From: an uncultured Carboxylicivirga sp.
Lineage (GTDB): Bacteria > Bacteroidota > Bacteroidia > Bacteroidales > Marinilabiliaceae
Direction: 5' to 3'
NCBI GenBank assembly: GCA_947491945.1
Contig: CANLLN010000002.1
Coordinates: 186,001-250,000, forward strand
DNA: 64,000 nucleotides
This document shows, in pieces, positions 1 through 64,000 of the stretch (position 1 is its first letter; each line of letters opens with the position of its first letter). The notes beneath the pieces are model-generated. The model was not told the origin of the DNA. It searched no databases and was given only the letters and a program-made list of their open reading frames with translations. Position numbers and translations under genes: made by a program.

Positions 1-1
1 A

Positions 2-652
<651 letters not shown>

Positions 653-686
653 GCACACAACAAACCAATATACTACAATTTGGAGA

Positions 687-722
687 AAAGGGGGTAAAAG
701 TAGCTATTTACCCCTTTTTTTT
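687..722 (+). terminator. Rho-independent terminator after the ABC-F gene
   Basis: Stem GGGGTAAA (691-698) pairs with TTTACCCC (707-714), loop of 8, followed directly by a long T-run. It lies 35 nt past the ABC-F stop and separates that gene from plsC. Confidence 0.8.
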
Positions 723-761
723 GTTTTTTTGCGCCCTGAATAAAACCATAATAGTATTACC

Positions 762-1493
762 ATGAAAACCATTCTTGGCTACCTCCTCACCCCAATCTTC
801 CATCTTTATTTCGGACTGGTACTGGTCATCTTTCATTTGCCCCAGGTGCTCGCTCATAAATTATTGGGCGACCACGCACGACGCAAGGTAGTTGATGCAC
901 TCAATTTCTGCCTGGTGAAGGGGCTTCACCTAATGGGCTGCCAGATTAAATTCTCAGGCCTCGACAATTTACCCGAAGATCGTCCACTCATTATCGTATC
1001 GAACCACCAAAGCCTATACGATATACCAGCGGTGGTGCATGGTTTCAGAAAACATTATCCGAAGTTTATTTCAAAAATTGAACTGGGTAAAAACCTACCC
1101 AGCATTTCCTATAACCTAAAACATGGTAAATCGGCCCTTATTGATCGAAATAACGGTTCCCAGTCGGTGAAAGAAATATTTAAACTGGGTCGCTTAATCC
1201 AGGCCAATAACTATGCAGCCTGCATTTTCCCGGAGGGTACCAGAAGCAAAACCGGTCGTGTTAAAAAATTTATGAGTGCCGGCATCAATACCCTATTGCG
1301 TGCCGCACCCAATGCACTGATCGTTCCTTTTGTTATCGATGGGCACAGCCGTATGATGTATAAAGGAATGTTCCCCTTAAAATTTGGTGAAAAAATAAAC
1401 TACACTGCCCTGTCGCCCATAGACCCCAAAGGTAAGGATGTGGAAGAATTAGTTACTGATATTCAGAAGTTAATAGAAGACAAGCTAAAGTAG
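762..1493 (+). CDS. plsC: 1-acyl-sn-glycerol-3-phosphate acyltransferase (PlsC-like)
   Basis: A 243-residue lysophosphatidic acid acyltransferase homologue that would transfer an acyl chain to the sn-2 position of lysophosphatidate in membrane phospholipid synthesis. The catalytic HX4D motif is NHQSLYD (His82, Asp87), and the glycerophosphate-binding motif FPEGTRSKTG starts at residue 156. The N-terminal hydrophobic stretch (residues 1-30) suits a membrane-associated enzyme, and the length is usual for the family. It stands alone between two terminators, so it is probably monocistronic. Substrate choice among lyso-lipids (for example lyso-amino lipids, for which PlsC paralogues exist in Bacteroidota) cannot be decided from sequence. 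Confidence 0.93.
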   Translation: MKTILGYLLTPIFHLYFGLVLVIFHLPQVLAHKLLGDHARRKVVDALNFCLVKGLHLMGCQIKFSGLDNLPEDRPLIIVSNHQSLYDIPAVVHGFRKHYPKFISKIELGKNLPSISYNLKHGKSALIDRNNGSQSVKEIFKLGRLIQANNYAACIFPEGTRSKTGRVKKFMSAGINTLLRAAPNALIVPFVIDGHSRMMYKGMFPLKFGEKINYTALSPIDPKGKDVEELVTDIQKLIEDKLK

Positions 1494-1543
1494 TAAATTA
1501 GAACAAAGGATACTAATGTTCTAAACATCTGATATTAAAGAAG

Positions 1544-1569
1544 AAACGACCCTCGGGTCGTTTTTTTTA
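1544..1569 (+). terminator. Rho-independent terminator after plsC
   Basis: ACGACC (1546-1551) and GGTCGT (1556-1561) form a tight stem with a CTCG loop followed by eight T residues. Confidence 0.8.
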
Positions 1570-1616
1570 TCCCTTTTATTCCCCTAACTTCGCTGCTTGA
1601 AATAATCATAAAGCCA

Positions 1617-3389
1617 ATGAATTTATTAAAACAACATTCATTTCACATTCCGGTATTGGGCTTGGGATATACCCTCGATACACCCATCAACGTGGCACCC
1701 TACGGTATCTCGTCGGTAATATCGCTTGTGGATGATAAACTGATGGAGCAGATGCGCGAGTTTTATTGCAATAAATTTGACTTGCCATTCAAAGCCATCT
1801 CAGACAAGGTAGAGGATTTCAGAGCCAAACGCATCACACTGTACCTGAATATGGTAGATGATCTGGTGAGTGCGAAAGTTGCGGAGCTTAAAAAATCAGC
1901 TTTTGAAAAGGGCAGCGAGCTTGAAAAATATTTTAATATGCTGCCAGACTTCTCAGCCGTCAAAGAAAAGTTTAACCTGGGTGAAAAAAGTCGCCAACTT
2001 AAGAGTGAGCTTAGCACCTGGATACAAGAGCACCTGCCGGTGGGAGACATTGATGTGAACATCATGACCAAACTGGACAAGGTAAATTATAAGGATGGTG
2101 AGCAGTTGCCCATCGAATTCAATGATGCCCATGCTGCCGTTCGAGGCTTTGCCCAAAGCAAGCTTAGCTCATCGTTGGTGCTGTCGGCAGGAATGAGTCC
2201 ACGGCTCTTTAGCTACCTGGAAAGATTCAAAGATTTTTTTCCGGATGCTGATGGAACGCTGAAAAAGAAAATCATCCTGAAGGTCAGTGATTTTCGTTCT
2301 GCACTGGTACAAGGAAAAATGCTGGCTGCCAAAGGACTGTGGGTATCGGAATACCGCATCGAAAGCGGTGTTAACTGCGGCGGTCATGCCTTCCCCACCA
2401 ATGGCGTTCTGTTTGGTCCCATCTTAGACGAGTTCAGGAACAACCGCGACAAGCTAATAGAAACCTGTAAAAGCGCCTATGAGGCCGCATTGGGTAAAAA
2501 AAATCTTCCGGTGCCTGCCGAAACACCTGTCATGAAAGTGACGGCACAAGGTGGCGTAGGTACTAACGAGGAACATCGCCTTCTAATGGATCACTATCGC
2601 ATGGACGGCGTTGGCTGGGGCACTCCCTTCCTGTTGGTACCTGAAGCCATCAGTATCGATCAGAAAACCCTTGACCTGCTAAAAAAAGCCAAGGAGAAAG
2701 ACCTTTACTTCAGTGGCCTGTCACCCCTGGGTGTTCCCTTTAACAGCGTTAAATGGGCTTCCATGAGCGAACAACGCTTGGCAAATGCCGCAAAAGGACA
2801 ACACGGCATGCCTTGCACTAAGCAATATTTAAAATACAACACCGAGTACACCGATAAACCAATCTGCACGGCCTCTAAGCAATACCAGAGCAAGAAACTG
2901 GCTGAACTGGAGGCTCAAAACCTACCGGAAGCAGATTATAAGCGTGCTTACGATGCTATTATCGAGAAAGAGTGCTTGTGTGTGGGATTGGGAGTTTCAC
3001 TGCTTGAGTCAAAAGGGATACAGATTGGAACCAGCGATAAGGTAACAGTTTGCCCGGGACCCAACCTGGCCTATTTCTCCAACGAAATGAGTCTTAAGGA
3101 CATGGTGGATCATATCTATGGTCGTAAGAATGTACTGGATGACCGCCCGCGCCCACACATGTTTATCAAGGAGCTGGGTATGTATTTGGATATTTTTAAG
3201 AATCGCTTGGAAAACTATCTGCGACAGCCGGATGATGCCAAAGAGCAAAAGCAGCTTAAAGCGTTTCAGAAAAATATTATGGACGGTGTGGCCTACTACA
3301 CAAGTCTGTTTAAGGACAAAAAACAAGATGTACTAGCACAACTGGAAGAGCTACTGAATAGCTATCCGGTTATTAAGCACGATATGTAA
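1617..3389 (+). CDS. Large conserved protein of unknown function, weakly nitronate-monooxygenase-like
   Basis: I do not recognise a named family with confidence. The 590-residue product has no signal peptide or membrane segment and looks cytosolic. It opens with hydrophobic beta-strand-like segments (PVLGLGYTLDTPINVAPYG, residues 12-30). At 251-258 it has GVNCGGHA, reminiscent of the flavin-binding loop of nitronate monooxygenases (consensus EAGGH), and later KVTAQGGVGTNEEH (about 308-321). That pattern suggests a TIM-barrel, possibly flavin-binding protein, but this is inference from short motifs. There are about ten cysteines, including an ECLCVG cluster, and a helical C-terminal tail. It is flanked by terminators and appears monocistronic. 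Confidence 0.8.
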   Translation: MNLLKQHSFHIPVLGLGYTLDTPINVAPYGISSVISLVDDKLMEQMREFYCNKFDLPFKAISDKVEDFRAKRITLYLNMVDDLVSAKVAELKKSAFEKGSELEKYFNMLPDFSAVKEKFNLGEKSRQLKSELSTWIQEHLPVGDIDVNIMTKLDKVNYKDGEQLPIEFNDAHAAVRGFAQSKLSSSLVLSAGMSPRLFSYLERFKDFFPDADGTLKKKIILKVSDFRSALVQGKMLAAKGLWVSEYRIESGVNCGGHAFPTNGVLFGPILDEFRNNRDKLIETCKSAYEAALGKKNLPVPAETPVMKVTAQGGVGTNEEHRLLMDHYRMDGVGWGTPFLLVPEAISIDQKTLDLLKKAKEKDLYFSGLSPLGVPFNSVKWASMSEQRLANAAKGQHGMPCTKQYLKYNTEYTDKPICTASKQYQSKKLAELEAQNLPEADYKRAYDAIIEKECLCVGLGVSLLESKGIQIGTSDKVTVCPGPNLAYFSNEMSLKDMVDHIYGRKNVLDDRPRPHMFIKELGMYLDIFKNRLENYLRQPDDAKEQKQLKAFQKNIMDGVAYYTSLFKDKKQDVLAQLEELLNSYPVIKHDM

Positions 3390-3398
3390 AGAAAAGAT

Positions 3399-3458
3399 GG
3401 GGATGTCCGGTAATTAAGCTTGACACGAGCGCTATATATTGCCGGACACCCTCTTTAT
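3399..3458. terminator. Shared terminator between convergent genes
   Basis: GGG-A-TGTCCGG (3400-3410) pairs with CCGGACACCC (3442-3451) with one bulged A. A T-rich tail follows on the plus strand. It sits between the stop of the 590-residue gene and the stop of tilS. Confidence 0.6.
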
Positions 3459-3473
3459 ATTTTAGCCCTTAGC

Positions 3474-4817
3474 CTATAAAGAATCTGCCAATTTTAAGGC
3501 TATTTCCACGATGCGACGGGTACGATTGCTCACCTTGTAACGCTCATCAATACGCTTACCTAGCACCCACACAATATCCTCGCCACTCAGCAGCAACCAG
3601 GCATCTTCTTTATCTTTCAAACTGTATTTTTCATCGATGAAGAAATCGCTTAGTTTCTTAAAGCCCTTCATGCCCAGCGGCACAAAGGCATCGCCCTGCT
3701 TCCATTTACGCACTAAAAGAGGAAAATCTAGTAAATCGGCATCCAAATGAATAAGGGTTGACTGACGTGAAAAGCGAAAATCATCCGGTTTCTCATACAC
3801 CTTCACCTCCATCGTCAAGGCAGCCTTGGTAGTTCCTTCTTCCAACCAAAAATGCTGCACACCGATGTCTTCAATTGGCAACACCAACAGGTTATGCCGG
3901 TCTTTAATCAACCGATGGGTGCTACTAAAAAACTGTTTTCCTGATCGACCATGCAGCTGTTTTACCACTTCACCCACCACGGCTGAATTAAAACCATAAG
4001 GCCTTAAAACCTCAAACAGCAAGGAGGCGCAATGCGGATAATCATCCAGCCTTGAAATAGGAATCATCACCTTATTATCCTCTACTACTACATCCGTATC
4101 GATAAAACGCGACACCTCGCTCTCCAACAATAAAGCCGCATCGTTCAGGTGCCTCAGATTGGCCTGCATGGTCTCAAAAAAAGTTGGATTCATTTGCTCA
4201 AATACAGGAATAAGCTCGTGGCGAATTTTATTGCGCATAAACTTAGTATCATCGTTAGAGGCATCGTGCCGGTAAGCAATTTGCTGCTCGGAACAATAAC
4301 GCTCAAGAACCAAACGCTTGCAGCTGAGTAAAGGACGCAACACCTTACCGTGACGATAGCGGATACCGCTTAATCCTCGTACACCTGTACCCCGAACCAG
4401 ATTCAGAAAGAAGGTTTCGATGGCATCATTACCATGATGGCCGGTCACCACAGCATCAAGGCCATGCTCTGCCATCAAGGCATCAAACCAGCTATAACGC
4501 AAGTCGCGAGCTGCCATCTCAATGGACACCTTATACCGTGAAGCATAGCCCGTGGTGTCAAAACGGCGGGTGTGCAAGGGAATGGCGCGGGCTTGACAAA
4601 AACTAGTGACCAGTTGCTCATCAGCATCAGACTCCTGACCACGAAGCTGAAAGTTGCAGTGTGCTGCCACCACAGAATAACCAGCATCGGCAAGCACATT
4701 GAGCAAAGCCATTGAGTCGGCACCGCCGCTGGTGGCCACCAGTAACTTATCGTGTGACGATGCTCCACAGCGTGCCGTCATCACTTTTCTAATTGCTTCT
4801 GTATCGAGGATTTGCAT
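3474..4817 (-). CDS. tilS: tRNA(Ile)-lysidine synthase
   Basis: TilS ligates lysine to C34 of tRNA-Ile(CAU), which changes its decoding from AUG to AUA. The N-terminal ATP-pyrophosphatase PP-loop SGGADS is at residues 30-35, and typical downstream motifs are present (GHHGNDAIETFFLNLVRGTG near 126-145, FMRNKIRHELIP near 194-205). The remaining ~200 residues form the TilS substrate-binding C-terminal part, ending in the usual KRIDERYKV region. Length (447) is normal. It starts 4 nt after the pabB stop, so the two are probably cotranscribed. Confidence 0.95.
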   Translation of the reverse strand: MQILDTEAIRKVMTARCGASSHDKLLVATSGGADSMALLNVLADAGYSVVAAHCNFQLRGQESDADEQLVTSFCQARAIPLHTRRFDTTGYASRYKVSIEMAARDLRYSWFDALMAEHGLDAVVTGHHGNDAIETFFLNLVRGTGVRGLSGIRYRHGKVLRPLLSCKRLVLERYCSEQQIAYRHDASNDDTKFMRNKIRHELIPVFEQMNPTFFETMQANLRHLNDAALLLESEVSRFIDTDVVVEDNKVMIPISRLDDYPHCASLLFEVLRPYGFNSAVVGEVVKQLHGRSGKQFFSSTHRLIKDRHNLLVLPIEDIGVQHFWLEEGTTKAALTMEVKVYEKPDDFRFSRQSTLIHLDADLLDFPLLVRKWKQGDAFVPLGMKGFKKLSDFFIDEKYSLKDKEDAWLLLSGEDIVWVLGKRIDERYKVSNRTRRIVEIALKLADSL

Positions 4818-4821
4818 TGTA

Positions 4822-6123
4822 TCAGGGTTTAATATTAAACACTTTCATAATGGCCGATGCTTTTAGCAGGCATTCGTCATATTCTTTCTGTGCATCGGAT
4901 TGATTCGTAATAGCTCCCCCCACCATAAAGGAAGCACACTGCTTCTTGCGATTATATAGAACACTGCGAATCACTACATTAAAATCAAAATCACCGTTGG
5001 GTGAGACATAGCCCACAGCTCCGCTATAGAGTCCCCGCCGGCTTTTCTCATATTTTTCAATCAGCTGCATGGCACTAATTTTTGGCGCCCCAGTCATGGA
5101 TCCCATGGGAAAAGAGGCTTTGATGGCATCTAGCCATGTTTTTCCCTCATCCAACTCTGCCGATATGGTAGATATCATCTGATGAACCTGGCGAAAGGAG
5201 TAAATGCCGCACAGCTCGTCCACCTTAACCGTCCCTCGAGCCGCTACCTGCGACAGATCGTTACGTACCAGGTCGCAGATCATAATATTTTCTGCCCTTT
5301 CCTTCTCTGACTGCAAGAGATATTCCTTATTGCCTTTATCGATTAAAGGATTGGAATGACGGGGCGAAGTGCCTTTTATGGGTTGCGAAACAAGGCGGCA
5401 GCCCTCCTTCTTCAAGTAACGCTCGGGCGAAGCTCCCATTAAAAATTTATCGTGGCACTTGACAAAAGCGGAAAATGGCGTGGGCGATATTTCCCTTAGG
5501 CGCTGATACACCCAATGGGGCTCAGTATCAAGGTGCTGAATAAAGAACTCCATACAATAATTCAGCTCATAAATATCTCCCCGCTGAATGTGCCATAATA
5601 TTTGCTCAATAGCCTCAAGGTATTCAGCATGCGAAACCTGCTGATTTAATTTCAGATTGACCGGCAGCTCACCAGCGGGACGATAAGGCATCAAGGAATC
5701 GATGTAAGCTAATACCGATGCTTCATCATCTTCAGGTTCTGAATAACTCACCTGCCACTTATCGCCATCGTACAAGAAGAGATAGCGCGGACGAAAGAAG
5801 TTAAGCACCGGCATCCCGATACGATCAGGTAACTGGGAGCTGAGATCCTCCAACTCATTTTTTAAGTCGTAGGACAGGAATCCCAACAGCCAATCATTGT
5901 GCTGATGATGGAAGGAATGAAGCTGATGAAAATCCTGACAAGGAGGCTCAAGTGCCTGTAGGCCGGCAATAAAATCATAATGCCGCTTACCCTGCTGATG
6001 GCCCCTTGCTTTAAAACCATTGCTATCCAACACTACAGCGTGCCCTTCACCGATAGAAGCCTGACACAACTGCTGCTTGAATAATTCACCATCTTCGGGA
6101 TGAATATCGAGGTATTTACGCAT
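4822..6123 (-). CDS. pabB: Aminodeoxychorismate synthase component I
   Basis: PabB converts chorismate plus ammonia to 4-amino-4-deoxychorismate for folate synthesis. The chorismate-binding core is intact: PIKGTSPR at 248-255, DLVRNDL at 284-290 and GSMTGAPK at 341-348. The Lys in PIKGT (residue 250) is characteristic of PabB, whereas anthranilate synthase TrpE has Ala there. No glutamine amidotransferase (PabA) or lyase (PabC) gene lies beside it in the window. The gene directly precedes tilS on the minus strand. Confidence 0.92.
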   Translation of the reverse strand: MRKYLDIHPEDGELFKQQLCQASIGEGHAVVLDSNGFKARGHQQGKRHYDFIAGLQALEPPCQDFHQLHSFHHQHNDWLLGFLSYDLKNELEDLSSQLPDRIGMPVLNFFRPRYLFLYDGDKWQVSYSEPEDDEASVLAYIDSLMPYRPAGELPVNLKLNQQVSHAEYLEAIEQILWHIQRGDIYELNYCMEFFIQHLDTEPHWVYQRLREISPTPFSAFVKCHDKFLMGASPERYLKKEGCRLVSQPIKGTSPRHSNPLIDKGNKEYLLQSEKERAENIMICDLVRNDLSQVAARGTVKVDELCGIYSFRQVHQMISTISAELDEGKTWLDAIKASFPMGSMTGAPKISAMQLIEKYEKSRRGLYSGAVGYVSPNGDFDFNVVIRSVLYNRKKQCASFMVGGAITNQSDAQKEYDECLLKASAIMKVFNIKP

Positions 6124-6273
6124 TTTGCAAAAGTAGGAAAAAATGAGTTAAGTATTTTCCAACAGTGCAGCTCCCAGGGAGCACACTTAGCTATCACAAA
6201 ATCTCTTAATTCCGCCAATTAAGCTAACACCTCAAAGATGATTCCGGAGGGACTTCATATGCATAACACTCTA

Positions 6274-6310
6274 CCAAAAAGAGCACACCAGGGATGATGT
6301 GCTCTTTCTT
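6274..6310 (-). terminator. Terminator of the 2-oxoacid oxidoreductase operon
   Basis: Perfect 10-bp stem AAAGAGCACA (6278-6287) with TGTGCTCTTT (6298-6307). Read on the minus strand it ends in a T-run, 20 nt past the gamma-subunit stop. Confidence 0.75.
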
Positions 6311-6328
6311 GGATATGAACAAGTTGGA

Positions 6329-6883
6329 TTACTCCACCAACGATACTTCTTTAATAATCTGGGCTCCCTGATCAATGGCCTTCTCATTCATCGGAATAAG
6401 ATGGTGGTGACGCTCTGGCAGGGATTTCTTCAGGCCGGCTATTACATTCTCCATTTTCACCAACGGCTTCACCTTCAGGTAGGCACCCAACACAATCATG
6501 TTAAAGGTTTTAACAGCGTGCATACGAGCCGCCTCTTCGGTGGCATCCACGCGGAAAATATTGATATCGGTGCGTTCGGGATGACGTGTGATACCATTAC
6601 CATCGTAAATTAGGGTACCCCCCGGCTTCACATCCTTCTCAAATTTATCCATCGACTGCTGATTAAGAATGATGGCCGTATCGTATTCGTGCAGGATGGG
6701 TGAGCTGATACGCTCGTCGCTTAAGATAACCGTTACATTGGCTGTACCTCCGCGCATCTCTGGGCCGTAAGCGGGCATCCATGACACTTCCATATCTTGC
6801 ATCACACCCGAGTAAGCCAGTATTTTACCCATTGAGAGCACACCCTGACCACCAAATCCGGCTATAATTATTTCTTCTTTCAT
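6329..6883 (-). CDS. 2-oxoacid:ferredoxin oxidoreductase, gamma subunit
   Basis: The gamma subunit (184 residues) of a heterotetrameric 2-oxoacid:ferredoxin oxidoreductase, which decarboxylates a 2-oxoacid to acyl-CoA and reduces ferredoxin. It has the family opening GFGGQGVLSMGKIL (residues 9-22) and the MPAYGPEMRGGTANV segment (37-51). It is the last gene of an operon in the order delta, alpha, beta, gamma. The operon matches both 2-oxoglutarate (Kor) and branched-chain 2-oxoisovalerate (Vor) enzymes, and I cannot assign the substrate from sequence, so no gene symbol is given. Confidence 0.9.
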   Translation of the reverse strand: MKEEIIIAGFGGQGVLSMGKILAYSGVMQDMEVSWMPAYGPEMRGGTANVTVILSDERISSPILHEYDTAIILNQQSMDKFEKDVKPGGTLIYDGNGITRHPERTDINIFRVDATEEAARMHAVKTFNMIVLGAYLKVKPLVKMENVIAGLKKSLPERHHHLIPMNEKAIDQGAQIIKEVSLVE

Positions 6884-6912
6884 TTCTTAAAATTTTAAAA
6901 AATTAAACCGAA

Positions 6913-7677
6913 CTACTCGTTTTTCATATCACCCAAGGGGTAATAGGGAAACATATTTTCTTCCATCCACTCGTTGGCTTTAGTAGGTGTCATCTTCCAA
7001 CCTGAGCTACAGGTTGATACCACCTCTACCAGCGAAGTACCCTTGTTGGCCGCCTGATTCTCAAAGGCCTTCCGCAAAGCTTTTTTGGTTTTGCGTACGT
7101 TGGCAGCCGTGTGCACCGACTGACGTGTAACGTAACAGGTACCGGGCAGCTGAGCCAGCAGTTCTGAAATCTTAATAGGCGCTCCATCGTGGCTTACATC
7201 CCGTCCGGCAGGACAGGTAGAAGCCGGCATACCGGGCAGCGTAGTAGGGGCCATCTGGCCACCTGTCATACCATAGATACCGTTATTGATAAACACCATC
7301 ACAATGTTTTCGCCACGGTTACAAGCGTGAATGGTTTCGGCGGTACCAATGGCAGCCAAGTCACCATCTCCCTGATAGGAGAAAACATATTTTTCGGGCA
7401 TCAAACGCTTAACAGCAGTTGCGAGGGCAGGCGCACGACCGTGAGCGGCTTCCTGCCAATCGATTTCCAGGTAATTGTAGGCCAGTACAGAACATCCAAC
7501 AGGTGCAATACCAATTGTCGTTTCCTGTATTCCCATTTCTTCAATTACCTCAGCAATTAATTTATGCACTGTACCATGGCTACATCCGGGGCAGTAGTGC
7601 ATCACATTATCGGTAAGAACATCAGTCTTTTTGTAGATGATGTTTTCAGGTTTTATAATTGTGTTTATATCTGACAT
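6913..7677 (-). CDS. 2-oxoacid:ferredoxin oxidoreductase, beta (TPP-binding) subunit
   Basis: The thiamine-diphosphate-binding subunit (254 residues). It shows CPGCSHGTVHKLI (29-41), the GDGD motif inside SYQGDGDLAAIG (about 99-110) and the metal-binding NNGIYGMTGGQMAPT (about 131-145) typical of the family. The start is 3 nt after the alpha-subunit stop, indicating tight translational coupling. As in related four-subunit enzymes, the Fe-S clusters are supplied by the separate ferredoxin-like subunit upstream. Confidence 0.92.
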   Translation of the reverse strand: MSDINTIIKPENIIYKKTDVLTDNVMHYCPGCSHGTVHKLIAEVIEEMGIQETTIGIAPVGCSVLAYNYLEIDWQEAAHGRAPALATAVKRLMPEKYVFSYQGDGDLAAIGTAETIHACNRGENIVMVFINNGIYGMTGGQMAPTTLPGMPASTCPAGRDVSHDGAPIKISELLAQLPGTCYVTRQSVHTAANVRKTKKALRKAFENQAANKGTSLVEVVSTCSSGWKMTPTKANEWMEENMFPYYPLGDMKNE

Positions 7678-7680
7678 TGC

Positions 7681-8763
7681 TTATCCTCCAATTAATTTTT
7701 GCTCCAAGGCTTCCACCACTTCACCGGGTGAATGCACGGCACCACCAAAACGACCAAAATGCTCGACGGGCACAGCTCCGTTAACAGCTAGTTTTACATC
7801 TTCAACCATTTGACCGGCGCTCATCTCCACCGATAGCATACCTTTTACCTGCTTAGCATATTTCTGCAATTGCTCTACCGGGAATGGATATAAAGTAATG
7901 GGACGTAACATCCCCACCTTAATGCCCTTCTCGCGGGCCAGCTCAACGGATTTTTGACAAATACGTGCACTTGAGCCATAGGCAATAATCAGATATTCGG
8001 CATCCTCGCACAGTACCTCTTCAAACAGCACCTCGCTGGCTTCGACCTGCTGATATTTATTTTGCAACTTATGGTTAAAGGCCTCCTGTACCGAAGATTC
8101 GAGTTGCACAGAGGTAATGATATTACGGCCACGATCCTTTTTCTTACCGGTGGTAGCCCAAGGATGGTTTTCCTCGATATACTCACTGGTCCATCGTGGT
8201 TTAAACTCTTTTAACTCTACTTTCTCCATCATCTGGCCAATTACACCATCTGACAGAATCATAACAGGATTACGATATTTAAAGGCCAAGTCAAAGGCTG
8301 TCTCTACAAAATCGGCCATTTCCTGCACGGAAGCCGGGGCTAAGGTGATTAACTTATAATCGCCATGTCCGCCCCCTTTCACCGACTGGAAATAATCGGA
8401 CTGAGCCGGCTGTATCGTACCCAGTCCAGGGCCTCCACGCACCACATTAACCACCACGCAGGGCAACTCGGCACCAGCCAGATAAGTTAAGCCTTCCTGC
8501 ATCAAACTCACACCCGGACTTGATGAAGAAGTCATTACGCGCTTGCCGCAACCGGCACCGCCATATACCATATTAATTGATGCTATTTCACTTTCGGCCT
8601 GCAGTACAACCATCCCGGTCGTCTCCCAGGGCTTCTCGGCCATCAGCGTTTCCATCACCTCCGATTGCGGAGTAATGGGGTAACCGAAGTAACCATCCAC
8701 ACCAGCACGGATAGCGGCTTCAGCAATCGCCTCATTGCCTTTCATTAATTTCAGTTCTCTCAT
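7681..8763 (-). CDS. 2-oxoacid:ferredoxin oxidoreductase, alpha subunit (KorA/VorB type)
   Basis: A 360-residue alpha subunit with the pyrimidine-binding N-terminal domain (GNEAIAEAAIRAGVDGYFGY at 9-28, PITPQSEVME at 29-38) and a C-terminal transketolase-like domain (YGSSARICQKSVE). The segment TSSSSPGVSLMQEGLTYL near 77-94 is typical of this subunit. Bacteroidota relatives are usually annotated as 3-methyl-2-oxobutanoate dehydrogenase subunit VorB, but that name is a family label rather than proven specificity. Confidence 0.9.
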   Translation of the reverse strand: MRELKLMKGNEAIAEAAIRAGVDGYFGYPITPQSEVMETLMAEKPWETTGMVVLQAESEIASINMVYGGAGCGKRVMTSSSSPGVSLMQEGLTYLAGAELPCVVVNVVRGGPGLGTIQPAQSDYFQSVKGGGHGDYKLITLAPASVQEMADFVETAFDLAFKYRNPVMILSDGVIGQMMEKVELKEFKPRWTSEYIEENHPWATTGKKKDRGRNIITSVQLESSVQEAFNHKLQNKYQQVEASEVLFEEVLCEDAEYLIIAYGSSARICQKSVELAREKGIKVGMLRPITLYPFPVEQLQKYAKQVKGMLSVEMSAGQMVEDVKLAVNGAVPVEHFGRFGGAVHSPGEVVEALEQKLIGG

Positions 8764-8794
8764 CTGTAACTAAATTTCCTTTATGAGTTTTACA

Positions 8795-9031
8795 TTAAGC
8801 AGTTGCACCTGCCTTAGCGCGATAAACAGTGATACAAGTGTCGGGACAAACAATCCCGCAATTAGCACAACCAATGCAGTTGTCAGGATGCGCCATGTAG
8901 GCATAATGATATCCTTTGCCATTAACTTCGGCAGCTAATTCTATTACTTTTGTGGGACAAGCAGTTACACAAACGCCACAGCCTTTGCATTTTACCTCGT
9001 CAACCACAATTGCACCTTTTGCTTTTGCCAT
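8795..9031 (-). CDS. 2Fe4S-cluster ferredoxin-like delta subunit of the 2-oxoacid oxidoreductase
   Basis: A 78-residue protein with two complete CxxCxxCxxxCP motifs: CKGCGVCVTACP (residues 15-26) and CIGCANCGIVCP (52-63). Each can bind a [4Fe-4S] cluster. It is the first gene of the operon and would carry electrons from the catalytic subunits to free ferredoxin. It begins the transcript 31 nt ahead of the alpha subunit; a TAAATTTG promoter -7 candidate lies 26 nt upstream of the start. Confidence 0.9.
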   Translation of the reverse strand: MAKAKGAIVVDEVKCKGCGVCVTACPTKVIELAAEVNGKGYHYAYMAHPDNCIGCANCGIVCPDTCITVYRAKAGATA

Positions 9032-9056
9032 ATTATTGAGTCTTTATTAGTTGTTA

Positions 9057-9064
9057 CAAATTTA
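9057..9064 (-). promoter_or_regulatory. Candidate Bacteroidota -7 promoter element for the 2-oxoacid oxidoreductase operon
   Basis: TAAATTTG on the minus strand matches TAnnTTTG and lies 26 nt before the ferredoxin-subunit start. I found no convincing -33 TTG at the expected distance, so the call is weak. Confidence 0.35.
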
Positions 9065-9159
9065 TACTTATCCTTCGATTTTCTATATGACGACCATCAG
9101 TATTCACTTGTTTATAAAGGATATAAACAAGCTTACAACTTATCACCAATTACCTGAAA

Positions 9160-10479
9160 CTATGGATTATCCGCATGAAAAGCTTCCAGTCGTTTACGAA
9201 GATCATCGAAGCGCTCAGGGCCTGTTTGAGACACACAAGCACGCAAGCCATCCTGCTGACTACCAGTCTTTCCCAGGGTAATAGCACTAATGCCATAATA
9301 AAGCAGCTTTTCAAGCAATTGACCGCCTTTTAAATTTTTATACGATACCGTAAAGTAAAAACCATCAGCAAGGGGCTGATCAATATCCTTATCGTAGGTA
9401 AGATGAAAGCCATTCTCCAAAAATAAACTTTTCATCACCCTACCCCGCTCCTGATACGCTTTTACATCAGCCAGAAAGTTAAACTGCCCGTCGTTGGCCG
9501 CCTTAAGCAAGGCTGCCAATGCATATTGCGCCGAATGACAAGTACCTGACGACAATGCATAGAGCACACGGGTCACCAGCACCTGACCATAGGCTGCCAC
9601 ACCAAAGCGCTCCTTCAGATGATCGTAACGCCGCTTATACAATGCATTTGACATACACGTAATGCTAATGCGCTGCCCGGCGTAACTAAAAGCCTTGGAA
9701 CTGGAGATTAGTAAGACGTAATTATCGGTATAGTTCCCTACGGACACCTGATAGGGCGCCTCAAAAGGCTTGGACAAATCCTGCCTGAAATCCATGGCGA
9801 AATAGGCCAGGTCTTCAATCACCACCACATCGTATTGGGTGGCCAGCTCACCGATTATCTTTAATTCGAGCTCGGTAAAACACACCCAACTGGGGTTATT
9901 GGGATTGGAGTATATTACCGCAGCAATTTTTCCGCTTTTGAAATACGCTTCCAGTTTATCGCGCAAGGCCTCTCCCCGGTAGTTATATACATCAAAGGAG
10001 TCGTATTGATACCCCAGCACATCGAGCTGCTGCTTCTGCACCGGAAAACCCGGATCGATAAAAAGCAACGTATCCCGCTCTTTATGAAGCTGACCGCACA
10101 CCAGGAAATTGGCATAGGAGCCCTGCATGGAACCCACTGTAGGCACGCAACATTCGGGTGCGATATCCAGATTCAGAAAGGCTTTGACAAAACGACTGGC
10201 CTCTTCCTTCAGTGGCTTAATACCATCCAGCATCGGATACTTTGATGCCACTCCTTTTTTGAGGGCCTCAATTTCGGCATTGGTGGCAATATGGGACGGC
10301 TCAAGGCCGGGAACGCCCATTTCCATACGAATAAATTGCTCACCACTCTCCTCTTCAATATCGTTCACTATGGAAACAACCTCGCGGATTGTGGCCTGGT
10401 TCAAATCCTCAATTTGATATTTGCTTAACACCCGATCAACAATGCCTGCGTCGATGGGCGTGTTTCTATTTGCTTGCAT
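9160..10479 (-). CDS. PLP-dependent class I/II aminotransferase
   Basis: A 439-residue fold-type I aminotransferase. Visible motifs are YSNPNNPSW (about residues 193-201), the PLP-contacting EDLAYFAMDFR (about 221-231), and the Schiff-base lysine in ISSSKAFSYAGQRI, followed by a C-terminal arginine-containing substrate region (RACVSQTG). The N-terminal ~60 residues form an extended helical segment longer than in aspartate aminotransferase. Its position between the 2-oxoacid oxidoreductase operon and flavodoxin/acyl-CoA synthetase genes suggests that it feeds amino-acid-derived 2-oxoacids to that enzyme; this is inference. Substrate is unknown. Confidence 0.85.
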   Translation of the reverse strand: MQANRNTPIDAGIVDRVLSKYQIEDLNQATIREVVSIVNDIEEESGEQFIRMEMGVPGLEPSHIATNAEIEALKKGVASKYPMLDGIKPLKEEASRFVKAFLNLDIAPECCVPTVGSMQGSYANFLVCGQLHKERDTLLFIDPGFPVQKQQLDVLGYQYDSFDVYNYRGEALRDKLEAYFKSGKIAAVIYSNPNNPSWVCFTELELKIIGELATQYDVVVIEDLAYFAMDFRQDLSKPFEAPYQVSVGNYTDNYVLLISSSKAFSYAGQRISITCMSNALYKRRYDHLKERFGVAAYGQVLVTRVLYALSSGTCHSAQYALAALLKAANDGQFNFLADVKAYQERGRVMKSLFLENGFHLTYDKDIDQPLADGFYFTVSYKNLKGGQLLEKLLYYGISAITLGKTGSQQDGLRACVSQTGPERFDDLRKRLEAFHADNP

Positions 10480-10524
10480 GGGACTTTTCTTTAAACAGTT
10501 GTAAACTCAGCCGCAAGGCCTAAA

Positions 10525-10560
10525 ATTGAAAAGGGCAATACGCAAGTATCACCCTTTCCT
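10525..10560 (-). terminator. Probable terminator after flavodoxin
   Basis: Interrupted stem on the minus strand: GAAAGGG with CCCTTTTC and an inner ATAC/GTAT pair, T-rich downstream. It lies 12 nt past the flavodoxin stop. Confidence 0.45.
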
Positions 10561-10571
10561 GATGTTTATCT

Positions 10572-11096
10572 TTAAAAGCCAAACTCTTTAACAAGTCCTT
10601 CGATCCACTTATCGAGACGCTCACCCGTCTTATCGGCTTCGTTATCTTCATCCAGCGGAAGACCGAGGAACTGACCCTCTTTAATACCCTCCGACTCCTC
10701 GTATGTATAGCCTTCCGTAGCACAAAAGCCCAATACCTCAGCACCGGTATTTTCCAAGCGCTCATACATCCAGCCCAAGGCATCAACAAAATGCTGCGGA
10801 TACTGAACGTGATCACCCAAACCATACATGGCCACCTTTTTACCCTGCCATTTCACCTTATCAAAATGGGTGACAAACACATCCCAATCGGTGTCTTTAT
10901 GCTCGGAGTTCCAATTGATCTTACCAATGGTAGACATCCCAAAAATTAATTTATCGAAGCGCTCAAGAGCAGCCTCATCGGTTTTCTTAACCGGTATCAG
11001 CTCCACCTTATCGGCACCCAGTTTATCTTGGATCAGGCGTGCCACTTTTTCCACACTGCCCAATTCTGGACCATAAAAAACACCAATTTTTGACAT
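10572..11096 (-). CDS. fldA: Flavodoxin
   Basis: A long-chain flavodoxin (174 residues from the ATG at 11096), an FMN-binding low-potential electron carrier that can replace ferredoxin. It starts MSKIGVFYGPELGSVEKVA; the phosphate-binding loop GPELGSVEKVA is a variant of the usual T-x-TGxT loop in which Pro-Glu-Leu-Gly-Ser replaces Thr-rich residues. Later segments (GMSTIGKINWNSEHKDTDWD and YGLGDHVQYPQHFVDALG) are typical flavodoxin FMN-binding loops. An in-frame ATG exists 12 codons upstream, but family length and the start of the first beta-strand favour 11096. It could accept electrons from the neighbouring oxidoreductase. Confidence 0.9.
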   Translation of the reverse strand: MSKIGVFYGPELGSVEKVARLIQDKLGADKVELIPVKKTDEAALERFDKLIFGMSTIGKINWNSEHKDTDWDVFVTHFDKVKWQGKKVAMYGLGDHVQYPQHFVDALGWMYERLENTGAEVLGFCATEGYTYEESEGIKEGQFLGLPLDEDNEADKTGERLDKWIEGLVKEFGF

Positions 11097-11161
11097 AGTA
11101 AATCTTTTAACAATAGGTTTATGTAAGTTCAAATATGCTTTTTTTACCCGATATATGCAAG

Positions 11162-11872
11162 CTACTGCTTGCCTGTACCGCCCTTATTCCCTGCGATGGC
11201 AAGCAACACACCCAATACAATACCCAACAAGGCAGCAAATAGCACACGATATTCTGCAGGCATTAAAAAAGTAAAGGTGTGAGCGGGAATCCAAAAGAAG
11301 GGAATCGTTTTTTTAAATACAAAATGCCATTGCTTGTGCCAATCCATATCCTTGAGAATAGCACCAAAAGCAATGGGTTTTACTAGGCATTGTAAACGGC
11401 CTCCATGTTGAATAATATGAGTGTCGGTAATGCGATGCAAAGTCATCATAAGGGGTGCGTAAATTAGATTCATAGCTACACTAATACTCAATGCCACATA
11501 TAATTTAGTCATGGTAAAGGGCTGAGACATCACCTCACGGGCACTTTCCAGACCCATTTTATAAAGAAAAACAGGGACACCGGCAGCAAAGACCACAAAG
11601 GCCAGCTTAATAGTGACACCCAACAAGCCCCATATTACCGCCCTTGACAACAGGCCAAACCCCTTTACTGAGTAGCTACCTGAAGCGATGCGTAAACCGA
11701 TAACCTCACCCAGGGTGGCCAGCACGGCAAACTTTATAAAACTCATAATCAGCGGGTGGTGAAGATTGAATCGCGTGTAGGCATCAAACACGGATGCATT
11801 GATAAAGAACGGCAGGAAGAAGATGATCAGCGCTCCGCTAAACAAGATATCGTTTGATAATTGACGATTCAT
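11162..11872 (-). CDS. Integral membrane protein, Mpv17/PMP22-like C-terminus
   Basis: A 236-residue protein with about five hydrophobic segments. The C-terminal part (FFWIPAHTFTFLMPAEYRV, then a hydrophobic ALLGIVLGVLLAIAG) resembles the W-x-P-x(3)-F-x(3)-P-x(2)-R pattern of the Mpv17/PMP22 family, a group of small membrane proteins of unclear function. The start at 11872 (MNRQLSND) was preferred because the 20 extra residues available upstream do not look like protein sequence. No function is assigned; it lies between flavodoxin and the acyl-CoA synthetase on the same strand. Confidence 0.65.
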   Translation of the reverse strand: MNRQLSNDILFSGALIIFFLPFFINASVFDAYTRFNLHHPLIMSFIKFAVLATLGEVIGLRIASGSYSVKGFGLLSRAVIWGLLGVTIKLAFVVFAAGVPVFLYKMGLESAREVMSQPFTMTKLYVALSISVAMNLIYAPLMMTLHRITDTHIIQHGGRLQCLVKPIAFGAILKDMDWHKQWHFVFKKTIPFFWIPAHTFTFLMPAEYRVLFAALLGIVLGVLLAIAGNKGGTGKQ

Positions 11873-12110
11873 TTTTAAGGATTTTCGACACAGCAAGGCT
11901 GTTGTTCTACAATCTGTTATTACCATCCCCAAATTCCATCCTACAAAAACAACAGTATCCCTTATTGAACAATAGTTTCAAGTCACTATCAATCCATAAG
12001 TCATTACAAAAATAATAGCTTTTAGAAAGAATATATGATCGTGTATTATGATTTACGTCAAGTTTGACAAAATAGCCATACTACCATCGCAGCCAAGGCA
12101 TACGTGAACA

Positions 12111-12143
12111 AAAAAAGCCGACCTTCCTTTGAAGCGCCGACTC
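12111..12143 (-). terminator. Terminator of the acyl-CoA synthetase gene
   Basis: Minus strand AGTCGGCGCTTC and GAAGGTCGGCT form a stem (one bulge, two G-U pairs) around an AAAG loop, followed by seven T residues. Confidence 0.65.
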
Positions 12144-12169
12144 TTTCATCATTATCAATACACAAACAG

Positions 12170-14227
12170 TTAGTTCTGAATCCGCACACGGGCATCCACA
12201 GCAATCACCTGATCACCTTCACCCAGGAGCGGATTTATATCCATTTCTTTAATTTCAGGCGCATGAACCAAAAGTGCCGAGAGACGCGCAATCACGTCGG
12301 CATATTTATCCTCATTAATACCTTTTTGTCCGCGCACACCTTCTATCATCTTATAACTCTTCAGGTTTTTTATCATTTGCAGTGCCTCGTTATGATTGAT
12401 GGGTGCCAGCGCCGCACTCACATCTCTGAGCACTTCAATAAAAATGCCTCCCATACCACAAAGCACCATGTGCCCAAATCCTGGCTCATAGGTAGCCCCC
12501 ACAAACAGCTCCTTACCACTAATCATCGGCTGAATCATAACTCCCGTTGCATCCTTCAAATTCATCATACGCTCAAATTCGGCCTGCAGCTGCGCATCAG
12601 AATCAACATTCAGCACTACACCACCCACATCGGATTTGTGCACTGGGCCTACGACCTTCATCACCACCGGATACTGCACCTCGCGCATGGTAGCCAGCAA
12701 ATCTTCAACACGATCACTTACAAATTCCTTTACCCTTGCCACACCGGCCATATCCAGGAGCTGCTGCACAATCCCCGGGCTTGCATACCCATCAGGCTGT
12801 GCTGTTATCAGCTGTCGCAATGCTGCAACATCAATATCATCGGTAACGGGCAGTTCTGAAGGATCAGGGGTCTTATACACTTTGCATAGCGCCTTCCCAA
12901 ACAAGACCTCATCGGGAAAATTAACATTACCCATACCGATAAAATCCTCAATATCCTCCTTTACATTTACCACAGAAGGCAAGATGGGATAAATAGGCTT
13001 CTTACAGCTTCTCATCTTACCATGAAGCACCTTGTACACCTCACCATTATTAAACAAACCGGGGCTACCAAAAATAACCGCCATGGCATCAATACCCTCA
13101 AAGTCGTGCTCGCAGGCATCGATGATGTGCCCCAGCTGCTCCGCTGTTCCGGTAGCCAGGAAATCAATGGGATTGGCCACACTCGATCCCGGATACAACT
13201 TCTCAAGCAAAGCCTCGGCCTTAGGCCCTTCAATGGCGGGCACGTGAAGCCCTCCGTTGGATAAAGCATCGGTAAGCATTACCGCCGGACCACCTGCATG
13301 AGTAATCACCGCAATATTTTTCCCTTTAAGGGGCGACAGCATAAAAACAGCAGCCACATTGGCCAGCTCCTCACGCCCGTGACAACGCACAATACCCGCC
13401 TTCTGAAACAAGGCATCCACGGCCAGATCACTGCTTGCCAAGGCGCCCGTATGGCTTGAGGCGGCACGACTACCGGCCTCAGAGTTCCCGGCCTTAACGG
13501 CGGCTATGCGGCATCCTTTGCGTATTAGCGAAGCAGCATGCTTCAATAATTTCTGCGGCTTATTTACGCTCTCCAGGTAAAGTAGCTTTATCTTTGAACT
13601 CTTTCCTTCTTCATAACTCTCGTCGAGATACTCAAGTACTTCTTCAACCCCCGTCTGAGCACTATTGCCTACCGAGTAAACACTATTAAACTTAAGACCC
13701 TTGGCCACACCCGCTTCAATAATAAATACAGCCGTTGCACCGGAGCCAGAGATAAAATCTGCGCCCTGAGGCTCGAGTGCCGGAATGGGCGTCGTAAATA
13801 CACTACTATGATTGGTATTGAGCATCCCCACACAGTTAGGGCCTATCAGGCAGCCACCCACAGCATTAACCGTTTCCACTACCTGACACTCCAGGGCTGC
13901 TCCTTCTTCATTTTCCTCACTAAATCCGGCTGATATAATAATAAATGCCTTGGTACCTTTTTCTTTGGCCAACACCTCTACCGTCTGCGGACAAAACCTG
14001 GCCGCAATGGCCAAAACAGCCAAATCAATCTGATCCGGCAAATCAGCCACATCGCGATAAGACGGTAAGCCCTGCACTTCGTCACTCTTTAGATTGGTAA
14101 CATAGAGCTTGCCCTTATAATTACCATCCACTATGTTTTTGAGAATTTTACCTCCAGGCTTGGTCACATCTTCAGATGCCCCCACCACCACAATACTTTT
14201 TGGATTAAGCAGTTGTTCGTTTATCAT
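12170..14227 (-). CDS. ADP-forming acetate/acyl-CoA synthetase, fused alpha-beta
   Basis: A 685-residue NDP-forming acyl-CoA synthetase that converts acyl-CoA, ADP and phosphate to acid, CoA and ATP. The N-terminal CoA-binding domain begins LLNPKSIVVVGASED. The phosphohistidine segment is ASSHTGALASSD (His about 258), equivalent to GHAGA of succinyl-CoA synthetase alpha. The C-terminal ATP-grasp domain (beta part) starts about residue 470 and contains YPVVMKVVGPVHKSDVGGV and a terminal EMDINPLL. The start at 14227 was chosen over the one 9 codons upstream because the fold begins there. With the 2-oxoacid oxidoreductase it would complete an ATP-yielding route from amino acids to organic acids. 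Confidence 0.92.
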   Translation of the reverse strand: MINEQLLNPKSIVVVGASEDVTKPGGKILKNIVDGNYKGKLYVTNLKSDEVQGLPSYRDVADLPDQIDLAVLAIAARFCPQTVEVLAKEKGTKAFIIISAGFSEENEEGAALECQVVETVNAVGGCLIGPNCVGMLNTNHSSVFTTPIPALEPQGADFISGSGATAVFIIEAGVAKGLKFNSVYSVGNSAQTGVEEVLEYLDESYEEGKSSKIKLLYLESVNKPQKLLKHAASLIRKGCRIAAVKAGNSEAGSRAASSHTGALASSDLAVDALFQKAGIVRCHGREELANVAAVFMLSPLKGKNIAVITHAGGPAVMLTDALSNGGLHVPAIEGPKAEALLEKLYPGSSVANPIDFLATGTAEQLGHIIDACEHDFEGIDAMAVIFGSPGLFNNGEVYKVLHGKMRSCKKPIYPILPSVVNVKEDIEDFIGMGNVNFPDEVLFGKALCKVYKTPDPSELPVTDDIDVAALRQLITAQPDGYASPGIVQQLLDMAGVARVKEFVSDRVEDLLATMREVQYPVVMKVVGPVHKSDVGGVVLNVDSDAQLQAEFERMMNLKDATGVMIQPMISGKELFVGATYEPGFGHMVLCGMGGIFIEVLRDVSAALAPINHNEALQMIKNLKSYKMIEGVRGQKGINEDKYADVIARLSALLVHAPEIKEMDINPLLGEGDQVIAVDARVRIQN

Positions 14228-14295
14228 TAGTATGTCTGTTTTAAATGCCGGCACCTAATTTGTATTTTGGTTATGAAAGAAAATCACACTTTTAC

Positions 14296-14309
14296 ATGAT
14301 GAAAATCAT
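14296..14309. promoter_or_regulatory. Inverted repeat ATGAT-N4-ATCAT, possible Crp/Fnr-type site
   Basis: A perfect 5-bp inverted repeat spaced by GAAA in the intergenic region between the divergent acyl-CoA synthetase and hydE genes, 69-82 nt ahead of the synthetase start. It differs from the FNR consensus TTGAT-N4-ATCAA at the outermost position on each side only. Confidence 0.3.
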
Positions 14310-14395
14310 AAGCTCCTAAAACCCACTACTGCACAAGAACATCAACACACCTCATAAACAAGCTACACAAAAAAGGTAACAATTTGTAACTAGCA

Positions 14396-14425
14396 CAAAT
14401 TTACACGAATGATTAAACTTTCAAA
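14396..14425 (-). promoter_or_regulatory. Candidate promoter for the acyl-CoA synthetase gene
   Basis: On the minus strand TTTG (14425-14422), 18 nt, then TAAATTTG (14403-14396), matching the Bacteroidota TTTG / TAnnTTTG pattern. It would give a leader of about 160 nt. Confidence 0.45.
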
Positions 14426-14475
14426 CTCCGGGCTTATCTTTTTTTCTTATTTTTAAGCAATCTAAAGAGCCCACA

Positions 14476-15570
14476 ATGAAACATCACGAAACAGATAGCA
14501 TAATTGATAATCAAATCTTTACAAGAGATAAACTCAGCTACCTACTAGGACTTAGTAATGAGGAGCGGGATTATTTTCTGAGAGCTGTAGGCAAACGATA
14601 CACGGCACTACTGGGCACTAAGGTTTTTTTCAGAGGTCTTGTTGAGTTTTCTAATTTCTGCACCAAAGACTGCTATTATTGCGGCATACGAAAAAGCAAC
14701 ACACATACAGATCGCTACGACATTGATGATAAAGCCATTGTTGAAGCCGCTGTGTTTGCTCATGAAAACAAATACGGATCGCTGGTATTACAGGCAGGAG
14801 AGCGGAGTGATAAGGCTTTTACAGAACGCATAAGTAAACTATTGCAGACCATAAAACAAGCCACTAATGGTGAACTGGGCATCACCCTATCGCTGGGTGA
14901 GCAAAGCGCCGAAACCTATCAGGAATGGTTTAATGCCGGCGCCCATCGCTACCTACTACGAATAGAAAGCTCCAAGCCCGAACTGTACTACAAAATACAT
15001 CCCCGGGATGAAAAACATGATTTCGACCGACGCCTTAACTGCCTGCACACTTTGCAAGACACAGGATATCAGACCGGCACCGGGGTGATGATCGGACTCC
15101 CCTTTCAGACCTACGAGGACCTGGCCGATGACCTGCTGTTTTTCAAAGACATGAATATCGACATGGTGGGCATGGGACCCTATATTGAACACAGCGACAC
15201 ACCGCTTTACCAATATCGACATCAGCTATGGCCGCTACAGCGACGATTTGAGGTGGCCTTAAACATGATCGCAACATTGCGCCTACTTATGCCCGATATT
15301 AACATAGCCGCGGCCACAGCCCTGCAAGCCATCGATCCCATGGGACGGGAAAAGGCGCTGCGCTATGGTGCCAATGTGATTATGCCCAACATTACTCCCA
15401 CCCTCCACCGGAAAGACTACAGCCTGTACCAAAATAAACCCTGCACCGATGAGGGTGCCGAGGACTGCGCCAACTGCCTGAGCATGCGTGTGGAGATGGC
15501 TGGTCGCCAAGTGGGTTTTGATGAGTGGGGCGATTCGCAGCATTATTTCAAACGCATAAAAAAAGGGTAA
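14476..15570 (+). CDS. hydE: [FeFe]-hydrogenase H-cluster maturase HydE (radical SAM)
   Basis: A 364-residue radical SAM protein. The SAM-cluster motif is CTKDCYYC (Cys62, 66, 69), followed by a BATS-type TIM barrel (GTGVMIGLPFQ near 201-211, MVGMGPYIEHSDTPL near 230-244). The C-terminus carries C-x7-C-x2-C (Cys323, 331, 334), the optional second cluster site known from Thermotoga HydE. HydE works with HydF and HydG to build the H-cluster dithiolate ligand, but neither these nor a hydrogenase is in the window. The ring-methylation relative PylB and biotin synthase are less likely given the overall match and both cluster motifs. Confidence 0.9.
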   Translation: MKHHETDSIIDNQIFTRDKLSYLLGLSNEERDYFLRAVGKRYTALLGTKVFFRGLVEFSNFCTKDCYYCGIRKSNTHTDRYDIDDKAIVEAAVFAHENKYGSLVLQAGERSDKAFTERISKLLQTIKQATNGELGITLSLGEQSAETYQEWFNAGAHRYLLRIESSKPELYYKIHPRDEKHDFDRRLNCLHTLQDTGYQTGTGVMIGLPFQTYEDLADDLLFFKDMNIDMVGMGPYIEHSDTPLYQYRHQLWPLQRRFEVALNMIATLRLLMPDINIAAATALQAIDPMGREKALRYGANVIMPNITPTLHRKDYSLYQNKPCTDEGAEDCANCLSMRVEMAGRQVGFDEWGDSQHYFKRIKKG

Positions 15571-15602
15571 CAGCCCCAATGCCGTTACCCTAATTTTTTT
15601 GC
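15557..15602. terminator. Bidirectional terminator overlapping the hydE stop codon
   Basis: GGGTAAC (15565-15571) pairs with GTTACCC (15584-15590); A7 lies on the left and T8 on the right, so it works for both hydE and the convergent helicase gene. The left arm contains the hydE TAA stop (15568-15570). Confidence 0.85.
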
Positions 15603-15740
15603 CCACAAATTAATTCTTTACAGAACGATGCTTAACAAGCCTCAACACTGAAAGTGAGTTCTGAAAATTTCATTTTAAAAAGATTTCTTCGAAACGACTC
15701 TTTATAAGAACCTTGCAATAGAAAGCCATCCTTAGTAGTA

Positions 15741-17006
15741 CTAACGCTTGCCACGTCGATAATTAGGATTTTGCGCCCCTCGCTTCTTATTACGATTGGC
15801 AAAAAACTCCTGCTTCTTACGCTGTTTTTCCTTTTCAAACTCCTTCTTCTCCTCCTTATTCATGGGCTTATCAGTCTGCGGATAAGGATTGTCGCGCACC
15901 ACCTCAATCTTCTTATTGATCAGCTTCTCAATATCGCGCACATAAGCATTCTCCTCCGGCTCACACAAAGCGATGGCTACCCCTTCTTCGCCGGCTCTTC
16001 CACAGCGACCGATGCGATGCACATAAGTCTCCGACTCATTGGGGATATCATAGTTAATGACGTACCGCAACTTATCGATGTCAATACCCCGCGCCGCAAT
16101 ATCAGTAGCTACCAACACCCTGATATTTCCTTCTTTAAAAGCCTTCAAGGCCTTCTGACGCTGATTCTGACTTTTCTCGCCATGAATGGCTGCGCTCTCT
16201 ATCTTTTTTTGCTTCAGGTTACGCACAATACGGTCGGCACCGTGCTTAGTGCGCGAAAACAAAAGTACCTGATCCATGCTTTCATCCTTAAGGATATGCA
16301 ATAACAGATTCTTCTTCGTATCCTTATTGGTGGTATAAAGCTTCTGCGTAATGGTTTCGGCCGTTGACGAAACAGGATTGACCGTTACCTTTTTAGGCTT
16401 TCGCAATATCTGCTGCGAGAGGGTCAGTATTTTGGGTGGCATGGTCGCCGAGAAGAATAACGACTGACGCTCAGCCGGTAGTTTCGCCAGCAGCTTTTTA
16501 ATATCATGAATAAATCCCATATCAAGCATGCGATCCGCCTCATCCAACACAAAGTACTGAATATCGCGCAGACTAATTATGCCCTGATCCATCAGGTCGA
16601 GCAGACGGCCGGGTGTTGCTACCAACACATCCACCCCTTTGCGCAGGTTACGCACCTGCGAGGTTTGCGGCACACCCCCGAAAATTACAGTATTTCTCAC
16701 CTGCGTGTATTTACCATACACTGTAAAACTCTCTCCAATCTGAATGGCTAGCTCACGCGTTGGCGTTACCACAAGAGCACGTATCTTGTGCTTGCCCACC
16801 GGCGGCTTTTCATAGATCAAATGCTGAATAATGGGAATGGCAAAGGCAGCTGTTTTGCCGGTGCCGGTCTGTGCGCTACCCAACACATCTTCACGGTCGA
16901 GCACCAGTGGAATGGCTGCTGCCTGTATGGAGGTGGCTGCAGTATATTTTTCATCCTTTAAGGCCTTGAGAATAGCCGGATGCAACTTCAAATCTTCAAA
17001 TTTCAT
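15741..17006 (-). CDS. rhlE: DEAD-box ATP-dependent RNA helicase (RhlE type)
   Basis: A 421-residue DEAD-box helicase with all expected motifs in order: Q-motif region (LHPAILKAL... SIQAAAIPL), motif I AQTGTGKT (about 44-51), motif Ib TPGRLLDL, motif II DEAD (within VLDEADRMLDMGF), motif III SAT, and in the second domain ATDIAARGIDI and HRIGRCGR. A lysine/arginine-rich tail of about 45 residues (KEKQRKKQEFF... KRGAQNPNYRRGKR) probably binds RNA. Role: RNA unwinding in ribosome assembly or cold response, by family. Monocistronic, convergent with hydE. Confidence 0.92.
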   Translation of the reverse strand: MKFEDLKLHPAILKALKDEKYTAATSIQAAAIPLVLDREDVLGSAQTGTGKTAAFAIPIIQHLIYEKPPVGKHKIRALVVTPTRELAIQIGESFTVYGKYTQVRNTVIFGGVPQTSQVRNLRKGVDVLVATPGRLLDLMDQGIISLRDIQYFVLDEADRMLDMGFIHDIKKLLAKLPAERQSLFFSATMPPKILTLSQQILRKPKKVTVNPVSSTAETITQKLYTTNKDTKKNLLLHILKDESMDQVLLFSRTKHGADRIVRNLKQKKIESAAIHGEKSQNQRQKALKAFKEGNIRVLVATDIAARGIDIDKLRYVINYDIPNESETYVHRIGRCGRAGEEGVAIALCEPEENAYVRDIEKLINKKIEVVRDNPYPQTDKPMNKEEKKEFEKEKQRKKQEFFANRNKKRGAQNPNYRRGKR

Positions 17007-17303
17007 ACTTTATTTTTCCATTTATAATAACCTAAGCGCAATGGAAACATTGGAAGGATAGGCATCATAACCGCCTGGTGGGCAAAGTGTTTTAAGTAGT
17101 TATCATGAACTTTAATACCCGAATGTTCTATATCGCCAAGTGTTGTGCCCCAACGGAACACACCGCAAAAGTACTCAAAAAAAATTAGAGTGCGGAAGAC
17201 GGCCGACTAAGTTACTTACAAAGAAGATTATGAAATCATCTGATGAATACGTGAAATAGCCCGACATGCACGTAGCCGGGCCTTATGCTACAACTACACG
17301 GTA
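17007..17303. other. Intergenic region without a gene
   Basis: This stretch of 297 nt holds the helicase leader. A minus-strand TACTTTTG at 17173-17166 fits the -7 consensus but lacks a clear -33 partner. A hairpin at 17259-17281 may end the SGNH gene transcript. No open frame here looks like protein. Confidence 0.4.
17259..17281 (-). terminator. Weak hairpin downstream of the SGNH esterase gene
   Basis: GCCCGGC and GTCGGGC (minus strand) form a 7-bp stem with one G-U pair; the tail TATTTC is only mildly T-rich. It lies 23 nt after the SGNH stop. Confidence 0.35.
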
Positions 17304-18425
17304 TCAATATTTTAATTCCTTAAACTCAACATCATCGTAGTCCCACTGCATCACATTGGCAATAGTTGGAATAACATGCTTTGCCATTTTTAGCTGTCCC
17401 CGGTAAGAAGGATGATAATCGGAACCCAGATCGCTTGACTTATTCAACAAGACAGTAGGGATACCGATAAAGAAGATGGCCTTATCGCCTCCAACGAGGC
17501 GGCAGTTTTCAACCACCTCTTTTACACTCGAATAAGCAGGTTCATCGAGCATGGGTCCGTTGAGGCAAAAAATAGGAATACTGCCATAGTTTTTTCGTAT
17601 CCGGCGAATAAATTTCATGTAAGTATCTACAAACACGGCCTTATCGGGACGTAAACCTGTTGAGTAATCATTGGTTCCCAGATTTATCACTACCGCATCG
17701 GGTTGCCACTCAGAAAAATCCCACCCTGTGCTTGCATCCATATCCAAAACCTGATGATAACGCTGTGGCATGGTGGCCAAAGTAGTAGATACTTTCTTTT
17801 TATCACCATAGTTGCGCACAACACCCAAACCCGAGTGCGCAGTTACATAACACTCCGCATCAAAGGCTCTGCTCACAATAAAGGCATAGGACTTGTTTAC
17901 ATTCTCTGTTTTGGGCAAAAAATCCTCTTCCGGACGCTCTCCTTCGGTGCCATACCCACAGGTAATGGAGTTACCAATAAATTCGATTCGACGCGCACCA
18001 AAGGGATTATATACATCCATGCGCTCCTTCCCGCCGATGCGCACTCCTTTGAAAATCGCGGTTCCCATCTCTCCTTCCGTACGCTTTTGAAGGCGACAGG
18101 TATGCCAACCATTGCCTTTAATGTTAGCAATGCCATATATAGTATCGTTAGGTGCATGCACAACTTCGTGCAGCTTATCATCGATAAAAACATTAAAGTA
18201 ATTGCGCGCTCCGCCTTCTATCACAAACGACAGCTGCTTACCTGTAAATTGAAAATATATAGACGTACCAGGCCAATCATATCGTACCGCCTTGGGATTT
18301 GTAAAATCGAAGCGCCCCGAATAAACAAAGGCCTTATTATCGGCGTCTACTTGCTTTTGCCCCTGCACACTCATGGCCGAACCAATTAAAATCATTCCAA
18401 CTATTAAACTTATTAGTACTCGCAT
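17304..18425 (-). CDS. Exported SGNH/GDSL esterase, CE2-like
   Basis: A 373-residue secreted hydrolase. A signal peptide (MRVLISLIVGMILIGSAMS, cut near residue 22) is followed by a beta-sandwich (about 30-135) and a SGNH domain. The sandwich-plus-SGNH order is that of carbohydrate esterase family 2, which removes O-acetyl groups from sugars. Catalytic blocks are visible: GNSITCG with Ser153, GTND at 250-253 and DYHPS with His338. It is the last gene of the SusCD-type locus. In the peptidoglycan context inferred here it could deacetylate O-acetylated MurNAc, but any O-acetylated glycan fits. A terminator-like hairpin ends only about 10-15 nt before its ATG. Confidence 0.85.
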   Translation of the reverse strand: MRVLISLIVGMILIGSAMSVQGQKQVDADNKAFVYSGRFDFTNPKAVRYDWPGTSIYFQFTGKQLSFVIEGGARNYFNVFIDDKLHEVVHAPNDTIYGIANIKGNGWHTCRLQKRTEGEMGTAIFKGVRIGGKERMDVYNPFGARRIEFIGNSITCGYGTEGERPEEDFLPKTENVNKSYAFIVSRAFDAECYVTAHSGLGVVRNYGDKKKVSTTLATMPQRYHQVLDMDASTGWDFSEWQPDAVVINLGTNDYSTGLRPDKAVFVDTYMKFIRRIRKNYGSIPIFCLNGPMLDEPAYSSVKEVVENCRLVGGDKAIFFIGIPTVLLNKSSDLGSDYHPSYRGQLKMAKHVIPTIANVMQWDYDDVEFKELKY

Positions 18426-18435
18426 AACATTATTT

Positions 18436-18472
18436 TTTTAAAAAAAGGACCTACCAGCAAGGGGCAAGTCCT
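18436..18472 (-). terminator. Terminator or attenuator immediately upstream of the SGNH gene
   Basis: Minus strand AGGACTTGCC (18472-18463) pairs over 10 positions (two G-U) with GGTAGGTCCT (18455-18446), followed by T7. The T-run ends about 10-15 nt before the SGNH start, so it either ends transcription from the GHL10 gene or attenuates SGNH expression. Confidence 0.65.
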
Positions 18473-18477
18473 AAGAT

Positions 18478-18615
18478 TTAGTAATTATTTAAAACCATGG
18501 TATACCCCATTTCGCTGTTAAAATTTTCATCAAAATGCTCATTTACGAGTAGTAACATCGCTTTTCTTCCATTTTCGACTTCAATCTGTTTGCAATTGAG
18601 GTTACTTATGACATT
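18478..18615 (-). pseudogene. Short coding-like remnant between GHL10 and SGNH genes
   Basis: A minus-strand frame open for 45 codons between stops, directly after the GHL10 stop. It has ordinary amino-acid composition (for example QIEVENGRKAMLLLVNEHF) but no start codon until a late internal ATG. It could be the end of a decayed gene or chance; no homology is claimed. Confidence 0.2.
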
Positions 18616-18619
18616 CTAT

Positions 18620-21406
18620 TTAATATTTTACTAGCTTAAGGGTTTTGATACCCAATTGCGTTTGCAACATTAATATATATATCCCTCGTGTTAGTTTTGA
18701 AGCAGGTATAAAGTACTCGTAATCGCCCGCTGCACGCTGTGAATTATCCAAAACCATTAATTCTACACCATTCAAACCATACACAACCAAACGCACAGAT
18801 GTTAAACCCGGAACACTAACTTCTACTCTTTCTAAATGATTACTTAATTGAGTTGAACAACTCAACTTCAAAAGATCCTCTATATTATCACCAATGTTTG
18901 TGGCACCAATACTAAACGTCCTTATTTCAGACCAGGTTGTATATAAGTTAGCCCCATAGTTAGCTCGAGCACGAAGGTAATACGTCTTAGAACCTAAATC
19001 TTCGAATACTCCTTTATATGTAAAAGCTTCAAGGCTTAGCACTTTCAGTCCAATCTCAGGAAAATGAAGCTCCTCACTCAACTCAAGAGTATAAGACGAT
19101 GCCAGATTACTCCCTTCTATCAAAACCTCTACCGAATTATCTTCGAACACTTCCTTCTCCATCGGCGAAATAATTCGTGGCACATCAGGCACTCCTTCGA
19201 TCGTTGAAAAGGCAATTACTTCACTCCACCCTGACATCACATCAGAAAAATCACCTTTAACCCTAAGGTAATAAGTTGAGTATGGTAACAACACCTTTTC
19301 GGGCATGACTAATGATGCCGCCATTAACCCATTTTTTTCAAATAGAATAGATGTAAAATCACTAGTCTCAGCAATCTGAACGGTATATATACCTCCCATA
19401 GTCGCATTATTCCAATTAATAGTTGGTGTTAGTGATACTTCTGTGGCGTTATTAACCGGCGAGCTGATTATAGTCGGTGAGGCATTTGCCATTGTAAACG
19501 AGCGAACTTCAGACAACTCATCACCAGCCCCCAACACGCGTGATTTTATGCGCCAATAATATATTTCGCCTACCTTTGGAGCAATCGTTGAAATATCAAA
19601 TTGCGTTTCCAACAACTCTCGCTTATATAAAATATCTGTAAAAGCCTCATCCTTTGCCACCTCAAGCACATAGCTTATCACTTCTGCACTATTTTGCCAT
19701 CGAAACAACTTAGCCAATTGCACTTCTTCCTTGTTAACAGGCTCTATTAATTGCGATGGCTGATTACTCCCAATTGTACCATCTAGCAATACTGGTGGAT
19801 ACTCATTACCAAAGCGATCGAGCACCGCAACCGCAAAAACATGTGTCTCTAATAACTCTGTATAAGATGAAAGATCAAAACTTTTTTGATAACTTACACC
19901 TAATAAATTTTGCGCACACACTAAATTAGTAACTGTTGATAATTCAGTTTTTGGCAAAGCATAAACAGTATACCTAACATTCGTTTCTGTAGATTCCCAC
20001 ATCAGTTTACCCTCCTCTATACGAAGATTACTTGACAAACTTCTGTCAGCAGCCGACTTCCAATTAATAGCTGGCACCAAAGCCTCGTACTTAAACTCAT
20101 TTGCTTTAAGGTAATCGACAAAGCCAGCTTTACTAAAATTATCGGTTCGATAAAATACACTACCTGGCGCACCCATTTTATCGGCCTGTCTGTTTACCTG
20201 TATCTGCATTCCATATTCAGAAGCCGTATTTTTAAGCTGAGGATTGCTTTTCATTGCCAAATATTCCAACATTGACATACCGTTTAACTCTACAGCAATA
20301 TCTCTGTTACTTCCCGACTTCAAAACAGTCGAAAATGATTCGGTCTTTAAATTACTTAAACTGTGGCTAACGTATAGATGACGATAAAAAGCATTACACA
20401 CATCAGACCACCAAGGACTTAACTTATCGTAATCCTGACCTGTACTTGTTGTAGGCCAGTAAATTTGAGGAGATATATAATCGACAGTTCCCGCCTTTAA
20501 CCACGCCAACGGATCGCAATAAATATCTTTGTATGCATCTAAACCAACTATTCCATCAGGCAGTTTGAAACCGTACTGGGCTGCCACTTTATTATCCGTC
20601 GTATAGATGCCAAATGGCGACAATCCGAAAGTAACCCAAGGCTTAACATCCTGAATAGCCCCATACACATCGCTAACCATTTCGTTAATATTAGCTCGTC
20701 TCCAATCATGCAAATCCAAGCCTTCAGGTTTGTGTAACCCCTGCGAGTAAGCATCCAAATTATCTGGTGTTCCACCATAAGCATAGAAGTAATCGTCAAA
20801 TGCAACACCATCCACATCGTAATTGTTTACAACTTCTTTTACGATGTCCACAATACGCTTACGAACCTCAGGGTTTCCTGGATCAAGAATAGCGACATTT
20901 TTTTTACCATCTTCTTTATCGGGGTATTCTAACACCCATTTAGGCTCAGTTTTTCTATAATCACCAGCAGCACCTTGATATTTCCCTGCCGATGATTCGA
21001 ATCGATAGGGGTTGATCCAGGCGTGCAATTCCATTCCTCGCTTATGCGCTTCCTCAATTGCAAAAGCAAGTGGGTCATAACCAGGATCGAGACCTCTTGT
21101 TGTAACTAAGTGAGCCGACCATGGCTCATATGACGATTTATACATGGCGTCACACTCCGAGCGCACCTGAAAAAATATCGAATTTATATTCGCTTCTTTC
21201 ATGTTGTCAAGCAAAGCAATAAGCTCATTCTTTTGCGCAGTAATCTCGCTTTGATTCCCCGTAGAAGACACCTTTGTAGATGGCCAATCTAAGCCCCAAA
21301 CTGTCGTTAGCCAAGTAGAACGCATCTCCCTTTTGGGCGCCTCAGCATTAGCCTTTGCCAACTGAGAAACTAGTAATACCATTAATATATGTAGAAGTTT
21401 ATTCAT
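18620..21406 (-). CDS. GHL10 (DigH/YddW-like) glycoside hydrolase with T9SS sorting domain
   Basis: A 928-residue secreted enzyme. Signal peptide (1-21), then the GHL10/DUF187 TIM-barrel domain from about 25 to 420: REMRSTWLTTVWGLDWPS, FFQVRSECDAMY, GMELHAWINPYR, VDGVAFDDYFYAYGGT and VDYISPQIYWP. Next come several fibronectin-III-like repeats (about 470-840) and a C-terminal type A sorting domain (about 850-928, ending GIYILMLQTQLGIKTLKLVKY split by strands), which directs export by the type IX system and attachment to the cell surface. E. coli DigH of this family cleaves peptide-free peptidoglycan glycan strands. A second GHL10 gene is at 34002-35702. Separated from the susCD operon by a strong hairpin. 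Confidence 0.9.
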   Translation of the reverse strand: MNKLLHILMVLLVSQLAKANAEAPKREMRSTWLTTVWGLDWPSTKVSSTGNQSEITAQKNELIALLDNMKEANINSIFFQVRSECDAMYKSSYEPWSAHLVTTRGLDPGYDPLAFAIEEAHKRGMELHAWINPYRFESSAGKYQGAAGDYRKTEPKWVLEYPDKEDGKKNVAILDPGNPEVRKRIVDIVKEVVNNYDVDGVAFDDYFYAYGGTPDNLDAYSQGLHKPEGLDLHDWRRANINEMVSDVYGAIQDVKPWVTFGLSPFGIYTTDNKVAAQYGFKLPDGIVGLDAYKDIYCDPLAWLKAGTVDYISPQIYWPTTSTGQDYDKLSPWWSDVCNAFYRHLYVSHSLSNLKTESFSTVLKSGSNRDIAVELNGMSMLEYLAMKSNPQLKNTASEYGMQIQVNRQADKMGAPGSVFYRTDNFSKAGFVDYLKANEFKYEALVPAINWKSAADRSLSSNLRIEEGKLMWESTETNVRYTVYALPKTELSTVTNLVCAQNLLGVSYQKSFDLSSYTELLETHVFAVAVLDRFGNEYPPVLLDGTIGSNQPSQLIEPVNKEEVQLAKLFRWQNSAEVISYVLEVAKDEAFTDILYKRELLETQFDISTIAPKVGEIYYWRIKSRVLGAGDELSEVRSFTMANASPTIISSPVNNATEVSLTPTINWNNATMGGIYTVQIAETSDFTSILFEKNGLMAASLVMPEKVLLPYSTYYLRVKGDFSDVMSGWSEVIAFSTIEGVPDVPRIISPMEKEVFEDNSVEVLIEGSNLASSYTLELSEELHFPEIGLKVLSLEAFTYKGVFEDLGSKTYYLRARANYGANLYTTWSEIRTFSIGATNIGDNIEDLLKLSCSTQLSNHLERVEVSVPGLTSVRLVVYGLNGVELMVLDNSQRAAGDYEYFIPASKLTRGIYILMLQTQLGIKTLKLVKY

Positions 21407-21503
21407 ACTTACAACTTTTTATAATTGTTTAATAACCTTTCGATATACGATAGAAAATTCATTACACTATTTGGACAAAACAACCAATGTAAATAAATAA
21501 CAG

Positions 21504-21540
21504 AAGGGTGTTGACTAATCATTGTCAACACCCTTTATTT
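21504..21540. terminator. Strong hairpin ending the susCD operon
   Basis: Perfect 12-bp stem AAGGGTGTTGAC (21504-21515) with GTCAACACCCTT (21524-21535), loop 8. T-rich tails on both sides, stronger on the plus strand. Confidence 0.65.
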
Positions 21541-21629
21541 TCGCAGCATCCTACTTAAGTAAGATACAATTTACGGTAATTAAGGTAATATACGTATTGG
21601 ATTCTTTCATACCCTTAATTAGCCACTGA

Positions 21630-23273
21630 CTATCTCTTAGTATTGTCTATTGCAATACCGTATGCTTCAACTCCTTCAACAAAATACTCAACCTTTGCAG
21701 TCGCATCAGTTAAGCTGATACGCTTAATACCTGATTTATGCAGTGGATTTTGATTATAATACTCCTCTGGGTTAACTCCGGCAGGAACTTCCGGTCCGCG
21801 GTAAGCCCAATATACATAGCCGTTACCTTGTTCGTCTACATCAACTGCAATACCTGTGATATACAACTTCTCAGTACCAGCCCCTTCACCGTCGCCAGGC
21901 GATGCATCAACCACCACTTCATCAGTACCATCTAAATTACTCTTGAACAATTTATAGTCGCCCTCTTTAGCATTTGAGTAGTATATTTTACCATTTACTT
22001 TATCAATAGCCATACCTCTAATACTTGAACTTATTGCAATAGCACCTAAACCATCAGCATTAGGATCGCTTCCCGGCATACCCGGAGCACCAATATGCTC
22101 TTCTCTAAATCGGAAAATACCTGACCCATTTGAGTTTTTACCATAATAGAAAACATCATCAGCCTTTAAGAAAGGTCCATTTACACGCCCCCAACCGATT
22201 CCGTTTCCATAGTACCATAACCATGAGTGGTGAAAATAATGCGAATATTGCTCTGTAGAGAACTTCATATTACGTGTTGATGCAGAAACTTTGTAAACAC
22301 CAGCATTTCTATCGGTCCAGTAGATAGACTCTCCTTCAACACATCCATAATAGAAATCATTATAAGTATGACCTCCAAAGTTATCAATGACCGTTTCGCG
22401 GCGTGAACCATCATGGGTGATGGCAAATATTTCGCCATCACCGGCAGTACCTGCCCCGGCAGTATAACTAGTGTAGGTACCCGCATCAAACACATACAAG
22501 TAATCGCCATTAAATTGTAGCGTTAACGGGTGCTTTCCTGAACGGTAACTAAAGTCAAAAGGCTTATTTACCGAAGGATCGACACCTTCAATAATCTTAT
22601 TAGCGAGAATATTACCTTCTTTAACCGCATAGTACAATGTTTTAACAGGCTTATTGTAGTTCACCTGAACATTTACAGTAACCGGGTCCAGCACCTTCTC
22701 ACCTACTTGAACAGTAAGGTTAACCACCTGGCTTCCTAATGTTCCAAATACAGCCTTAGGATCTTTAGCTGTTGACATTAATGCATCATCAATCTTATCA
22801 CCAGTTGTTCCTTCTGGGAATCGCCATTTATAGCTAACGTCGAGTCCCTCCGGATTCATTACAAATACATCAAACAACACCTCTGATTGATTAAAAACAA
22901 TACTTGCATCATCTGATTTGAAAGATACAATTGGCACGATATCACTAATCATAATCGCTTTAACCAGTTCGTATTTACCTCCATCAACAATCAGCTTCAC
23001 ATTATACGTACCAGGTACTGTGTACTTATGAACAGGATTATCCTCTTGAGACTTACTTCCATCGCCGAAGTGCCATTCGTAGGTTGAACCGACTTGTGAT
23101 TCGTTTACGAAAGTAATTTCTTCACCAATCACATAATGCAATGACTCTGAATGATAACTAAACTCAACATCTTTAGGCGGAAACGCTTCCACATCAATAT
23201 CTTGCTCACATGCTGATAGGCAAAGCAACGATGTTACAGCCAGTAAGCTAATACATTTCTTAAAATTTTTCAT
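21630..23273 (-). CDS. Surface lipoprotein with PKD domain and YWTD-type beta-propeller
   Basis: A 547-residue probable lipoprotein (signal with LCLSAC, Cys22). It carries a PKD domain (about 38-110, with YEWHFGDGS and YTVPGTYNVKLIV) and a second Ig-like segment (about 112-205). From 210 to the end it has propeller-like repeats with IYWTDRNAGVYKVS and KIYYSNAKEGDYKLFKSNLDG, the YWTD pattern. It has no catalytic motif I recognise, so it is likely a glycan- or ligand-binding surface protein of the utilisation complex, in the position where SusE/F-like binding proteins usually stand. Last gene of the four-gene susCD operon. Confidence 0.75.
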   Translation of the reverse strand: MKNFKKCISLLAVTSLLCLSACEQDIDVEAFPPKDVEFSYHSESLHYVIGEEITFVNESQVGSTYEWHFGDGSKSQEDNPVHKYTVPGTYNVKLIVDGGKYELVKAIMISDIVPIVSFKSDDASIVFNQSEVLFDVFVMNPEGLDVSYKWRFPEGTTGDKIDDALMSTAKDPKAVFGTLGSQVVNLTVQVGEKVLDPVTVNVQVNYNKPVKTLYYAVKEGNILANKIIEGVDPSVNKPFDFSYRSGKHPLTLQFNGDYLYVFDAGTYTSYTAGAGTAGDGEIFAITHDGSRRETVIDNFGGHTYNDFYYGCVEGESIYWTDRNAGVYKVSASTRNMKFSTEQYSHYFHHSWLWYYGNGIGWGRVNGPFLKADDVFYYGKNSNGSGIFRFREEHIGAPGMPGSDPNADGLGAIAISSSIRGMAIDKVNGKIYYSNAKEGDYKLFKSNLDGTDEVVVDASPGDGEGAGTEKLYITGIAVDVDEQGNGYVYWAYRGPEVPAGVNPEEYYNQNPLHKSGIKRISLTDATAKVEYFVEGVEAYGIAIDNTKR

Positions 23274-23294
23274 AATTCAACTTGGATTATAATT

Positions 23295-24143
23295 TTATAA
23301 AACTGTAACCACTTTTTCTTCTGAGAAATTCTCAACACCTAGGCCATTAACCACTCTGAACTTAGACTTTAATTGGTAAGATTTACTATAACCAACAAAG
23401 TATTCCATTTTATGAGGGTTATAAATCAACTCTTCAAGAGGTATATCTTTAACCAACTGAGTTAAAACAGGTACAGCCACCTCTTTCATCACCTTAACCT
23501 CAATAGTACTTCCTTCATTATCTGGATCAGGAACCTCTTTAACATCGAAATAGGTCTCATACTCTTCGGCAGTTACACTCTGCTGCTTATCAACCAAAAG
23601 ACCTTTAAGTAAATCATAATCCATCGACTCAAAAAAGCCTACATAGAAGCTTTCAATTACAGAAGCCGGGAAAAAGCGATCGATCTGCTTTTGATCGTAT
23701 TCCAACATATTATTGATCTGCGAAGATGATAGTGTGTAACTAATCGGAAATGCGTCCTCAATTACATACGAGAAGGTTTCTTTTCTGTAGTTATCAGCAC
23801 TGTGCTCATAAGCCTCAATCTTTTGAAATTCGCGTGCTAACTCTGCTGAATCAAGCGCAAACACGTAGCCGTTATAATTAGCTGTTAAGCTATATTTCAT
23901 AGCAGCATGAATAGAATACCAAAGCTCTAAGCTTTCGTACTGATCATCTTCAGACCAGTATTCTGTATAAAACCCAGCTTCAGCACCTGCACTCACATTA
24001 GCTACAGGAATCTCCATGTAAACATTAGCTGCTTTCTCACCTGTTTGAACCAAGTCATTGATTGGGTCGTTGATTTCGCAAGACGACAATGACCAAACGG
24101 CTGCCAGGCTAAAACCTATATATTTTAATATACTTCTTTTCAT
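23295..24143 (-). CDS. Hypothetical lipoprotein of the susCD operon
   Basis: A 282-residue protein with a lipoprotein signal (SLSSC, Cys22). It is acidic and rich in Tyr and Glu, and probably mixed alpha/beta. I do not recognise a domain. It lies 35 nt after susD and 21 nt before the PKD-propeller gene, in the same operon, so it is likely an outer-membrane-anchored accessory of the SusCD complex. Confidence 0.7.
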   Translation of the reverse strand: MKRSILKYIGFSLAAVWSLSSCEINDPINDLVQTGEKAANVYMEIPVANVSAGAEAGFYTEYWSEDDQYESLELWYSIHAAMKYSLTANYNGYVFALDSAELAREFQKIEAYEHSADNYRKETFSYVIEDAFPISYTLSSSQINNMLEYDQKQIDRFFPASVIESFYVGFFESMDYDLLKGLLVDKQQSVTAEEYETYFDVKEVPDPDNEGSTIEVKVMKEVAVPVLTQLVKDIPLEELIYNPHKMEYFVGYSKSYQLKSKFRVVNGLGVENFSEEKVVTVL

Positions 24144-24178
24144 TTGAAAATAACATTTTGAAAAACATTGATATTAGC

Positions 24179-25846
24179 TTATTTGCTACTTCTTCCCCAA
24201 ATCATTGGCTTCTTTAACCATTCAGGATTACGAAAAGCACCTAATCGCTCTAATTCTCCACGGTTATATTTCTCCTCTGTTTCAGGGTCGTAATTAATAC
24301 GCTGAATCCAATCATTATCTTCAGCCCAATACGCTTCATAAAGATTATATGGTCGACGCAATCCTGGATAGACAGTCTCTGGTTCACCAAGCGGACTATA
24401 CACCACACCATTATCACTATTACTATAGCCATAACGACGTAAGTCGTTCCATAACTCTGGCTGCAAGTACATTGCCTTGTACTTTTCACGCATTATGTCA
24501 GTAAGTGTAATATTAGAGCTCCCTGGTACTAATTCAGCATTAGTGACGTAAGCATTAATACTTTCAGCCGGAACACCTAAGCGGTTCATATGATATTGAA
24601 TCCCTTCGATAAGATGACTATGTGCTTTTGCTTTATTACCGGCCCAATAAGCGGCCTCTGCAATAATAAAATGCAACTCAGCCTCTGTTAGCAAGCAAAT
24701 AGCAGATTGGTCTGTGGTTAAAACAGACTCATGAAGATCCGGATAAAACTCAACATTATGAGTAGCCGGCATTCCATAGTTAGCCTCTAAGTAGCGATAT
24801 ACTGCTTTTCCACTCTTATCAGCTCTTTTTTTCATCATGTAAGGTAGGCGAGGATCCGGACATGTGTCGTTAGCAATGTCGTAGCCCATAACATCTTCTA
24901 TGAAGTATGCGGTTGGCATCGCTTGAATCAAATTATTATTCCAGCTCTCCCAACCATTTACACCTTTGTTGGTACGCCCCCACATGCAGTTCTGCTCTAC
25001 ACTTGAACCTCCATCAAATTGATACATTGGGTCAGACCATCCGTTTAAAGCTTCTTCTGCCGCTGCAATAATAGCATTACAGGTTGCTTCATCAGTGTTC
25101 ATATTGGGCAAATTGCGGAGCAGCAAGCGTGCTTTTACACCATATAAAACCTGTCTCCACTTTGCCATATCTCCCGCGAAAACGCGATCAACACGCGAGT
25201 TCATTGCTCTATTATCTGGTTTATTAATATCCTCACCATCAAATAGTGTACTTAACCTATCTACTTCTTGATGCATCCACTTATAAATATCCTCCTGGCT
25301 ATCATACTTTGGAGCTCCAGTTGTTCCATATGCTTCTGATAACGGTATGTCACCAAATGCATCTGTTGTTTTCTGGTTAGACATCAAACGGAGTAAACCT
25401 CCCAAAGCCTGATAATTTACAGAATTTTCTTCTTCTGCCTTCTCCAATAGAACGTTCAAGTTTGTACCAACATCAAAGAAGTGACGACGCCACTGTGGGT
25501 GGCGAGTCATACCAAGAAATTCCCATCCACTTCGATGCGCATAAGATCCAGTTTGACTGCGACCTCCTGTTGTTAAGCACTGACCTAAATAAGCACCATA
25601 CTCTGCATGGTCATAATCCTGTACAACAGAATAAAAAAGAGCCGTTGGCATTACAAGATCAATTGTTACATCTTCGGACTTATCTGGGTTGACATTATCT
25701 CCTAAAAAATCTTCGCAACCTGCTAACCCAGCACTACAAGCAATTAGTAAGCCCGAAAGAATAACTGCATTCACCTTCGACTTAACCAACACCGTGCGCT
25801 TTATGTTGCCAAATATGTTATTTATATTTACTAATTTTAGTTTCAT
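24179..25846 (-). CDS. susD: SusD-like nutrient-binding outer-membrane lipoprotein
   Basis: A 555-residue SusD/RagB homologue (SusD-like_2 type). After a long N-terminal region the lipobox is LAGC (Cys44), and the mature start EDFLGDNVNPDKS is typical of the family. TPR-like helical features follow: QALGGLLRLMSNQKTTDAFGD near 144-164 and the late INYDPETE region. It forms the lid of the SusC transporter. The gene is 10 nt after susC. The signal region is about 40 residues, longer than usual, with a central hydrophobic stretch VNAVILSGLLIACSAGLAGC. Confidence 0.92.
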   Translation of the reverse strand: MKLKLVNINNIFGNIKRTVLVKSKVNAVILSGLLIACSAGLAGCEDFLGDNVNPDKSEDVTIDLVMPTALFYSVVQDYDHAEYGAYLGQCLTTGGRSQTGSYAHRSGWEFLGMTRHPQWRRHFFDVGTNLNVLLEKAEEENSVNYQALGGLLRLMSNQKTTDAFGDIPLSEAYGTTGAPKYDSQEDIYKWMHQEVDRLSTLFDGEDINKPDNRAMNSRVDRVFAGDMAKWRQVLYGVKARLLLRNLPNMNTDEATCNAIIAAAEEALNGWSDPMYQFDGGSSVEQNCMWGRTNKGVNGWESWNNNLIQAMPTAYFIEDVMGYDIANDTCPDPRLPYMMKKRADKSGKAVYRYLEANYGMPATHNVEFYPDLHESVLTTDQSAICLLTEAELHFIIAEAAYWAGNKAKAHSHLIEGIQYHMNRLGVPAESINAYVTNAELVPGSSNITLTDIMREKYKAMYLQPELWNDLRRYGYSNSDNGVVYSPLGEPETVYPGLRRPYNLYEAYWAEDNDWIQRINYDPETEEKYNRGELERLGAFRNPEWLKKPMIWGRSSK

Positions 25847-25856
25847 GATTCATTCA

Positions 25857-28800
25857 TTAAAATGTGGCACTAATATTAAATAATACTGAACGTGTCATAG
25901 GAATTCCATTATAATCGATCCCCATTGTTCCCGCTCCATTTGAAGAACCAGTATAGTTCACTAGTGGGTCACTTCCTGAATAATTCGTTAATAACAGCAA
26001 ATTATTTCCTGTTAGAGATACCCTTAATCCCTCAATCCCACTACTCTTCACAAATTTTGAAATATCATAACCAACAGTTACGTTTTGAAGGCGAACAAAA
26101 GAAGCATCTTCAACAAAATTAGAACCAACGTTAGAGTAATAATTATTTGCAAACAATTGATCGTAAATTACTGGCGTTGTATTAGCCGCATAACTACCAT
26201 CAGCCTGCTCAACTACACCCTCAATCACCACTTCTCTATTACGATACTCACTTAAACGACCATCCATTCCGTTCGATACGAGTGTGCGACGTGTTCCATT
26301 TACCACATCACCACCTACTGACACATTGATTAAAGCAGAAAAGCTCCAGTTTCTATAATTAAATCGATTATCAATACCAAGTTTAAAATCAGCCTCCCTG
26401 TTTCCTAACAGCAGAGAAGGCGTTGCATCAATGACAGGATATCCTTCTTCATTTACGATTACCTCACCACTTTCTGTTCGCATATAGTCTTTACCGCTAA
26501 TAGCGAACACAGGTCCGTTAGCATATGAAGTTGGGCGAATATCTCCTACCTGACCAGCATAATGATAAACTTCCTGAACACCTTCTGGCATATCCCCTAA
26601 ACGACCTTTGTTGGTTCCGAAGTTAACAGCCATATTCCATCGAAAGTTAGCTCTTTGTAACATCTGCTGATCCCAAACAAATTCAAAACCCTTGTTTGTA
26701 ATTTCGCCTTCATTTCGTACTTGTAAGATACTACCAGTTGACGGTGACACCCTTACTGTTACAATCTGATCGCTTACGTTTGTATTATAATAAGCTATGT
26801 CTAAACGAGTTTTATTATTAAACAAACGTAGGTCAGCACCAATCTCCCACGACTCTGCAGTTTCGTTCTTTAAATATGGGTTACTTGTTACAGTAGGATC
26901 TACCCCATAACCACTGTCTGGGTGGCTAAACATTTTGAACACTCGTGCATTACGGTATGGTGATGTATCTTTACCTACTTGTGCCCAGTTGGCACGAATT
27001 TTACCAAAACTAATCAGGGGCGAATCAATGTTTAACAACTCAGTAAAAACAAGACCTCCCGTTACTGAAGGATAGAAATATGAGTTTTGATCTTTAGCTA
27101 ATGTACTTGACTTATCATTGCGCGCTGTAAAACTAATATGTGCAATACCATCGTAGTCAAGCTTAACTTCTCCAAACACACCATATTTGGCATATTCGCT
27201 ACGATACATCTCTTGATCTTCCTTATTTTTAACACCAAGATTGTTCATACTATAGAAGCCAGGTATTATAAAATGATATCCTCCGGCATTAGAACTTCTT
27301 CCACGTCGTTTTAAGAAATCAGCTCCAACCAAGGCATCCAACTTAAGTGAGCTATTAATATCATATGAATAACTAGCAATAGCGTTAACGTTAGTCAACT
27401 CTGAACGACCATCAGAATACCACATTTGTCCAAGGTATGGAAGCGACTCCGATGTCGCTGTTTCATTGGGGCCTAATGGCCATCTTTCAGTAATCACACT
27501 TTGGCTTTCGCTATTAGTTATATCATAACTTGCACGTCCTGTAAGGTTAAGGTTATTAATAGGCTCCCAAGTAATACTTGCCTGCGTTAAAGATCTTAAG
27601 CTTTTACTTTCAGCCTGATCCTCATGGCGTCCCCACAATGGATTTACTGGTGACTTATATTTATTATTAGTATTCTCATACAACCAACGAATGCTTCCAT
27701 CAGGATTCTTGTAGTTAGAAATATCATCATCTATTGGCCATGTATACACACTAGCCATATTACCACCCCCTCTAGACGTTTTATCTGTTAGGTTTACCAT
27801 AAGAGAAACCTTTAAGTTGTCCCGAATTTGATAATCATTTTTTAACATCACACCTAAACGCTCCAAATTGTCATTTGGCACAATACCTTCATGATCGGTA
27901 TACGTTACAGATGCATATGATTGAAACTTTTCAGTACCACCAGAAATAGCAACATCATGCTTATGGAAGATTCCCGTTTGTAAATAACTATCCACGTTAT
28001 CATACGTTTGTATTCCTTCTGGTTTAAGCGGTCCCCAACCACCTTTTGATTGCTCACGGTAAACACCTAATCCACCGCGAAGGTAAGAGTCTTGAATCTC
28101 TGGTGTACGGTAAGCTTCTTCTACTCTAAAAGAACTATTCCAATTAACAGATACTTTGCCTTCTTCACCTTGCTTAGTAGTAATTACAATAGCACCGTTA
28201 GCCGCATCAGCTCCATAAAGGGCGGCGGCGGCAGCTCCTTTTAACACAGTTACACTTTCGATATCCAATGGGTTAATTTCAGCCGCCTTGGAAGCTCCAC
28301 CGGCAACATACATACCGTTCAAGATAAAAATAGGCTCGTTATTTGCTCCCGTATCGAAAGAAGTAATTCCTCGAATGTACATCTGTGAAGATGCGTTTGG
28401 AGAACCTCCCTGTCCAGCCAAAGTAACACCAGCAATACGACCATCAAGAGCCTGAACAAAGTTCGGCTGCTTATCCCGGTTGATTGCCTCCGCTTTTACA
28501 TCTTGAACTGCAAAGTTTAGGTTCTTCTTTTCTGTTGAAACCCCCATTGCAGTCACTACAACCTCATCAATACCCAGTGAATCATCTTCTAAGGTAATGT
28601 TAATTGTGGTATTCGCTCCAACCAAAACCTCCTGCGACTTGAAGCCAATAAATGAATATGTTAGCGTTGACCCAACTGGAGCTTCAATTTTATACTCTCC
28701 ATCCATGTTGGTTATTACCCCCGTTGTAGTTCCTTTCACTACAATGTTTACACCAGGCAAACCAAACCCTGTTCCGTCAACTACCTTTCCACGTATTACT

Positions 28801-28952
28801 AGGTTCTGCTGAGAAACACTAGCATTAACTGTGGACAAATTACTTTCAGCTGAAGCAACCTGGTTAGTCAGCCAAAATAAACTTAGACACAAGCAAGCTT
28901 TAGCTACATTGCTAAGGCCTCTTCCTGCCCGATCTTTCCATCTACTTTTCAT
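25857..28952 (-). CDS. susC: SusC-like TonB-dependent outer-membrane transporter
   Basis: A 1031-residue SusC/RagA transporter. Signal peptide (1-36), carboxypeptidase-regulatory-like domain (about 50-125, with GLPGVNIVVKGTTTGVITNM), TonB-box-like EVVVTAMG, plug domain (VQALDGRIAGV, YIRGITSFD), then the 22-strand barrel ending in SVLFNISATF. It would import an oligomer captured by SusD using TonB energy. The substrate is not readable from the sequence, but the neighbouring enzymes point to peptidoglycan fragments (inference). No anti-sigma-interacting extension (STN domain) is seen, so ECF-type transenvelope regulation is unlikely. Confidence 0.95.
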   Translation of the reverse strand: MKSRWKDRAGRGLSNVAKACLCLSLFWLTNQVASAESNLSTVNASVSQQNLVIRGKVVDGTGFGLPGVNIVVKGTTTGVITNMDGEYKIEAPVGSTLTYSFIGFKSQEVLVGANTTINITLEDDSLGIDEVVVTAMGVSTEKKNLNFAVQDVKAEAINRDKQPNFVQALDGRIAGVTLAGQGGSPNASSQMYIRGITSFDTGANNEPIFILNGMYVAGGASKAAEINPLDIESVTVLKGAAAAALYGADAANGAIVITTKQGEEGKVSVNWNSSFRVEEAYRTPEIQDSYLRGGLGVYREQSKGGWGPLKPEGIQTYDNVDSYLQTGIFHKHDVAISGGTEKFQSYASVTYTDHEGIVPNDNLERLGVMLKNDYQIRDNLKVSLMVNLTDKTSRGGGNMASVYTWPIDDDISNYKNPDGSIRWLYENTNNKYKSPVNPLWGRHEDQAESKSLRSLTQASITWEPINNLNLTGRASYDITNSESQSVITERWPLGPNETATSESLPYLGQMWYSDGRSELTNVNAIASYSYDINSSLKLDALVGADFLKRRGRSSNAGGYHFIIPGFYSMNNLGVKNKEDQEMYRSEYAKYGVFGEVKLDYDGIAHISFTARNDKSSTLAKDQNSYFYPSVTGGLVFTELLNIDSPLISFGKIRANWAQVGKDTSPYRNARVFKMFSHPDSGYGVDPTVTSNPYLKNETAESWEIGADLRLFNNKTRLDIAYYNTNVSDQIVTVRVSPSTGSILQVRNEGEITNKGFEFVWDQQMLQRANFRWNMAVNFGTNKGRLGDMPEGVQEVYHYAGQVGDIRPTSYANGPVFAISGKDYMRTESGEVIVNEEGYPVIDATPSLLLGNREADFKLGIDNRFNYRNWSFSALINVSVGGDVVNGTRRTLVSNGMDGRLSEYRNREVVIEGVVEQADGSYAANTTPVIYDQLFANNYYSNVGSNFVEDASFVRLQNVTVGYDISKFVKSSGIEGLRVSLTGNNLLLLTNYSGSDPLVNYTGSSNGAGTMGIDYNGIPMTRSVLFNISATF

Positions 28953-29258
28953 TAATTATTGATTTAGATTCGACTTATTTAGCTAGTTTAAAACTGTAAT
29001 TAAATGACTTTAGATATACATCATACATCATTCAATTATTTTACAATTTTAAACAATTTAATGCATTATTCAAATTTATTTTAATTTTTGTCAATAAATA
29101 ATATATCGCTGATTAATTGATAGATAAGGAATATATGGCGATAATTACTGTTTTATAACATGTCATACAAGTGATTTTTTTGCAGAAAAACACTTGTCAT
29201 TTATATGCTATATAGAAACACCTATCATTGTTAAGTCACTTAATATCTGAAAGAAATT
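28953..29258. other. AT-rich intergenic region upstream of susC
   Basis: This stretch of 306 nt has no gene and is strongly AT-rich. It contains a minus-strand TAAATTTG (29078-29071) as a possible -7 element, the tandem half-site-like string TACATCATACATCATT (29017-29032), and an inverted repeat at 29167-29197. It separates the three-gene upstream unit from the susCD operon, so susC probably has its own promoter. Confidence 0.5.
29167..29197. repeat. Inverted repeat in the susC upstream region
   Basis: ACAAGTG (29167-29173) and CACTTGT (29191-29197) flank an inner T-run/A-run pair, giving a stem of about 12 bp with a 2-nt bulge. It lies about 60 nt beyond the metallophosphatase stop; it may end that transcript or stabilise it. 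There is no T-tail. Confidence 0.4.
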
Positions 29259-31109
29259 CTATTGGACTTTCATCTTAGCAATCTTGCCATCCATTGTATT
29301 AAACCACAAACCATCGTTCCAAAACAACTTATTTACGGAAGAGTTAGAGATCTTATGGCGCCATAATGTAGTCTGTGTTTTCGCATCTACTGCAAAAACT
29401 TCACCTGAGCGTGTACCTCCATAAACGACACCATTTACTTCAACTAACGGGCACGGATTATGCTCATAACCAAAGCCAACATTAGCGGTCCACAAACTTT
29501 GATGCGTCTTACCATGCGTTGGGAAAGCAACAATAGAATCATTCATCAGCTTAGCGTAAATATGCTTTTTATCGCCAGAAATACACATTGATTCACGTAC
29601 TTGATGAGACTTAGTACGATAAATCTCCGACCCATCATTTAGGTCTAATACTGTAAAGTACCTGTCTGGTGCTACTATAAACACCTTATTATTCGCTACG
29701 GCAGGCACAACATTTCCGGGTGAGTACAATATAGCTCCGTGACCATTGGTCCATTTCCAGTTTAGACTGCCGGTTGCCTTATCAAGACAGTATAAGTATT
29801 TATCCCAAGCACCAAAAATTAATTCTTTGTCTGTAATACAAGGCTTTGCCTGAACAAAGCCTCCAATATTATTATAGGTCCAGATAACCCTCCCATTTTG
29901 TGGGTCTATTTTTGTGAATCCTCCTTTACCACAAGCAATGTAAAGCGAACCATTATCAATGACCCCTTCTGCAAAAACTGGATAACCAACATTCGTCTCC
30001 CACTTCATCGTACCTGAAGTCAAATCAAAAGCCTTTAAATCCCCTAGTGATGTACCAACAATAACACTATTTTTATATATCGTTGGAGTTGCATACTGAG
30101 GCGTCGATAGGAACTCCTGCCATAGGACGGTGTTTGTTTCTGCATCAAAAGCTTTAAGATAACCATCTGACGACAACCAGCTAATAATAGTGCCATCCAT
30201 CGCAAATCCGCCCATTACAGACGCATCATCATTAACAATAATTTGCGCTGCTACATTCGGGTATTTCTCATTAATCTGCATTGAGGGCATTACAGACACA
30301 GGTAATGTATCAATTTGACTTACTCCACATAAGTTCCAATCACGGTATAACTGAGCTGCTTGCCCACATTTCTTCTCTTCAACAAACACTTGGTCACCAT
30401 TCAGGGTTACAATCGTATATCCAACATCCTCTTTGTTCTTACCAATAAGCGCCCGCCCCATTAAGCCTGTAATGCCATTAAAGTTCATTAGTCTCAATCG
30501 ATGACCGTGTCCACACAAAGCCAATGATACCCCTTTGGCTTTCAACACTTCACTCACTTCTGGCCAATTATCCAGACCGTCTGCTATTGGATAATGAGCC
30601 ATTGAAATAAGCTTGATATCTTTAGCTTCAGGCAACTCGCTTTGAAGCCATTTCAGATCTTCACTTTTTACATGACCGTCGCCCATTTTCATATAAGGCC
30701 CCGCATTAAAACCCACGAATCCATAGCCATTATGCTCAAAGTAAAATCGATCCGCTCCAAATAGCTTCTTATAGGTAGCACCACCTGTTTCAGACCAGTT
30801 CGTTTCATGATTACCAGGTAAAATATAATAAGGTATTGTCAGGCCATCGACGCCATCCTTAACTGCATGCAGTTCCTCATCTGATCCCATATTGGTCAAA
30901 TCGCCAGTGATGACTACAAAATCAAAATCACCCTTATTAATCTCTTCCACCACCAAATCAAGCACATGCTCATTGTCATTACCAGGAACAACATGTAAAT
31001 CAGTTAAAAATGCAAAACGTACACTTCCTTCTTGTTTGCACGATACAAAGCCACTTACTAACACCACAGTCAGTAACAGCACTATTGTTTGACGAAATTT
31101 TAAAAACAT
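29259..31109 (-). CDS. Calcineurin-like phosphoesterase fused to PQQ-type beta-propeller (lipoprotein)
   Basis: A 616-residue protein with a lipoprotein signal (SGFVSC, Cys25). The metallophosphatase domain (about 30-250) has the metal-binding motifs FLTDLH, VITGDLTNMG, LPGNHETNW, MAHYP and GHGHRLR, all intact. From about 285 to the end there are PQQ/BamB-type propeller blades, seen as repeated LKAFDAETNTVLWQ, LKAFDLTSGTMKWET, FTKIDPQNGRVIWTY, LYCLDKATGSLNWKW and VFAVDAKTQTTLW. It probably acts on a phosphoester outside the cytoplasm. Substrate unknown; in this locus a phosphosugar or teichoic-type phosphoester is conceivable. It is 29 nt after the FAD gene, in one operon with it. Confidence 0.85.
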   Translation of the reverse strand: MFLKFRQTIVLLLTVVLVSGFVSCKQEGSVRFAFLTDLHVVPGNDNEHVLDLVVEEINKGDFDFVVITGDLTNMGSDEELHAVKDGVDGLTIPYYILPGNHETNWSETGGATYKKLFGADRFYFEHNGYGFVGFNAGPYMKMGDGHVKSEDLKWLQSELPEAKDIKLISMAHYPIADGLDNWPEVSEVLKAKGVSLALCGHGHRLRLMNFNGITGLMGRALIGKNKEDVGYTIVTLNGDQVFVEEKKCGQAAQLYRDWNLCGVSQIDTLPVSVMPSMQINEKYPNVAAQIIVNDDASVMGGFAMDGTIISWLSSDGYLKAFDAETNTVLWQEFLSTPQYATPTIYKNSVIVGTSLGDLKAFDLTSGTMKWETNVGYPVFAEGVIDNGSLYIACGKGGFTKIDPQNGRVIWTYNNIGGFVQAKPCITDKELIFGAWDKYLYCLDKATGSLNWKWTNGHGAILYSPGNVVPAVANNKVFIVAPDRYFTVLDLNDGSEIYRTKSHQVRESMCISGDKKHIYAKLMNDSIVAFPTHGKTHQSLWTANVGFGYEHNPCPLVEVNGVVYGGTRSGEVFAVDAKTQTTLWRHKISNSSVNKLFWNDGLWFNTMDGKIAKMKVQ

Positions 31110-31138
31110 GGATTTAATTATGATAAGGTTAAACTATA

Positions 31139-33967
31139 CTACTTAGAAACGATTGCTGACGTGGCCTGATCTACCAAATACAGAATAGATTGATAAGTCA
31201 CTCCACTATGAAGTGAAAGTCCTATTTCGCAGGTTCGACTGGTGCTGTACCCAGCAATGGCTCTTTCCGGTACTTCATCCTTGAGGTAACGCAGTGCGCT
31301 TTTATTAAGATCCGGCATGCTAAATCCTTTATCGCCAGCCCAACCACAGCAACCTGTTTTCTGCGGCCTTATAACTTCTTTGGCACACATCCGCGCTAAT
31401 TCCTCCAGCTGCTCATCCATTCCCATTTTTGTACTACTGCAAGTTGCGTGCACCATTACGGTTTCGTTTTGAGGCTGAAAATTTAAACGGCTTTTTAGGT
31501 ATTTTAGCGTAAACTCAACCGGCTCATACAAGCTCAGTCGCTTATCCATTAGCTCCTTCATGCGCAATAAGCAGGGACTCATATCACACAAAACCGGATA
31601 ACGCCCATTATCAGACGCTTTTAGTAGTTGCTTTTCCAACTCTTTGAGTTTCATCATCCCTTGCTTTGGAAACCCCTTACTGTCGAAAGCCATTCCACAG
31701 CAAAGATTTGTCAGGTTCTCGGGATAGATGACGTTATAATTAGCCCTGTTGAGCAACTTTTTTGTTACCGCCGTTAAAGCTTCCTTATCACGTGTAGCCG
31801 CATCATTTCCCATCATTCGGTTGATACAAGCCGGGAAATAAACCACCTTATCAGCACCAGCATTACCTGCCGAAACATCGACTTTAGGAGCACCAAGAGG
31901 CATACTTCTATTCCAAAGCGGGATGGTTCGACGCGAACCTTTATGCACCAGTAGTGTTCCGCTCTCCATCACCACATCGGGCAAAACTTTTGCAATAATC
32001 CCTACAGCATTTAGCGCGATTCGGGCAGCACCATTAACTCTTCCGTAGTGTTTCGCTACAAATGAAGCGCTTGCATCTGCCAGATTACTCTTGGACTCGA
32101 AACGCAACTCCTTAATCAATTTACCCGTATTTATTCCTACCGGACAATTTACCGCACACAAACCATCTGTTGCGCAACTCTCCTCCCCTTTCAACCGAAA
32201 AGCTTTAGCAACTGATTGGTATTCTTTTTTAGAACCAATTGCTTCGCTCGTATTCAGCGCTCTGTAAACCGTGATGCGCTGACGCGGTGTCAAGGTCAGG
32301 TCGCGCGAAGGACAACTGCTTTCGCAAAAGCCACATTCAATACAAGTATCAATTAACGGATGCACCTGCGGTAAAGCTTTAATGTTCTTGGTGTATATTT
32401 CTGCATCCTCATTAATCAATACTCCCGGGTTTAAGATACCAGTTGGATCGATTCCCTTTTTAAGGCGTTTCATTAAGCCATACACCTCTTTGCCCCATTC
32501 AAACTCTAAAAATGGCGCCATATTTCGTCCGGTACCATGCTCGGCCTTTAAACTGCCATTGAATTGATTAACCACCAAGTCTGCCAATTCATGCATAAAT
32601 AACTTGTAATTATCCATTTGCCAGTCCTGATCAAAATCGGGCATCACCAAAAAATGAATATTTCCATCCAGTAAATGGCCCCACATCACCGAATCTTTGT
32701 AATGGTATTTGTTTAAAAGCAGTTGCAAAGCCGGCAAAGCCTCATCAAGCACTTCACCGGGAAATGCCACATCTTCAATAATACAAGTAGTACCGATTGG
32801 CCGGGTAGCTGCTGCAGATGTAAATAACCCTTTGCGTACCTTCCAGTAAGTTGCGTAATCTTTGTTATTATCTGTAAAGCTGATTGGGTAAATAGTTTGG
32901 ATCGCTGCAAGTTTTTCCTCAATCTCCTTTTGTTGCTTCTCCAGTTCTGCGGCTGTCTCTGCGGCCGTCTCCACCAATAAAGCTGCCGCTCCATCAGGTA
33001 ATTCTTTCAAAAAAGCAGGCAAGCCATCCACATCTTCTACTGCTTTAAGCGCATTCCTATCCATCAGCTCTGCCGCACTCACCGAACACTCTCTCAATGG
33101 AATAATGCACCTTGCTGCTTCTCTAATATCGGGCAAAAATATAAGTGAACACGTTTTATGGGGATGCTCCTTGACGGTTCGAAACGTAACTTCTGATATA
33201 AAGCCAAGAGTTCCTTCGGAACCAACCATCAAGTGCATGAGTATATCAATGGGGTCCTCAAAATCAACCAAAGAGTTCATGCCATAACCGGTTGTGTTCT
33301 TCAGTGCATATTTTGATCTGATCCTATCATGAATGGCTCCATGAGTCAGAATTTGTTGCCTGATAGCCGCCAGCTCCAGCAACAAAGCATGGTGCGATTG
33401 TCGAAATTGAGCCCGACTGCTTTCATCGTTGGTAACCAGTAAGGTTCCATCGGCCATTACAATGCGCATGGCTTCAACGGTGTTGTAACTATTGGTTACA
33501 ATTCCATAACTGGCTCCGCTGGCGTTATTGGCTACAATCCCCCCAATTTTGGCGGCATTGATTGAGGCCGGGCTTGGTCCTATTTTATAGCCCCATTTCG
33601 CGAGTAAAGCATTGGCAAATCCACCTCTGACACCGGGTTGTAACTTTATTCTTTTCCCCTCATCGAGAATTTCACACTTAGTAAAGTCGGAGCCAATTTC
33701 AATCAATACTGAATCTGTAATGGTCTGACCCGAAAGACTTGTACCCCCTGCTTTGAAGGTTATTGGCACATTATACCGATAGGCGGATCTGACAACCGAC
33801 TGCAATTCCTGCTCACTATTAACTACAACGACCAACTGAGGAACGAGTCGATAAAAGCCGGCGTCAGTGCCTTTGGCAAAACGATCGATATGCTTTTTAT
33901 ATAACCGATTGTGAGGCAGTGATTGCTCGAGATTAGCGATAAAAGCTTTTGATATATCCTGATTCAT
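31139..33967 (-). CDS. FAD-binding and 4Fe-4S oxidoreductase, D-lactate/2-hydroxyacid dehydrogenase type
   Basis: A 942-residue fusion of a GlcD-like flavoprotein and a GlpC-like Fe-S part, laid out like E. coli YdiJ. The FAD_binding_4 domain includes TFKAGGTSLSGQ and KIGGIVANNASGASYG; the FAD-oxidase C-terminal domain carries GHLLDGNIHFLV. Two ferredoxin-like clusters follow (CIECGFCESSCP and CATDGLCAVNCPVG), then two CCG domains (NLCCGMAFD and GCCGWAGDKG). It would oxidise a D-2-hydroxyacid and pass electrons to quinone. In a locus with NamZ and GHL10 enzymes, D-lactate from the lactyl ether of MurNAc is an attractive substrate (inference). Cytosolic; no signal peptide. Spacing to neighbours is 34 and 29 nt, so one operon. 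Confidence 0.88.
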   Translation of the reverse strand: MNQDISKAFIANLEQSLPHNRLYKKHIDRFAKGTDAGFYRLVPQLVVVVNSEQELQSVVRSAYRYNVPITFKAGGTSLSGQTITDSVLIEIGSDFTKCEILDEGKRIKLQPGVRGGFANALLAKWGYKIGPSPASINAAKIGGIVANNASGASYGIVTNSYNTVEAMRIVMADGTLLVTNDESSRAQFRQSHHALLLELAAIRQQILTHGAIHDRIRSKYALKNTTGYGMNSLVDFEDPIDILMHLMVGSEGTLGFISEVTFRTVKEHPHKTCSLIFLPDIREAARCIIPLRECSVSAAELMDRNALKAVEDVDGLPAFLKELPDGAAALLVETAAETAAELEKQQKEIEEKLAAIQTIYPISFTDNNKDYATYWKVRKGLFTSAAATRPIGTTCIIEDVAFPGEVLDEALPALQLLLNKYHYKDSVMWGHLLDGNIHFLVMPDFDQDWQMDNYKLFMHELADLVVNQFNGSLKAEHGTGRNMAPFLEFEWGKEVYGLMKRLKKGIDPTGILNPGVLINEDAEIYTKNIKALPQVHPLIDTCIECGFCESSCPSRDLTLTPRQRITVYRALNTSEAIGSKKEYQSVAKAFRLKGEESCATDGLCAVNCPVGINTGKLIKELRFESKSNLADASASFVAKHYGRVNGAARIALNAVGIIAKVLPDVVMESGTLLVHKGSRRTIPLWNRSMPLGAPKVDVSAGNAGADKVVYFPACINRMMGNDAATRDKEALTAVTKKLLNRANYNVIYPENLTNLCCGMAFDSKGFPKQGMMKLKELEKQLLKASDNGRYPVLCDMSPCLLRMKELMDKRLSLYEPVEFTLKYLKSRLNFQPQNETVMVHATCSSTKMGMDEQLEELARMCAKEVIRPQKTGCCGWAGDKGFSMPDLNKSALRYLKDEVPERAIAGYSTSRTCEIGLSLHSGVTYQSILYLVDQATSAIVSK

Positions 33968-34001
33968 TGTTTTAAATTTAAATCAACTTCACTTTCTCAA
34001 C

Positions 34002-35702
34002 TTATTCAGGCAACACTTCAAGCACATCCTCATTAGTTGGCCGCTCGCAATTGGCCTGCTCCAAGGCTGCTACCTTCTTATTTTCCTCTCCTATCAATAA
34101 TTTAAGCTCATCTAATGAGGGTAATAAACACTTACTCATACTTTCCGCATTAAATGAAAACGGCTTGCTAACATGTCCGAATACATTCACCGATTGAATA
34201 GTAATGACATTCAACATCTCTACTAAATCCTGCATATCCGAACTTTCTGATAACTCTTCCGGCGTAAGGTCTTTACAACGGTAAGGATCGAACATGTAGG
34301 AGCGCTCGTATCTTCCCACTATTTCATAATCCCACTTATCGCCATATTGAAAGCCAATCACATAAGATGCCATTTGCTGCTTATGGGAATCTTCCCAACT
34401 TACCTTGATCCTAGTATCATGCTCCTCAATCTGGCACACAGGCACTTCAGGCACTTTCTTTCCAAGCCATGGTGACGCAGGCACCAAAGCAGCCTGCCTA
34501 AAAGGACCGCTTTTTAGAGTAGTAGTTAATTCTTCAGATTTAAGCATAGCATTCATATTCCAATAAACAATTCCGGGGCTCTCACTCAACATCCCACGGG
34601 CTATCATTATTTGGTTAAACGCCTCATCAGCCTCGCTTGATCCTTGCTTAGCTTTGGGACTTATACCGGGCCAAAAATGGCGATCTTTAACATTTTGTTC
34701 ATCCCACCAGTTAACCAAAACAGGAAAACTTTGTGGCATTTGGTTAATCGGCCAATATAATTGTGGGGTCCAGTAATCAATCCATCCCTTATTCAGCCAT
34801 AGCTTGGCATCTGCATACAATACATCATACTGGTCAAGACCCTTTATGGATGCGGGATGATTAGGCCGCCAAACACCAAAAGGACTGAGTCCGAACTTAA
34901 CATGGGGTTTTTCTGTCTTAATACCTTTGTATACACGCTTCATAAATCGATTAACAGCATCGCGTCGCCAATCAGCTCTCGACAACCGTCCTCCTTTATC
35001 AAGATACTTGTTCCAGCTATTATCATCCGGAAAATCTTTCCCGCCATGATAAGACGGATAGGGATAGAAATAATCATCAAAATGAATGCCGTCAATATTA
35101 TAACGCTTTACAACATCCATCACCACATTAAACGAATAATCTTGCGTCCCTTGCTCGGTGGGTATCATCCAATAAAAGCCATTATCTAGTTCAGTAATTA
35201 GTTCAGGATGCGTTTTAACGATTGAATTGTCACTCATCTCTCCACCACTCGTATGATGAGCTCTATAAGGATTAAACCAAGCATGAAACTCCATTGCACG
35301 CTTGTGAGTTTCCTCAATCCAGAATTCGAGCGGATCATAATAGGGATCAGGCGCCTGTCCTTGTTTACCAGTTAAATAGTAAGACCATGGTTCCAACGAA
35401 GAATCATAAAGTGCATCACACTGCGGTCTTACCTGAAAAATAATCGCATTAAAATTGTTCTCTTTTAAAAAATCTAATAAATGAACGGCTTCTTTCTTTT
35501 GCTCATCCACTGAAAGACCTGGCTTACTGGGCCAGTTAATATTGGCCACGGTTGCAATCCAGGCAGCTCTGAATTCACGATTCACATCGGGCGTTGCGGA
35601 ATACTGTTCGCCGGTCATTTTATCATTAGCAAAACGAGATATACTGCACTGAGAAAAAACTAATACAAAAATTAAAAAACCTAAACTTAATCGCTTATTC
35701 AT
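34002..35702 (-). CDS. GHL10 (DigH/YddW-like) glycoside hydrolase, probable lipoprotein
   Basis: A 566-residue GHL10/DUF187 protein without the fibronectin and sorting domains of its paralogue at 18620-21406. The barrel runs from about residue 38 to 420: REFRAAWIATVANINWPS, IFQVRPQCDALYDSS, FHAWFNPYRAHH, IDGIHFDDYFYPYPS, and DYWTPQLYWPINQ. The start at 35702 (MNKRLSLGFLIFVLVFSQC) gives a signal sequence with a Cys that could be lipidated, though Gln before Cys makes the lipobox atypical; the longer frame adds 17 residues that do not fit a signal. First gene of a minus-strand operon with the FAD and metallophosphatase genes. Activity on glycan strands is inferred from E. coli DigH. Confidence 0.87.
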   Translation of the reverse strand: MNKRLSLGFLIFVLVFSQCSISRFANDKMTGEQYSATPDVNREFRAAWIATVANINWPSKPGLSVDEQKKEAVHLLDFLKENNFNAIIFQVRPQCDALYDSSLEPWSYYLTGKQGQAPDPYYDPLEFWIEETHKRAMEFHAWFNPYRAHHTSGGEMSDNSIVKTHPELITELDNGFYWMIPTEQGTQDYSFNVVMDVVKRYNIDGIHFDDYFYPYPSYHGGKDFPDDNSWNKYLDKGGRLSRADWRRDAVNRFMKRVYKGIKTEKPHVKFGLSPFGVWRPNHPASIKGLDQYDVLYADAKLWLNKGWIDYWTPQLYWPINQMPQSFPVLVNWWDEQNVKDRHFWPGISPKAKQGSSEADEAFNQIMIARGMLSESPGIVYWNMNAMLKSEELTTTLKSGPFRQAALVPASPWLGKKVPEVPVCQIEEHDTRIKVSWEDSHKQQMASYVIGFQYGDKWDYEIVGRYERSYMFDPYRCKDLTPEELSESSDMQDLVEMLNVITIQSVNVFGHVSKPFSFNAESMSKCLLPSLDELKLLIGEENKKVAALEQANCERPTNEDVLEVLPE

Positions 35703-35785
35703 CCTATATAATACTTTTGAGTTTTTGAACCCTTCTTTTATCCAACCATACATGCACTAGTTAATCAATGCTTTTTTGAAGTATG

Positions 35786-35800
35786 TTGTATTACATCTTA
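35786..35800. promoter_or_regulatory. 15-nt repeated element, copy 1 (possible operator)
   Basis: TTGTATTACATCTTA, identical to copy 2 at 36111-36125. Its core TGTATTACA is an inverted repeat (TGTA-T-TACA). It lies just downstream of the minus-strand -7 element of the GHL10 gene, where a repressor could block initiation. Confidence 0.5.
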
Positions 35801-35807
35801 CACATAG

Positions 35808-35837
35808 CAAAGATAGTGCTTTTTAAATATTTTCAAA
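35808..35837 (-). promoter_or_regulatory. Promoter of the GHL10-FAD-phosphoesterase operon
   Basis: Minus strand TTTG (35837-35834), 18 nt, then TATCTTTG (35815-35808): a full match to the Bacteroidota TTTG / TAnnTTTG pattern, about 105 nt before the GHL10 start at 35702. Confidence 0.55.
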
Positions 35838-36105
35838 TATTCATAACACTTTTTCATATCAACCACTAAGTAAAAAAAGTAAATAACAACTCAATAAAGC
35901 CATTAACCACTGTATTTCATATACATGGCCTTAAGAACACCAACAACCATCAACCCTAAACATCATTTACAAGACCAAATAAAGTCGCTTAAAACCCAAA
36001 AATTATTTGGTTAAAAGTGCCAAATAAACAATAACCACCTTTCAGGCTTATACCCTCATTCAGCGTTAATATCAATATTTATAGGGAATTTTAAATTATA
36101 GATAG

Positions 36106-36113
36106 TATATTTG
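36106..36113 (+). promoter_or_regulatory. -7 element of the namZ promoter
   Basis: TATATTTG matches TAnnTTTG, 45 nt before the namZ start. No good -33 TTG at 18-21 nt, so the promoter may depend on an activator. Confidence 0.45.
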
Positions 36114-36125
36114 TATTACATCTTA
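36111..36125. promoter_or_regulatory. 15-nt repeated element, copy 2 (possible operator)
   Basis: TTGTATTACATCTTA, an exact copy of 35786-35800 in the same orientation. It overlaps the 3' end of the namZ -7 element and runs into the expected transcription start. Confidence 0.5.
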
Positions 36126-36158
36126 TAAGCTTGTGTAAACTAAAATTGTGTTAATTTT

Positions 36159-37391
36159 ATGAAGAAAATTGTTTTTTTAGCCTTACAGTTATTAATCTGT
36201 GGCCTTCTATCTGCCCAAAAGGTAAAGACCGGTATTGAGGTTCTTCAGCAGCAAAACTTCGATCCCCTAAAACATCAACGCATCGGCCTCATTACCAACC
36301 CAACAGGTATTAATAGTACCTTTGAGTCGACCATAGACATCCTGCACAAGGCGCCGCACGTAGAACTGGTAGCAATGTACAGTCCTGAACACGGTGTACG
36401 TGGCGATTACTCGGCCGGCGATCAGGTGGGCTTTTTTAAGGATCCCAAAACCAATGTGCCTGTTTACAGTCTTCACGGCAAACACAAAAAACCCACAGCC
36501 GAAATGCTCAAGGGCATCGATGTGTTGGTTTATGACATTCAGGATATTGGCTCCCGCTCCTACACTTATATCAGCACCTTAGGCTTGGCTATGGAGGCAG
36601 CCGCTGAAAACAATATTAAATTAGTGGTGCTGGATCGGCCTAATCCGCTTGGAGGAGAAAAGATGGAAGGAATGATTACAGAGCCTGAATTCACCTCCTT
36701 TGTCAGCCAATTTCCTATCCCTTATGTACATGGACTTACAGTAGGCGAGCTGGCTATTTTTCTTAATGAAGAGGGATTACTGAAGGATGGCCTGAAGTGC
36801 GACCTGGAAGTCATCAGCATGCAGGGCTGGAAACGAAAAATGTCATTTGAGGAAACCAAACTACCCTGGGTTCCTTCATCACCACACATACCCCATGCTC
36901 ACTCGTCTTATTTTTACCCGGTGAGCGGCATATTAGGTGAGCTATATGTTTATAATATCGGGGTCGGCTACACCCTTCCCTTTCAGGTTTTTGCAGCCCC
37001 TTGGATCGATGCCGACAGCCTGACAAATAAGCTGAATGCACTCGATCTGCCTGGCATCACATTCCGCCCGGTTCATTTTAAACCTTACTATAGCGTATCA
37101 AAAGGTACCCTTGTGCATGGTGTACAAGTTCACTTCACCAACTACAAAGAGGCTCCCCTATCGCTCATTCAATTCTATGTGCTGCAAGAAGCCCATCAAC
37201 TATGGCCACAGCACGATGTATTTAAAATGTGTGACCCTTCGCGACTAAGCATGTTTGATAAGGTAAGTGGTAGCGACAAGGTGCGAAAGACTTTTACGAA
37301 GCACTGGCGCGTGGATGACATAAAAGACATGTGGTACAGTGATATTGATGACTTTAGAAAAAAAGCGCAACAATACTTCTTATATGAGTAA
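36159..37391 (+). CDS. namZ: NamZ-type exo-beta-N-acetylmuramidase (DUF1343, GH171)
   Basis: A 410-residue DUF1343 protein with a signal peptide (MKKIVFLALQLLICGLLSA). Family blocks are clear: YSPEHGVRG (74-82), VYDIQDIGSRSYTY (124-137), LDRPNPLGG (158-166) and WVPSSPHIPH. The founding member, Bacillus subtilis NamZ (YbbC), removes terminal MurNAc from the non-reducing ends of peptidoglycan strands; whether this homologue does so is inferred from family. It is divergent from the nine-gene SusCD-type locus and carries the same putative operator as the GHL10 promoter. Probably periplasmic: no lipobox or sorting domain. Confidence 0.88.
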   Translation: MKKIVFLALQLLICGLLSAQKVKTGIEVLQQQNFDPLKHQRIGLITNPTGINSTFESTIDILHKAPHVELVAMYSPEHGVRGDYSAGDQVGFFKDPKTNVPVYSLHGKHKKPTAEMLKGIDVLVYDIQDIGSRSYTYISTLGLAMEAAAENNIKLVVLDRPNPLGGEKMEGMITEPEFTSFVSQFPIPYVHGLTVGELAIFLNEEGLLKDGLKCDLEVISMQGWKRKMSFEETKLPWVPSSPHIPHAHSSYFYPVSGILGELYVYNIGVGYTLPFQVFAAPWIDADSLTNKLNALDLPGITFRPVHFKPYYSVSKGTLVHGVQVHFTNYKEAPLSLIQFYVLQEAHQLWPQHDVFKMCDPSRLSMFDKVSGSDKVRKTFTKHWRVDDIKDMWYSDIDDFRKKAQQYFLYE

Positions 37392-37400
37392 ATTTGGATG

Positions 37401-37439
37401 TGTGATCAGTGAGATAATAAACTATCTCACTGACACACA
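37401..37439. terminator. Long hairpin between convergent namZ and pepT
   Basis: CAGTGAGATA (37408-37417) pairs with TATCTCACTG (37424-37433), extended by GTGTG/CACAC outside. No strong T-run follows, so it may be a terminator of low strength or a 3'-end stabiliser. Confidence 0.5.
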
Positions 37440-37458
37440 ACTACATTTTATTAGTGCC

Positions 37459-38685
37459 TTACTTTTTTGCTACCCGCTCAGCGATCTTTAAAATAACCTC
37501 CACAGCTTTTTGCATACTTTGTACCGGCACAAACTCAAAGCGCCCGTGGAAATTATGTCCACCCGCAAAAATATTAGGGCAGGGTAAGCCCATGTATGAA
37601 AGGCGTGAACCATCCGTACCACCGCGTATGGGTTTTACAATAGGCGTTACACCCACTTCCTCCATGGCCTGCTTAGCGTAATCCACAACATGCATCACAG
37701 GCTCTACCTTCTCGCGCATGTTGTAATACTGATCTTTTATTTCTACAGTCGCCGTTCCTTCTCCATATTCGGCATTAATCTTATTAATCAGATGCTGCAT
37801 CTCGCGCTTTCGGTCTTCAAAACGATCACGCTTAAAGTCACGGATAATATACATCATTTCGGTTTTCTCCACATCGCCATTGAAAGACATTAAATGGTAA
37901 AAACCTTCGTACCCCTCGGTATGTTCTGGGGTTTCATGACGCGGCAGCATTGTCATTATCTGATTGGCTATGCGCATGGAGTTACGCATCTTGTTTTTAG
38001 CATAGCCCGGATGAACCATTCGCCCCTGCACAGTAATCTTCGCTCCGGCAGCATTGAAATTCTCAAATTCCAACTCGCCGATCTGCGATCCATCGAGTGT
38101 ATAAGCAAAGTCAGCACCAAATTTTTTAACATCGAAGTGATCAGCACCTGCACCTATTTCTTCATCTGGCGTAAAGCCGATGCGTATCTTACCATGCTTA
38201 ATTTCAGGGTGATCGATCAAATAAGCGGCGGCAGTAACAATCTCAGCTACCCCGGCTTTATCATCGGCACCCAATAAGGTAGTGCCATCGGTTACCACCA
38301 AATCCTGCCCAACATACTGCTCTACCTCAGGAAAATCAGACACTTTCAGCACAATATTTTTCTCCTCATTCAGCACCAAATCACCACCAGCATAATTATT
38401 AATAACCCGGGGCTTTACATGCTTGCCTGAAAAATCAGGACTGGTATCCATGTGAGCGACAAATCCTACCACAGGCAATTCCTCATCGCTGGTAGCCGGC
38501 ACTGTAGCCATCACATATCCGTTTTCATCGAGGCTTACCTCACTCAATCCCAAAGCCTTTAACTCTTCTGCCAGGGACTCGGCAAAAATCATCTGTCCGG
38601 GTGTTGATGGAGTCAGGTCGGTATCCACATCCGACTGGGTATCAACCACTACATATTTCAAAAATCGTTCAAGTACTTGTTCCAT
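37459..38685 (-). CDS. pepT: Tripeptide aminopeptidase (peptidase T)
   Basis: PepT is a cytosolic zinc aminopeptidase (M20B) that removes the N-terminal residue of tripeptides. The start at 38685 ([12 protein letters not shown]) gives 408 residues, the usual PepT length; the nine-codon longer frame was not used. Metal and catalytic motifs are present: [43 protein letters not shown] and [14 protein letters not shown]. Peptide removal could complement peptidoglycan scavenging next door, but PepT is a common housekeeping gene and lies on the other side of a hairpin. Confidence 0.95.
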
Positions 38686-38901
38686 ATTATAAAAGCTGAT
38701 AGCTAATAGCACGTAGCTGCTAGCTTATAATTACTAAAATTTATCTATTTATACTTATACGCGAAGCCTTCCGGCTTTATTCACCTAAGTCCTGTTATTG
38801 ACTTTTTCAAGTCCTTATTAATTAATAGTTTACACAATGGTTCTTAATAAGCACCTAGTGATAGAGAACAATTCCATAAAACATCTTGAACGCTCTACTC
38901 A

Positions 38902-39591
38902 TCACTGCTGCACATCATCGGCCTTATACACAAAACCCATTCGCTTACCCGTCTGCATGCGTGAGCTTAATATCTCCCCATTCATCTGCATCATCGAAAT
39001 TATCTTAACATCGTCGTAAGGAGGCACCAGGAGATCGAACTCGAGAGAATATAACATGGCGGTTTCCACTATACTCTGCCAACTGTCTTGATTGATAACA
39101 GAAGTGCCAAAGTGGTTAATTCCCGTACCCTTTTGTCGTTTCCCCTCCACAAAATAATGACCTTCCTTATTAATGAAAATACGTGCCACAAGATAACCCG
39201 CATCCTGCTCTCGATTATAACGAAATGAATCGTGAAGGAAATTATAAATATTGACCACGCCACAATATGAATTGTATTCGTCCTTCTTCACATATTCGCA
39301 CTTCCACACTTCATGATCGCGATCGAACTCAAAAGTGTTAGTATGCATGTGAAAAACCAGCACATCGCCTGCCACCTTAAGCTGCATTACAAACTCACCT
39401 TTATCCTCAAACAAAAGATGGATTCGACGGTCGTGATGACCCAGCTGCTGATTGTATTCTTTTTCCACTTTTTGAAGCACCTCCTTCAAAAGCTCAAAAT
39501 TCGCTTTGGTAGAATCAAACACATCCTGTTTCACCAAGGCATTGCTCTGCAATACATTGATAATCTCCTTTTTGATGGCATCTTTACTCAT
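38902..39591 (-). CDS. Conserved hypothetical protein
   Basis: I do not recognise this 229-residue protein. The N-terminal ~50 residues look helical (a possible coiled coil, KANFELLKEVLQKVEKEY); the rest appears alpha/beta, with segments such as VLVFHMHTNTFEFDRDHEVW and YLVARIFINKEGHYFVEGKR. No signal or membrane segment, so cytosolic. It is followed by proS further downstream in the opposite reading order, with a terminator between, and probably stands alone. Confidence 0.75.
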   Translation of the reverse strand: MSKDAIKKEIINVLQSNALVKQDVFDSTKANFELLKEVLQKVEKEYNQQLGHHDRRIHLLFEDKGEFVMQLKVAGDVLVFHMHTNTFEFDRDHEVWKCEYVKKDEYNSYCGVVNIYNFLHDSFRYNREQDAGYLVARIFINKEGHYFVEGKRQKGTGINHFGTSVINQDSWQSIVETAMLYSLEFDLLVPPYDDVKIISMMQMNGEILSSRMQTGKRMGFVYKADDVQQ

Positions 39592-39651
39592 ACGATATGT
39601 TTTTAGAATTCGCTTATCGTGTTTCGCTAGGCTAAATGTAAGTTTTTTTAA

Positions 39652-39693
39652 ATAAAAATAGGGAAACCTTTATCATGGTCTCCCTATTTTTTA
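39652..39693 (-). terminator. Terminator of proS
   Basis: Perfect 11-bp stem AAAAATAGGGA (39654-39664) with TCCCTATTTTT (39681-39691); minus-strand tail is T-rich. It lies 54 nt past the proS stop. Confidence 0.7.
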
Positions 39694-39746
39694 ACGGTGT
39701 AATTTACAATTCAGCCGAAAAGAAGATTCTTCCAGCATATCATATT

Positions 39747-41219
39747 TTAGTAGGCACGAGCAAAAACTACTCGCTTCTTCGAGGGTTTGCCCGAATATAT
39801 GCAAACGCCTTCCTCATCAGGCTGATCCAAAGCAATACAACGAATGGTAGCCTTGGTCTCCTCTTTTATCTTCTGCTCCGTTTCGGGCGTTCCGTCCCAG
39901 TGCGCCATAATAAAACCACCTTCTTCCAAACGCTCTTTAAATTCATCGTAGGTATCTACCGACACGGTCTTCTCCGCTCTGAAATCAATGGCTTTTTGGT
40001 AAATATTGGTTTGAATATCATCGAGCAAGTTCACAATGTGCTCATCAACGCCTTCCAGGTTCACCACCTCTTTACTCAAAGTATCCCGGCGTGCCACCTC
40101 AACGGTTCCATTCTCCAAATCGCGTGGTCCCATGGCCAAACGTACCGGCACACCTTTCAGCTCATATTCGGCAAACTTCCAACCCGGTTTTTTATTATCG
40201 TTATCATCAAACTTCACATCAACGCCCTTATCACGCAGCTTGGCAATCAGTCCACTCGCTGCTTCCTTAATCTTCTCCAATTCTTCGGGCTTGCGGAAAA
40301 TAGGCACAATCACCACCTGAATAGGAGCCAATTTAGGAGGCAATACCAGACCATTATCATCGGAGTGAGCCATGATAAGCGCCCCCATCAATCGGGTTGA
40401 TACACCCCATGAGGTGGCCCAAACATAGTCTTCCTTACCTTCTTTATTGGCAAATTTCACATCAAAAGCTTTGGCAAAATTTTGTCCCAGAAAGTGCGAA
40501 GTACCAGCCTGCAAAGCCTTACCATCTTGCATCAACGCTTCAATACACAAGGTTTCGAGAGCACCTGCAAAACGCTCATTAGCTGTTTTGTATCCTTTAA
40601 TAACCGGCACTGCCATAAATTGCTCGGCAAAATCACCATACACATTTATCATGGTCTCCGTCTCTTCCAGCGCTTCTTGTTTAGTGGCATGCGCAGTGTG
40701 TCCTTCCTGCCACAAAAACTCCGCAGTTCGCAAAAACAGGCGCGTACGCATCTCCCAGCGCACCACATTGGCCCATTGATTACATTTAATAGGCAGGTCA
40801 CGGTATGACTGTATCCAGTTCTTATAGGTGTTCCAGATAATGGTTTCAGAAGTTGGGCGAACAATCAACTCCTCTTCCAGCTTGGCTTCAGGATCAACAA
40901 CAACACCCTTACCTTCCGGATCGTTCATCAAACGATAATGTGTAACTACAGCACATTCTTTGGCAAAGCCCTCAACATGGTCGGCCTCCTTGCTAAAGAA
41001 CGATTTGGGAATAAAAATCGGGAAATATGCGTTTTCATGCCCTGTATCCTTAAACATTTGGTCTAGCACACGCTGCATTTTTTCCCATATAGCATAACCG
41101 TAAGGCTTAATTACCATACATCCACGTACCGCGGAATTCTCAGCTAAATCTGCTTTCAGCACAAGGTCGTTGTACCACTGTGAATAACTTTCACTCCTCG
41201 GCGTTAATACTTTTGCCAT
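39747..41219 (-). CDS. proS: Prolyl-tRNA synthetase (archaeal/eukaryotic-like type)
   Basis: A 490-residue class II aminoacyl-tRNA synthetase charging tRNA-Pro, of the shorter type that lacks the bacterial inserted editing domain and has a C-terminal zinc-binding-like extension. Catalytic motifs are seen in [19 protein letters not shown] (motif 2 region), [17 protein letters not shown] and the motif 3 region [20 protein letters not shown]. Start at 41219 ([19 protein letters not shown]), the usual start for this type; the 15 upstream codons are not protein-like. A minus-strand TATTTTTG at 41269-41262 is a possible -7 element. Confidence 0.95.
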
Positions 41220-41446
41220 GTTCTTTTTCTTAATTTGTATGCATTTCAATAACAAGAGGCACAAAAATAAGAAAATTTAAAGCAAAATATTAGGTCAGTC
41301 ACTGTGATTTTTAAACATTGCCCTTTTATGGTCAAGGGTCAAAAACCACGAGTAGGAAGTATTTCTTTTTCGAAACAATTTTACATTTTTTAATATCGCG
41401 GCACGTTTTTTGCCTTTTGATTATTAGTTTTACAAACCCAAAAAGC

Positions 41447-41451
41447 GGAGG
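41447..41451 (+). promoter_or_regulatory. Strong Shine-Dalgarno site fixing the start at 41459
   Basis: GGAGG seven bases before the ATG at 41459. Such strong sites are uncommon in Bacteroidota and decide this start over the in-frame ATG at 41318. Confidence 0.7.
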
Positions 41452-41458
41452 ATTCGCC

Positions 41459-42931
41459 ATGAGAACCTATACAATAATCGGCTTATTTATTCTTCTTTTA
41501 GCAAATGCATGTAGCTCATCACAATGGATGAACAGCAGCTATTACGAAGACGACTTGTATTACAAACCCAACAGCACCCCTGCAACGGTTGCAGATAAGT
41601 ATGCACCTATTCAGCAGAATCAGGAATTGCAGAAGGAAGATCAAAAAGAGCTTAAGCAGCTCCAAAGCAATTACGAACAGTCAGATTTGGCTCAGCAAGA
41701 TAATCGCAACTTCTCGCAGATTCAAAGTGATTATTTGAGCTTGCTGGCTGCTGACAGCGTGGAAACACTGGACACCTTAGTTTACTTTAACGAAGAAACA
41801 GGCTATTGGGTAGATGGATTTGATGGATCCTCAATGGATCAGGATTATGCCGAGCGCCTCATTAAGTTTCATGGCCCATTTAATGGCATTCCCTATTGGT
41901 CGCCACTATATAACGACATGGTTTACTTCAACAACTGGGACTGGAATGTTTATGTAGATGGCAACTACGCCTACGCCTTCCCCACCTGGAGCAATCCCTG
42001 GTATAACGACTACCGATATAACTATGGATTTGGCAGCCGCTGGAGTTTCTCCATGAACTGGGGCTATCCTTATTACGGATACGGATATTACGACCCTTGG
42101 TACTCATCGTGGTACAACCCATGGTGCGGCCCTTATTATAGTCATCACTACCATTGCTATCCTCATTATGGAGGAGGGTATTATCCACCGGTATACGGCC
42201 CTGTTGATGACACTTATGCTCAACGAAGAATTAACGCGCCTCGCGGTGGTGCGTCCACCAGTTCGGGCAGTATTCGCGGACAAAATGGGAGTTCTTCACG
42301 CTCATCCTTATCGCGAAGCAGCGGTGGCGACACCAAATCATCAAGCGGCAGTTATCAAAGCAGAGATATTCAAACGACTACCCGCACACGTAGCGTAACC
42401 AGTCGAAGCAGTGGACGCACTTACAACTACACTAACAGTCAGACACCACAAAAAAAGGCCACCGTAAATAATAACAATAATAGCGGAAATAATTCATCAG
42501 GTAATACGATCCGCACTACCCGTAGAAGCTATAGCCCAAGCTATTCAAATAGCCGAAGCAGTGGCAGTCGTCCGGCGTATAACCGTTCGGCAAACACTAG
42601 CCGTTCTTCAGCAACACGTACACGTAGCGTCAGCACTAAAAGCTCCTATCGGAACAACGCCAGCAGAAGCTACTCTGGAAGCGCAGGTAGAAGCTCCGGA
42701 AGCAGCTACAGAAGTAGTTCTTCGGGCAGCAGCAACCGCAGCTCATACACGCCAAGTCGCTCATCAAGTGGTTCAAGCCGTAGCTCCTACTCATCGGGTC
42801 GCTCATCAAGCTCAGGAAGCTCTTCCTCTTACCGAAGCAGTGGTAGCTCATCGCGCAGCAGCTCCGGTAGTTCATCACGCAGTAGTAGCGGAAGCAGTGG
42901 AAGTAGCCGTAGCTCAAGCACACGACGATAA
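41459..42931 (+). CDS. Lipoprotein with Tyr/Trp-rich centre and Ser/Arg-rich low-complexity tail
   Basis: A 490-residue protein with a lipoprotein signal (MRTYTIIGLFILLLANAC, Cys18). After a charged N-terminal region comes an aromatic segment (about 185-250) very rich in Tyr, Trp, Gly and Pro, for example NWGYPYYGYGYYDPWYSSWY. The last ~210 residues are almost only Ser, Arg, Gly, Thr and Asn. The tail is probably disordered and highly basic. I cannot assign a function; a surface or envelope role is likely from the signal. The start is set by a GGAGG site. It is followed after 34 nt by a FadL-like porin gene, so the two are probably cotranscribed. Confidence 0.8.
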   Translation: MRTYTIIGLFILLLANACSSSQWMNSSYYEDDLYYKPNSTPATVADKYAPIQQNQELQKEDQKELKQLQSNYEQSDLAQQDNRNFSQIQSDYLSLLAADSVETLDTLVYFNEETGYWVDGFDGSSMDQDYAERLIKFHGPFNGIPYWSPLYNDMVYFNNWDWNVYVDGNYAYAFPTWSNPWYNDYRYNYGFGSRWSFSMNWGYPYYGYGYYDPWYSSWYNPWCGPYYSHHYHCYPHYGGGYYPPVYGPVDDTYAQRRINAPRGGASTSSGSIRGQNGSSSRSSLSRSSGGDTKSSSGSYQSRDIQTTTRTRSVTSRSSGRTYNYTNSQTPQKKATVNNNNNSGNNSSGNTIRTTRRSYSPSYSNSRSSGSRPAYNRSANTSRSSATRTRSVSTKSSYRNNASRSYSGSAGRSSGSSYRSSSSGSSNRSSYTPSRSSSGSSRSSYSSGRSSSSGSSSSYRSSGSSSRSSSGSSSRSSSGSSGSSRSSSTRR

Positions 42932-42965
42932 AAGGAACTAATTAACCCTTGTTAAACCATTTACC

Positions 42966-44573
42966 ATGAAAAAAATATCTCTCATCATATTCGTCTGCAT
43001 CACTAGTATTGGTTTACTCCAGAGTCAGACCATCGATGATGCCCTGCGCTTTAATAAACGCGAGTTAACAGGTACATCACGATCATTAGGTATGGCCAAT
43101 GCTTTTGGTGCCTTGGGTGGCGATTTAAGTGCCCTAAGCATTAACCCGGCCGGTATTGCGGTATATCGCAACTCTGATTTTGCCTTTACCCCTTCCGTGT
43201 CGCTGAATCAAACTAAATCCAGTTTCTTGGGGATGAACAGTAAGGACGATAAGTATGCCTTCCCATTTAATCAAATAGGGGGTGTAACAACCATACGTTC
43301 CTTGCGTGATAAGGATAAAGGCTTAATAAGCACTCACTTTGGCTTTACCTACAACCGCACTGCTGATTTTAATCAAAACATAAGCATGCTGCTGGGACAG
43401 AAAATAACGGACAACCATGAAATGGGGCAAATCAACACCCTACTTACCAATATTATGCTGGATGCCAATGGCTATGCCCCCTATGAATTGGAAGACATTG
43501 AGAACGGTGCCAGTCAATTCGATCCGCTACATAGCTCCTATTGGGCTTACGAGACCTACCTTACCAGCCTGGTGGATGGAGAAGAAGATATCTATCTGAG
43601 TCAGTACCATTATACTGACAGCGACCGGCCGGGTGAAATACCCTATCGAAATTTCAATGGCATTGATCAATACAATATCATTGAACGCGACGGATATGGG
43701 GGTGAATACGCCTTTACTTTTGGTGCCAACATCAGCCATGTATTGCTATTGGGAGCCTCATTAAACTTTCAGACTTACCGGTTCGAGGAGAAAGAGAGTT
43801 TTCGAGAAGTCAACGCCTATGGTTTCGATCCTGCCTATAACGAAGACCTTGATTACTACGATTTATACACCAATCTATCACAGAAAGGCTTTGGCGTGAA
43901 TGGTAAATTCGGCCTCATCCTTAATCTCCACCCCATCAGATTGGGGGCTGCTTTTCACACTCCTACTTTTTACGACATCGATGAGAAATTCGATTACGGA
44001 ATGGAATCCTTCTTCAAAGATCGTTTCACGCAGCGCTGGTTGTCGAGCTACCGCTTCGATTACAGCTATAATTACCGCACTCCCTATCGCGCAAGTGGTA
44101 GCTTAGCTATGGTACTGGGTAAAATAGCCCTACTATCGCTTGACTATGAAATGACGGATCATACCGCATCGAAGTTCTCACCTAAGAACGGGTTTGCCAC
44201 CTATTTCGATCAGCTAAACAGAATGGTGGATGAGCAAATGAAGGTAACGCATGACTTCAGAGCCGGTGTGGAGCTAAAGCCCATTCCTTTTTTCGCCATC
44301 AGAGCGGGAGCTGCCTATTTCGACTCCCCTTTGAAAAAAGAATATACCGACAAAGAACTTACGAAGTGGATGGCTACAGCAGGACTGGGGATTCGTAACA
44401 AAAATTTCTATTTCGATGTGGCCTATGCACTAATGATAAGCGATCAAAATTATAACATCAATGCCAATGAAAATAGCCTGAGTCATCCTCACCTCGACCC
44501 CTTGTATTTCACAGGTATTGAACTGAACAATAGGCAACACCAGGCCAGCTTTACCTTTGGTTGGAAGTTTTAA
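42966..44573 (+). CDS. OmpP1/FadL-family outer-membrane porin
   Basis: A 535-residue outer-membrane beta-barrel with signal peptide (cut near residue 21). The N-terminus has the FadL hatch-like sequence SRSLGMANAFGALGGDLSALS followed by INPAGIAVYRNSDF, typical of this family in Bacteroidota, where members are often labelled hemin receptor. The rest is amphipathic strands ending in a phenylalanine-type terminus (FTFGWKF). Such porins carry hydrophobic compounds across the outer membrane. Substrate unknown. Cotranscribed with the preceding low-complexity lipoprotein. Confidence 0.85.
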   Translation: MKKISLIIFVCITSIGLLQSQTIDDALRFNKRELTGTSRSLGMANAFGALGGDLSALSINPAGIAVYRNSDFAFTPSVSLNQTKSSFLGMNSKDDKYAFPFNQIGGVTTIRSLRDKDKGLISTHFGFTYNRTADFNQNISMLLGQKITDNHEMGQINTLLTNIMLDANGYAPYELEDIENGASQFDPLHSSYWAYETYLTSLVDGEEDIYLSQYHYTDSDRPGEIPYRNFNGIDQYNIIERDGYGGEYAFTFGANISHVLLLGASLNFQTYRFEEKESFREVNAYGFDPAYNEDLDYYDLYTNLSQKGFGVNGKFGLILNLHPIRLGAAFHTPTFYDIDEKFDYGMESFFKDRFTQRWLSSYRFDYSYNYRTPYRASGSLAMVLGKIALLSLDYEMTDHTASKFSPKNGFATYFDQLNRMVDEQMKVTHDFRAGVELKPIPFFAIRAGAAYFDSPLKKEYTDKELTKWMATAGLGIRNKNFYFDVAYALMISDQNYNINANENSLSHPHLDPLYFTGIELNNRQHQASFTFGWKF

Positions 44574-44580
44574 ACCTCAT

Positions 44581-44605
44581 AACACAATGTTATTAGCATT
44601 GTGTT
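44581..44605. repeat. Hairpin after the FadL-like gene
   Basis: AACACAATG (44581-44589) and CATTGTGTT (44597-44605) form a perfect 9-bp stem. No T-run; it may protect the 3' end of the mRNA. Confidence 0.45.
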
Positions 44606-44642
44606 ACCTCCCTTCTTCAACAACACCATTAAACATACAAAA

Positions 44643-44676
44643 GCCGCTTTTCGATGCAGAAAAGCGGCTTTTTAGT
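44643..44676. terminator. Bidirectional terminator between FadL-like porin and cysN
   Basis: GCCGCTTTTC and GAAAAGCGGC form a 10-bp stem with loop GATGCA, with T5 on the plus side and an A-run before it, serving both convergent genes. Confidence 0.85.
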
Positions 44677-44717
44677 TCATTATATATTCATCGGAAGTTA
44701 TCCGGCGAATTCAATTT

Positions 44718-45995
44718 TTAGATAATCATACCGGCAGCTACCGTTTCATTGGTTGCCTCATCCACAAGGATTAAACTACCTGTAATGCGGTTACGGCTGT
44801 ATGAATCGAAGAACAATGGCTTGGTAGAGCGAATTTTAATGCGTGCAATATCGTTCATGCCCACTTCTTTATCCTCTTCATTCTTCTCAAGTGTATTAAT
44901 ATTCATCTTATACTGAATATCGGTTACCATACAGCGTGCATCGGCCGATGTGTGTTTGATCACATACTTACCCCGAGGCATTAATTTACGATCGTTGAAC
45001 CAACATACCATAGCCTCAATATCCTGACTGTTTTTCGGCTCGGCACCGTTATTCTTTTTCACCAACATATCGCCACGGCTAATGTCAATATCATCCTCCA
45101 GGGTAATGGATACCGACTGCGGTGCAAAGCCTTCTTCGAGGGACTCTTCCATCATGTCAATGGTCTTAACTTTAGACGAAAAGCCACTGGGTAAAACGCT
45201 CACCTCATCGCCCAACTTAATAACACCACTGGCTATGCGACCCGCATAACCACGGTAATCAGGCCACTCGGCCGACTGAGGACGAATAACATATTGTACC
45301 GGGAAACGGAAATCATCATGGTTAACATCGCTGCTGATGTGTATATTTTCCAAGAGGTACATGAGGGTGGGACCATCATACCAATCCATACTACCTGATC
45401 GCTCCACTACATTATCACCTTTCAGGGCACTAATGGGTACAAAACGGATATCCTTAACCGATAACTTGGAGGCTACGGCATCAATATCACTCTTAATCTT
45501 ATCAAAAACCTCCTGTTTATAATCTACCAAATCCATCTTGTTGATGCAGAAGATTACGTGGGGTATCTGCAACAAAGAAGCGATGTAAGCATGACGCAGC
45601 GTCTGTTCTAACACGCCATGGCGGGCATCCACCAATATCAATGCCACATTGGCCGTACTGGCACCTGTAACCATGTTACGTGTGTACTGTATGTGACCCG
45701 GTGTGTCGGCGATAATAAACTTACGCTTCGGCGTTGCAAAATAACGATAGGCCACATCAATGGTGATTCCCTGCTCACGCTCCGATCGCAAACCATCGGT
45801 CAGTAGGGCGAGATTCACCTCCTCATGGCCCGAACGCTCACTCACGCGCTCAATGGCTTCCATCTGATCTTCAAAGATGGCTTTACTATCGTATAGCAAG
45901 CGACCAATTAAAGTACTTTTACCATCATCCACGCTACCGGCAGTGGTGAAGCGCAAAAGCTCCATATCGAGATATCCTGATTCTTTTCCGGACAT
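44718..45995 (-). CDS. cysN: Sulfate adenylyltransferase subunit 1 (GTPase)
   Basis: CysN couples GTP hydrolysis to adenosine-5'-phosphosulfate synthesis by CysD. GTPase motifs are intact: GSVDDGKST (G1), DTPGHIQY (G3) and NKMDL (G4), with elongation-factor-like beta-barrel domains after residue 220. It has no C-terminal APS kinase domain (425 residues). It follows cysD after 28 nt in an operon. An alternative start at 45965 (MELLRFTTAG) cannot be excluded. Confidence 0.95.
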   Translation of the reverse strand: MSGKESGYLDMELLRFTTAGSVDDGKSTLIGRLLYDSKAIFEDQMEAIERVSERSGHEEVNLALLTDGLRSEREQGITIDVAYRYFATPKRKFIIADTPGHIQYTRNMVTGASTANVALILVDARHGVLEQTLRHAYIASLLQIPHVIFCINKMDLVDYKQEVFDKIKSDIDAVASKLSVKDIRFVPISALKGDNVVERSGSMDWYDGPTLMYLLENIHISSDVNHDDFRFPVQYVIRPQSAEWPDYRGYAGRIASGVIKLGDEVSVLPSGFSSKVKTIDMMEESLEEGFAPQSVSITLEDDIDISRGDMLVKKNNGAEPKNSQDIEAMVCWFNDRKLMPRGKYVIKHTSADARCMVTDIQYKMNINTLEKNEEDKEVGMNDIARIKIRSTKPLFFDSYSRNRITGSLILVDEATNETVAAGMII

Positions 45996-46023
45996 ATTAT
46001 TGATTTTTCAGATTTAACAAAGT

Positions 46024-46929
46024 TTAGAAATAACCTTCACGCTTACGATCTTCCATGGCCGATTCAGAACGTTTATCATCGGCGCGCCCACCTCGCTCAG
46101 TAGTGCGTGTAGAGGCCACCTCGTGGATAATATCCTCCAGGCTATTGGCCGTTGAAAGCGTAAGGCCGGTGCAGGTCACATCTCCAATGGTACGACAACG
46201 CACATCTTTGGTCTCCACCACTTCATTGTCTTTCAGCTGCATAAAAGGCAACTTTGCCAGCCACACGCCATCACGGTTAAACACTTCGCGCTTATGCGTA
46301 AAATAAAGGCTGGGTAACTCAATCTTTTCCATGTAGATGTATTGCCACACATCCATCTCGGTCCAGTTACTGATAGGGAACACGCGGAAGTGCTCACCCA
46401 TATTCTTACGCCCGTTGAAGATATTCCACAACTCAGGACGCTGATTTTTTGGATCCCACTGACCAAATTCATCACGGTGAGAGAAGAAACGCTCTTTAGC
46501 ACGCGCTTTTTCTTCGTCGCGACGACCGCCGCCCATGGCCGCATCGAACTTATTACCTTCTATGGCATCCAGCAAGGTGGTAGTCTGCAATTTATTACGA
46601 CTGGCATTCACGCCTCTTTCCTCCACTACTCGCCCCTGATCGATCGAGTCCTGCACCAATGCTACTATGCATTTCGTACCTGTCTCTTCCATCAGGCGAT
46701 CGCGATATTCCAATGCCTCGGGGAAATTATGCCCCGTATCGATGTGCATCAAAGGGAAAGGCACCTTGGCGGGCCAAAAAGCCTTACGGGCCAAATGAAA
46801 CATGACGATAGAGTCCTTTCCTCCGGAGAATAACATCACAGGATTTTCAAATTGAGCCGCTACCTCACGAATAACATAGATAGACTCTGCTTCTAATTCC
46901 TTAAGGTGATTTATTCGGTATTGATCCAT
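46024..46929 (-). CDS. cysD: Sulfate adenylyltransferase subunit 2
   Basis: CysD (301 residues) is the catalytic ATP sulfurylase subunit of the PAPS-reductase-like fold. It shows the PP-loop-like FSGGKDS (about 34-40) and the typical GGGRRDEEKARAKER (about 133-147) with a conserved C-terminal RCRTIGDVTCTG. It makes APS from sulfate and ATP, acting with CysN. No APS reductase, PAPS reductase or kinase gene lies next to it in this window. Confidence 0.95.
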   Translation of the reverse strand: MDQYRINHLKELEAESIYVIREVAAQFENPVMLFSGGKDSIVMFHLARKAFWPAKVPFPLMHIDTGHNFPEALEYRDRLMEETGTKCIVALVQDSIDQGRVVEERGVNASRNKLQTTTLLDAIEGNKFDAAMGGGRRDEEKARAKERFFSHRDEFGQWDPKNQRPELWNIFNGRKNMGEHFRVFPISNWTEMDVWQYIYMEKIELPSLYFTHKREVFNRDGVWLAKLPFMQLKDNEVVETKDVRCRTIGDVTCTGLTLSTANSLEDIIHEVASTRTTERGGRADDKRSESAMEDRKREGYF

Positions 46930-47071
46930 GATTAGTTGATTAGTCCTACAATTTAACTCGGCAGCAACAAAACATCTGCCATTTTTTTGATAAAAACACC
47001 GCCAAATTTAGCGATTAATAAAAGACTTTAAAAATTTTAAGGGCGATGCTTTTTCTCAAACCCCGCCCCTA

Positions 47072-47098
47072 TAAAAAAGGGTGCTTAGCGCACCCCTT
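47072..47098 (-). terminator. Terminator of fabI
   Basis: GGGTGC and GCACCC stem with a 5-nt loop followed by six T residues on the minus strand; it ends 9 nt after the fabI stop. Confidence 0.8.
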
Positions 47099-47106
47099 AG
47101 AATCTC

Positions 47107-47952
47107 TTAGTATTTGGTATCTAAATCACCAATTTCAAAACTCTTATTGTATTGTGTCATGGCCCTGAGACTCATGCCCACGTTGGAGAAACCACCATCG
47201 TGATACAGGTTTTGCATGGTTACCTTCTTGGTAAGATCCGAGAACATGGTAATACAATAATCGGCACAATCGGCCGCATCAGCATTACCCAGTGGCGACA
47301 TACGGTCTGAGAAGTCAATTAAACCATCGATTCCTTTCACGCCGCTACCTGCTGTTGTTACAGTAGGTGACTGCGAAATGGTATTAACACGCACCTTGCG
47401 CTCGCGTCCGTAGATGTAACCGAAGCTACGACCAATGGATTCAAGCAAGGCTTTGGCATCGGCCATATCGTTGTAGCCATAAAATACACGTTGTGCTGCT
47501 ACGTAGCTTAATCCCAGCATAGATCCCCATTCGTTAACGGCATCCATTTTAAAGGCTACCTGTAACATTTTGTGGAATGAAATGGCCGAAATATCTAAGG
47601 TTTTATTTAGATAGTTATAGTCTAAATCGTGATAAACCCTCTTTTTGCGAACGTTTAATGACATACCAATGGAGTGTAGTACGAAATCTACTTTTCCACC
47701 AAGCACCTCCATCGACTTCTCAAAAACATTCTCAAGGTCTGCTACATTGGTAGCATCAGCAGGAATAATTTCCGCCTCACATTTCTTACCCAACTCAACC
47801 ACTTCACCCATACGACAGGCTACAGGGGTGTTGGATAAGGTAAAACGTGCTCCTTCTTCGTAGGCTCTTTCAGCCACCTTCCATGCGATAGACATGTCGT
47901 TAAGGGCACCAAAAATAATCCCTCTTTTTCCTTTTAAAAGATCAAATCCCAT
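47107..47952 (-). CDS. fabI: Enoyl-[acyl-carrier-protein] reductase, NADH
   Basis: FabI (281 residues) performs the last reduction in fatty acid elongation. It opens with LLKGKRGIIFGALNDMSIAW, an SDR nucleotide fold with the FabI Gly pattern. The catalytic Y-x6-K is YNDMADAK, identical in spacing to E. coli FabI (Tyr156/Lys163). The motif RVNTISQSPTVTTAGSG follows. Length is slightly above E. coli FabI (262). Monocistronic with its own promoter and terminator. Confidence 0.93.
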   Translation of the reverse strand: MGFDLLKGKRGIIFGALNDMSIAWKVAERAYEEGARFTLSNTPVACRMGEVVELGKKCEAEIIPADATNVADLENVFEKSMEVLGGKVDFVLHSIGMSLNVRKKRVYHDLDYNYLNKTLDISAISFHKMLQVAFKMDAVNEWGSMLGLSYVAAQRVFYGYNDMADAKALLESIGRSFGYIYGRERKVRVNTISQSPTVTTAGSGVKGIDGLIDFSDRMSPLGNADAADCADYCITMFSDLTKKVTMQNLYHDGGFSNVGMSLRAMTQYNKSFEIGDLDTKY

Positions 47953-47973
47953 ATCAATTTAATTTTGAGCGCA

Positions 47974-48003
47974 CAAATATACTGCATAAGTTGCACAACA
48001 CAA
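47974..48003 (-). promoter_or_regulatory. fabI promoter
   Basis: Minus strand TTG (48003-48001), 19 nt, TATATTTG (47981-47974): a full match to the Bacteroidota promoter pattern, 22 nt before the fabI ATG. Confidence 0.6.
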
Positions 48004-48141
48004 GTTTCAACGTTAATATTCTGTCCTTAACTTCATAAATCAAGTTAACACCCCACTTCAACGAGCTAAAGGACAAAAAGTTTTAAATATTCATCATTAT
48101 CAAACCTGCCCACTGACAGTGTGCAAGTTATGAATACCATA

Positions 48142-49797
48142 TCAGTTATTCAACAGGGTACGGGCGTTGGCCATGGCAGCCTCCGATAAACTTGAACCAC
48201 TTAACATTTTAGCTACCTCCACCACACGGTCTTCGTGCGAGAGCTTTCGTATGTTAGAAATGGTTTTATCGGCACTGTCGGTTTTAAACACTTTAAAATG
48301 ATGATCACCTTTAACGGTAATTTGGGGCAAATGCGTGATACTAATAACCTGCATACCAACACTCATATCACTCATAATGCTTCCCATCTGATCGGCCACC
48401 TCCCCGGAAACACCCGTATCAATTTCATCAAAAATAATAGTAGGCAAGCCCTTGGATGTTGAGAGCAGTGATTTTATGGAGAGCATCACCCGCGATATTT
48501 CTCCGCCGGATGCCACCTTATTAATTGGTGCCGGCTGTCCGCCTTTATTACCGGCAAACAGAAATTCAATCACGTCTTTACCATCGGCCATGTAATCGGC
48601 ACTTACAGTATGATGAATCACAAAATTGGCATGTGGAATTCCCAGGACACGCAATTGCTGTTCAATGCCCTCCTTTACTTTTGCAAACACTTTTTGGCGG
48701 GATGCTGTAAGGGCATCACAAAGCTTATCAAGCACCTTACGCTGTTTTTCCAGTTGCTCCTGACGGGCCTTTAGGTCTTCATCAAAGAAATTTACTTTCT
48801 CAATCTTGTGCTGCAAATCCTCCTTTATACTCAACAACTCCTCAATGCTATCTACACGATGTTTCTGCTGTAAACCATATATCAAGTCGAGCCGTTGCTG
48901 CGTTTGCTGCGTTTGTTCAGGATTAAAATCCATATCCTCCGAACGCGCCTCCAGATCATCTGCCACATCTTTCAGATCAATACGGGCCGACTCAATCCGC
49001 TGCATCAAGGCTTCTCCGTCGGGCAGGTAATTGCTGATGCGTGACAATTTAGTAATCGAATCAGCCAACAGATCAAGCACCGGCGACGGCTCATTGCTGA
49101 TATTATTCACCACCTCAACAAGATTGGTTTTGATCTCTTCGGCATGAACCAACTGCTCCAGCTGCTGCTCCAGTTCTGCTTGTTCACCCGACTTTAGCTT
49201 GGCTTTGTCAAGCTGCTCAAACTGAAACTGCATATAGTCCAAATCGGCTCGTTGCCGCTCGTTTTCCTCCACCATCTTATCAATGGCACGTTGAAGATCT
49301 TTATAATTACTGTATTGCTTACGATAATCGACCAGCAAGTCCTGACTAGCAGCCAGGGTATCTACCACCATCATCTGGAATCCACTGTCATCTAACAACA
49401 GGTTTTGATGCTGCGAATGCACATCGACGAGCTGATCACTGATGCTCTTCAAAAAACTAAGGTTAACAGGAGTGTCATTCACAAAGGCACGTGACTTTCC
49501 TGAAGGTAGCAACTCACGGCGTATAATGGTGAGCTCCTCGTAATCGAGGTCGTAATCCTTGAACAACTCAACCAAACCATGATGACCAAGGTAAAACTCT
49601 GCTTCCACCACACATTTCTGCTCTTTATTCAGCAAGGCATTCACATCGCTGCGCTGACCCAACACCAATGAAAGGGCACCCAGCAATACCGATTTACCCG
49701 CCCCCGTTTCACCGGTGATTACAGTTAAACCATTGTCAAATTGCACCTCAACCTTATCAATTAATGCATAGTTAGAAATAGATAATGACTTAAGCAT
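48142..49797 (-). CDS. recN: DNA repair protein RecN
   Basis: RecN (551 residues) is an SMC-like ATPase in double-strand-break repair. Walker A is GETGAGKS (about 30-37), the coiled coil spans roughly 150-370, and the C-terminal ATPase half shows the signature VASGGEISRVML and Walker B IIFDEIDTGVSG. Length matches the family. It lies at the end of the bamD-rpoZ-coaBC-porD-recN run, 117 nt after porD. Confidence 0.95.
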   Translation of the reverse strand: MLKSLSISNYALIDKVEVQFDNGLTVITGETGAGKSVLLGALSLVLGQRSDVNALLNKEQKCVVEAEFYLGHHGLVELFKDYDLDYEELTIIRRELLPSGKSRAFVNDTPVNLSFLKSISDQLVDVHSQHQNLLLDDSGFQMMVVDTLAASQDLLVDYRKQYSNYKDLQRAIDKMVEENERQRADLDYMQFQFEQLDKAKLKSGEQAELEQQLEQLVHAEEIKTNLVEVVNNISNEPSPVLDLLADSITKLSRISNYLPDGEALMQRIESARIDLKDVADDLEARSEDMDFNPEQTQQTQQRLDLIYGLQQKHRVDSIEELLSIKEDLQHKIEKVNFFDEDLKARQEQLEKQRKVLDKLCDALTASRQKVFAKVKEGIEQQLRVLGIPHANFVIHHTVSADYMADGKDVIEFLFAGNKGGQPAPINKVASGGEISRVMLSIKSLLSTSKGLPTIIFDEIDTGVSGEVADQMGSIMSDMSVGMQVISITHLPQITVKGDHHFKVFKTDSADKTISNIRKLSHEDRVVEVAKMLSGSSLSEAAMANARTLLNN

Positions 49798-49914
49798 GAA
49801 TAGTCTATTAGTTATATTATAAAAAAGATAAGTAGTTAGGCTTGAGCAGTAGTTTCAACATCCACAGCAGAGCCACTTGCTAAAACGAATCGGATTTTTA
49901 ATAAGTATATCGGC

Positions 49915-50811
49915 TTATTTTGAAGACAATATCTTTTCGTATTTTTTATTGTTACCCGGATCCACCTCTTGCAGCAACTCCACTACCCTTCCTTTTTCCA
50001 TGGAAAAAGATTCTGAAAAGATATTGACTAACTCATCGGATTTAGCCGTGAAGAATACTTGTGCAAAAAATGAACCGGGACGTTGCCGGTGCACTTTGCG
50101 CGTTAACTCCAGCGACTTGACAATTTCAGCCCGAGCCTCTTCGGGCTTATCACTCATCCGATCGAGCCCCTTACGATGATACTCATACATACACTGTCGC
50201 AAAGGACGATGATACTCATTAAGTATATTTTCAACCAGCCAATAGCGATTACGTTGTCCCTCAAAGGATTTCCAACCTGTCTCTCGCGCGCCTTGTGCAC
50301 GGTTAACGATCCGCTCGGCCTCCTGAAAATAAGGCGTTCCCCCGTTATTTTGAAAAGAATCGTAATCCAGTCCCAGCACAATATTAGCATAATAGGCCAA
50401 GACCGCCACCAGGTTGGATTCAAAATTATTAGGATTATAAATCAAAGGCTGAAACTCGACGTACTTAAAATGAAAATCCTGGTCCTGATGATTGAGCAAC
50501 ACCGTATAGTAATTGGAGTCATACACGGGTCTGCGCGCCTGTATCTGAAAAGAACCCTTGAACTCATCAATAGAAATCATCTCAGATATATTGATCATGA
50601 TATTACAATCAATACGCTCCTCGGGTGCAAACTTATCGTTGGTCCATTTTTGGTTATTCATAAATTCCATAATGGCTGTCTGCATGGTTTCAAACACCTT
50701 TTTATTAGTGCTTTGAACTTGTGGCGAAACCACTTGAACGCGACACTGGAACTCTTGTGCCACTAAATTAACCCCCAACAATAGGCATAGTACAACAATT
50801 ACATATCTCAT
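49915..50811 (-). CDS. porD: Type IX secretion system protein PorD (DUF4835)
   Basis: A 298-residue exported protein with a signal peptide (MRYVIVVLCLLLGVNLVAQ). It matches the DUF4835/PorD family throughout: EFQCRVQVVSPQVQSTNKK at the mature N-terminus, FQIQARRPVYDSNYYTVLLN, and YYANIVLGLDYDSF. Its precise step in the type IX system is not known to me. It is directly after coaBC (10 nt) and fits the T9SS-sorted GHL10 enzyme encoded in this window. Confidence 0.88.
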   Translation of the reverse strand: MRYVIVVLCLLLGVNLVAQEFQCRVQVVSPQVQSTNKKVFETMQTAIMEFMNNQKWTNDKFAPEERIDCNIMINISEMISIDEFKGSFQIQARRPVYDSNYYTVLLNHQDQDFHFKYVEFQPLIYNPNNFESNLVAVLAYYANIVLGLDYDSFQNNGGTPYFQEAERIVNRAQGARETGWKSFEGQRNRYWLVENILNEYHRPLRQCMYEYHRKGLDRMSDKPEEARAEIVKSLELTRKVHRQRPGSFFAQVFFTAKSDELVNIFSESFSMEKGRVVELLQEVDPGNNKKYEKILSSK

Positions 50812-50821
50812 AGCTTAATAG

Positions 50822-52042
50822 TTACAACAGCCCTTTATCAGATAAATAGCTTACTAATTTATCAACAATATCGCGAGCCACCTCGGTTTTAGTTTTTAAC
50901 GGATATTCTTGTTGCTTATTATCTTTATCGATAATGCTTATTTTATTGGTGTCGCCATTAAAGCCGGCTCCTGTATCTTCAAGGCTGTTAAGAACAATAA
51001 AATCCAGGTTCTTTTTACCAAGCTTTTTCGTGGCATTGGCCAAAGCATCCTGTGTTTCCAAAGCAAAACCCACTACGATCTGCTCAGCTTTTTTTGCCTT
51101 ACCTAAGGCCGCCGCAATATCCTCGGTTGGCGAGAGCTGTATGCTCATATTATCAGAAGTACGCTTTATTTTCTCATTGGCCTTAACAGTGGGCGTGTAA
51201 TCAGCAACTGCAGCAGACATAATCGCCACATCAGCCCCCTTAAAGTGCTGCTTAGCCACCGTACTCATTTCTTGCGCTGATATAACATCGATGCGCTCAA
51301 TACCAGGGTGTGATACCTGCAGCTGCGAAGGACCACTGATAAGCGTTACCCGGGCACCTCTTTGAGCCAGTTCTTCAGCAAGCGCATAACCCATTTTCCC
51401 GGAAGAATGATTACCAATAAAACGAACCGGATCGATCTTTTCATGTGTTGGTCCCGCTGTTACCAACACTTTTTTACCGGCCAGGTCAGTCGTATTTTTC
51501 CCTTCGAAATATGTTTTCAGGGCCGCCACTATCTCTTCAGGCTCCGCCATGCGACCCTTGCCCACCAGACCACTGGCAAGCTCCCCCGCATTGGGCTCGA
51601 TTAAATGATTGCCATAGGATTGAAGTGTAGCCATATTTTTTTGGGTAGAAGGATGCTGATACATATCCAGATCCATCGTTGGTGCCACAAACACAGGACA
51701 TCGTGCCGACAAATAAGTTGTAATCAATAGATTATCAGCAATTCCATTCGCCATCTTTCCCATAGTATTGGCAGTCGCAGGTGCCACAATCATGGCGTCG
51801 GCCCACAAGCCACTATCCACATGACTGTTCCAATCACCATTTTCGGGATTAAAAAAATCCACCAAAATGGGGCGTTTGGATAGCGTAGCCATCGTTAAAG
51901 GTGTGATGAACTGCTTTGCCAGACGCGTCATAATAACCTGCACTTCAGCCCCCTCTTTTACCAAGAGTCGTGTCAATGCCGCACATTTATAGGCAGCAAT
52001 ACCTCCTGATATTCCTAAAATAAACTTCTTACCTTTTAGCAT
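50822..52042 (-). CDS. coaBC: Bifunctional phosphopantothenoylcysteine decarboxylase / phosphopantothenate-cysteine ligase
   Basis: CoaBC (406 residues) carries out two consecutive steps of coenzyme A synthesis. The N-terminal flavoprotein CoaC domain (1-180) shows GISGGIAAYKCAALTRLL and PTMDLDMY; the C-terminal CoaB domain (from about 190) has AGPTHEKIDPVRFIGNHSSG and KMGYALAEEL. Standard length. It is in the operon-like run rpoZ-coaBC-porD. Confidence 0.95.
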   Translation of the reverse strand: MLKGKKFILGISGGIAAYKCAALTRLLVKEGAEVQVIMTRLAKQFITPLTMATLSKRPILVDFFNPENGDWNSHVDSGLWADAMIVAPATANTMGKMANGIADNLLITTYLSARCPVFVAPTMDLDMYQHPSTQKNMATLQSYGNHLIEPNAGELASGLVGKGRMAEPEEIVAALKTYFEGKNTTDLAGKKVLVTAGPTHEKIDPVRFIGNHSSGKMGYALAEELAQRGARVTLISGPSQLQVSHPGIERIDVISAQEMSTVAKQHFKGADVAIMSAAVADYTPTVKANEKIKRTSDNMSIQLSPTEDIAAALGKAKKAEQIVVGFALETQDALANATKKLGKKNLDFIVLNSLEDTGAGFNGDTNKISIIDKDNKQQEYPLKTKTEVARDIVDKLVSYLSDKGLL

Positions 52043-52138
52043 ACTCCAAAACTAAAAAAAGATAAAAGAGAACACGTAAGCCTCCTTTACCTTTTATATT
52101 TTTAATATCGTCAATTACCCGAAATAATCAAAAGCGGC

Positions 52139-52477
52139 TTACTCCTCTGCTTCTTCACGATCGGGATTACGATGATACACATTACCTTCCAAAAACTCCT
52201 GGGTAGCAATACAAACAGGCTTTGGCAGACGCTCGTAGAAACGTGAGATCTCAATCTGCTCACGGTTTTCAAAAACCTCTTCCAAATTATCAGTGTAAGA
52301 AGCAAACTCCTGCAATTTCTTATTCAGCTCTTCTTTCATTTCAGTGCTGATTTGGTTGGCTCGCTTACCAAGTACTACGATTGATTCGTAGATGTTACCG
52401 GTGGGCTCGGATAATTCGTTTTTATCCCATGTTACGGTTGATGCCGGTGCATTTGATTTTTTGTAGTCGATTGACAT
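52139..52477 (-). CDS. rpoZ: RNA polymerase omega subunit (Bacteroidota type)
   Basis: A 112-residue RpoZ/Rpb6-like protein. The core GNIYESIVVLGKRANQIS (about 27-44) is the helical omega signature, followed by an acidic C-terminal tail (NREQIEISRFYERLPKPV). It stabilises assembly of the polymerase. It lies 10 nt after bamD and ahead of coaBC, the usual order in the phylum. Confidence 0.9.
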   Translation of the reverse strand: MSIDYKKSNAPASTVTWDKNELSEPTGNIYESIVVLGKRANQISTEMKEELNKKLQEFASYTDNLEEVFENREQIEISRFYERLPKPVCIATQEFLEGNVYHRNPDREEAEE

Positions 52478-52487
52478 ATTATAAAAT

Positions 52488-53321
52488 TTAATTTACTGCA
52501 ACTTCCTTGTTATAACTCTTGAGCATTTGATCGGTATCTTCAAAGATACGATCCGCTTTTTTACGGTACTTACCCTCTGGAAATTCATTTACAAATGAGT
52601 AATATTCATCCATGGTATCTCGCACGCGCTCCTCTTTCTTTTCCTCCACACTATTGACTGCCTGAATATATTTCGACTCCAGAATTAAAAAGGACAACTC
52701 CTCGCGATACTTGGTGTCCGGAAAGTCTTTCAGGCTATTTTGGGCTGCAATTACTGCCGACTGATAATTGTTACCGAGGTAATCGCCTAAATTGTAATAT
52801 AGTTTTGCACTTAGGTATGACTTAAACACAAGCTTATCGCGCAATTCATCCATCAAACGAGTAGCCTCATCAACACGAGCACTATTGGGATACATGTTAA
52901 TGAATAACTGAAACTCTTGAATAGCATCTTCAGTAGGCGTTTGATCGAGGCGCGGCTTAGGTGACTGCATGTAATAACAATATGCACTCATGTACTGACA
53001 CTCCTCGGCATAATCACCCGCCGGAAAATCTTTAACATACTGACGAAAATAATGCCCTGATGTTAAATAATCATTAAGACCATACAGACAACTTGCGTAA
53101 ACATAGTTCACTTCCTCGGCCTTATCAGTACCCCGATAAATAGTTACCAACTGCCCCAATAGAGTGGCAGCCCGCGTATAATCTTCCTTCTCATAATACT
53201 TTATCGCCTCCTCATACCAAAGCTCATAATCCTGACTCTTAAGCAGTTTCTGATATTTACTACAGCCGGTACCCACAAGCCCTAAAAAGGTACAAATGAT
53301 CACTAAGTATTTCAATTTCAT
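52488..53321 (-). CDS. bamD: Outer membrane protein assembly factor BamD
   Basis: BamD is a TPR lipoprotein of the barrel-assembly machinery. From the start at 53321 (MKLKYLVIICTFLGLVGTGC) the lipobox is GTGC, with Cys20, and the protein is 277 residues. TPR-like repeats are visible: EAIKYYEKEDYTRAATLLG, SGHYFRQYVKDFPAGDYAEE and AIQEFQLFINMYPNSARVDE. A start five codons upstream is possible. First gene of the rpoZ-coaBC-porD run. Confidence 0.92.
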   Translation of the reverse strand: MKLKYLVIICTFLGLVGTGCSKYQKLLKSQDYELWYEEAIKYYEKEDYTRAATLLGQLVTIYRGTDKAEEVNYVYASCLYGLNDYLTSGHYFRQYVKDFPAGDYAEECQYMSAYCYYMQSPKPRLDQTPTEDAIQEFQLFINMYPNSARVDEATRLMDELRDKLVFKSYLSAKLYYNLGDYLGNNYQSAVIAAQNSLKDFPDTKYREELSFLILESKYIQAVNSVEEKKEERVRDTMDEYYSFVNEFPEGKYRKKADRIFEDTDQMLKSYNKEVAVN

Positions 53322-53393
53322 AGATTTGAAATTCATGAGGTTCTATTGTTTAGATATTACACTGCCGAAAAAGACAACAGTTTTTACAACGTG

Positions 53394-53424
53394 CAAAGAT
53401 AATCTTTCGTATTAAACCACGCAA
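53394..53424 (-). promoter_or_regulatory. bamD promoter
   Basis: Minus strand TTG (53424-53422), 20 nt, TATCTTTG (53401-53394): full match to TTG / TAnnTTTG, 73 nt before the bamD start. Confidence 0.6.
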
Positions 53425-53648
53425 CATCGCCACCGATATATTCAACAAGCACAAGAGTTTGCACCCATTAACAAGCACTTACTCTCAATCATCATCTTTT
53501 AGCATCATAAAAGACACAAAACAACCCACTAACCCCATAAGCCTCATTAACAGTGTGATATGTCCATTGCGACCTCAAGCCACAAGCGCCATTTGTTGAC
53601 CTGATTCTTTTTTAAGATTGTTTCCTTCAAAAACATAAGTAAAAACAT

Positions 53649-53656
53649 TACATTTG
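53649..53656 (+). promoter_or_regulatory. -7 element for the alpha-oxoamine synthase gene
   Basis: TACATTTG matches TAnnTTTG, 28 nt before the GTG start. The upstream TTG candidates (53618-53620) are too far at 28 nt, so the -33 box is uncertain. Confidence 0.4.
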
Positions 53657-53683
53657 CAGCGAAAATTTTAAAAATTCAGTATA

Positions 53684-54937
53684 GTGGATATTTTCGATAA
53701 AATAAAAGTACACATGGGCCCGCTTGGGCAATATGGTAAGGAAGCACACGGTTATTTTATGTTTCCAAAATTGGAAGGCGAAATAAGCCCAAAGATGAAA
53801 TTCCGTGGTAAAGAAGTACTAACATGGAGTTTAAATAACTATTTAGGCTTAGCTAATCATCCTGCCGTGCGTAAAGCCGATGCTGATGCAGCAGCTGAAT
53901 ATGGTATGGCCTACCCAATGGGAGCACGCATGATGTCGGGCCAAACCAGCAAGCACGAAGAACTGGAAGCTAAACTTGCTGAATTTGTAGGTAAAGAAGA
54001 TTCTTACCTGCTCAACTACGGCTATCAGGGAATGGTGTCGATTATTGATACACTGGTAGGGCGTAACGATGTTATAGTATACGACTCGGAGTCGCATGCC
54101 TGCATCATGGACGGTGTATTCCTGCACAAAGCCAAAGGTGGTAAAAGCTTTGTTTTTGCCCACAACGAAATGGATAAGTGCGAAAAAATGCTTCAGTTTG
54201 CTACCAAGCGTGTTGAAGAAACTGGTGGTGGCATCCTATTAATTACAGAAGGTGTGTTCGGTATGGCCGGCGACCTGGGTGATTTGAAAGGCATTGTTAA
54301 GCTAAAAGAAAAATATAACTTCCGCATCTTAGTAGACGATGCACACGGATTTGGTACTATGGGTAAGACAGGTGCCGGTGTAGCTGAGCACTTCGACGTA
54401 GTTGACCAGATTGATGTACACTTCAGTACCTTTGCTAAATCAATGGCCGGCATTGGTGGTTTTGTGGCCGGTACCGAGGAAGTAGTCAACTACCTTCGCT
54501 ACAACCTACGTTCACAAATTTTTGCCAAGTCATTACCAATGCCAATGGTAATTGGAGCACTTAAACGCCTTGAAATGCTGCGTGATGAACCAGAGCACAA
54601 AGCTAACCTATGGAAAGTAGTTGACAAGTTACAGTCTGGACTGAAAGATGTAGGATTTAACCTGGGTGACACAGCATCGCCGGTTACACCTGTGTTCCTG
54701 GAAGGTAACGTGGCAGAAGCTACTCAGCTGACCATGGATCTGCGCGAGAATTACAACATCTTCTGTTCCATTGTGGTTTACCCCGTAATCCCAAAAGATC
54801 AGATTATGCTGCGTATAATCCCTACTGCCTCACATACTATGGAAGATGTAGAATATACCATTAAAGCCTTCCGTGAAGTACAGGAAAAACTGAAAGAGGG
54901 TAAATATAAGAGCGATAAGATTGCTAGCGTAATCTAA
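53684..54937 (+). CDS. Alpha-oxoamine synthase (serine palmitoyltransferase / cysteate acyltransferase type)
   Basis: A 417-residue PLP enzyme that joins an amino acid with acyl-CoA or acyl-ACP with loss of CO2. The start codon is GTG at 53684. Family motifs: LNNYLGLANHP (about 50-60), YGMAYPMGARMMSG, NYGYQGM, DSESHACIMDG, the PLP-contacting VDDAHGFGTMG, and the Schiff-base lysine in STFAKSMAGIGGF. The products could be ketosphinganine (sphingolipids), a cysteate-derived sulfonolipid base (capnine type), or 2-amino-3-oxobutyrate; relatives in Bacteroidota are often simply called serine palmitoyltransferase. I cannot choose from sequence alone. It appears monocistronic. Confidence 0.85.
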   Translation: MDIFDKIKVHMGPLGQYGKEAHGYFMFPKLEGEISPKMKFRGKEVLTWSLNNYLGLANHPAVRKADADAAAEYGMAYPMGARMMSGQTSKHEELEAKLAEFVGKEDSYLLNYGYQGMVSIIDTLVGRNDVIVYDSESHACIMDGVFLHKAKGGKSFVFAHNEMDKCEKMLQFATKRVEETGGGILLITEGVFGMAGDLGDLKGIVKLKEKYNFRILVDDAHGFGTMGKTGAGVAEHFDVVDQIDVHFSTFAKSMAGIGGFVAGTEEVVNYLRYNLRSQIFAKSLPMPMVIGALKRLEMLRDEPEHKANLWKVVDKLQSGLKDVGFNLGDTASPVTPVFLEGNVAEATQLTMDLRENYNIFCSIVVYPVIPKDQIMLRIIPTASHTMEDVEYTIKAFREVQEKLKEGKYKSDKIASVI

Positions 54938-54960
54938 AACGCAAAGCATCAATTAACAAG

Positions 54961-54992
54961 AAAGAGGGTAGTCTGATCAGGCTACCCTCTTC
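54961..54992. terminator. Shared terminator between oxoamine synthase and the redox cluster
   Basis: AGAGGGTAG (54963-54971) and CTACCCTCT (54982-54990) form a 9-bp stem; the minus-strand side is T-rich. Confidence 0.65.
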
Positions 54993-55019
54993 TGTTGGAA
55001 GTCATCCTGTCTCCTGTCC

Positions 55020-55886
55020 TTAATATTTTACGCGCAACAACAACGCTACTAATAGCACCAGCAAACTGATGTACTTTAACTCCATCCACCGATCAAAAAC
55101 CAGATCTAAATCCACCAACTTTTTCTCCTGAAGTACTCCCGGTTGATCACTGCTTATTTTCACTTTCCATCCTTTAAGACGATACTCATCATTCGCTGCC
55201 ATGCGCACATCCTCATAATCACTTACCGTTTTAAAAAACCGAATCACTTGCTCTTCTGTATTTTTCGACGTCACTTCCTCGTCAGCCAACAGCTTAATAG
55301 CAAAAGGTAACCTGTAATAACTACCGTAGGCATCATCGGCCTCAAACAGCGCCCGCTCACTGCCAATGCGCATATTTAGGCTGTAATAATCGCGTTGCGA
55401 TGCCACGGTAGAATAGGAAAAACCCAACAAAGCAATAAGCATTAGCAGACGTGTCCATCTGTGCTTAATCTGTACAATATTTCGTGCGAAGTAAATACCT
55501 CCAATAAAATACACGATAACCAGCAATAAAAAAAATGGTGTCATCAACAGCTCCTGAACTACGCTATTTGTTACACCTGAGGGCCATATAAATACAGTCA
55601 GTGCACCCAACCCCAGGATACCCGAAAGGGTAGTGACAAAATAACCCCGGGCCATCCAATTTAATAATGGCGAACGATAGACAAATCCAACGATAAGGCC
55701 GATTGCAACCATTAAAATCAGCAAATACAAATTATTGGGCCACGACAAGCGCGCCAGTCCCACTGCCCCAAAAAATGGATTTAAAACATAACCTAGTACT
55801 AAAATACAAAGGGCTACTATAATTCCTTGCCCCATCGCTCGCAAACCTGAACCTTGCTCCATATCAATGTCTTTCATGATATCCAT
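55020..55886 (-). CDS. ResB-like membrane protein (cytochrome c maturation related)
   Basis: A 288-residue protein with about five membrane segments (starting near residues 18, 50, 80, 112, 265) and a periplasmic-type soluble stretch (150-260). The pattern YSTVASQRDYYSLNMRIG... VISSDQP-like segments, with a late KISSDQPGVLQEKKL, resembles ResB/Ccs1 proteins, which help attach heme to c-type cytochromes, but the protein is shorter than full ResB. It is the last gene of the multiheme cluster, which makes that role plausible. Alternative starts at 55877 and 55862 exist; the listed one overlaps the cytochrome b gene by 23 nt. Confidence 0.65.
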   Translation of the reverse strand: MDIMKDIDMEQGSGLRAMGQGIIVALCILVLGYVLNPFFGAVGLARLSWPNNLYLLILMVAIGLIVGFVYRSPLLNWMARGYFVTTLSGILGLGALTVFIWPSGVTNSVVQELLMTPFFLLLVIVYFIGGIYFARNIVQIKHRWTRLLMLIALLGFSYSTVASQRDYYSLNMRIGSERALFEADDAYGSYYRLPFAIKLLADEEVTSKNTEEQVIRFFKTVSDYEDVRMAANDEYRLKGWKVKISSDQPGVLQEKKLVDLDLVFDRWMELKYISLLVLLVALLLRVKY

Positions 55887-56481
55887 TTATAATACTCTTA
55901 AAATTTGAAGTTGGGGTGCTGCCAATCGTAGCAAAATAAATATGAATAACTAAAAATAAACTTGACAAAAAACCGACTGCAGAATGCAAAAGAGCGGTTA
56001 ATAGAGTTCCTCCGATGCCAAAGAAATTATCAATAATAATCTCGGGAAACATAAGCGGAAAACCTGTTAGGATCAACATTGGATATAAAACAAACAAAAC
56101 AGCCACATAAGTCGTCTGCTGCAAAGGGTTAAACTTCGACTCAGCAGTAACCGGAAACGGGCTACCTTCCCCTTTAAAGATACCAAATAAATAATACTGC
56201 ATTTGCCTGATGAGACGACCACACAGTCCCTTTACTTCAATTTTATAATGTCGCTTATTATCACTTAACACAAAGCCAACAAGAAAAAACAAATAAGCTA
56301 ATGTTATACCAACACCCGATATATTATGACTCAATACGGCCCAGTCAAAGGGTAAAAAGGAATACTTAAGATCGGCATATTGCATACTAATGCCGGATAT
56401 TAACAGCACCAGGAAAAACAGGGCGTTAAAACCATGCCATATTCGAACCCATAATGGATATAAATACATTTTATCACTCAT
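55864..56481 (-). CDS. Cytochrome b (b561 / thiosulfate-reductase-type membrane subunit)
   Basis: A 205-residue di-heme cytochrome b-like membrane protein with four hydrophobic helices. Likely heme-ligand histidines are in WVRIWHGFNALF (about residue 16), VLSHNISGVG (about 52), LLHSAVGF (about 165) and LVIHIYFATIG (about 180). Such subunits connect the quinone pool to periplasmic cytochromes. It starts 1 nt before the heptaheme cytochrome stop, implying a joint quinol-cytochrome module. Ni-Fe-hydrogenase- or formate-dehydrogenase-type cytochrome b relatives look similar. Confidence 0.85.
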   Translation of the reverse strand: MSDKMYLYPLWVRIWHGFNALFFLVLLISGISMQYADLKYSFLPFDWAVLSHNISGVGITLAYLFFLVGFVLSDNKRHYKIEVKGLCGRLIRQMQYYLFGIFKGEGSPFPVTAESKFNPLQQTTYVAVLFVLYPMLILTGFPLMFPEIIIDNFFGIGGTLLTALLHSAVGFLSSLFLVIHIYFATIGSTPTSNFKSIINGYHERH

Positions 56482-56482
56482 A

Positions 56483-57424
56483 CTACTTATTTTTAGAGAA
56501 TATCATGCGTAACACAGCATGCACCAACAAGCCCACCAATAACATTCCAAACAAAATAACACTGATCGTATTTAAAGTTTTATTACGATTAGCACCGATA
56601 ATATACCCCTCATTGAGCACCACCGCATTGAAAAATCCGGACTTCGCCCTGCTTTCCTTAGCACGATGTGCATAGAGTGACTCCATAAGCACAGAGTTAG
56701 CACTATGGCAATCCACGCAATTACGTAAGGCCTGCTCCTTAGGTAGAATATTATGAGAAATCAATAAATCAGCATCCACCTTAGTATGACAATCGATGCA
56801 GCGTACCTTATTGAAGTGTTGCTCACGATTGGGCAACCATGCATGCGTGGCGGCTATATCAACCGGATCATCATGGCTTAACAGGCCATATTTGAATTTA
56901 TTGTCATGACAACTTGTACACATTTTATTACTGAGCGTCACCACTTCAACAATGGGCTTATCCTGCCGAAGCGCCAACTCATACCCATGCGGGTCGTGAC
57001 ACATCCAGCAATTAAAGCGTTCGTCGCTGGATTTATAATGCACACTCTCCTGAAAAGCCGATTCAATACCTTCGAAGTTAAAATGGGCATAGGTCTCGTC
57101 TCCACCATGACAATCCATACACTGATACTTCTCCTCGAGTCGCAATTCTCCCGAATGAGGAAAAGTCTGATAGTCCATCGAATGACAATCAATACAGGCA
57201 AACATTTTATGAACAGAGGACTTCATCTTTACACTATCGATATAATGAAAAGGATTAAGCGGCTTTCGATCAACCTGATCGGTCCACTCATTATGGTACT
57301 CATAAAATACCTGTCCATGACATTGTAAACACTGACTATTATCAGCTCCATCTGTAGCCCGGGCATGAACGATAAGAACACTAAGGAGCAATAAGCAGAC
57401 AAGGCTTTTTGTTAATTTCACCAT
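56483..57424 (-). CDS. Heptaheme c-type cytochrome with C-terminal membrane anchor
   Basis: A 313-residue exported protein with a signal peptide (1-23) and seven CxxCH heme-binding motifs: CLQCH, CIDCH, CMDCH, CWMCH, CTSCH, CIDCH and CVDCH. A hydrophobic segment near the C-terminus (SVILFGMLLVGLLVHAVL) would anchor it in the inner membrane, facing the periplasm. It lies directly before the cytochrome b gene, so it probably takes electrons from that quinol oxidase-like subunit. It resembles cytochrome c3/NapC-type families in motif spacing but I claim no exact family. Confidence 0.9.
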   Translation of the reverse strand: MVKLTKSLVCLLLLSVLIVHARATDGADNSQCLQCHGQVFYEYHNEWTDQVDRKPLNPFHYIDSVKMKSSVHKMFACIDCHSMDYQTFPHSGELRLEEKYQCMDCHGGDETYAHFNFEGIESAFQESVHYKSSDERFNCWMCHDPHGYELALRQDKPIVEVVTLSNKMCTSCHDNKFKYGLLSHDDPVDIAATHAWLPNREQHFNKVRCIDCHTKVDADLLISHNILPKEQALRNCVDCHSANSVLMESLYAHRAKESRAKSGFFNAVVLNEGYIIGANRNKTLNTISVILFGMLLVGLLVHAVLRMIFSKNK

Positions 57425-57510
57425 CGTATTGACCTTTTAATAAACAAAAAAACTGTCAGCACAAAGCCTTATAAAGTTTATGCAGACAGTTTATAACAAT
57501 AATGAACTTC

Positions 57511-57927
57511 TTATTTTTTAAGTGTGCGAATGTAAGTTACGATAGCCCAACGGTCTTCTTCATCCGGAATCTTCTTCTCGAAATTGGGCATTTCGTCGCG
57601 CCCTACAAAGGACTGATAATAGATGACACCATCTTTTTGCGCCTGAAAAGTGGCCGACGAAAAGTCACCCAGGTCGGCATCAATACTGCGGGCTTTCGGA
57701 CCATCTCCTTTACCCAGGTTACCATGGCACGATTTACAATGACGAGAATAATTCATCTTTCCCACTTTAAGCATATCCGCATCATCGGCGGCCTGAGGAT
57801 TCTTCATACTTTGGTACTCGGCCGGAATGTCCCAAGGTTTCTTTTCTGGTATAAACGACATTAAAACAAAACTTAACGCAAGACAAACAGCACTTGCCAC
57901 GAAAGACATCTTTACTTTTTTCATGTT
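57511..57927 (-). CDS. Monoheme c-type cytochrome (class I)
   Basis: A 138-residue exported cytochrome c (start at 57927, MKKVKMSFVASAVCLALS signal). Heme motif CKSCH (about residue 72) with GNLGKGDGPKA after it, the distal Met in GRDEMPNFEKKIP, and a final helix DRWAIVTYIRTLKK make a complete class I fold. It would shuttle electrons in the periplasm. Part of the multiheme operon. Confidence 0.9.
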   Translation of the reverse strand, partial: NMKKVKMSFVASAVCLALSFVLMSFIPEKKPWDIPAEYQSMKNPQAADDADMLKVGKMNYSRHCKSCHGNLGKGDGPKARSIDADLGDFSSATFQAQKDGVIYYQSFVGRDEMPNFEKKIPDEEDRWAIVTYIRTLKK

Positions 57928-57950
57928 ATCTATTTTTATCAATTATTCCA

Positions 57951-58826
57951 TTAAAAATTCCATAATCGCGTGATATTAAATCCAAATCGGATACTTTCAC
58001 TGTCAAATTCACTAAGATTATACATGTATAGTTCCTGCGGCAAAATTCCCATGCCATTGGTCAGAAAAATTTGGAAGGCATGAGTACTTGTTGACACCTC
58101 GTAACCAATGGAAAAATGAGGTTTTGGGTGATCGGTGAATGATGTATATTGGGCAATACTTTCAATTTTAAGCGGAACACCAAGCTCAACCGTCAATGAA
58201 GATTGCGGACTAAATTTAATACGCCCGCCAAAACCCAAACCAATCTTATCATTATCCAACAAGCTGTCAACCGCATTATAGTGCGTAAAATTAACGCTTG
58301 CCTGCACTGATAACCAATCATTGATCTTTCGCCCAACAATGGCTTCAGAAAAGTAGGATAAACGATCGGAGAATTCATAATCCAGTCCGAAAACAGCTTC
58401 TTCACGCCCATCAATGGCAGCATTGGCATACAGGGTTAAGCTTACCGGCATTGTATTCTCGCGTGTTTGCTCAAAAGGCGTATACTTCACCTGAAAATCC
58501 TGATATTTCTTTTGACTATTGGTACCAAAACCCACCAGTAAATCGTCCAAAATTGAATAGTTAAAGCCAATTCGTATATTGGCTCCGGGTGCCATCACAC
58601 CAAACACATCACTAATACCATTTTCAACAGTACCGAAACGGTGGCTGATCACCATTTCCAAGGTGTTTTTGTATTGTGTAACACTGGTCTGATGATTTAT
58701 CAGGGTACCCGACTCCCAGGGCGATCGAACGGGCTTATCCACTTTTTTCTCGGTCGTCGTTTCCTGCGCACTAACAAGGTGACCGGAAAGCAACACCAAA
58801 ACAATCAGATATATAACATTTTTCAT
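57951..58826 (-). CDS. DUF5777 outer-membrane beta-barrel protein
   Basis: A 291-residue protein with a signal peptide (MKNVIYLIVLVLLSGHLVSAQ) and beta-barrel-like alternating strands throughout, ending in SIRFGFNITRLWNF, an outer-membrane-type C-terminus. It matches the DUF5777 family by layout (VISHRFGTVENGISDVFG, ANIRIGFNYSILDDLLVGFG). Function of the family is not known. It sits between a monoheme lipoprotein and cytochrome c genes. In a cytochrome operon, it may form the sheath of an outer-membrane redox conduit (inference). Confidence 0.8.
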   Translation of the reverse strand: MKNVIYLIVLVLLSGHLVSAQETTTEKKVDKPVRSPWESGTLINHQTSVTQYKNTLEMVISHRFGTVENGISDVFGVMAPGANIRIGFNYSILDDLLVGFGTNSQKKYQDFQVKYTPFEQTRENTMPVSLTLYANAAIDGREEAVFGLDYEFSDRLSYFSEAIVGRKINDWLSVQASVNFTHYNAVDSLLDNDKIGLGFGGRIKFSPQSSLTVELGVPLKIESIAQYTSFTDHPKPHFSIGYEVSTSTHAFQIFLTNGMGILPQELYMYNLSEFDSESIRFGFNITRLWNF

Positions 58827-58838
58827 TGTAATCGTTTT

Positions 58839-59219
58839 TTAGTTATCCTCGCCTCCTTGCTCAATCCACGTTATGATCAGCTGCTTCTGATTACCCGAGT
58901 AGGTGTAATTGGAATGTATACCGCCAGAGCCCGGTGTGCTTACTATTTTACTGTTATTGGCATCTTCTAAATCCAACAAGTTGTTATTAATCAGTGATTG
59001 ATAAGCCTCACCTTCCTGCAAGCTAAACAAGCCACTCCCATTATGACAATTTGTACAGCTCTGCGCAGCCCAGATGGGCTCTACTTCCTCTGAAAAACTA
59101 ATGGGTACCTCAGGATCAACAGGCTCACCTTCATCTGGTTTGATAAATTTATAATCGCAACCAGCCATGAATACAGCTAACAGTAATACGGCCGTGAATA
59201 TTATTTGAAATGCTTTCAT
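58839..59219 (-). CDS. Small monoheme lipoprotein
   Basis: A 126-residue protein with a lipoprotein signal (VFMAGC, Cys21) and one CTNCH heme motif near residue 56, with a cytochrome-like pattern (EPIWAAQSCTNCHNGSG, LIITWIEQGG at the end). Probably attached to the outer membrane. It follows the hexaheme lipoprotein and precedes the DUF5777 barrel gene by 12 nt. Confidence 0.85.
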   Translation of the reverse strand: MKAFQIIFTAVLLLAVFMAGCDYKFIKPDEGEPVDPEVPISFSEEVEPIWAAQSCTNCHNGSGLFSLQEGEAYQSLINNNLLDLEDANNSKIVSTPGSGGIHSNYTYSGNQKQLIITWIEQGGEDN

Positions 59220-59287
59220 ATTGCCTATTTAGCGGGTTAAACAAAAACTCAGGTGGCTATGCAGCCATAGCCCCTTGAGTGTTTTTA

Positions 59288-60403
59288 TTAATTGGTTCCT
59301 AAATAAGTCTTAGCCGCCATAATTAAATCCTGCGTATACTCGCTGTTGTGAATTCCGTAACTATGATCATTCTTAATCAATGCGAAATTCCAGTAGGCTG
59401 CCAATTGCTGATGGGTCCATGTACCGGCAAGCAAATGTCCTTCCTCATCAATCATAGGAATCGTCAGCAAATCCTCTTTTAAATCCTCAAGCAATACTTT
59501 ATTAGCGGCCATTATACCCGGCAGGTCGATGTTTGCATCGCGTCCGCTGTGGCATTCGTCGCAAGATGTGAATACAGGATCACCCCCTTCGGTGGCAGCC
59601 ATTTTCATAGAATGGCCTCCCACGTATTCTCCGTAATTACCCGTCAGAGAATTGAACGACATGTGGCAACTCTTACAGCTGTGATGTCCTTTGGTTCCGG
59701 ATGGTACTGTTGGGTCGTTAAGACCAACATAACCTCCAACACCGCCGAAAATTGCACCTTGCGCACCATAATGAGGTCCCCAATGAGAAGCGGTACGTTC
59801 ATCAATTGTCATCGTACCCTCCTTTGTTGGATCAGGCTGCCCATCGCCACGATGACGCGGTTGGTGGCACTTAATACAGGTATTGCTCATACCCTCCGGA
59901 TCGCTGTATTGGTTGGTAGCATCAACCATAAGGCCTGTAAAAACACTATTTTCATTCAAAAACAAATCAACCTCATCGGTATAATGCATGGCATAATCTT
60001 CACGCGTGTAACTCGTGTGAACCTGATGACAAGTGTAGCACGACATGGCTGCAGCTTCGGGGTGCAAGCCACCATGATTAGTTCCTTGCTCCACAGCTTG
60101 CATAAAACCATTATGCGAATGACACATGGAGCATGAGCCTCCGGCATAGTTGGCATAGCCAACATGTTCCATACCGCCAGTAAAGTGCACAGAATGCTCA
60201 AATTGAGCCGTTTTAATGGCCAATTCGCTATCATTGGTGTGGCAACTAATACAACCTGCAGTACCATCAATACCATTAGTACCATCAGCACCATTGGTGC
60301 CGTCAGCTCCCGGAGGTCCTTGAGGCCCTTCTTTCGTACAACTTGTAAATACGGCTCCCAAAGCCATAACTGTCAGTAATAAGATTTGCTTCAACTTTTT
60401 CAT
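59288..60403 (-). CDS. Hexaheme lipoprotein with collagen-like linker
   Basis: A 371-residue protein starting at 60403 (MKKLKQILLLTVMALGAVFTSC, lipobox AVFTSC). Directly after the lipid anchor are about nine Gly-X-Y triplets (GPQGPPGADGTNGADG... and on to GID GTA), a collagen-like linker. Six CxxCH motifs follow: CISCH, CSMCH, CYTCH, CIKCH, CKSCH and CDECH. It is therefore a multiheme cytochrome probably held on the outer membrane by a flexible or rod-like spacer. First gene of the redox operon, with an FNR-type box upstream. An upstream in-frame ATG (60478) gives an unlikely 25-residue extension. Confidence 0.88.
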   Translation of the reverse strand: MKKLKQILLLTVMALGAVFTSCTKEGPQGPPGADGTNGADGTNGIDGTAGCISCHTNDSELAIKTAQFEHSVHFTGGMEHVGYANYAGGSCSMCHSHNGFMQAVEQGTNHGGLHPEAAAMSCYTCHQVHTSYTREDYAMHYTDEVDLFLNENSVFTGLMVDATNQYSDPEGMSNTCIKCHQPRHRGDGQPDPTKEGTMTIDERTASHWGPHYGAQGAIFGGVGGYVGLNDPTVPSGTKGHHSCKSCHMSFNSLTGNYGEYVGGHSMKMAATEGGDPVFTSCDECHSGRDANIDLPGIMAANKVLLEDLKEDLLTIPMIDEEGHLLAGTWTHQQLAAYWNFALIKNDHSYGIHNSEYTQDLIMAAKTYLGTN

Positions 60404-60732
60404 AATATATCGACTTAATGAAGGATATGAGTCATTACTTTTTAACAATTTTAAACAAATCCCCTGAATGTTATGCAATGTAAGTTCTACAGACTCAGAT
60501 TGATATAAATCAATAGATCAAGACCATAACACTACCTACCAATTAGTTACAAGTGCATTTCTGAATTAATAAACGTCTCGCTATTTAGAATTAATCCAAC
60601 TCAACATAAATACATCCTATTGATTTACTGATCTTTAATCGTTTTCGTTTAAAATAGTTAACGGATAACATTTGCATCAATAAAAAAAAATCTATACATT
60701 CATATCTACTAATTCACCATTCTAGTTCCTAA
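60404..60732. other. Divergent regulatory region between cytochrome operon and Crp/Fnr gene
   Basis: This stretch of 329 nt has no gene. It contains the FNR-type box at 60500-60513 and AT-rich DNA elsewhere. A minus-strand TTTG at 60459-60456 may be part of the cytochrome operon promoter. Confidence 0.55.
60500..60513. promoter_or_regulatory. FNR-type box TTGAT-N4-ATCAA
   Basis: TTGATATAAATCAA, a perfect match to the FNR/ANR consensus, extended by one A and one T to a 16-nt near-palindrome. It lies about 97 nt before the hexaheme lipoprotein start and 220 nt before the regulator start. Confidence 0.7.
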
Positions 60733-61428
60733 ATGACTAATAGCATAATTGACATAACCGGCTGTGAAAAATGTCACGTCAAGTTCAGTGGTTTCGATGC
60801 CTTAAATGAAAGTGAACTGTATAATTTTAAGCAATCACATTGTAAGGTGGTATATCAGCAGGGCGAAACCATTATTAAGGAAGGTACACGATGTGCCAAT
60901 ATAATATGCATTAAAAAGGGATATGCTAAGCTTTTTATTAAAGGTCTTGAAAATAAGAATATTGTTATTAAAGTTTTAAAAGAGGGTGATTTTATTGTTA
61001 GTCCAGGCCTTTTTACCGATAATCTCAATCATTTTTCGGTAAGCGCGCTTACCAACCTTAGCACTTGCATGATTAGTATTGAGGCTTTTACGAGGGCCTT
61101 CAGAAACAATAACCGTTTTGCTGAAAATGTTCTTAAACTAAATCATGAAATAACCAATGAACTCTATAATCAATTAATCAACCTATCGCACAAAAAAATG
61201 ACCGGCCGTGTAGCCAGCACCATCATTTACCTATCTCAAATATATAATTCGAAAGGCTTTCATACTACGCTTAGCAGACAGGATTTAGCGGATTTATCCA
61301 GCGTATCAAAAGAAAGCCTAATCAGGGTTTTGAAGGATTTTAAGGAAAACGGCATTATCACAATCGCAGGCAATCATATTAAAATAAATTCATTCGCAAC
61401 CCTTAGTAATATCAGCCGCATTGGTTAG
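60733..61428 (+). CDS. Crp/Fnr-family transcriptional regulator
   Basis: A 231-residue regulator with an N-terminal cyclic-nucleotide-binding-like beta-roll (about 20-130), a long dimerisation helix and a winged helix-turn-helix (SRQDLADLSSVSKESLIRVL, about 181-200). The first 15 residues contain CEKCH (Cys11, Cys14), with further Cys at 37, 54, 59 and about 112; the N-terminal CxxC is frequent in this Bacteroidota subfamily and may bind a metal or an Fe-S cluster. It is divergent from the cytochrome operon and next to a perfect FNR box, so it is the obvious candidate regulator of that operon. Confidence 0.88.
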   Translation: MTNSIIDITGCEKCHVKFSGFDALNESELYNFKQSHCKVVYQQGETIIKEGTRCANIICIKKGYAKLFIKGLENKNIVIKVLKEGDFIVSPGLFTDNLNHFSVSALTNLSTCMISIEAFTRAFRNNNRFAENVLKLNHEITNELYNQLINLSHKKMTGRVASTIIYLSQIYNSKGFHTTLSRQDLADLSSVSKESLIRVLKDFKENGIITIAGNHIKINSFATLSNISRIG

Positions 61429-61484
61429 CACCAAAATAACCTAACCTGCTTCCTATCCCATATCAATAAGAAACACCCGCGTCG

Positions 61485-63860
61485 CTAAAAAGAAAACTCA
61501 AGCCCCAGCTTAATAGCCCAATTATCCATCCCATCGGGCAAGCGATAAGGTCCATATCGGTAATGCACTGAAAGCCCATACTGAAATACAAAGTTTGAAA
61601 ACAGATTTTTAAGGTACAGACCCGACTCATAATACCCCTTATTCAGGGAAGTAACCCCATCGGGTGCTTCACCAAAGGCCACGTTGGTACTAACAACAAT
61701 CTCGGGCTTAATACGCCGGTTAGTATTCAAACCCATCGGAAAGCCATGCGAGAAATAAAGTGCTGCAAACCGATCAGCACCAAACTCATTTAAGCGCATG
61801 GTACCAAATGTATAAGGCACCCTTACGGTAAACGACTTATAACTTCCCAATGAGCTATAAAGTAAGGTACTGGGGTAATCCCCATTCATCAACCCACCTT
61901 CAACCCGCAGCACGGTGTACATGGCATTGGGGTAATTGAATTGTTTATGAGCACGGGCTTCGTAACGCCGATATTCATAACTTTCAGCAGCCTCCCACTT
62001 TCCGGAAGCCGCATTCAGCCAGATGATCGGCCAGTTGGTTCCATTGGACATTTTACCAAAGGCCGTACGGGCAAAAGTTTCTCTCTGCGCCCACTTAAGC
62101 TTTACCGCCAGTTCATCCATTGTAAAATCCGCTGCCACATCACCCGCTTCGGCAAAACGATAAGGCATTTGCGGTGCTATATCAAAATGAGTAAAGTAAA
62201 GACCTCCTTTCCAATACTTGAGAAAACGAAACTCAGCACCACTGCGCCATCCCTTACTCAGATCCATGGTCTCAGTAAGGAAACGACTAAAACGCTCGCT
62301 CGACATTGCCTTCACCCCATCCAAAAAGGCGTATGAACCCGTAGCATGTACATCATCCTGATAGCTCACAAAAAAACGATTTTCCTTATTCTCAAAGGGC
62401 GTAAGCGATAAGCTAAGACCATACTTCTCGTCCTTATCGCCAAAACCGTAGGTAAAATATCCGCCGGTGGAAAAATAAGGCGACACCTCGGGGCTGGTAT
62501 AGAGGCCCAACCCCAACTTAAAGCCCTCAAAATTATTATAATCAATCAGCTTGGATAGATTCAGCTGTAATTTACCAATTGGCAGATACCCCTTGATCAT
62601 GGACACCTGCGTTTTTATCAGCGCATCCAGGTGATTTCGGCGACCGATACTGTCTAGGAATTGATAGGTTAACGAATCGCGCGCCGTGAGGGGTGAATAT
62701 CGGAAACGTTCCAGATCCGGAGCATCCCGATCGCCCGAAAGATCTTCGAGCACAATATTATCAAACTCACTCGGCGAAAAGCTGGCCTGTGTATTAATGG
62801 CTGTTACATAACTCTTTCCCTTACCTACAATAGGAAAAGGAAGACGCCGTGCAAGCCCGAGCCCTCCAAGCTGAAGGCTACTCTCCAGCTGCTTGGGAAA
62901 CCATTTGCCATTGTTGGCAGGCTGATATTTTTGCCGAATAAACAGACGCATTCCATTTTCGGTACCGGTAGTAGTCGCAGACACCGTCTTGATAGCCATT
63001 GTGCGCCCGTCAATATGAAAAGCACCTGTTAAGCCTCTGAAATTGCGATCTCTTTGGGGACGATAAGTGATGTAAAACACTGTATCCCCCTGCTCGCTGT
63101 ACGTCTCCTGCAATATAAACTGATAGGCTCCCAAACCTGCCCGTGAGGCCGGGTTAAGATACGAATAACCCAAGAGCTTAATTGTCGGGTCGTAAAACGA
63201 AAAAGGTTGTAGCATAGCGGGAAAAGACGCCAGCAGGGGATCTTTCAAACCGCTCACTCGTCCCGAGATTACTCTCTCCTTACCCACCCCCTTTTTCAGG
63301 TGTTTCTTTTCTGATACAGACTCAAACAAAAATAAATAACTGTCGTTTTGAATGCCCAGAGAATCCTTTAATTCAGCACGCTCCTCTTCGTTGAGTACTG
63401 CAGGCCACTCAAAATCAAGGGTCATCTTATGGTACAGGATACAGCTGAAAGGCGCGTAATTATCGGGATTATGCAGATCCTTTTTCTCCACCACACCGCG
63501 CATAATAGCCAATGCGGGATTTTCTGAAGGCAGTACATCGACAGCTGCCAGACTGTATTTTTGAGGTTTCAGATAAATTACACCATCAGGCTGCAATTCA
63601 TCTATGGGAAGTACAAGAGGCGCATAACCAAGGCAGCTGAGCTTGAGTTCTTGCACATTTCGCCAGGTTCGTATTTCAAAGCGCCCATCGATATCAGTAA
63701 CAGTGCCGGCACCATCACCATACACAATATTCACAAAGGCGATCGGACTTTCCGTTTGTGCGTCTTCCACGCGCCCCCTAAGGTACTGCTCCTGCCCCCA
63801 AGTGATTAAATGGACATAGAAAAACACGAATAAGATCAGATAACGATGCATCATGGACAA
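61485..63860 (-). CDS. DUF5686 outer-membrane protein with carboxypeptidase-regulatory-like domain
   Basis: A 791-residue protein with a signal peptide (cut about residue 22), then a CarboxypepD_reg-like beta-sandwich (about 25-100, with GRVEDAQTESPIAFVNIVYG). Next come the DUF5686 region (from about 110) and a C-terminal beta-barrel-like section ending NWAIKLGLEFSF. The family is exported and outer-membrane-associated in Bacteroidota; function is unknown. Start is ambiguous between residues 1, 3 and 4 (63860, 63854, 63851). Convergent with the Crp/Fnr gene. Confidence 0.85.
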   Translation of the reverse strand: MSMMHRYLILFVFFYVHLITWGQEQYLRGRVEDAQTESPIAFVNIVYGDGAGTVTDIDGRFEIRTWRNVQELKLSCLGYAPLVLPIDELQPDGVIYLKPQKYSLAAVDVLPSENPALAIMRGVVEKKDLHNPDNYAPFSCILYHKMTLDFEWPAVLNEEERAELKDSLGIQNDSYLFLFESVSEKKHLKKGVGKERVISGRVSGLKDPLLASFPAMLQPFSFYDPTIKLLGYSYLNPASRAGLGAYQFILQETYSEQGDTVFYITYRPQRDRNFRGLTGAFHIDGRTMAIKTVSATTTGTENGMRLFIRQKYQPANNGKWFPKQLESSLQLGGLGLARRLPFPIVGKGKSYVTAINTQASFSPSEFDNIVLEDLSGDRDAPDLERFRYSPLTARDSLTYQFLDSIGRRNHLDALIKTQVSMIKGYLPIGKLQLNLSKLIDYNNFEGFKLGLGLYTSPEVSPYFSTGGYFTYGFGDKDEKYGLSLSLTPFENKENRFFVSYQDDVHATGSYAFLDGVKAMSSERFSRFLTETMDLSKGWRSGAEFRFLKYWKGGLYFTHFDIAPQMPYRFAEAGDVAADFTMDELAVKLKWAQRETFARTAFGKMSNGTNWPIIWLNAASGKWEAAESYEYRRYEARAHKQFNYPNAMYTVLRVEGGLMNGDYPSTLLYSSLGSYKSFTVRVPYTFGTMRLNEFGADRFAALYFSHGFPMGLNTNRRIKPEIVVSTNVAFGEAPDGVTSLNKGYYESGLYLKNLFSNFVFQYGLSVHYRYGPYRLPDGMDNWAIKLGLEFSF

Positions 63861-63911
63861 GACAACTCAGTTTGGTTTAATTCCCGAATTTACAAAAAAC
63901 AGAATTGTAAA

Positions 63912-63950
63912 TAAAAAAATATCCCTTGCTCTCTTCACGAAAACAAGGGA
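63912..63950 (-). terminator. Terminator of a gene entering from the right edge
   Basis: TCCCTTG (63950-63944 on minus) pairs with CAAGGGA (63928-63922), followed by ATATTTTTTT on the minus strand. Confidence 0.7.
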
Positions 63951-63968
63951 CGATATCATGCAAATATT

Positions 63969-64000
63969 TTATTTTAACATACCGGCCTTTAGGCGGGTAA
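63969..64000 (-). CDS. Possible 3' end of a minus-strand gene (partial)
   Basis: A minus-strand frame open to the window edge reads TRLKAGMLK then TAA (63971-63969). The terminator just beyond supports a gene ending here, but ten codons cannot identify it. Confidence 0.3.
   Translation of the reverse strand, partial: TRLKAGMLK

What the first reader, a model, noticed from the sequence alone, without database searches (positions are those of the whole stretch)
17304..37391. Candidate peptidoglycan/MurNAc-scavenging SusCD locus
One SusC/SusD locus combines two GHL10 (DigH-like) hydrolases, a NamZ/DUF1343 exo-muramidase, a CE2-like O-acetyl esterase, a D-lactate-dehydrogenase-type flavoprotein, a metallophosphatase-propeller lipoprotein and two further lipoproteins. 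GHL10 and NamZ families act on peptidoglycan glycan strands, and MurNAc carries a D-lactyl ether, so the pieces form a coherent route: cut strands at the surface, import, release MurNAc, use lactate. SusCD systems are mainly described for plant, algal and host glycans; one for bacterial cell wall would be notable. MurQ, AmpG and NagZ are not in the window, so cytosolic steps would have to be elsewhere.
Basis: partly seen in the sequence, partly recalled or inferred. Interest (0 to 1): 0.82.

Follow-up and report, generated by a model that had tools for sequence, protein, structure and literature searches.

The report
Bacterial cell-wall scavenging gene locus
A gene cluster in a bacterium of the Bacteroidales looks built to cut bacterial cell wall at the cell surface and import the pieces as food, which would extend a well-known sugar-import system to an unusual target; this is predicted from genes alone and has not been tested in the laboratory.

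Summary
In detail: all ten genes are at the stated places and profile searches confirm the families. The peptidoglycan reading gains strong comparative support. Orthologs of this SusC/SusD were examined in 36 genomes. Within about 10 kb of SusD, a GHL10 enzyme is found in 29 of 36 loci, MurQ in 9, MurK in 8 and Amidase_3 in 9, against 0 of 20 for each at control SusCD loci. MurQ precedes SusC in the same direction by 17-155 bp in seven loci. In the family relative G015, the SusCD core, an amidase, an NlpC/P60 protein, an epimerase-like protein, NamZ, an AmpG-like permease, MurK and MurQ lie within about 47 kb of one contig; in the window's genome AmpG-MurK-MurQ sit on another contig. Limits: NamZ is not enriched within 10 kb (3 of 36 vs 1 of 20), 18 of 36 loci show no peptidoglycan-specific neighbour at that distance, the window's genome lacks NAGPA and a close epimerase, nothing is tested biochemically, and a murein-linked PUL was already noted in one mussel symbiont (PMC10199937). 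Filed as a new variant of a PUL.

The parts
17304..18425 (-). CE2-type O-acetyl esterase; predicted to remove 6-O-acetyl groups (on MurNAc under the peptidoglycan reading)
   Evidence: Pfam CE2_N 1.4e-24; NCBIfam AxeC2 5e-42, below cut-off; 68% identical homolog at the end of the same gene string in G004 (L038)
18620..21406 (-). GHL10b: GHL10 glycan-strand enzyme, 928 aa, with a weak T9SS-like C-terminal tail
   Evidence: Pfam 5e-66; only PDB hit Cwp19 5oq2 E 1e-75; NPYR and FDDY motifs kept; tail scores 16.0 bits with a home-made T9SS profile, while Pfam and NCBIfam gave no T9SS hit
21630..23273 (-). PKD plus probable beta-propeller surface lipoprotein, possible glycan-binding protein
   Evidence: Pfam PKD; 33 of 36 ortholog loci, 0 of 20 controls; lipobox-like motif
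23295..24143 (-). 282-aa lipoprotein without a Pfam family; Ig-like beta-sandwich with a helical region
   Evidence: 31 of 36 ortholog loci, 0 of 20 controls; AlphaFold2 model mean pLDDT 90.2; only generic sandwich matches, best Z 11.1, rmsd 2.8 over 100 residues
24179..25846 (-). SusD-like lipoprotein (SusD-like_2)
   Evidence: Pfam 2e-32; 57-62% identical orthologs in 4 of 59 relatives; only distant PDB homologs
25857..28952 (-). SusC-like TonB-dependent transporter
   Evidence: Pfam barrel, plug and CarbopepD_reg_2
29259..31109 (-). Calcineurin-like metallophosphoesterase fused to a PQQ-type beta-propeller, lipobox-like motif
   Evidence: Pfam; 59% identical homolog at the same place in G004; homologs in the same stretch as a NamZ gene in L097, L103, L115, L133, L162
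31139..33967 (-). FAD plus Fe-S 2-hydroxyacid dehydrogenase, candidate D-lactate dehydrogenase
   Evidence: Pfam; NCBIfam GlcD and YdiJ hits below cut-off; within 6 kb of NamZ in 14 of 24 genomes, within 216 bp in 10
34002..35753 (-). GHL10a: second GHL10 enzyme, 583 aa
   Evidence: Pfam 6e-65; only PDB hit Cwp19 E 1e-72; 68% identical homolog in G004
36159..37391 (+). NamZ-family exo-beta-N-acetylmuramidase
   Evidence: Pfam NamZ_N and NamZ_C; best PDB hit 4k05 E 5e-161; 76% and 74% identical homologs in G004 and G015 near the same locus

Best explanation
The locus is a polysaccharide utilization locus for peptidoglycan. Secreted or surface GHL10 enzymes cut glycan strands (Cwp19-like lytic transglycosylase or DigH-like hydrolase chemistry), helped by a CE2 esterase that removes 6-O-acetyl groups. 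The PKD and 282-aa lipoproteins hold the strands. SusC/SusD imports the fragments through the outer membrane with TonB energy. In the periplasm GHL10 and NamZ trim them and release MurNAc. An AmpG-like permease brings products in; MurK and MurQ, on another contig in this genome, turn MurNAc into GlcNAc-6-phosphate and D-lactate, and the FAD/Fe-S dehydrogenase oxidises the D-lactate. Shown here: gene families, conservation, and clustering with MurK, MurQ, AmpG-like, amidase and NlpC genes. Inferred: substrate, locations, direction of flow, and the role of each enzyme.
For: Families confirmed. Both GHL10 proteins have Cwp19 as their only PDB sequence hit; Cwp19 is a shown peptidoglycan lytic transglycosylase (PMC6016235, passages). 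Against 20 control SusCD loci from 12 of the same genomes: GHL10b 29/36 vs 0/20 (p 1e-9), NAGPA 19 vs 0 (p 2e-5), Amidase_3 9 vs 0 (p 0.012), MurQ 9 vs 0 (p 0.012), MurK 8 vs 0 (p 0.021), any of eight peptidoglycan families 18 vs 2 (p 0.0024). MurQ lies 17-155 bp before SusC, same direction, in 7 loci and 508 bp before it in one. In G015 one contig carries, over about 47 kb, the SusCD core, amidase, NAGPA, dehydrogenase, epimerase-like, NlpC/P60, NamZ, AmpG-like, SpoIID, MurK and MurQ genes. The window's genome has AmpG-like, SpoIID, DUF4922, GT2, Golvesin, MurK and MurQ genes together on contig C11, like the T. forsythia MurNAc operon (PMC5388701, passages). NamZ and the dehydrogenase are near neighbours in 14 of 24 genomes.
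Against: No experiment. NamZ lies within 10 kb of this SusD in only 3 of 36 loci vs 1 of 20 controls (p 0.55). 18 of 36 loci show none of the eight peptidoglycan families within 10 kb, some because contigs end. The window's genome lacks a close L-Ala-D/L-Glu epimerase (best E 5e-5) and any NAGPA; no amidase, NlpC, NAGPA or epimerase remnant is in the window. The BLAST queries came from ortholog loci, which favours that side. Only 20 of about 53 control places were read; by coordinates at least 3 of the 53 (one of them read) lie within about 5 kb of a NamZ paralog. MurQ alone is common (27 of 60 genomes over cut-off). GHL10 is not peptidoglycan-exclusive: DogH was reported on starch (PMC9967864). 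The SusCD is patchy: 11 of 393 genomes of the order. Genomes share ancestry, so p-values overstate independence.
Confidence: 0.83

Rival explanations
1. Recovery of the cell's own shed wall: the same enzymes and transporter retrieve fragments lost during growth, so this is peptidoglycan recycling with an outer-membrane retrieval step and not feeding on other bacteria.
For: The cytosolic partners (AmpG-like, MurK, MurQ) are recycling genes; the SpoIID/GT2/MurK/MurQ cluster also occurs in genomes without this SusCD ortholog, such as G011 and G007.
Against: Relatives carry large amidase and NAGPA proteins with T9SS sorting domains, which point to action outside the cell; the SusCD is in only 11 of 393 genomes of the order, odd for a housekeeping step.
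Confidence: 0.2
2. Peptide import: SusC/SusD takes up stem or cross-bridge peptides released from peptidoglycan, and the glycan is handled by other routes.
For: Relatives carry amidase, NlpC/P60 and epimerase-like genes; one distant PDB homolog of the SusD is BT_2263 (E 1.7e-5), recalled as peptide-linked.
Against: None of the ten genes scanned in the window is a peptide-cutting enzyme, while GHL10, NamZ and CE2 are glycan-directed families; MurQ is the tightest cytosolic neighbour of SusC.
Confidence: 0.1
3. Another glycan: the GHL10 enzymes and the SusCD target an alpha-glucan, capsule or host N-acetylated glycan, with NamZ and the dehydrogenase next door by chance.
For: DogH of the GHL10 family is reported to act on starch (PMC9967864, passages); CE2 resembles acetylxylan/glucomannan esterases; NamZ proximity alone is not significant.
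Against: MurK, MurQ, AmpG-like and Amidase_3 neighbours in several lineages and none at the 20 controls; GHL10 active-site motifs match Cwp19.
Confidence: 0.07

Closest known systems
Murein-associated PUL of the Urechidicola mussel symbiont (PMC10199937, Fig. 5)
   Same: two susCD pairs on one contig with murQ, ampG, an L-Ala-D/L-Glu epimerase, an amidase, GH171 and a GH10 entry; [quoted passage not shown]
   Different: Flavobacteriaceae; substrate left open in the text; whether its SusCD is orthologous was not tested here; the PKD and 282-aa lipoprotein core is not described in the section read
Tannerella forsythia ampG-murTKQ operon (PMC5388701)
   Same: AmpG, ybbC (recalled as the NamZ gene), lytB, glycosyltransferases, murK and murQ; resembles the cluster on contig C11 of the window's genome
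   Different: the terms SusC, SusD and TonB gave no occurrence in that paper; the operon covers inner-membrane and cytosolic steps
Canonical Sus-type polysaccharide utilization loci
   Same: SusC/SusD pair, surface lipoproteins, glycan-active enzymes and an esterase in one string
   Different: the predicted substrate is bacterial cell wall; no regulator among the ten genes scanned
Cwp19 of Clostridioides difficile (PDB 5oq2)
   Same: only PDB sequence hit of both GHL10 proteins; Arg132 and Asp195-Asp196-Tyr197 of Cwp19 align with NPYR and FDDY
   Different: Cwp19 has cell-wall-binding repeats and acts in autolysis (PMC6016235, passages)

Membership tests
Sus-type polysaccharide utilization locus | adjacent SusC/SusD pair | tested here: met
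   Pfam, 10 bp between the genes
Sus-type polysaccharide utilization locus | co-localised, co-conserved glycan-active enzymes | tested here: met
   GHL10b beside SusCD in 29 of 36 loci vs 0 of 20 controls
Sus-type polysaccharide utilization locus | induction by and transport of the glycan | not testable with these tools
   needs culture and binding assays
MurNAc catabolic pathway (AmpG-MurK-MurQ type) | MurQ etherase in the genome | tested here: met
   G000:C11:40653-41417, over the TIGR00274 cut-off
MurNAc catabolic pathway (AmpG-MurK-MurQ type) | MurK-type BadF kinase beside MurQ | tested here: inconclusive
   L113:9763-10605, BcrAD_BadFG 1.2e-6 but 28.7 bits vs a cut-off of 31.5; ends 3 bp before MurQ; kinase specificity not tested
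MurNAc catabolic pathway (AmpG-MurK-MurQ type) | AmpG-family permease | tested here: inconclusive
   G004 copy hits TIGR00901 at 1.4e-53 but 182 bits vs a cut-off of 350; a 90% identical copy is on G000:C11
GHL10 (PF02638) | profile score over the curated cut-off | tested here: met
   223.3 and 219.9 bits vs 27.9
GHL10 (PF02638) | peptidoglycan-cleaving activity | not testable with these tools
   residues match Cwp19 but another member has another reported substrate (PMC9967864)
NamZ exo-muramidase | both NamZ domains over cut-off | tested here: met
   284.8 and 135.9 bits; catalytic residues not checked
D-lactate dehydrogenase (FAD/Fe-S) | assignment to a D-lactate-specific model | tested here: inconclusive
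   GlcD and YdiJ models hit below cut-off; near NamZ in 14 of 24 genomes

The most novel reading that the evidence does not exclude
This is a dedicated outer-membrane import system for foreign, partly Gram-positive, cell walls: the metallophosphatase-propeller here, and the NAGPA phosphodiester glycosidase at the same locus in relatives, strip wall teichoic acid (NAGPA cutting the GlcNAc-alpha-1-phosphate bond that ties it to MurNAc, chemistry recalled) so that GHL10, amidase and NamZ can digest the strands that SusCD then imports.
Probability: 0.22. Interest if true: 0.78.

Novelty: new variant of a known kind. Interest (0 to 1): 0.62.

Why it matters
How larger peptidoglycan pieces cross the outer membrane of Bacteroidota looks open: the two T. 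forsythia papers searched by term here deal with AmpG and other inner-membrane or cytosolic steps and gave no SusD or TonB occurrence (the one 'susc' hit is the word susceptibility). A conserved SusCD next to murQ names a candidate transporter with a direct knockout test. If true, bacterial wall becomes a PUL substrate with a gene signature that can be sought in sediments, digesters and guts.

Tried and rejected
NamZ as the marker of this SusCD: rejected, because it is not enriched within 10 kb (3 of 36 vs 1 of 20); it is found instead near the dehydrogenase, the NlpC/epimerase genes or AmpG-like genes.

Remnants in the window of the genes it lacks (NAGPA, amidase, NlpC, epimerase, transglutaminase): none by tblastn at 1e-3. 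Bacteroidetes-type promoter pattern (consensus recalled): 5 matches vs 2.58 expected, 15 of 100 shuffles as many, so not significant, though one lies about 55 bp upstream of GHL10a. Rfam: nothing over threshold in 14000-40000.

Fold of the 282-aa lipoprotein: Foldseek and VIA-align gave generic Ig-like and arrestin-like sandwiches, so no function follows. Homologs elsewhere in the phylum: of 9 places in 8 other genomes, 2 keep both the PKD and GHL10 genes and 7 do not.

Literature. Searches were noisy because short terms match unrelated words. Of what was opened, only PMC10199937 ties SusCD to murein genes; most listings were not opened. PMC7768429 (one passage) says Petrimonas mucosa most probably can use peptidoglycan, from its glycoside hydrolases, with no SusCD link in that passage.
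Full report
What is there. Ten genes occupy 17304-37391. Nine are on the minus strand: GHL10a, an FAD/Fe-S dehydrogenase and a metallophosphatase-propeller protein with gaps of about 30 bp; then after 306 bp SusC, SusD, a 282-aa lipoprotein and a PKD lipoprotein with gaps of 10-35 bp; then GHL10b after 223 bp and a CE2 esterase after 194 bp. NamZ is divergent on the plus strand. The flanks are ordinary: a DEAD-box helicase, a radical SAM protein and a CoA-ligase-like protein on one side; peptidase T, an ORF without a Pfam match and a prolyl-tRNA synthetase on the other.

Where it comes from. The window is G000:C2:186001-250000. A genome of the same genus, G004, has a contig of the same length, with the same SusD, as the named record JAOARW010000090.1, a Carboxylicivirga sp. 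MAG. So the genus is probably Carboxylicivirga; this is inference.

Orthologs. Of 60 genomes (own included), 44 have a SusD-like match; 4 relatives have 57-62% identical orthologs, and the other 39 only hits below 30% or so over most of the length. A scan of named genomes gave 26 loci, all in Bacteroidales-type records or MAGs. An even draw from the order gave 11 of 393 genomes at E up to 1e-60, own included.

Control. Neighbours within about 10 kb of SusD were compared between these 36 loci and 20 other SusCD loci from 12 genomes that carry the ortholog. One search offered about 53 such places; 20 were taken, mostly spread over genomes and on longer contigs. Counts, 36 vs 20: PKD protein 33 vs 0; 282-aa lipoprotein 31 vs 0; GHL10b 29 vs 0; NAGPA 19 vs 0; Amidase_3 9 vs 0; MurQ 9 vs 0; MurK 8 vs 0; AmpG 2 vs 0; NlpC 4 vs 0; dehydrogenase 4 vs 0; metallophosphatase 2 vs 1; NamZ 3 vs 1; epimerase-like 4 vs 1. 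Any of NamZ, Amidase_3, NlpC, epimerase, AmpG, MurK, MurQ, SpoIID: 18 vs 2 (p 0.0024). Leaving the epimerase out and dropping G004 and G015, which supplied the amidase, NlpC, AmpG, MurK and MurQ queries: 17 of 34 vs 1 of 20 (p 0.0005). 18 of 36 show none of the eight at this distance, some on short contigs. The queries favour the ortholog side and the genomes are related, so the p-values flatter the result. By coordinates, at least 3 of the 53 control places (G063:C159, read; G072:C638 and G084:C189, not read) lie within about 5 kb of a NamZ paralog, so NamZ-linked SusCD loci are not limited to this family.

Link to MurNAc catabolism. MurQ precedes SusC in the same direction by 17-155 bp in L052, L053, L056, L058, L059, L062 and L154 and by 508 bp in L147; in L041 one gene lies between. 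In L059 and L154 the contig or stretch begins at MurQ, so MurK is not seen. AmpG, MurK or MurQ are within 10 kb in 11 loci (L040, L041, L052, L053, L056, L058, L059, L062, L147, L151, L154), and on the same contig farther off in G004, G015 and G071. The arrangements differ between lineages, which argues against one frozen neighbourhood.

Relatives' extra enzymes. In G015 and G004 the same string carries an Amidase_3 protein with a T9SS sorting domain, a PD40-type propeller protein and another T9SS-tailed protein of 455-466 aa; G015 also has a NAGPA protein with that tail. Upstream are an NlpC/P60 protein, an MR_MLE protein closest to the DgcA and L-Ala-D/L-Glu epimerase models (below cut-offs) and a transglutaminase-like protein. 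The window keeps none of these. In G015 all of this, NamZ, an AmpG-like permease, MurK and MurQ lie on one contig within about 47 kb (C1:905-952 kb). In G004 the string is split between two contigs: SusD to MurQ on C78; the SusD end, the lipoproteins, GHL10b, the amidase and CE2 on C29. The window's genome has two Amidase_3 genes over cut-off and one weak match elsewhere, one further full-length GHL10 gene and a partial match, no NAGPA and no close epimerase.

Cytosolic steps. They are on contig C11 of the same genome: AmpG-like, SpoIID, GNAT, DUF4922, GT2 and a Golvesin protein with a weak amidase hit, then MurK and MurQ on the other strand. This is syntenic with G004 contig C78, where it follows NamZ. 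The order resembles the T. forsythia operon from Tanf_08345 to murQ (PMC5388701, passages). The AmpG-like and MurK assignments fall below the curated cut-offs. NagZ was not searched.

Enzymes. Both GHL10 proteins match Cwp19 over the domain and keep NPYR and FDDY, which align with Arg132 and Asp195-Asp196-Tyr197, named as likely active-site residues in PMC5765458 (passages). Cwp19 produced 1,6-anhydro-muropeptides (PMC6016235, passages). That DigH is a GHL10 protein is recalled; the DigH paper (PMC12288456, passages) calls it a denuded-strand hydrolase and does not use the term GHL10. DogH, reported to act on starch (PMC9967864, passages), shows the family is not restricted to peptidoglycan. 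That CE2 enzymes favour 6-O-acetyl groups, and that MurQ releases D-lactate, are recalled.

D-lactate. The FAD/Fe-S protein matches GlcD and YdiJ models below their cut-offs. Position helps: of 24 genomes whose locus-type NamZ neighbourhood was read, the dehydrogenase is within 216 bp in 10 and within 6 kb in 14; a far copy in G069 is not counted. G079 and G080 have such a NamZ but were not read.

Prior art. [quoted passage not shown] So a murein-linked PUL is not wholly new.

Verdict. A peptidoglycan-scavenging PUL, confidence 0.83; a new variant of a known kind. The bolder reading, a system for Gram-positive walls that also removes teichoic acid, rests on NAGPA (19 of 36 loci, but not in this genome) and the metallophosphatase, for which PMC11488536 (passages) cites teichoic-acid precedents for calcineurin-like enzymes and fusions to NAGPA and PQQ propellers; probability 0.22.

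Noticed in passing
L037:11716-12957, L032:6388-7581, and homologs in L042, L047, L051: The epimerase-like MR_MLE proteins begin with a twin-arginine-type stretch and a lipobox-like Cys, suggesting an exported epimerase; the L156 copy lacks it in the ORF read.
   Followed up: partly
L115:3234-7958, L117:2303-6995, L123:8759-13360: Genomes G011, G007 and G017, without this SusCD ortholog, have a different SusCD (SusD_RagB type) beside the epimerase-NlpC-NamZ genes, a second kind of cell-wall-linked transporter.
   Followed up: partly
L133, L097, L162: A NamZ paralog (32-40% identical) sits with a metallophosphatase-propeller gene; L133 and L097 also have SusC/SusD there.
   Followed up: no
L126:13785-16250: 821-aa fusion of a GH9 domain and a polysaccharide deacetylase domain, between the SpoIID and AmpG-like genes.
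   Followed up: no
L112:4511-6352 and L126:16298-18229: AmpG-like permeases of 613 and 643 aa; in the latter the TIGR00901 model matches in two separate stretches, as if an insertion splits it.
   Followed up: no
window 41318-42931 and 42966-44573: Two adjacent ORFs of 537 and 535 aa without a Pfam match.
   Followed up: no
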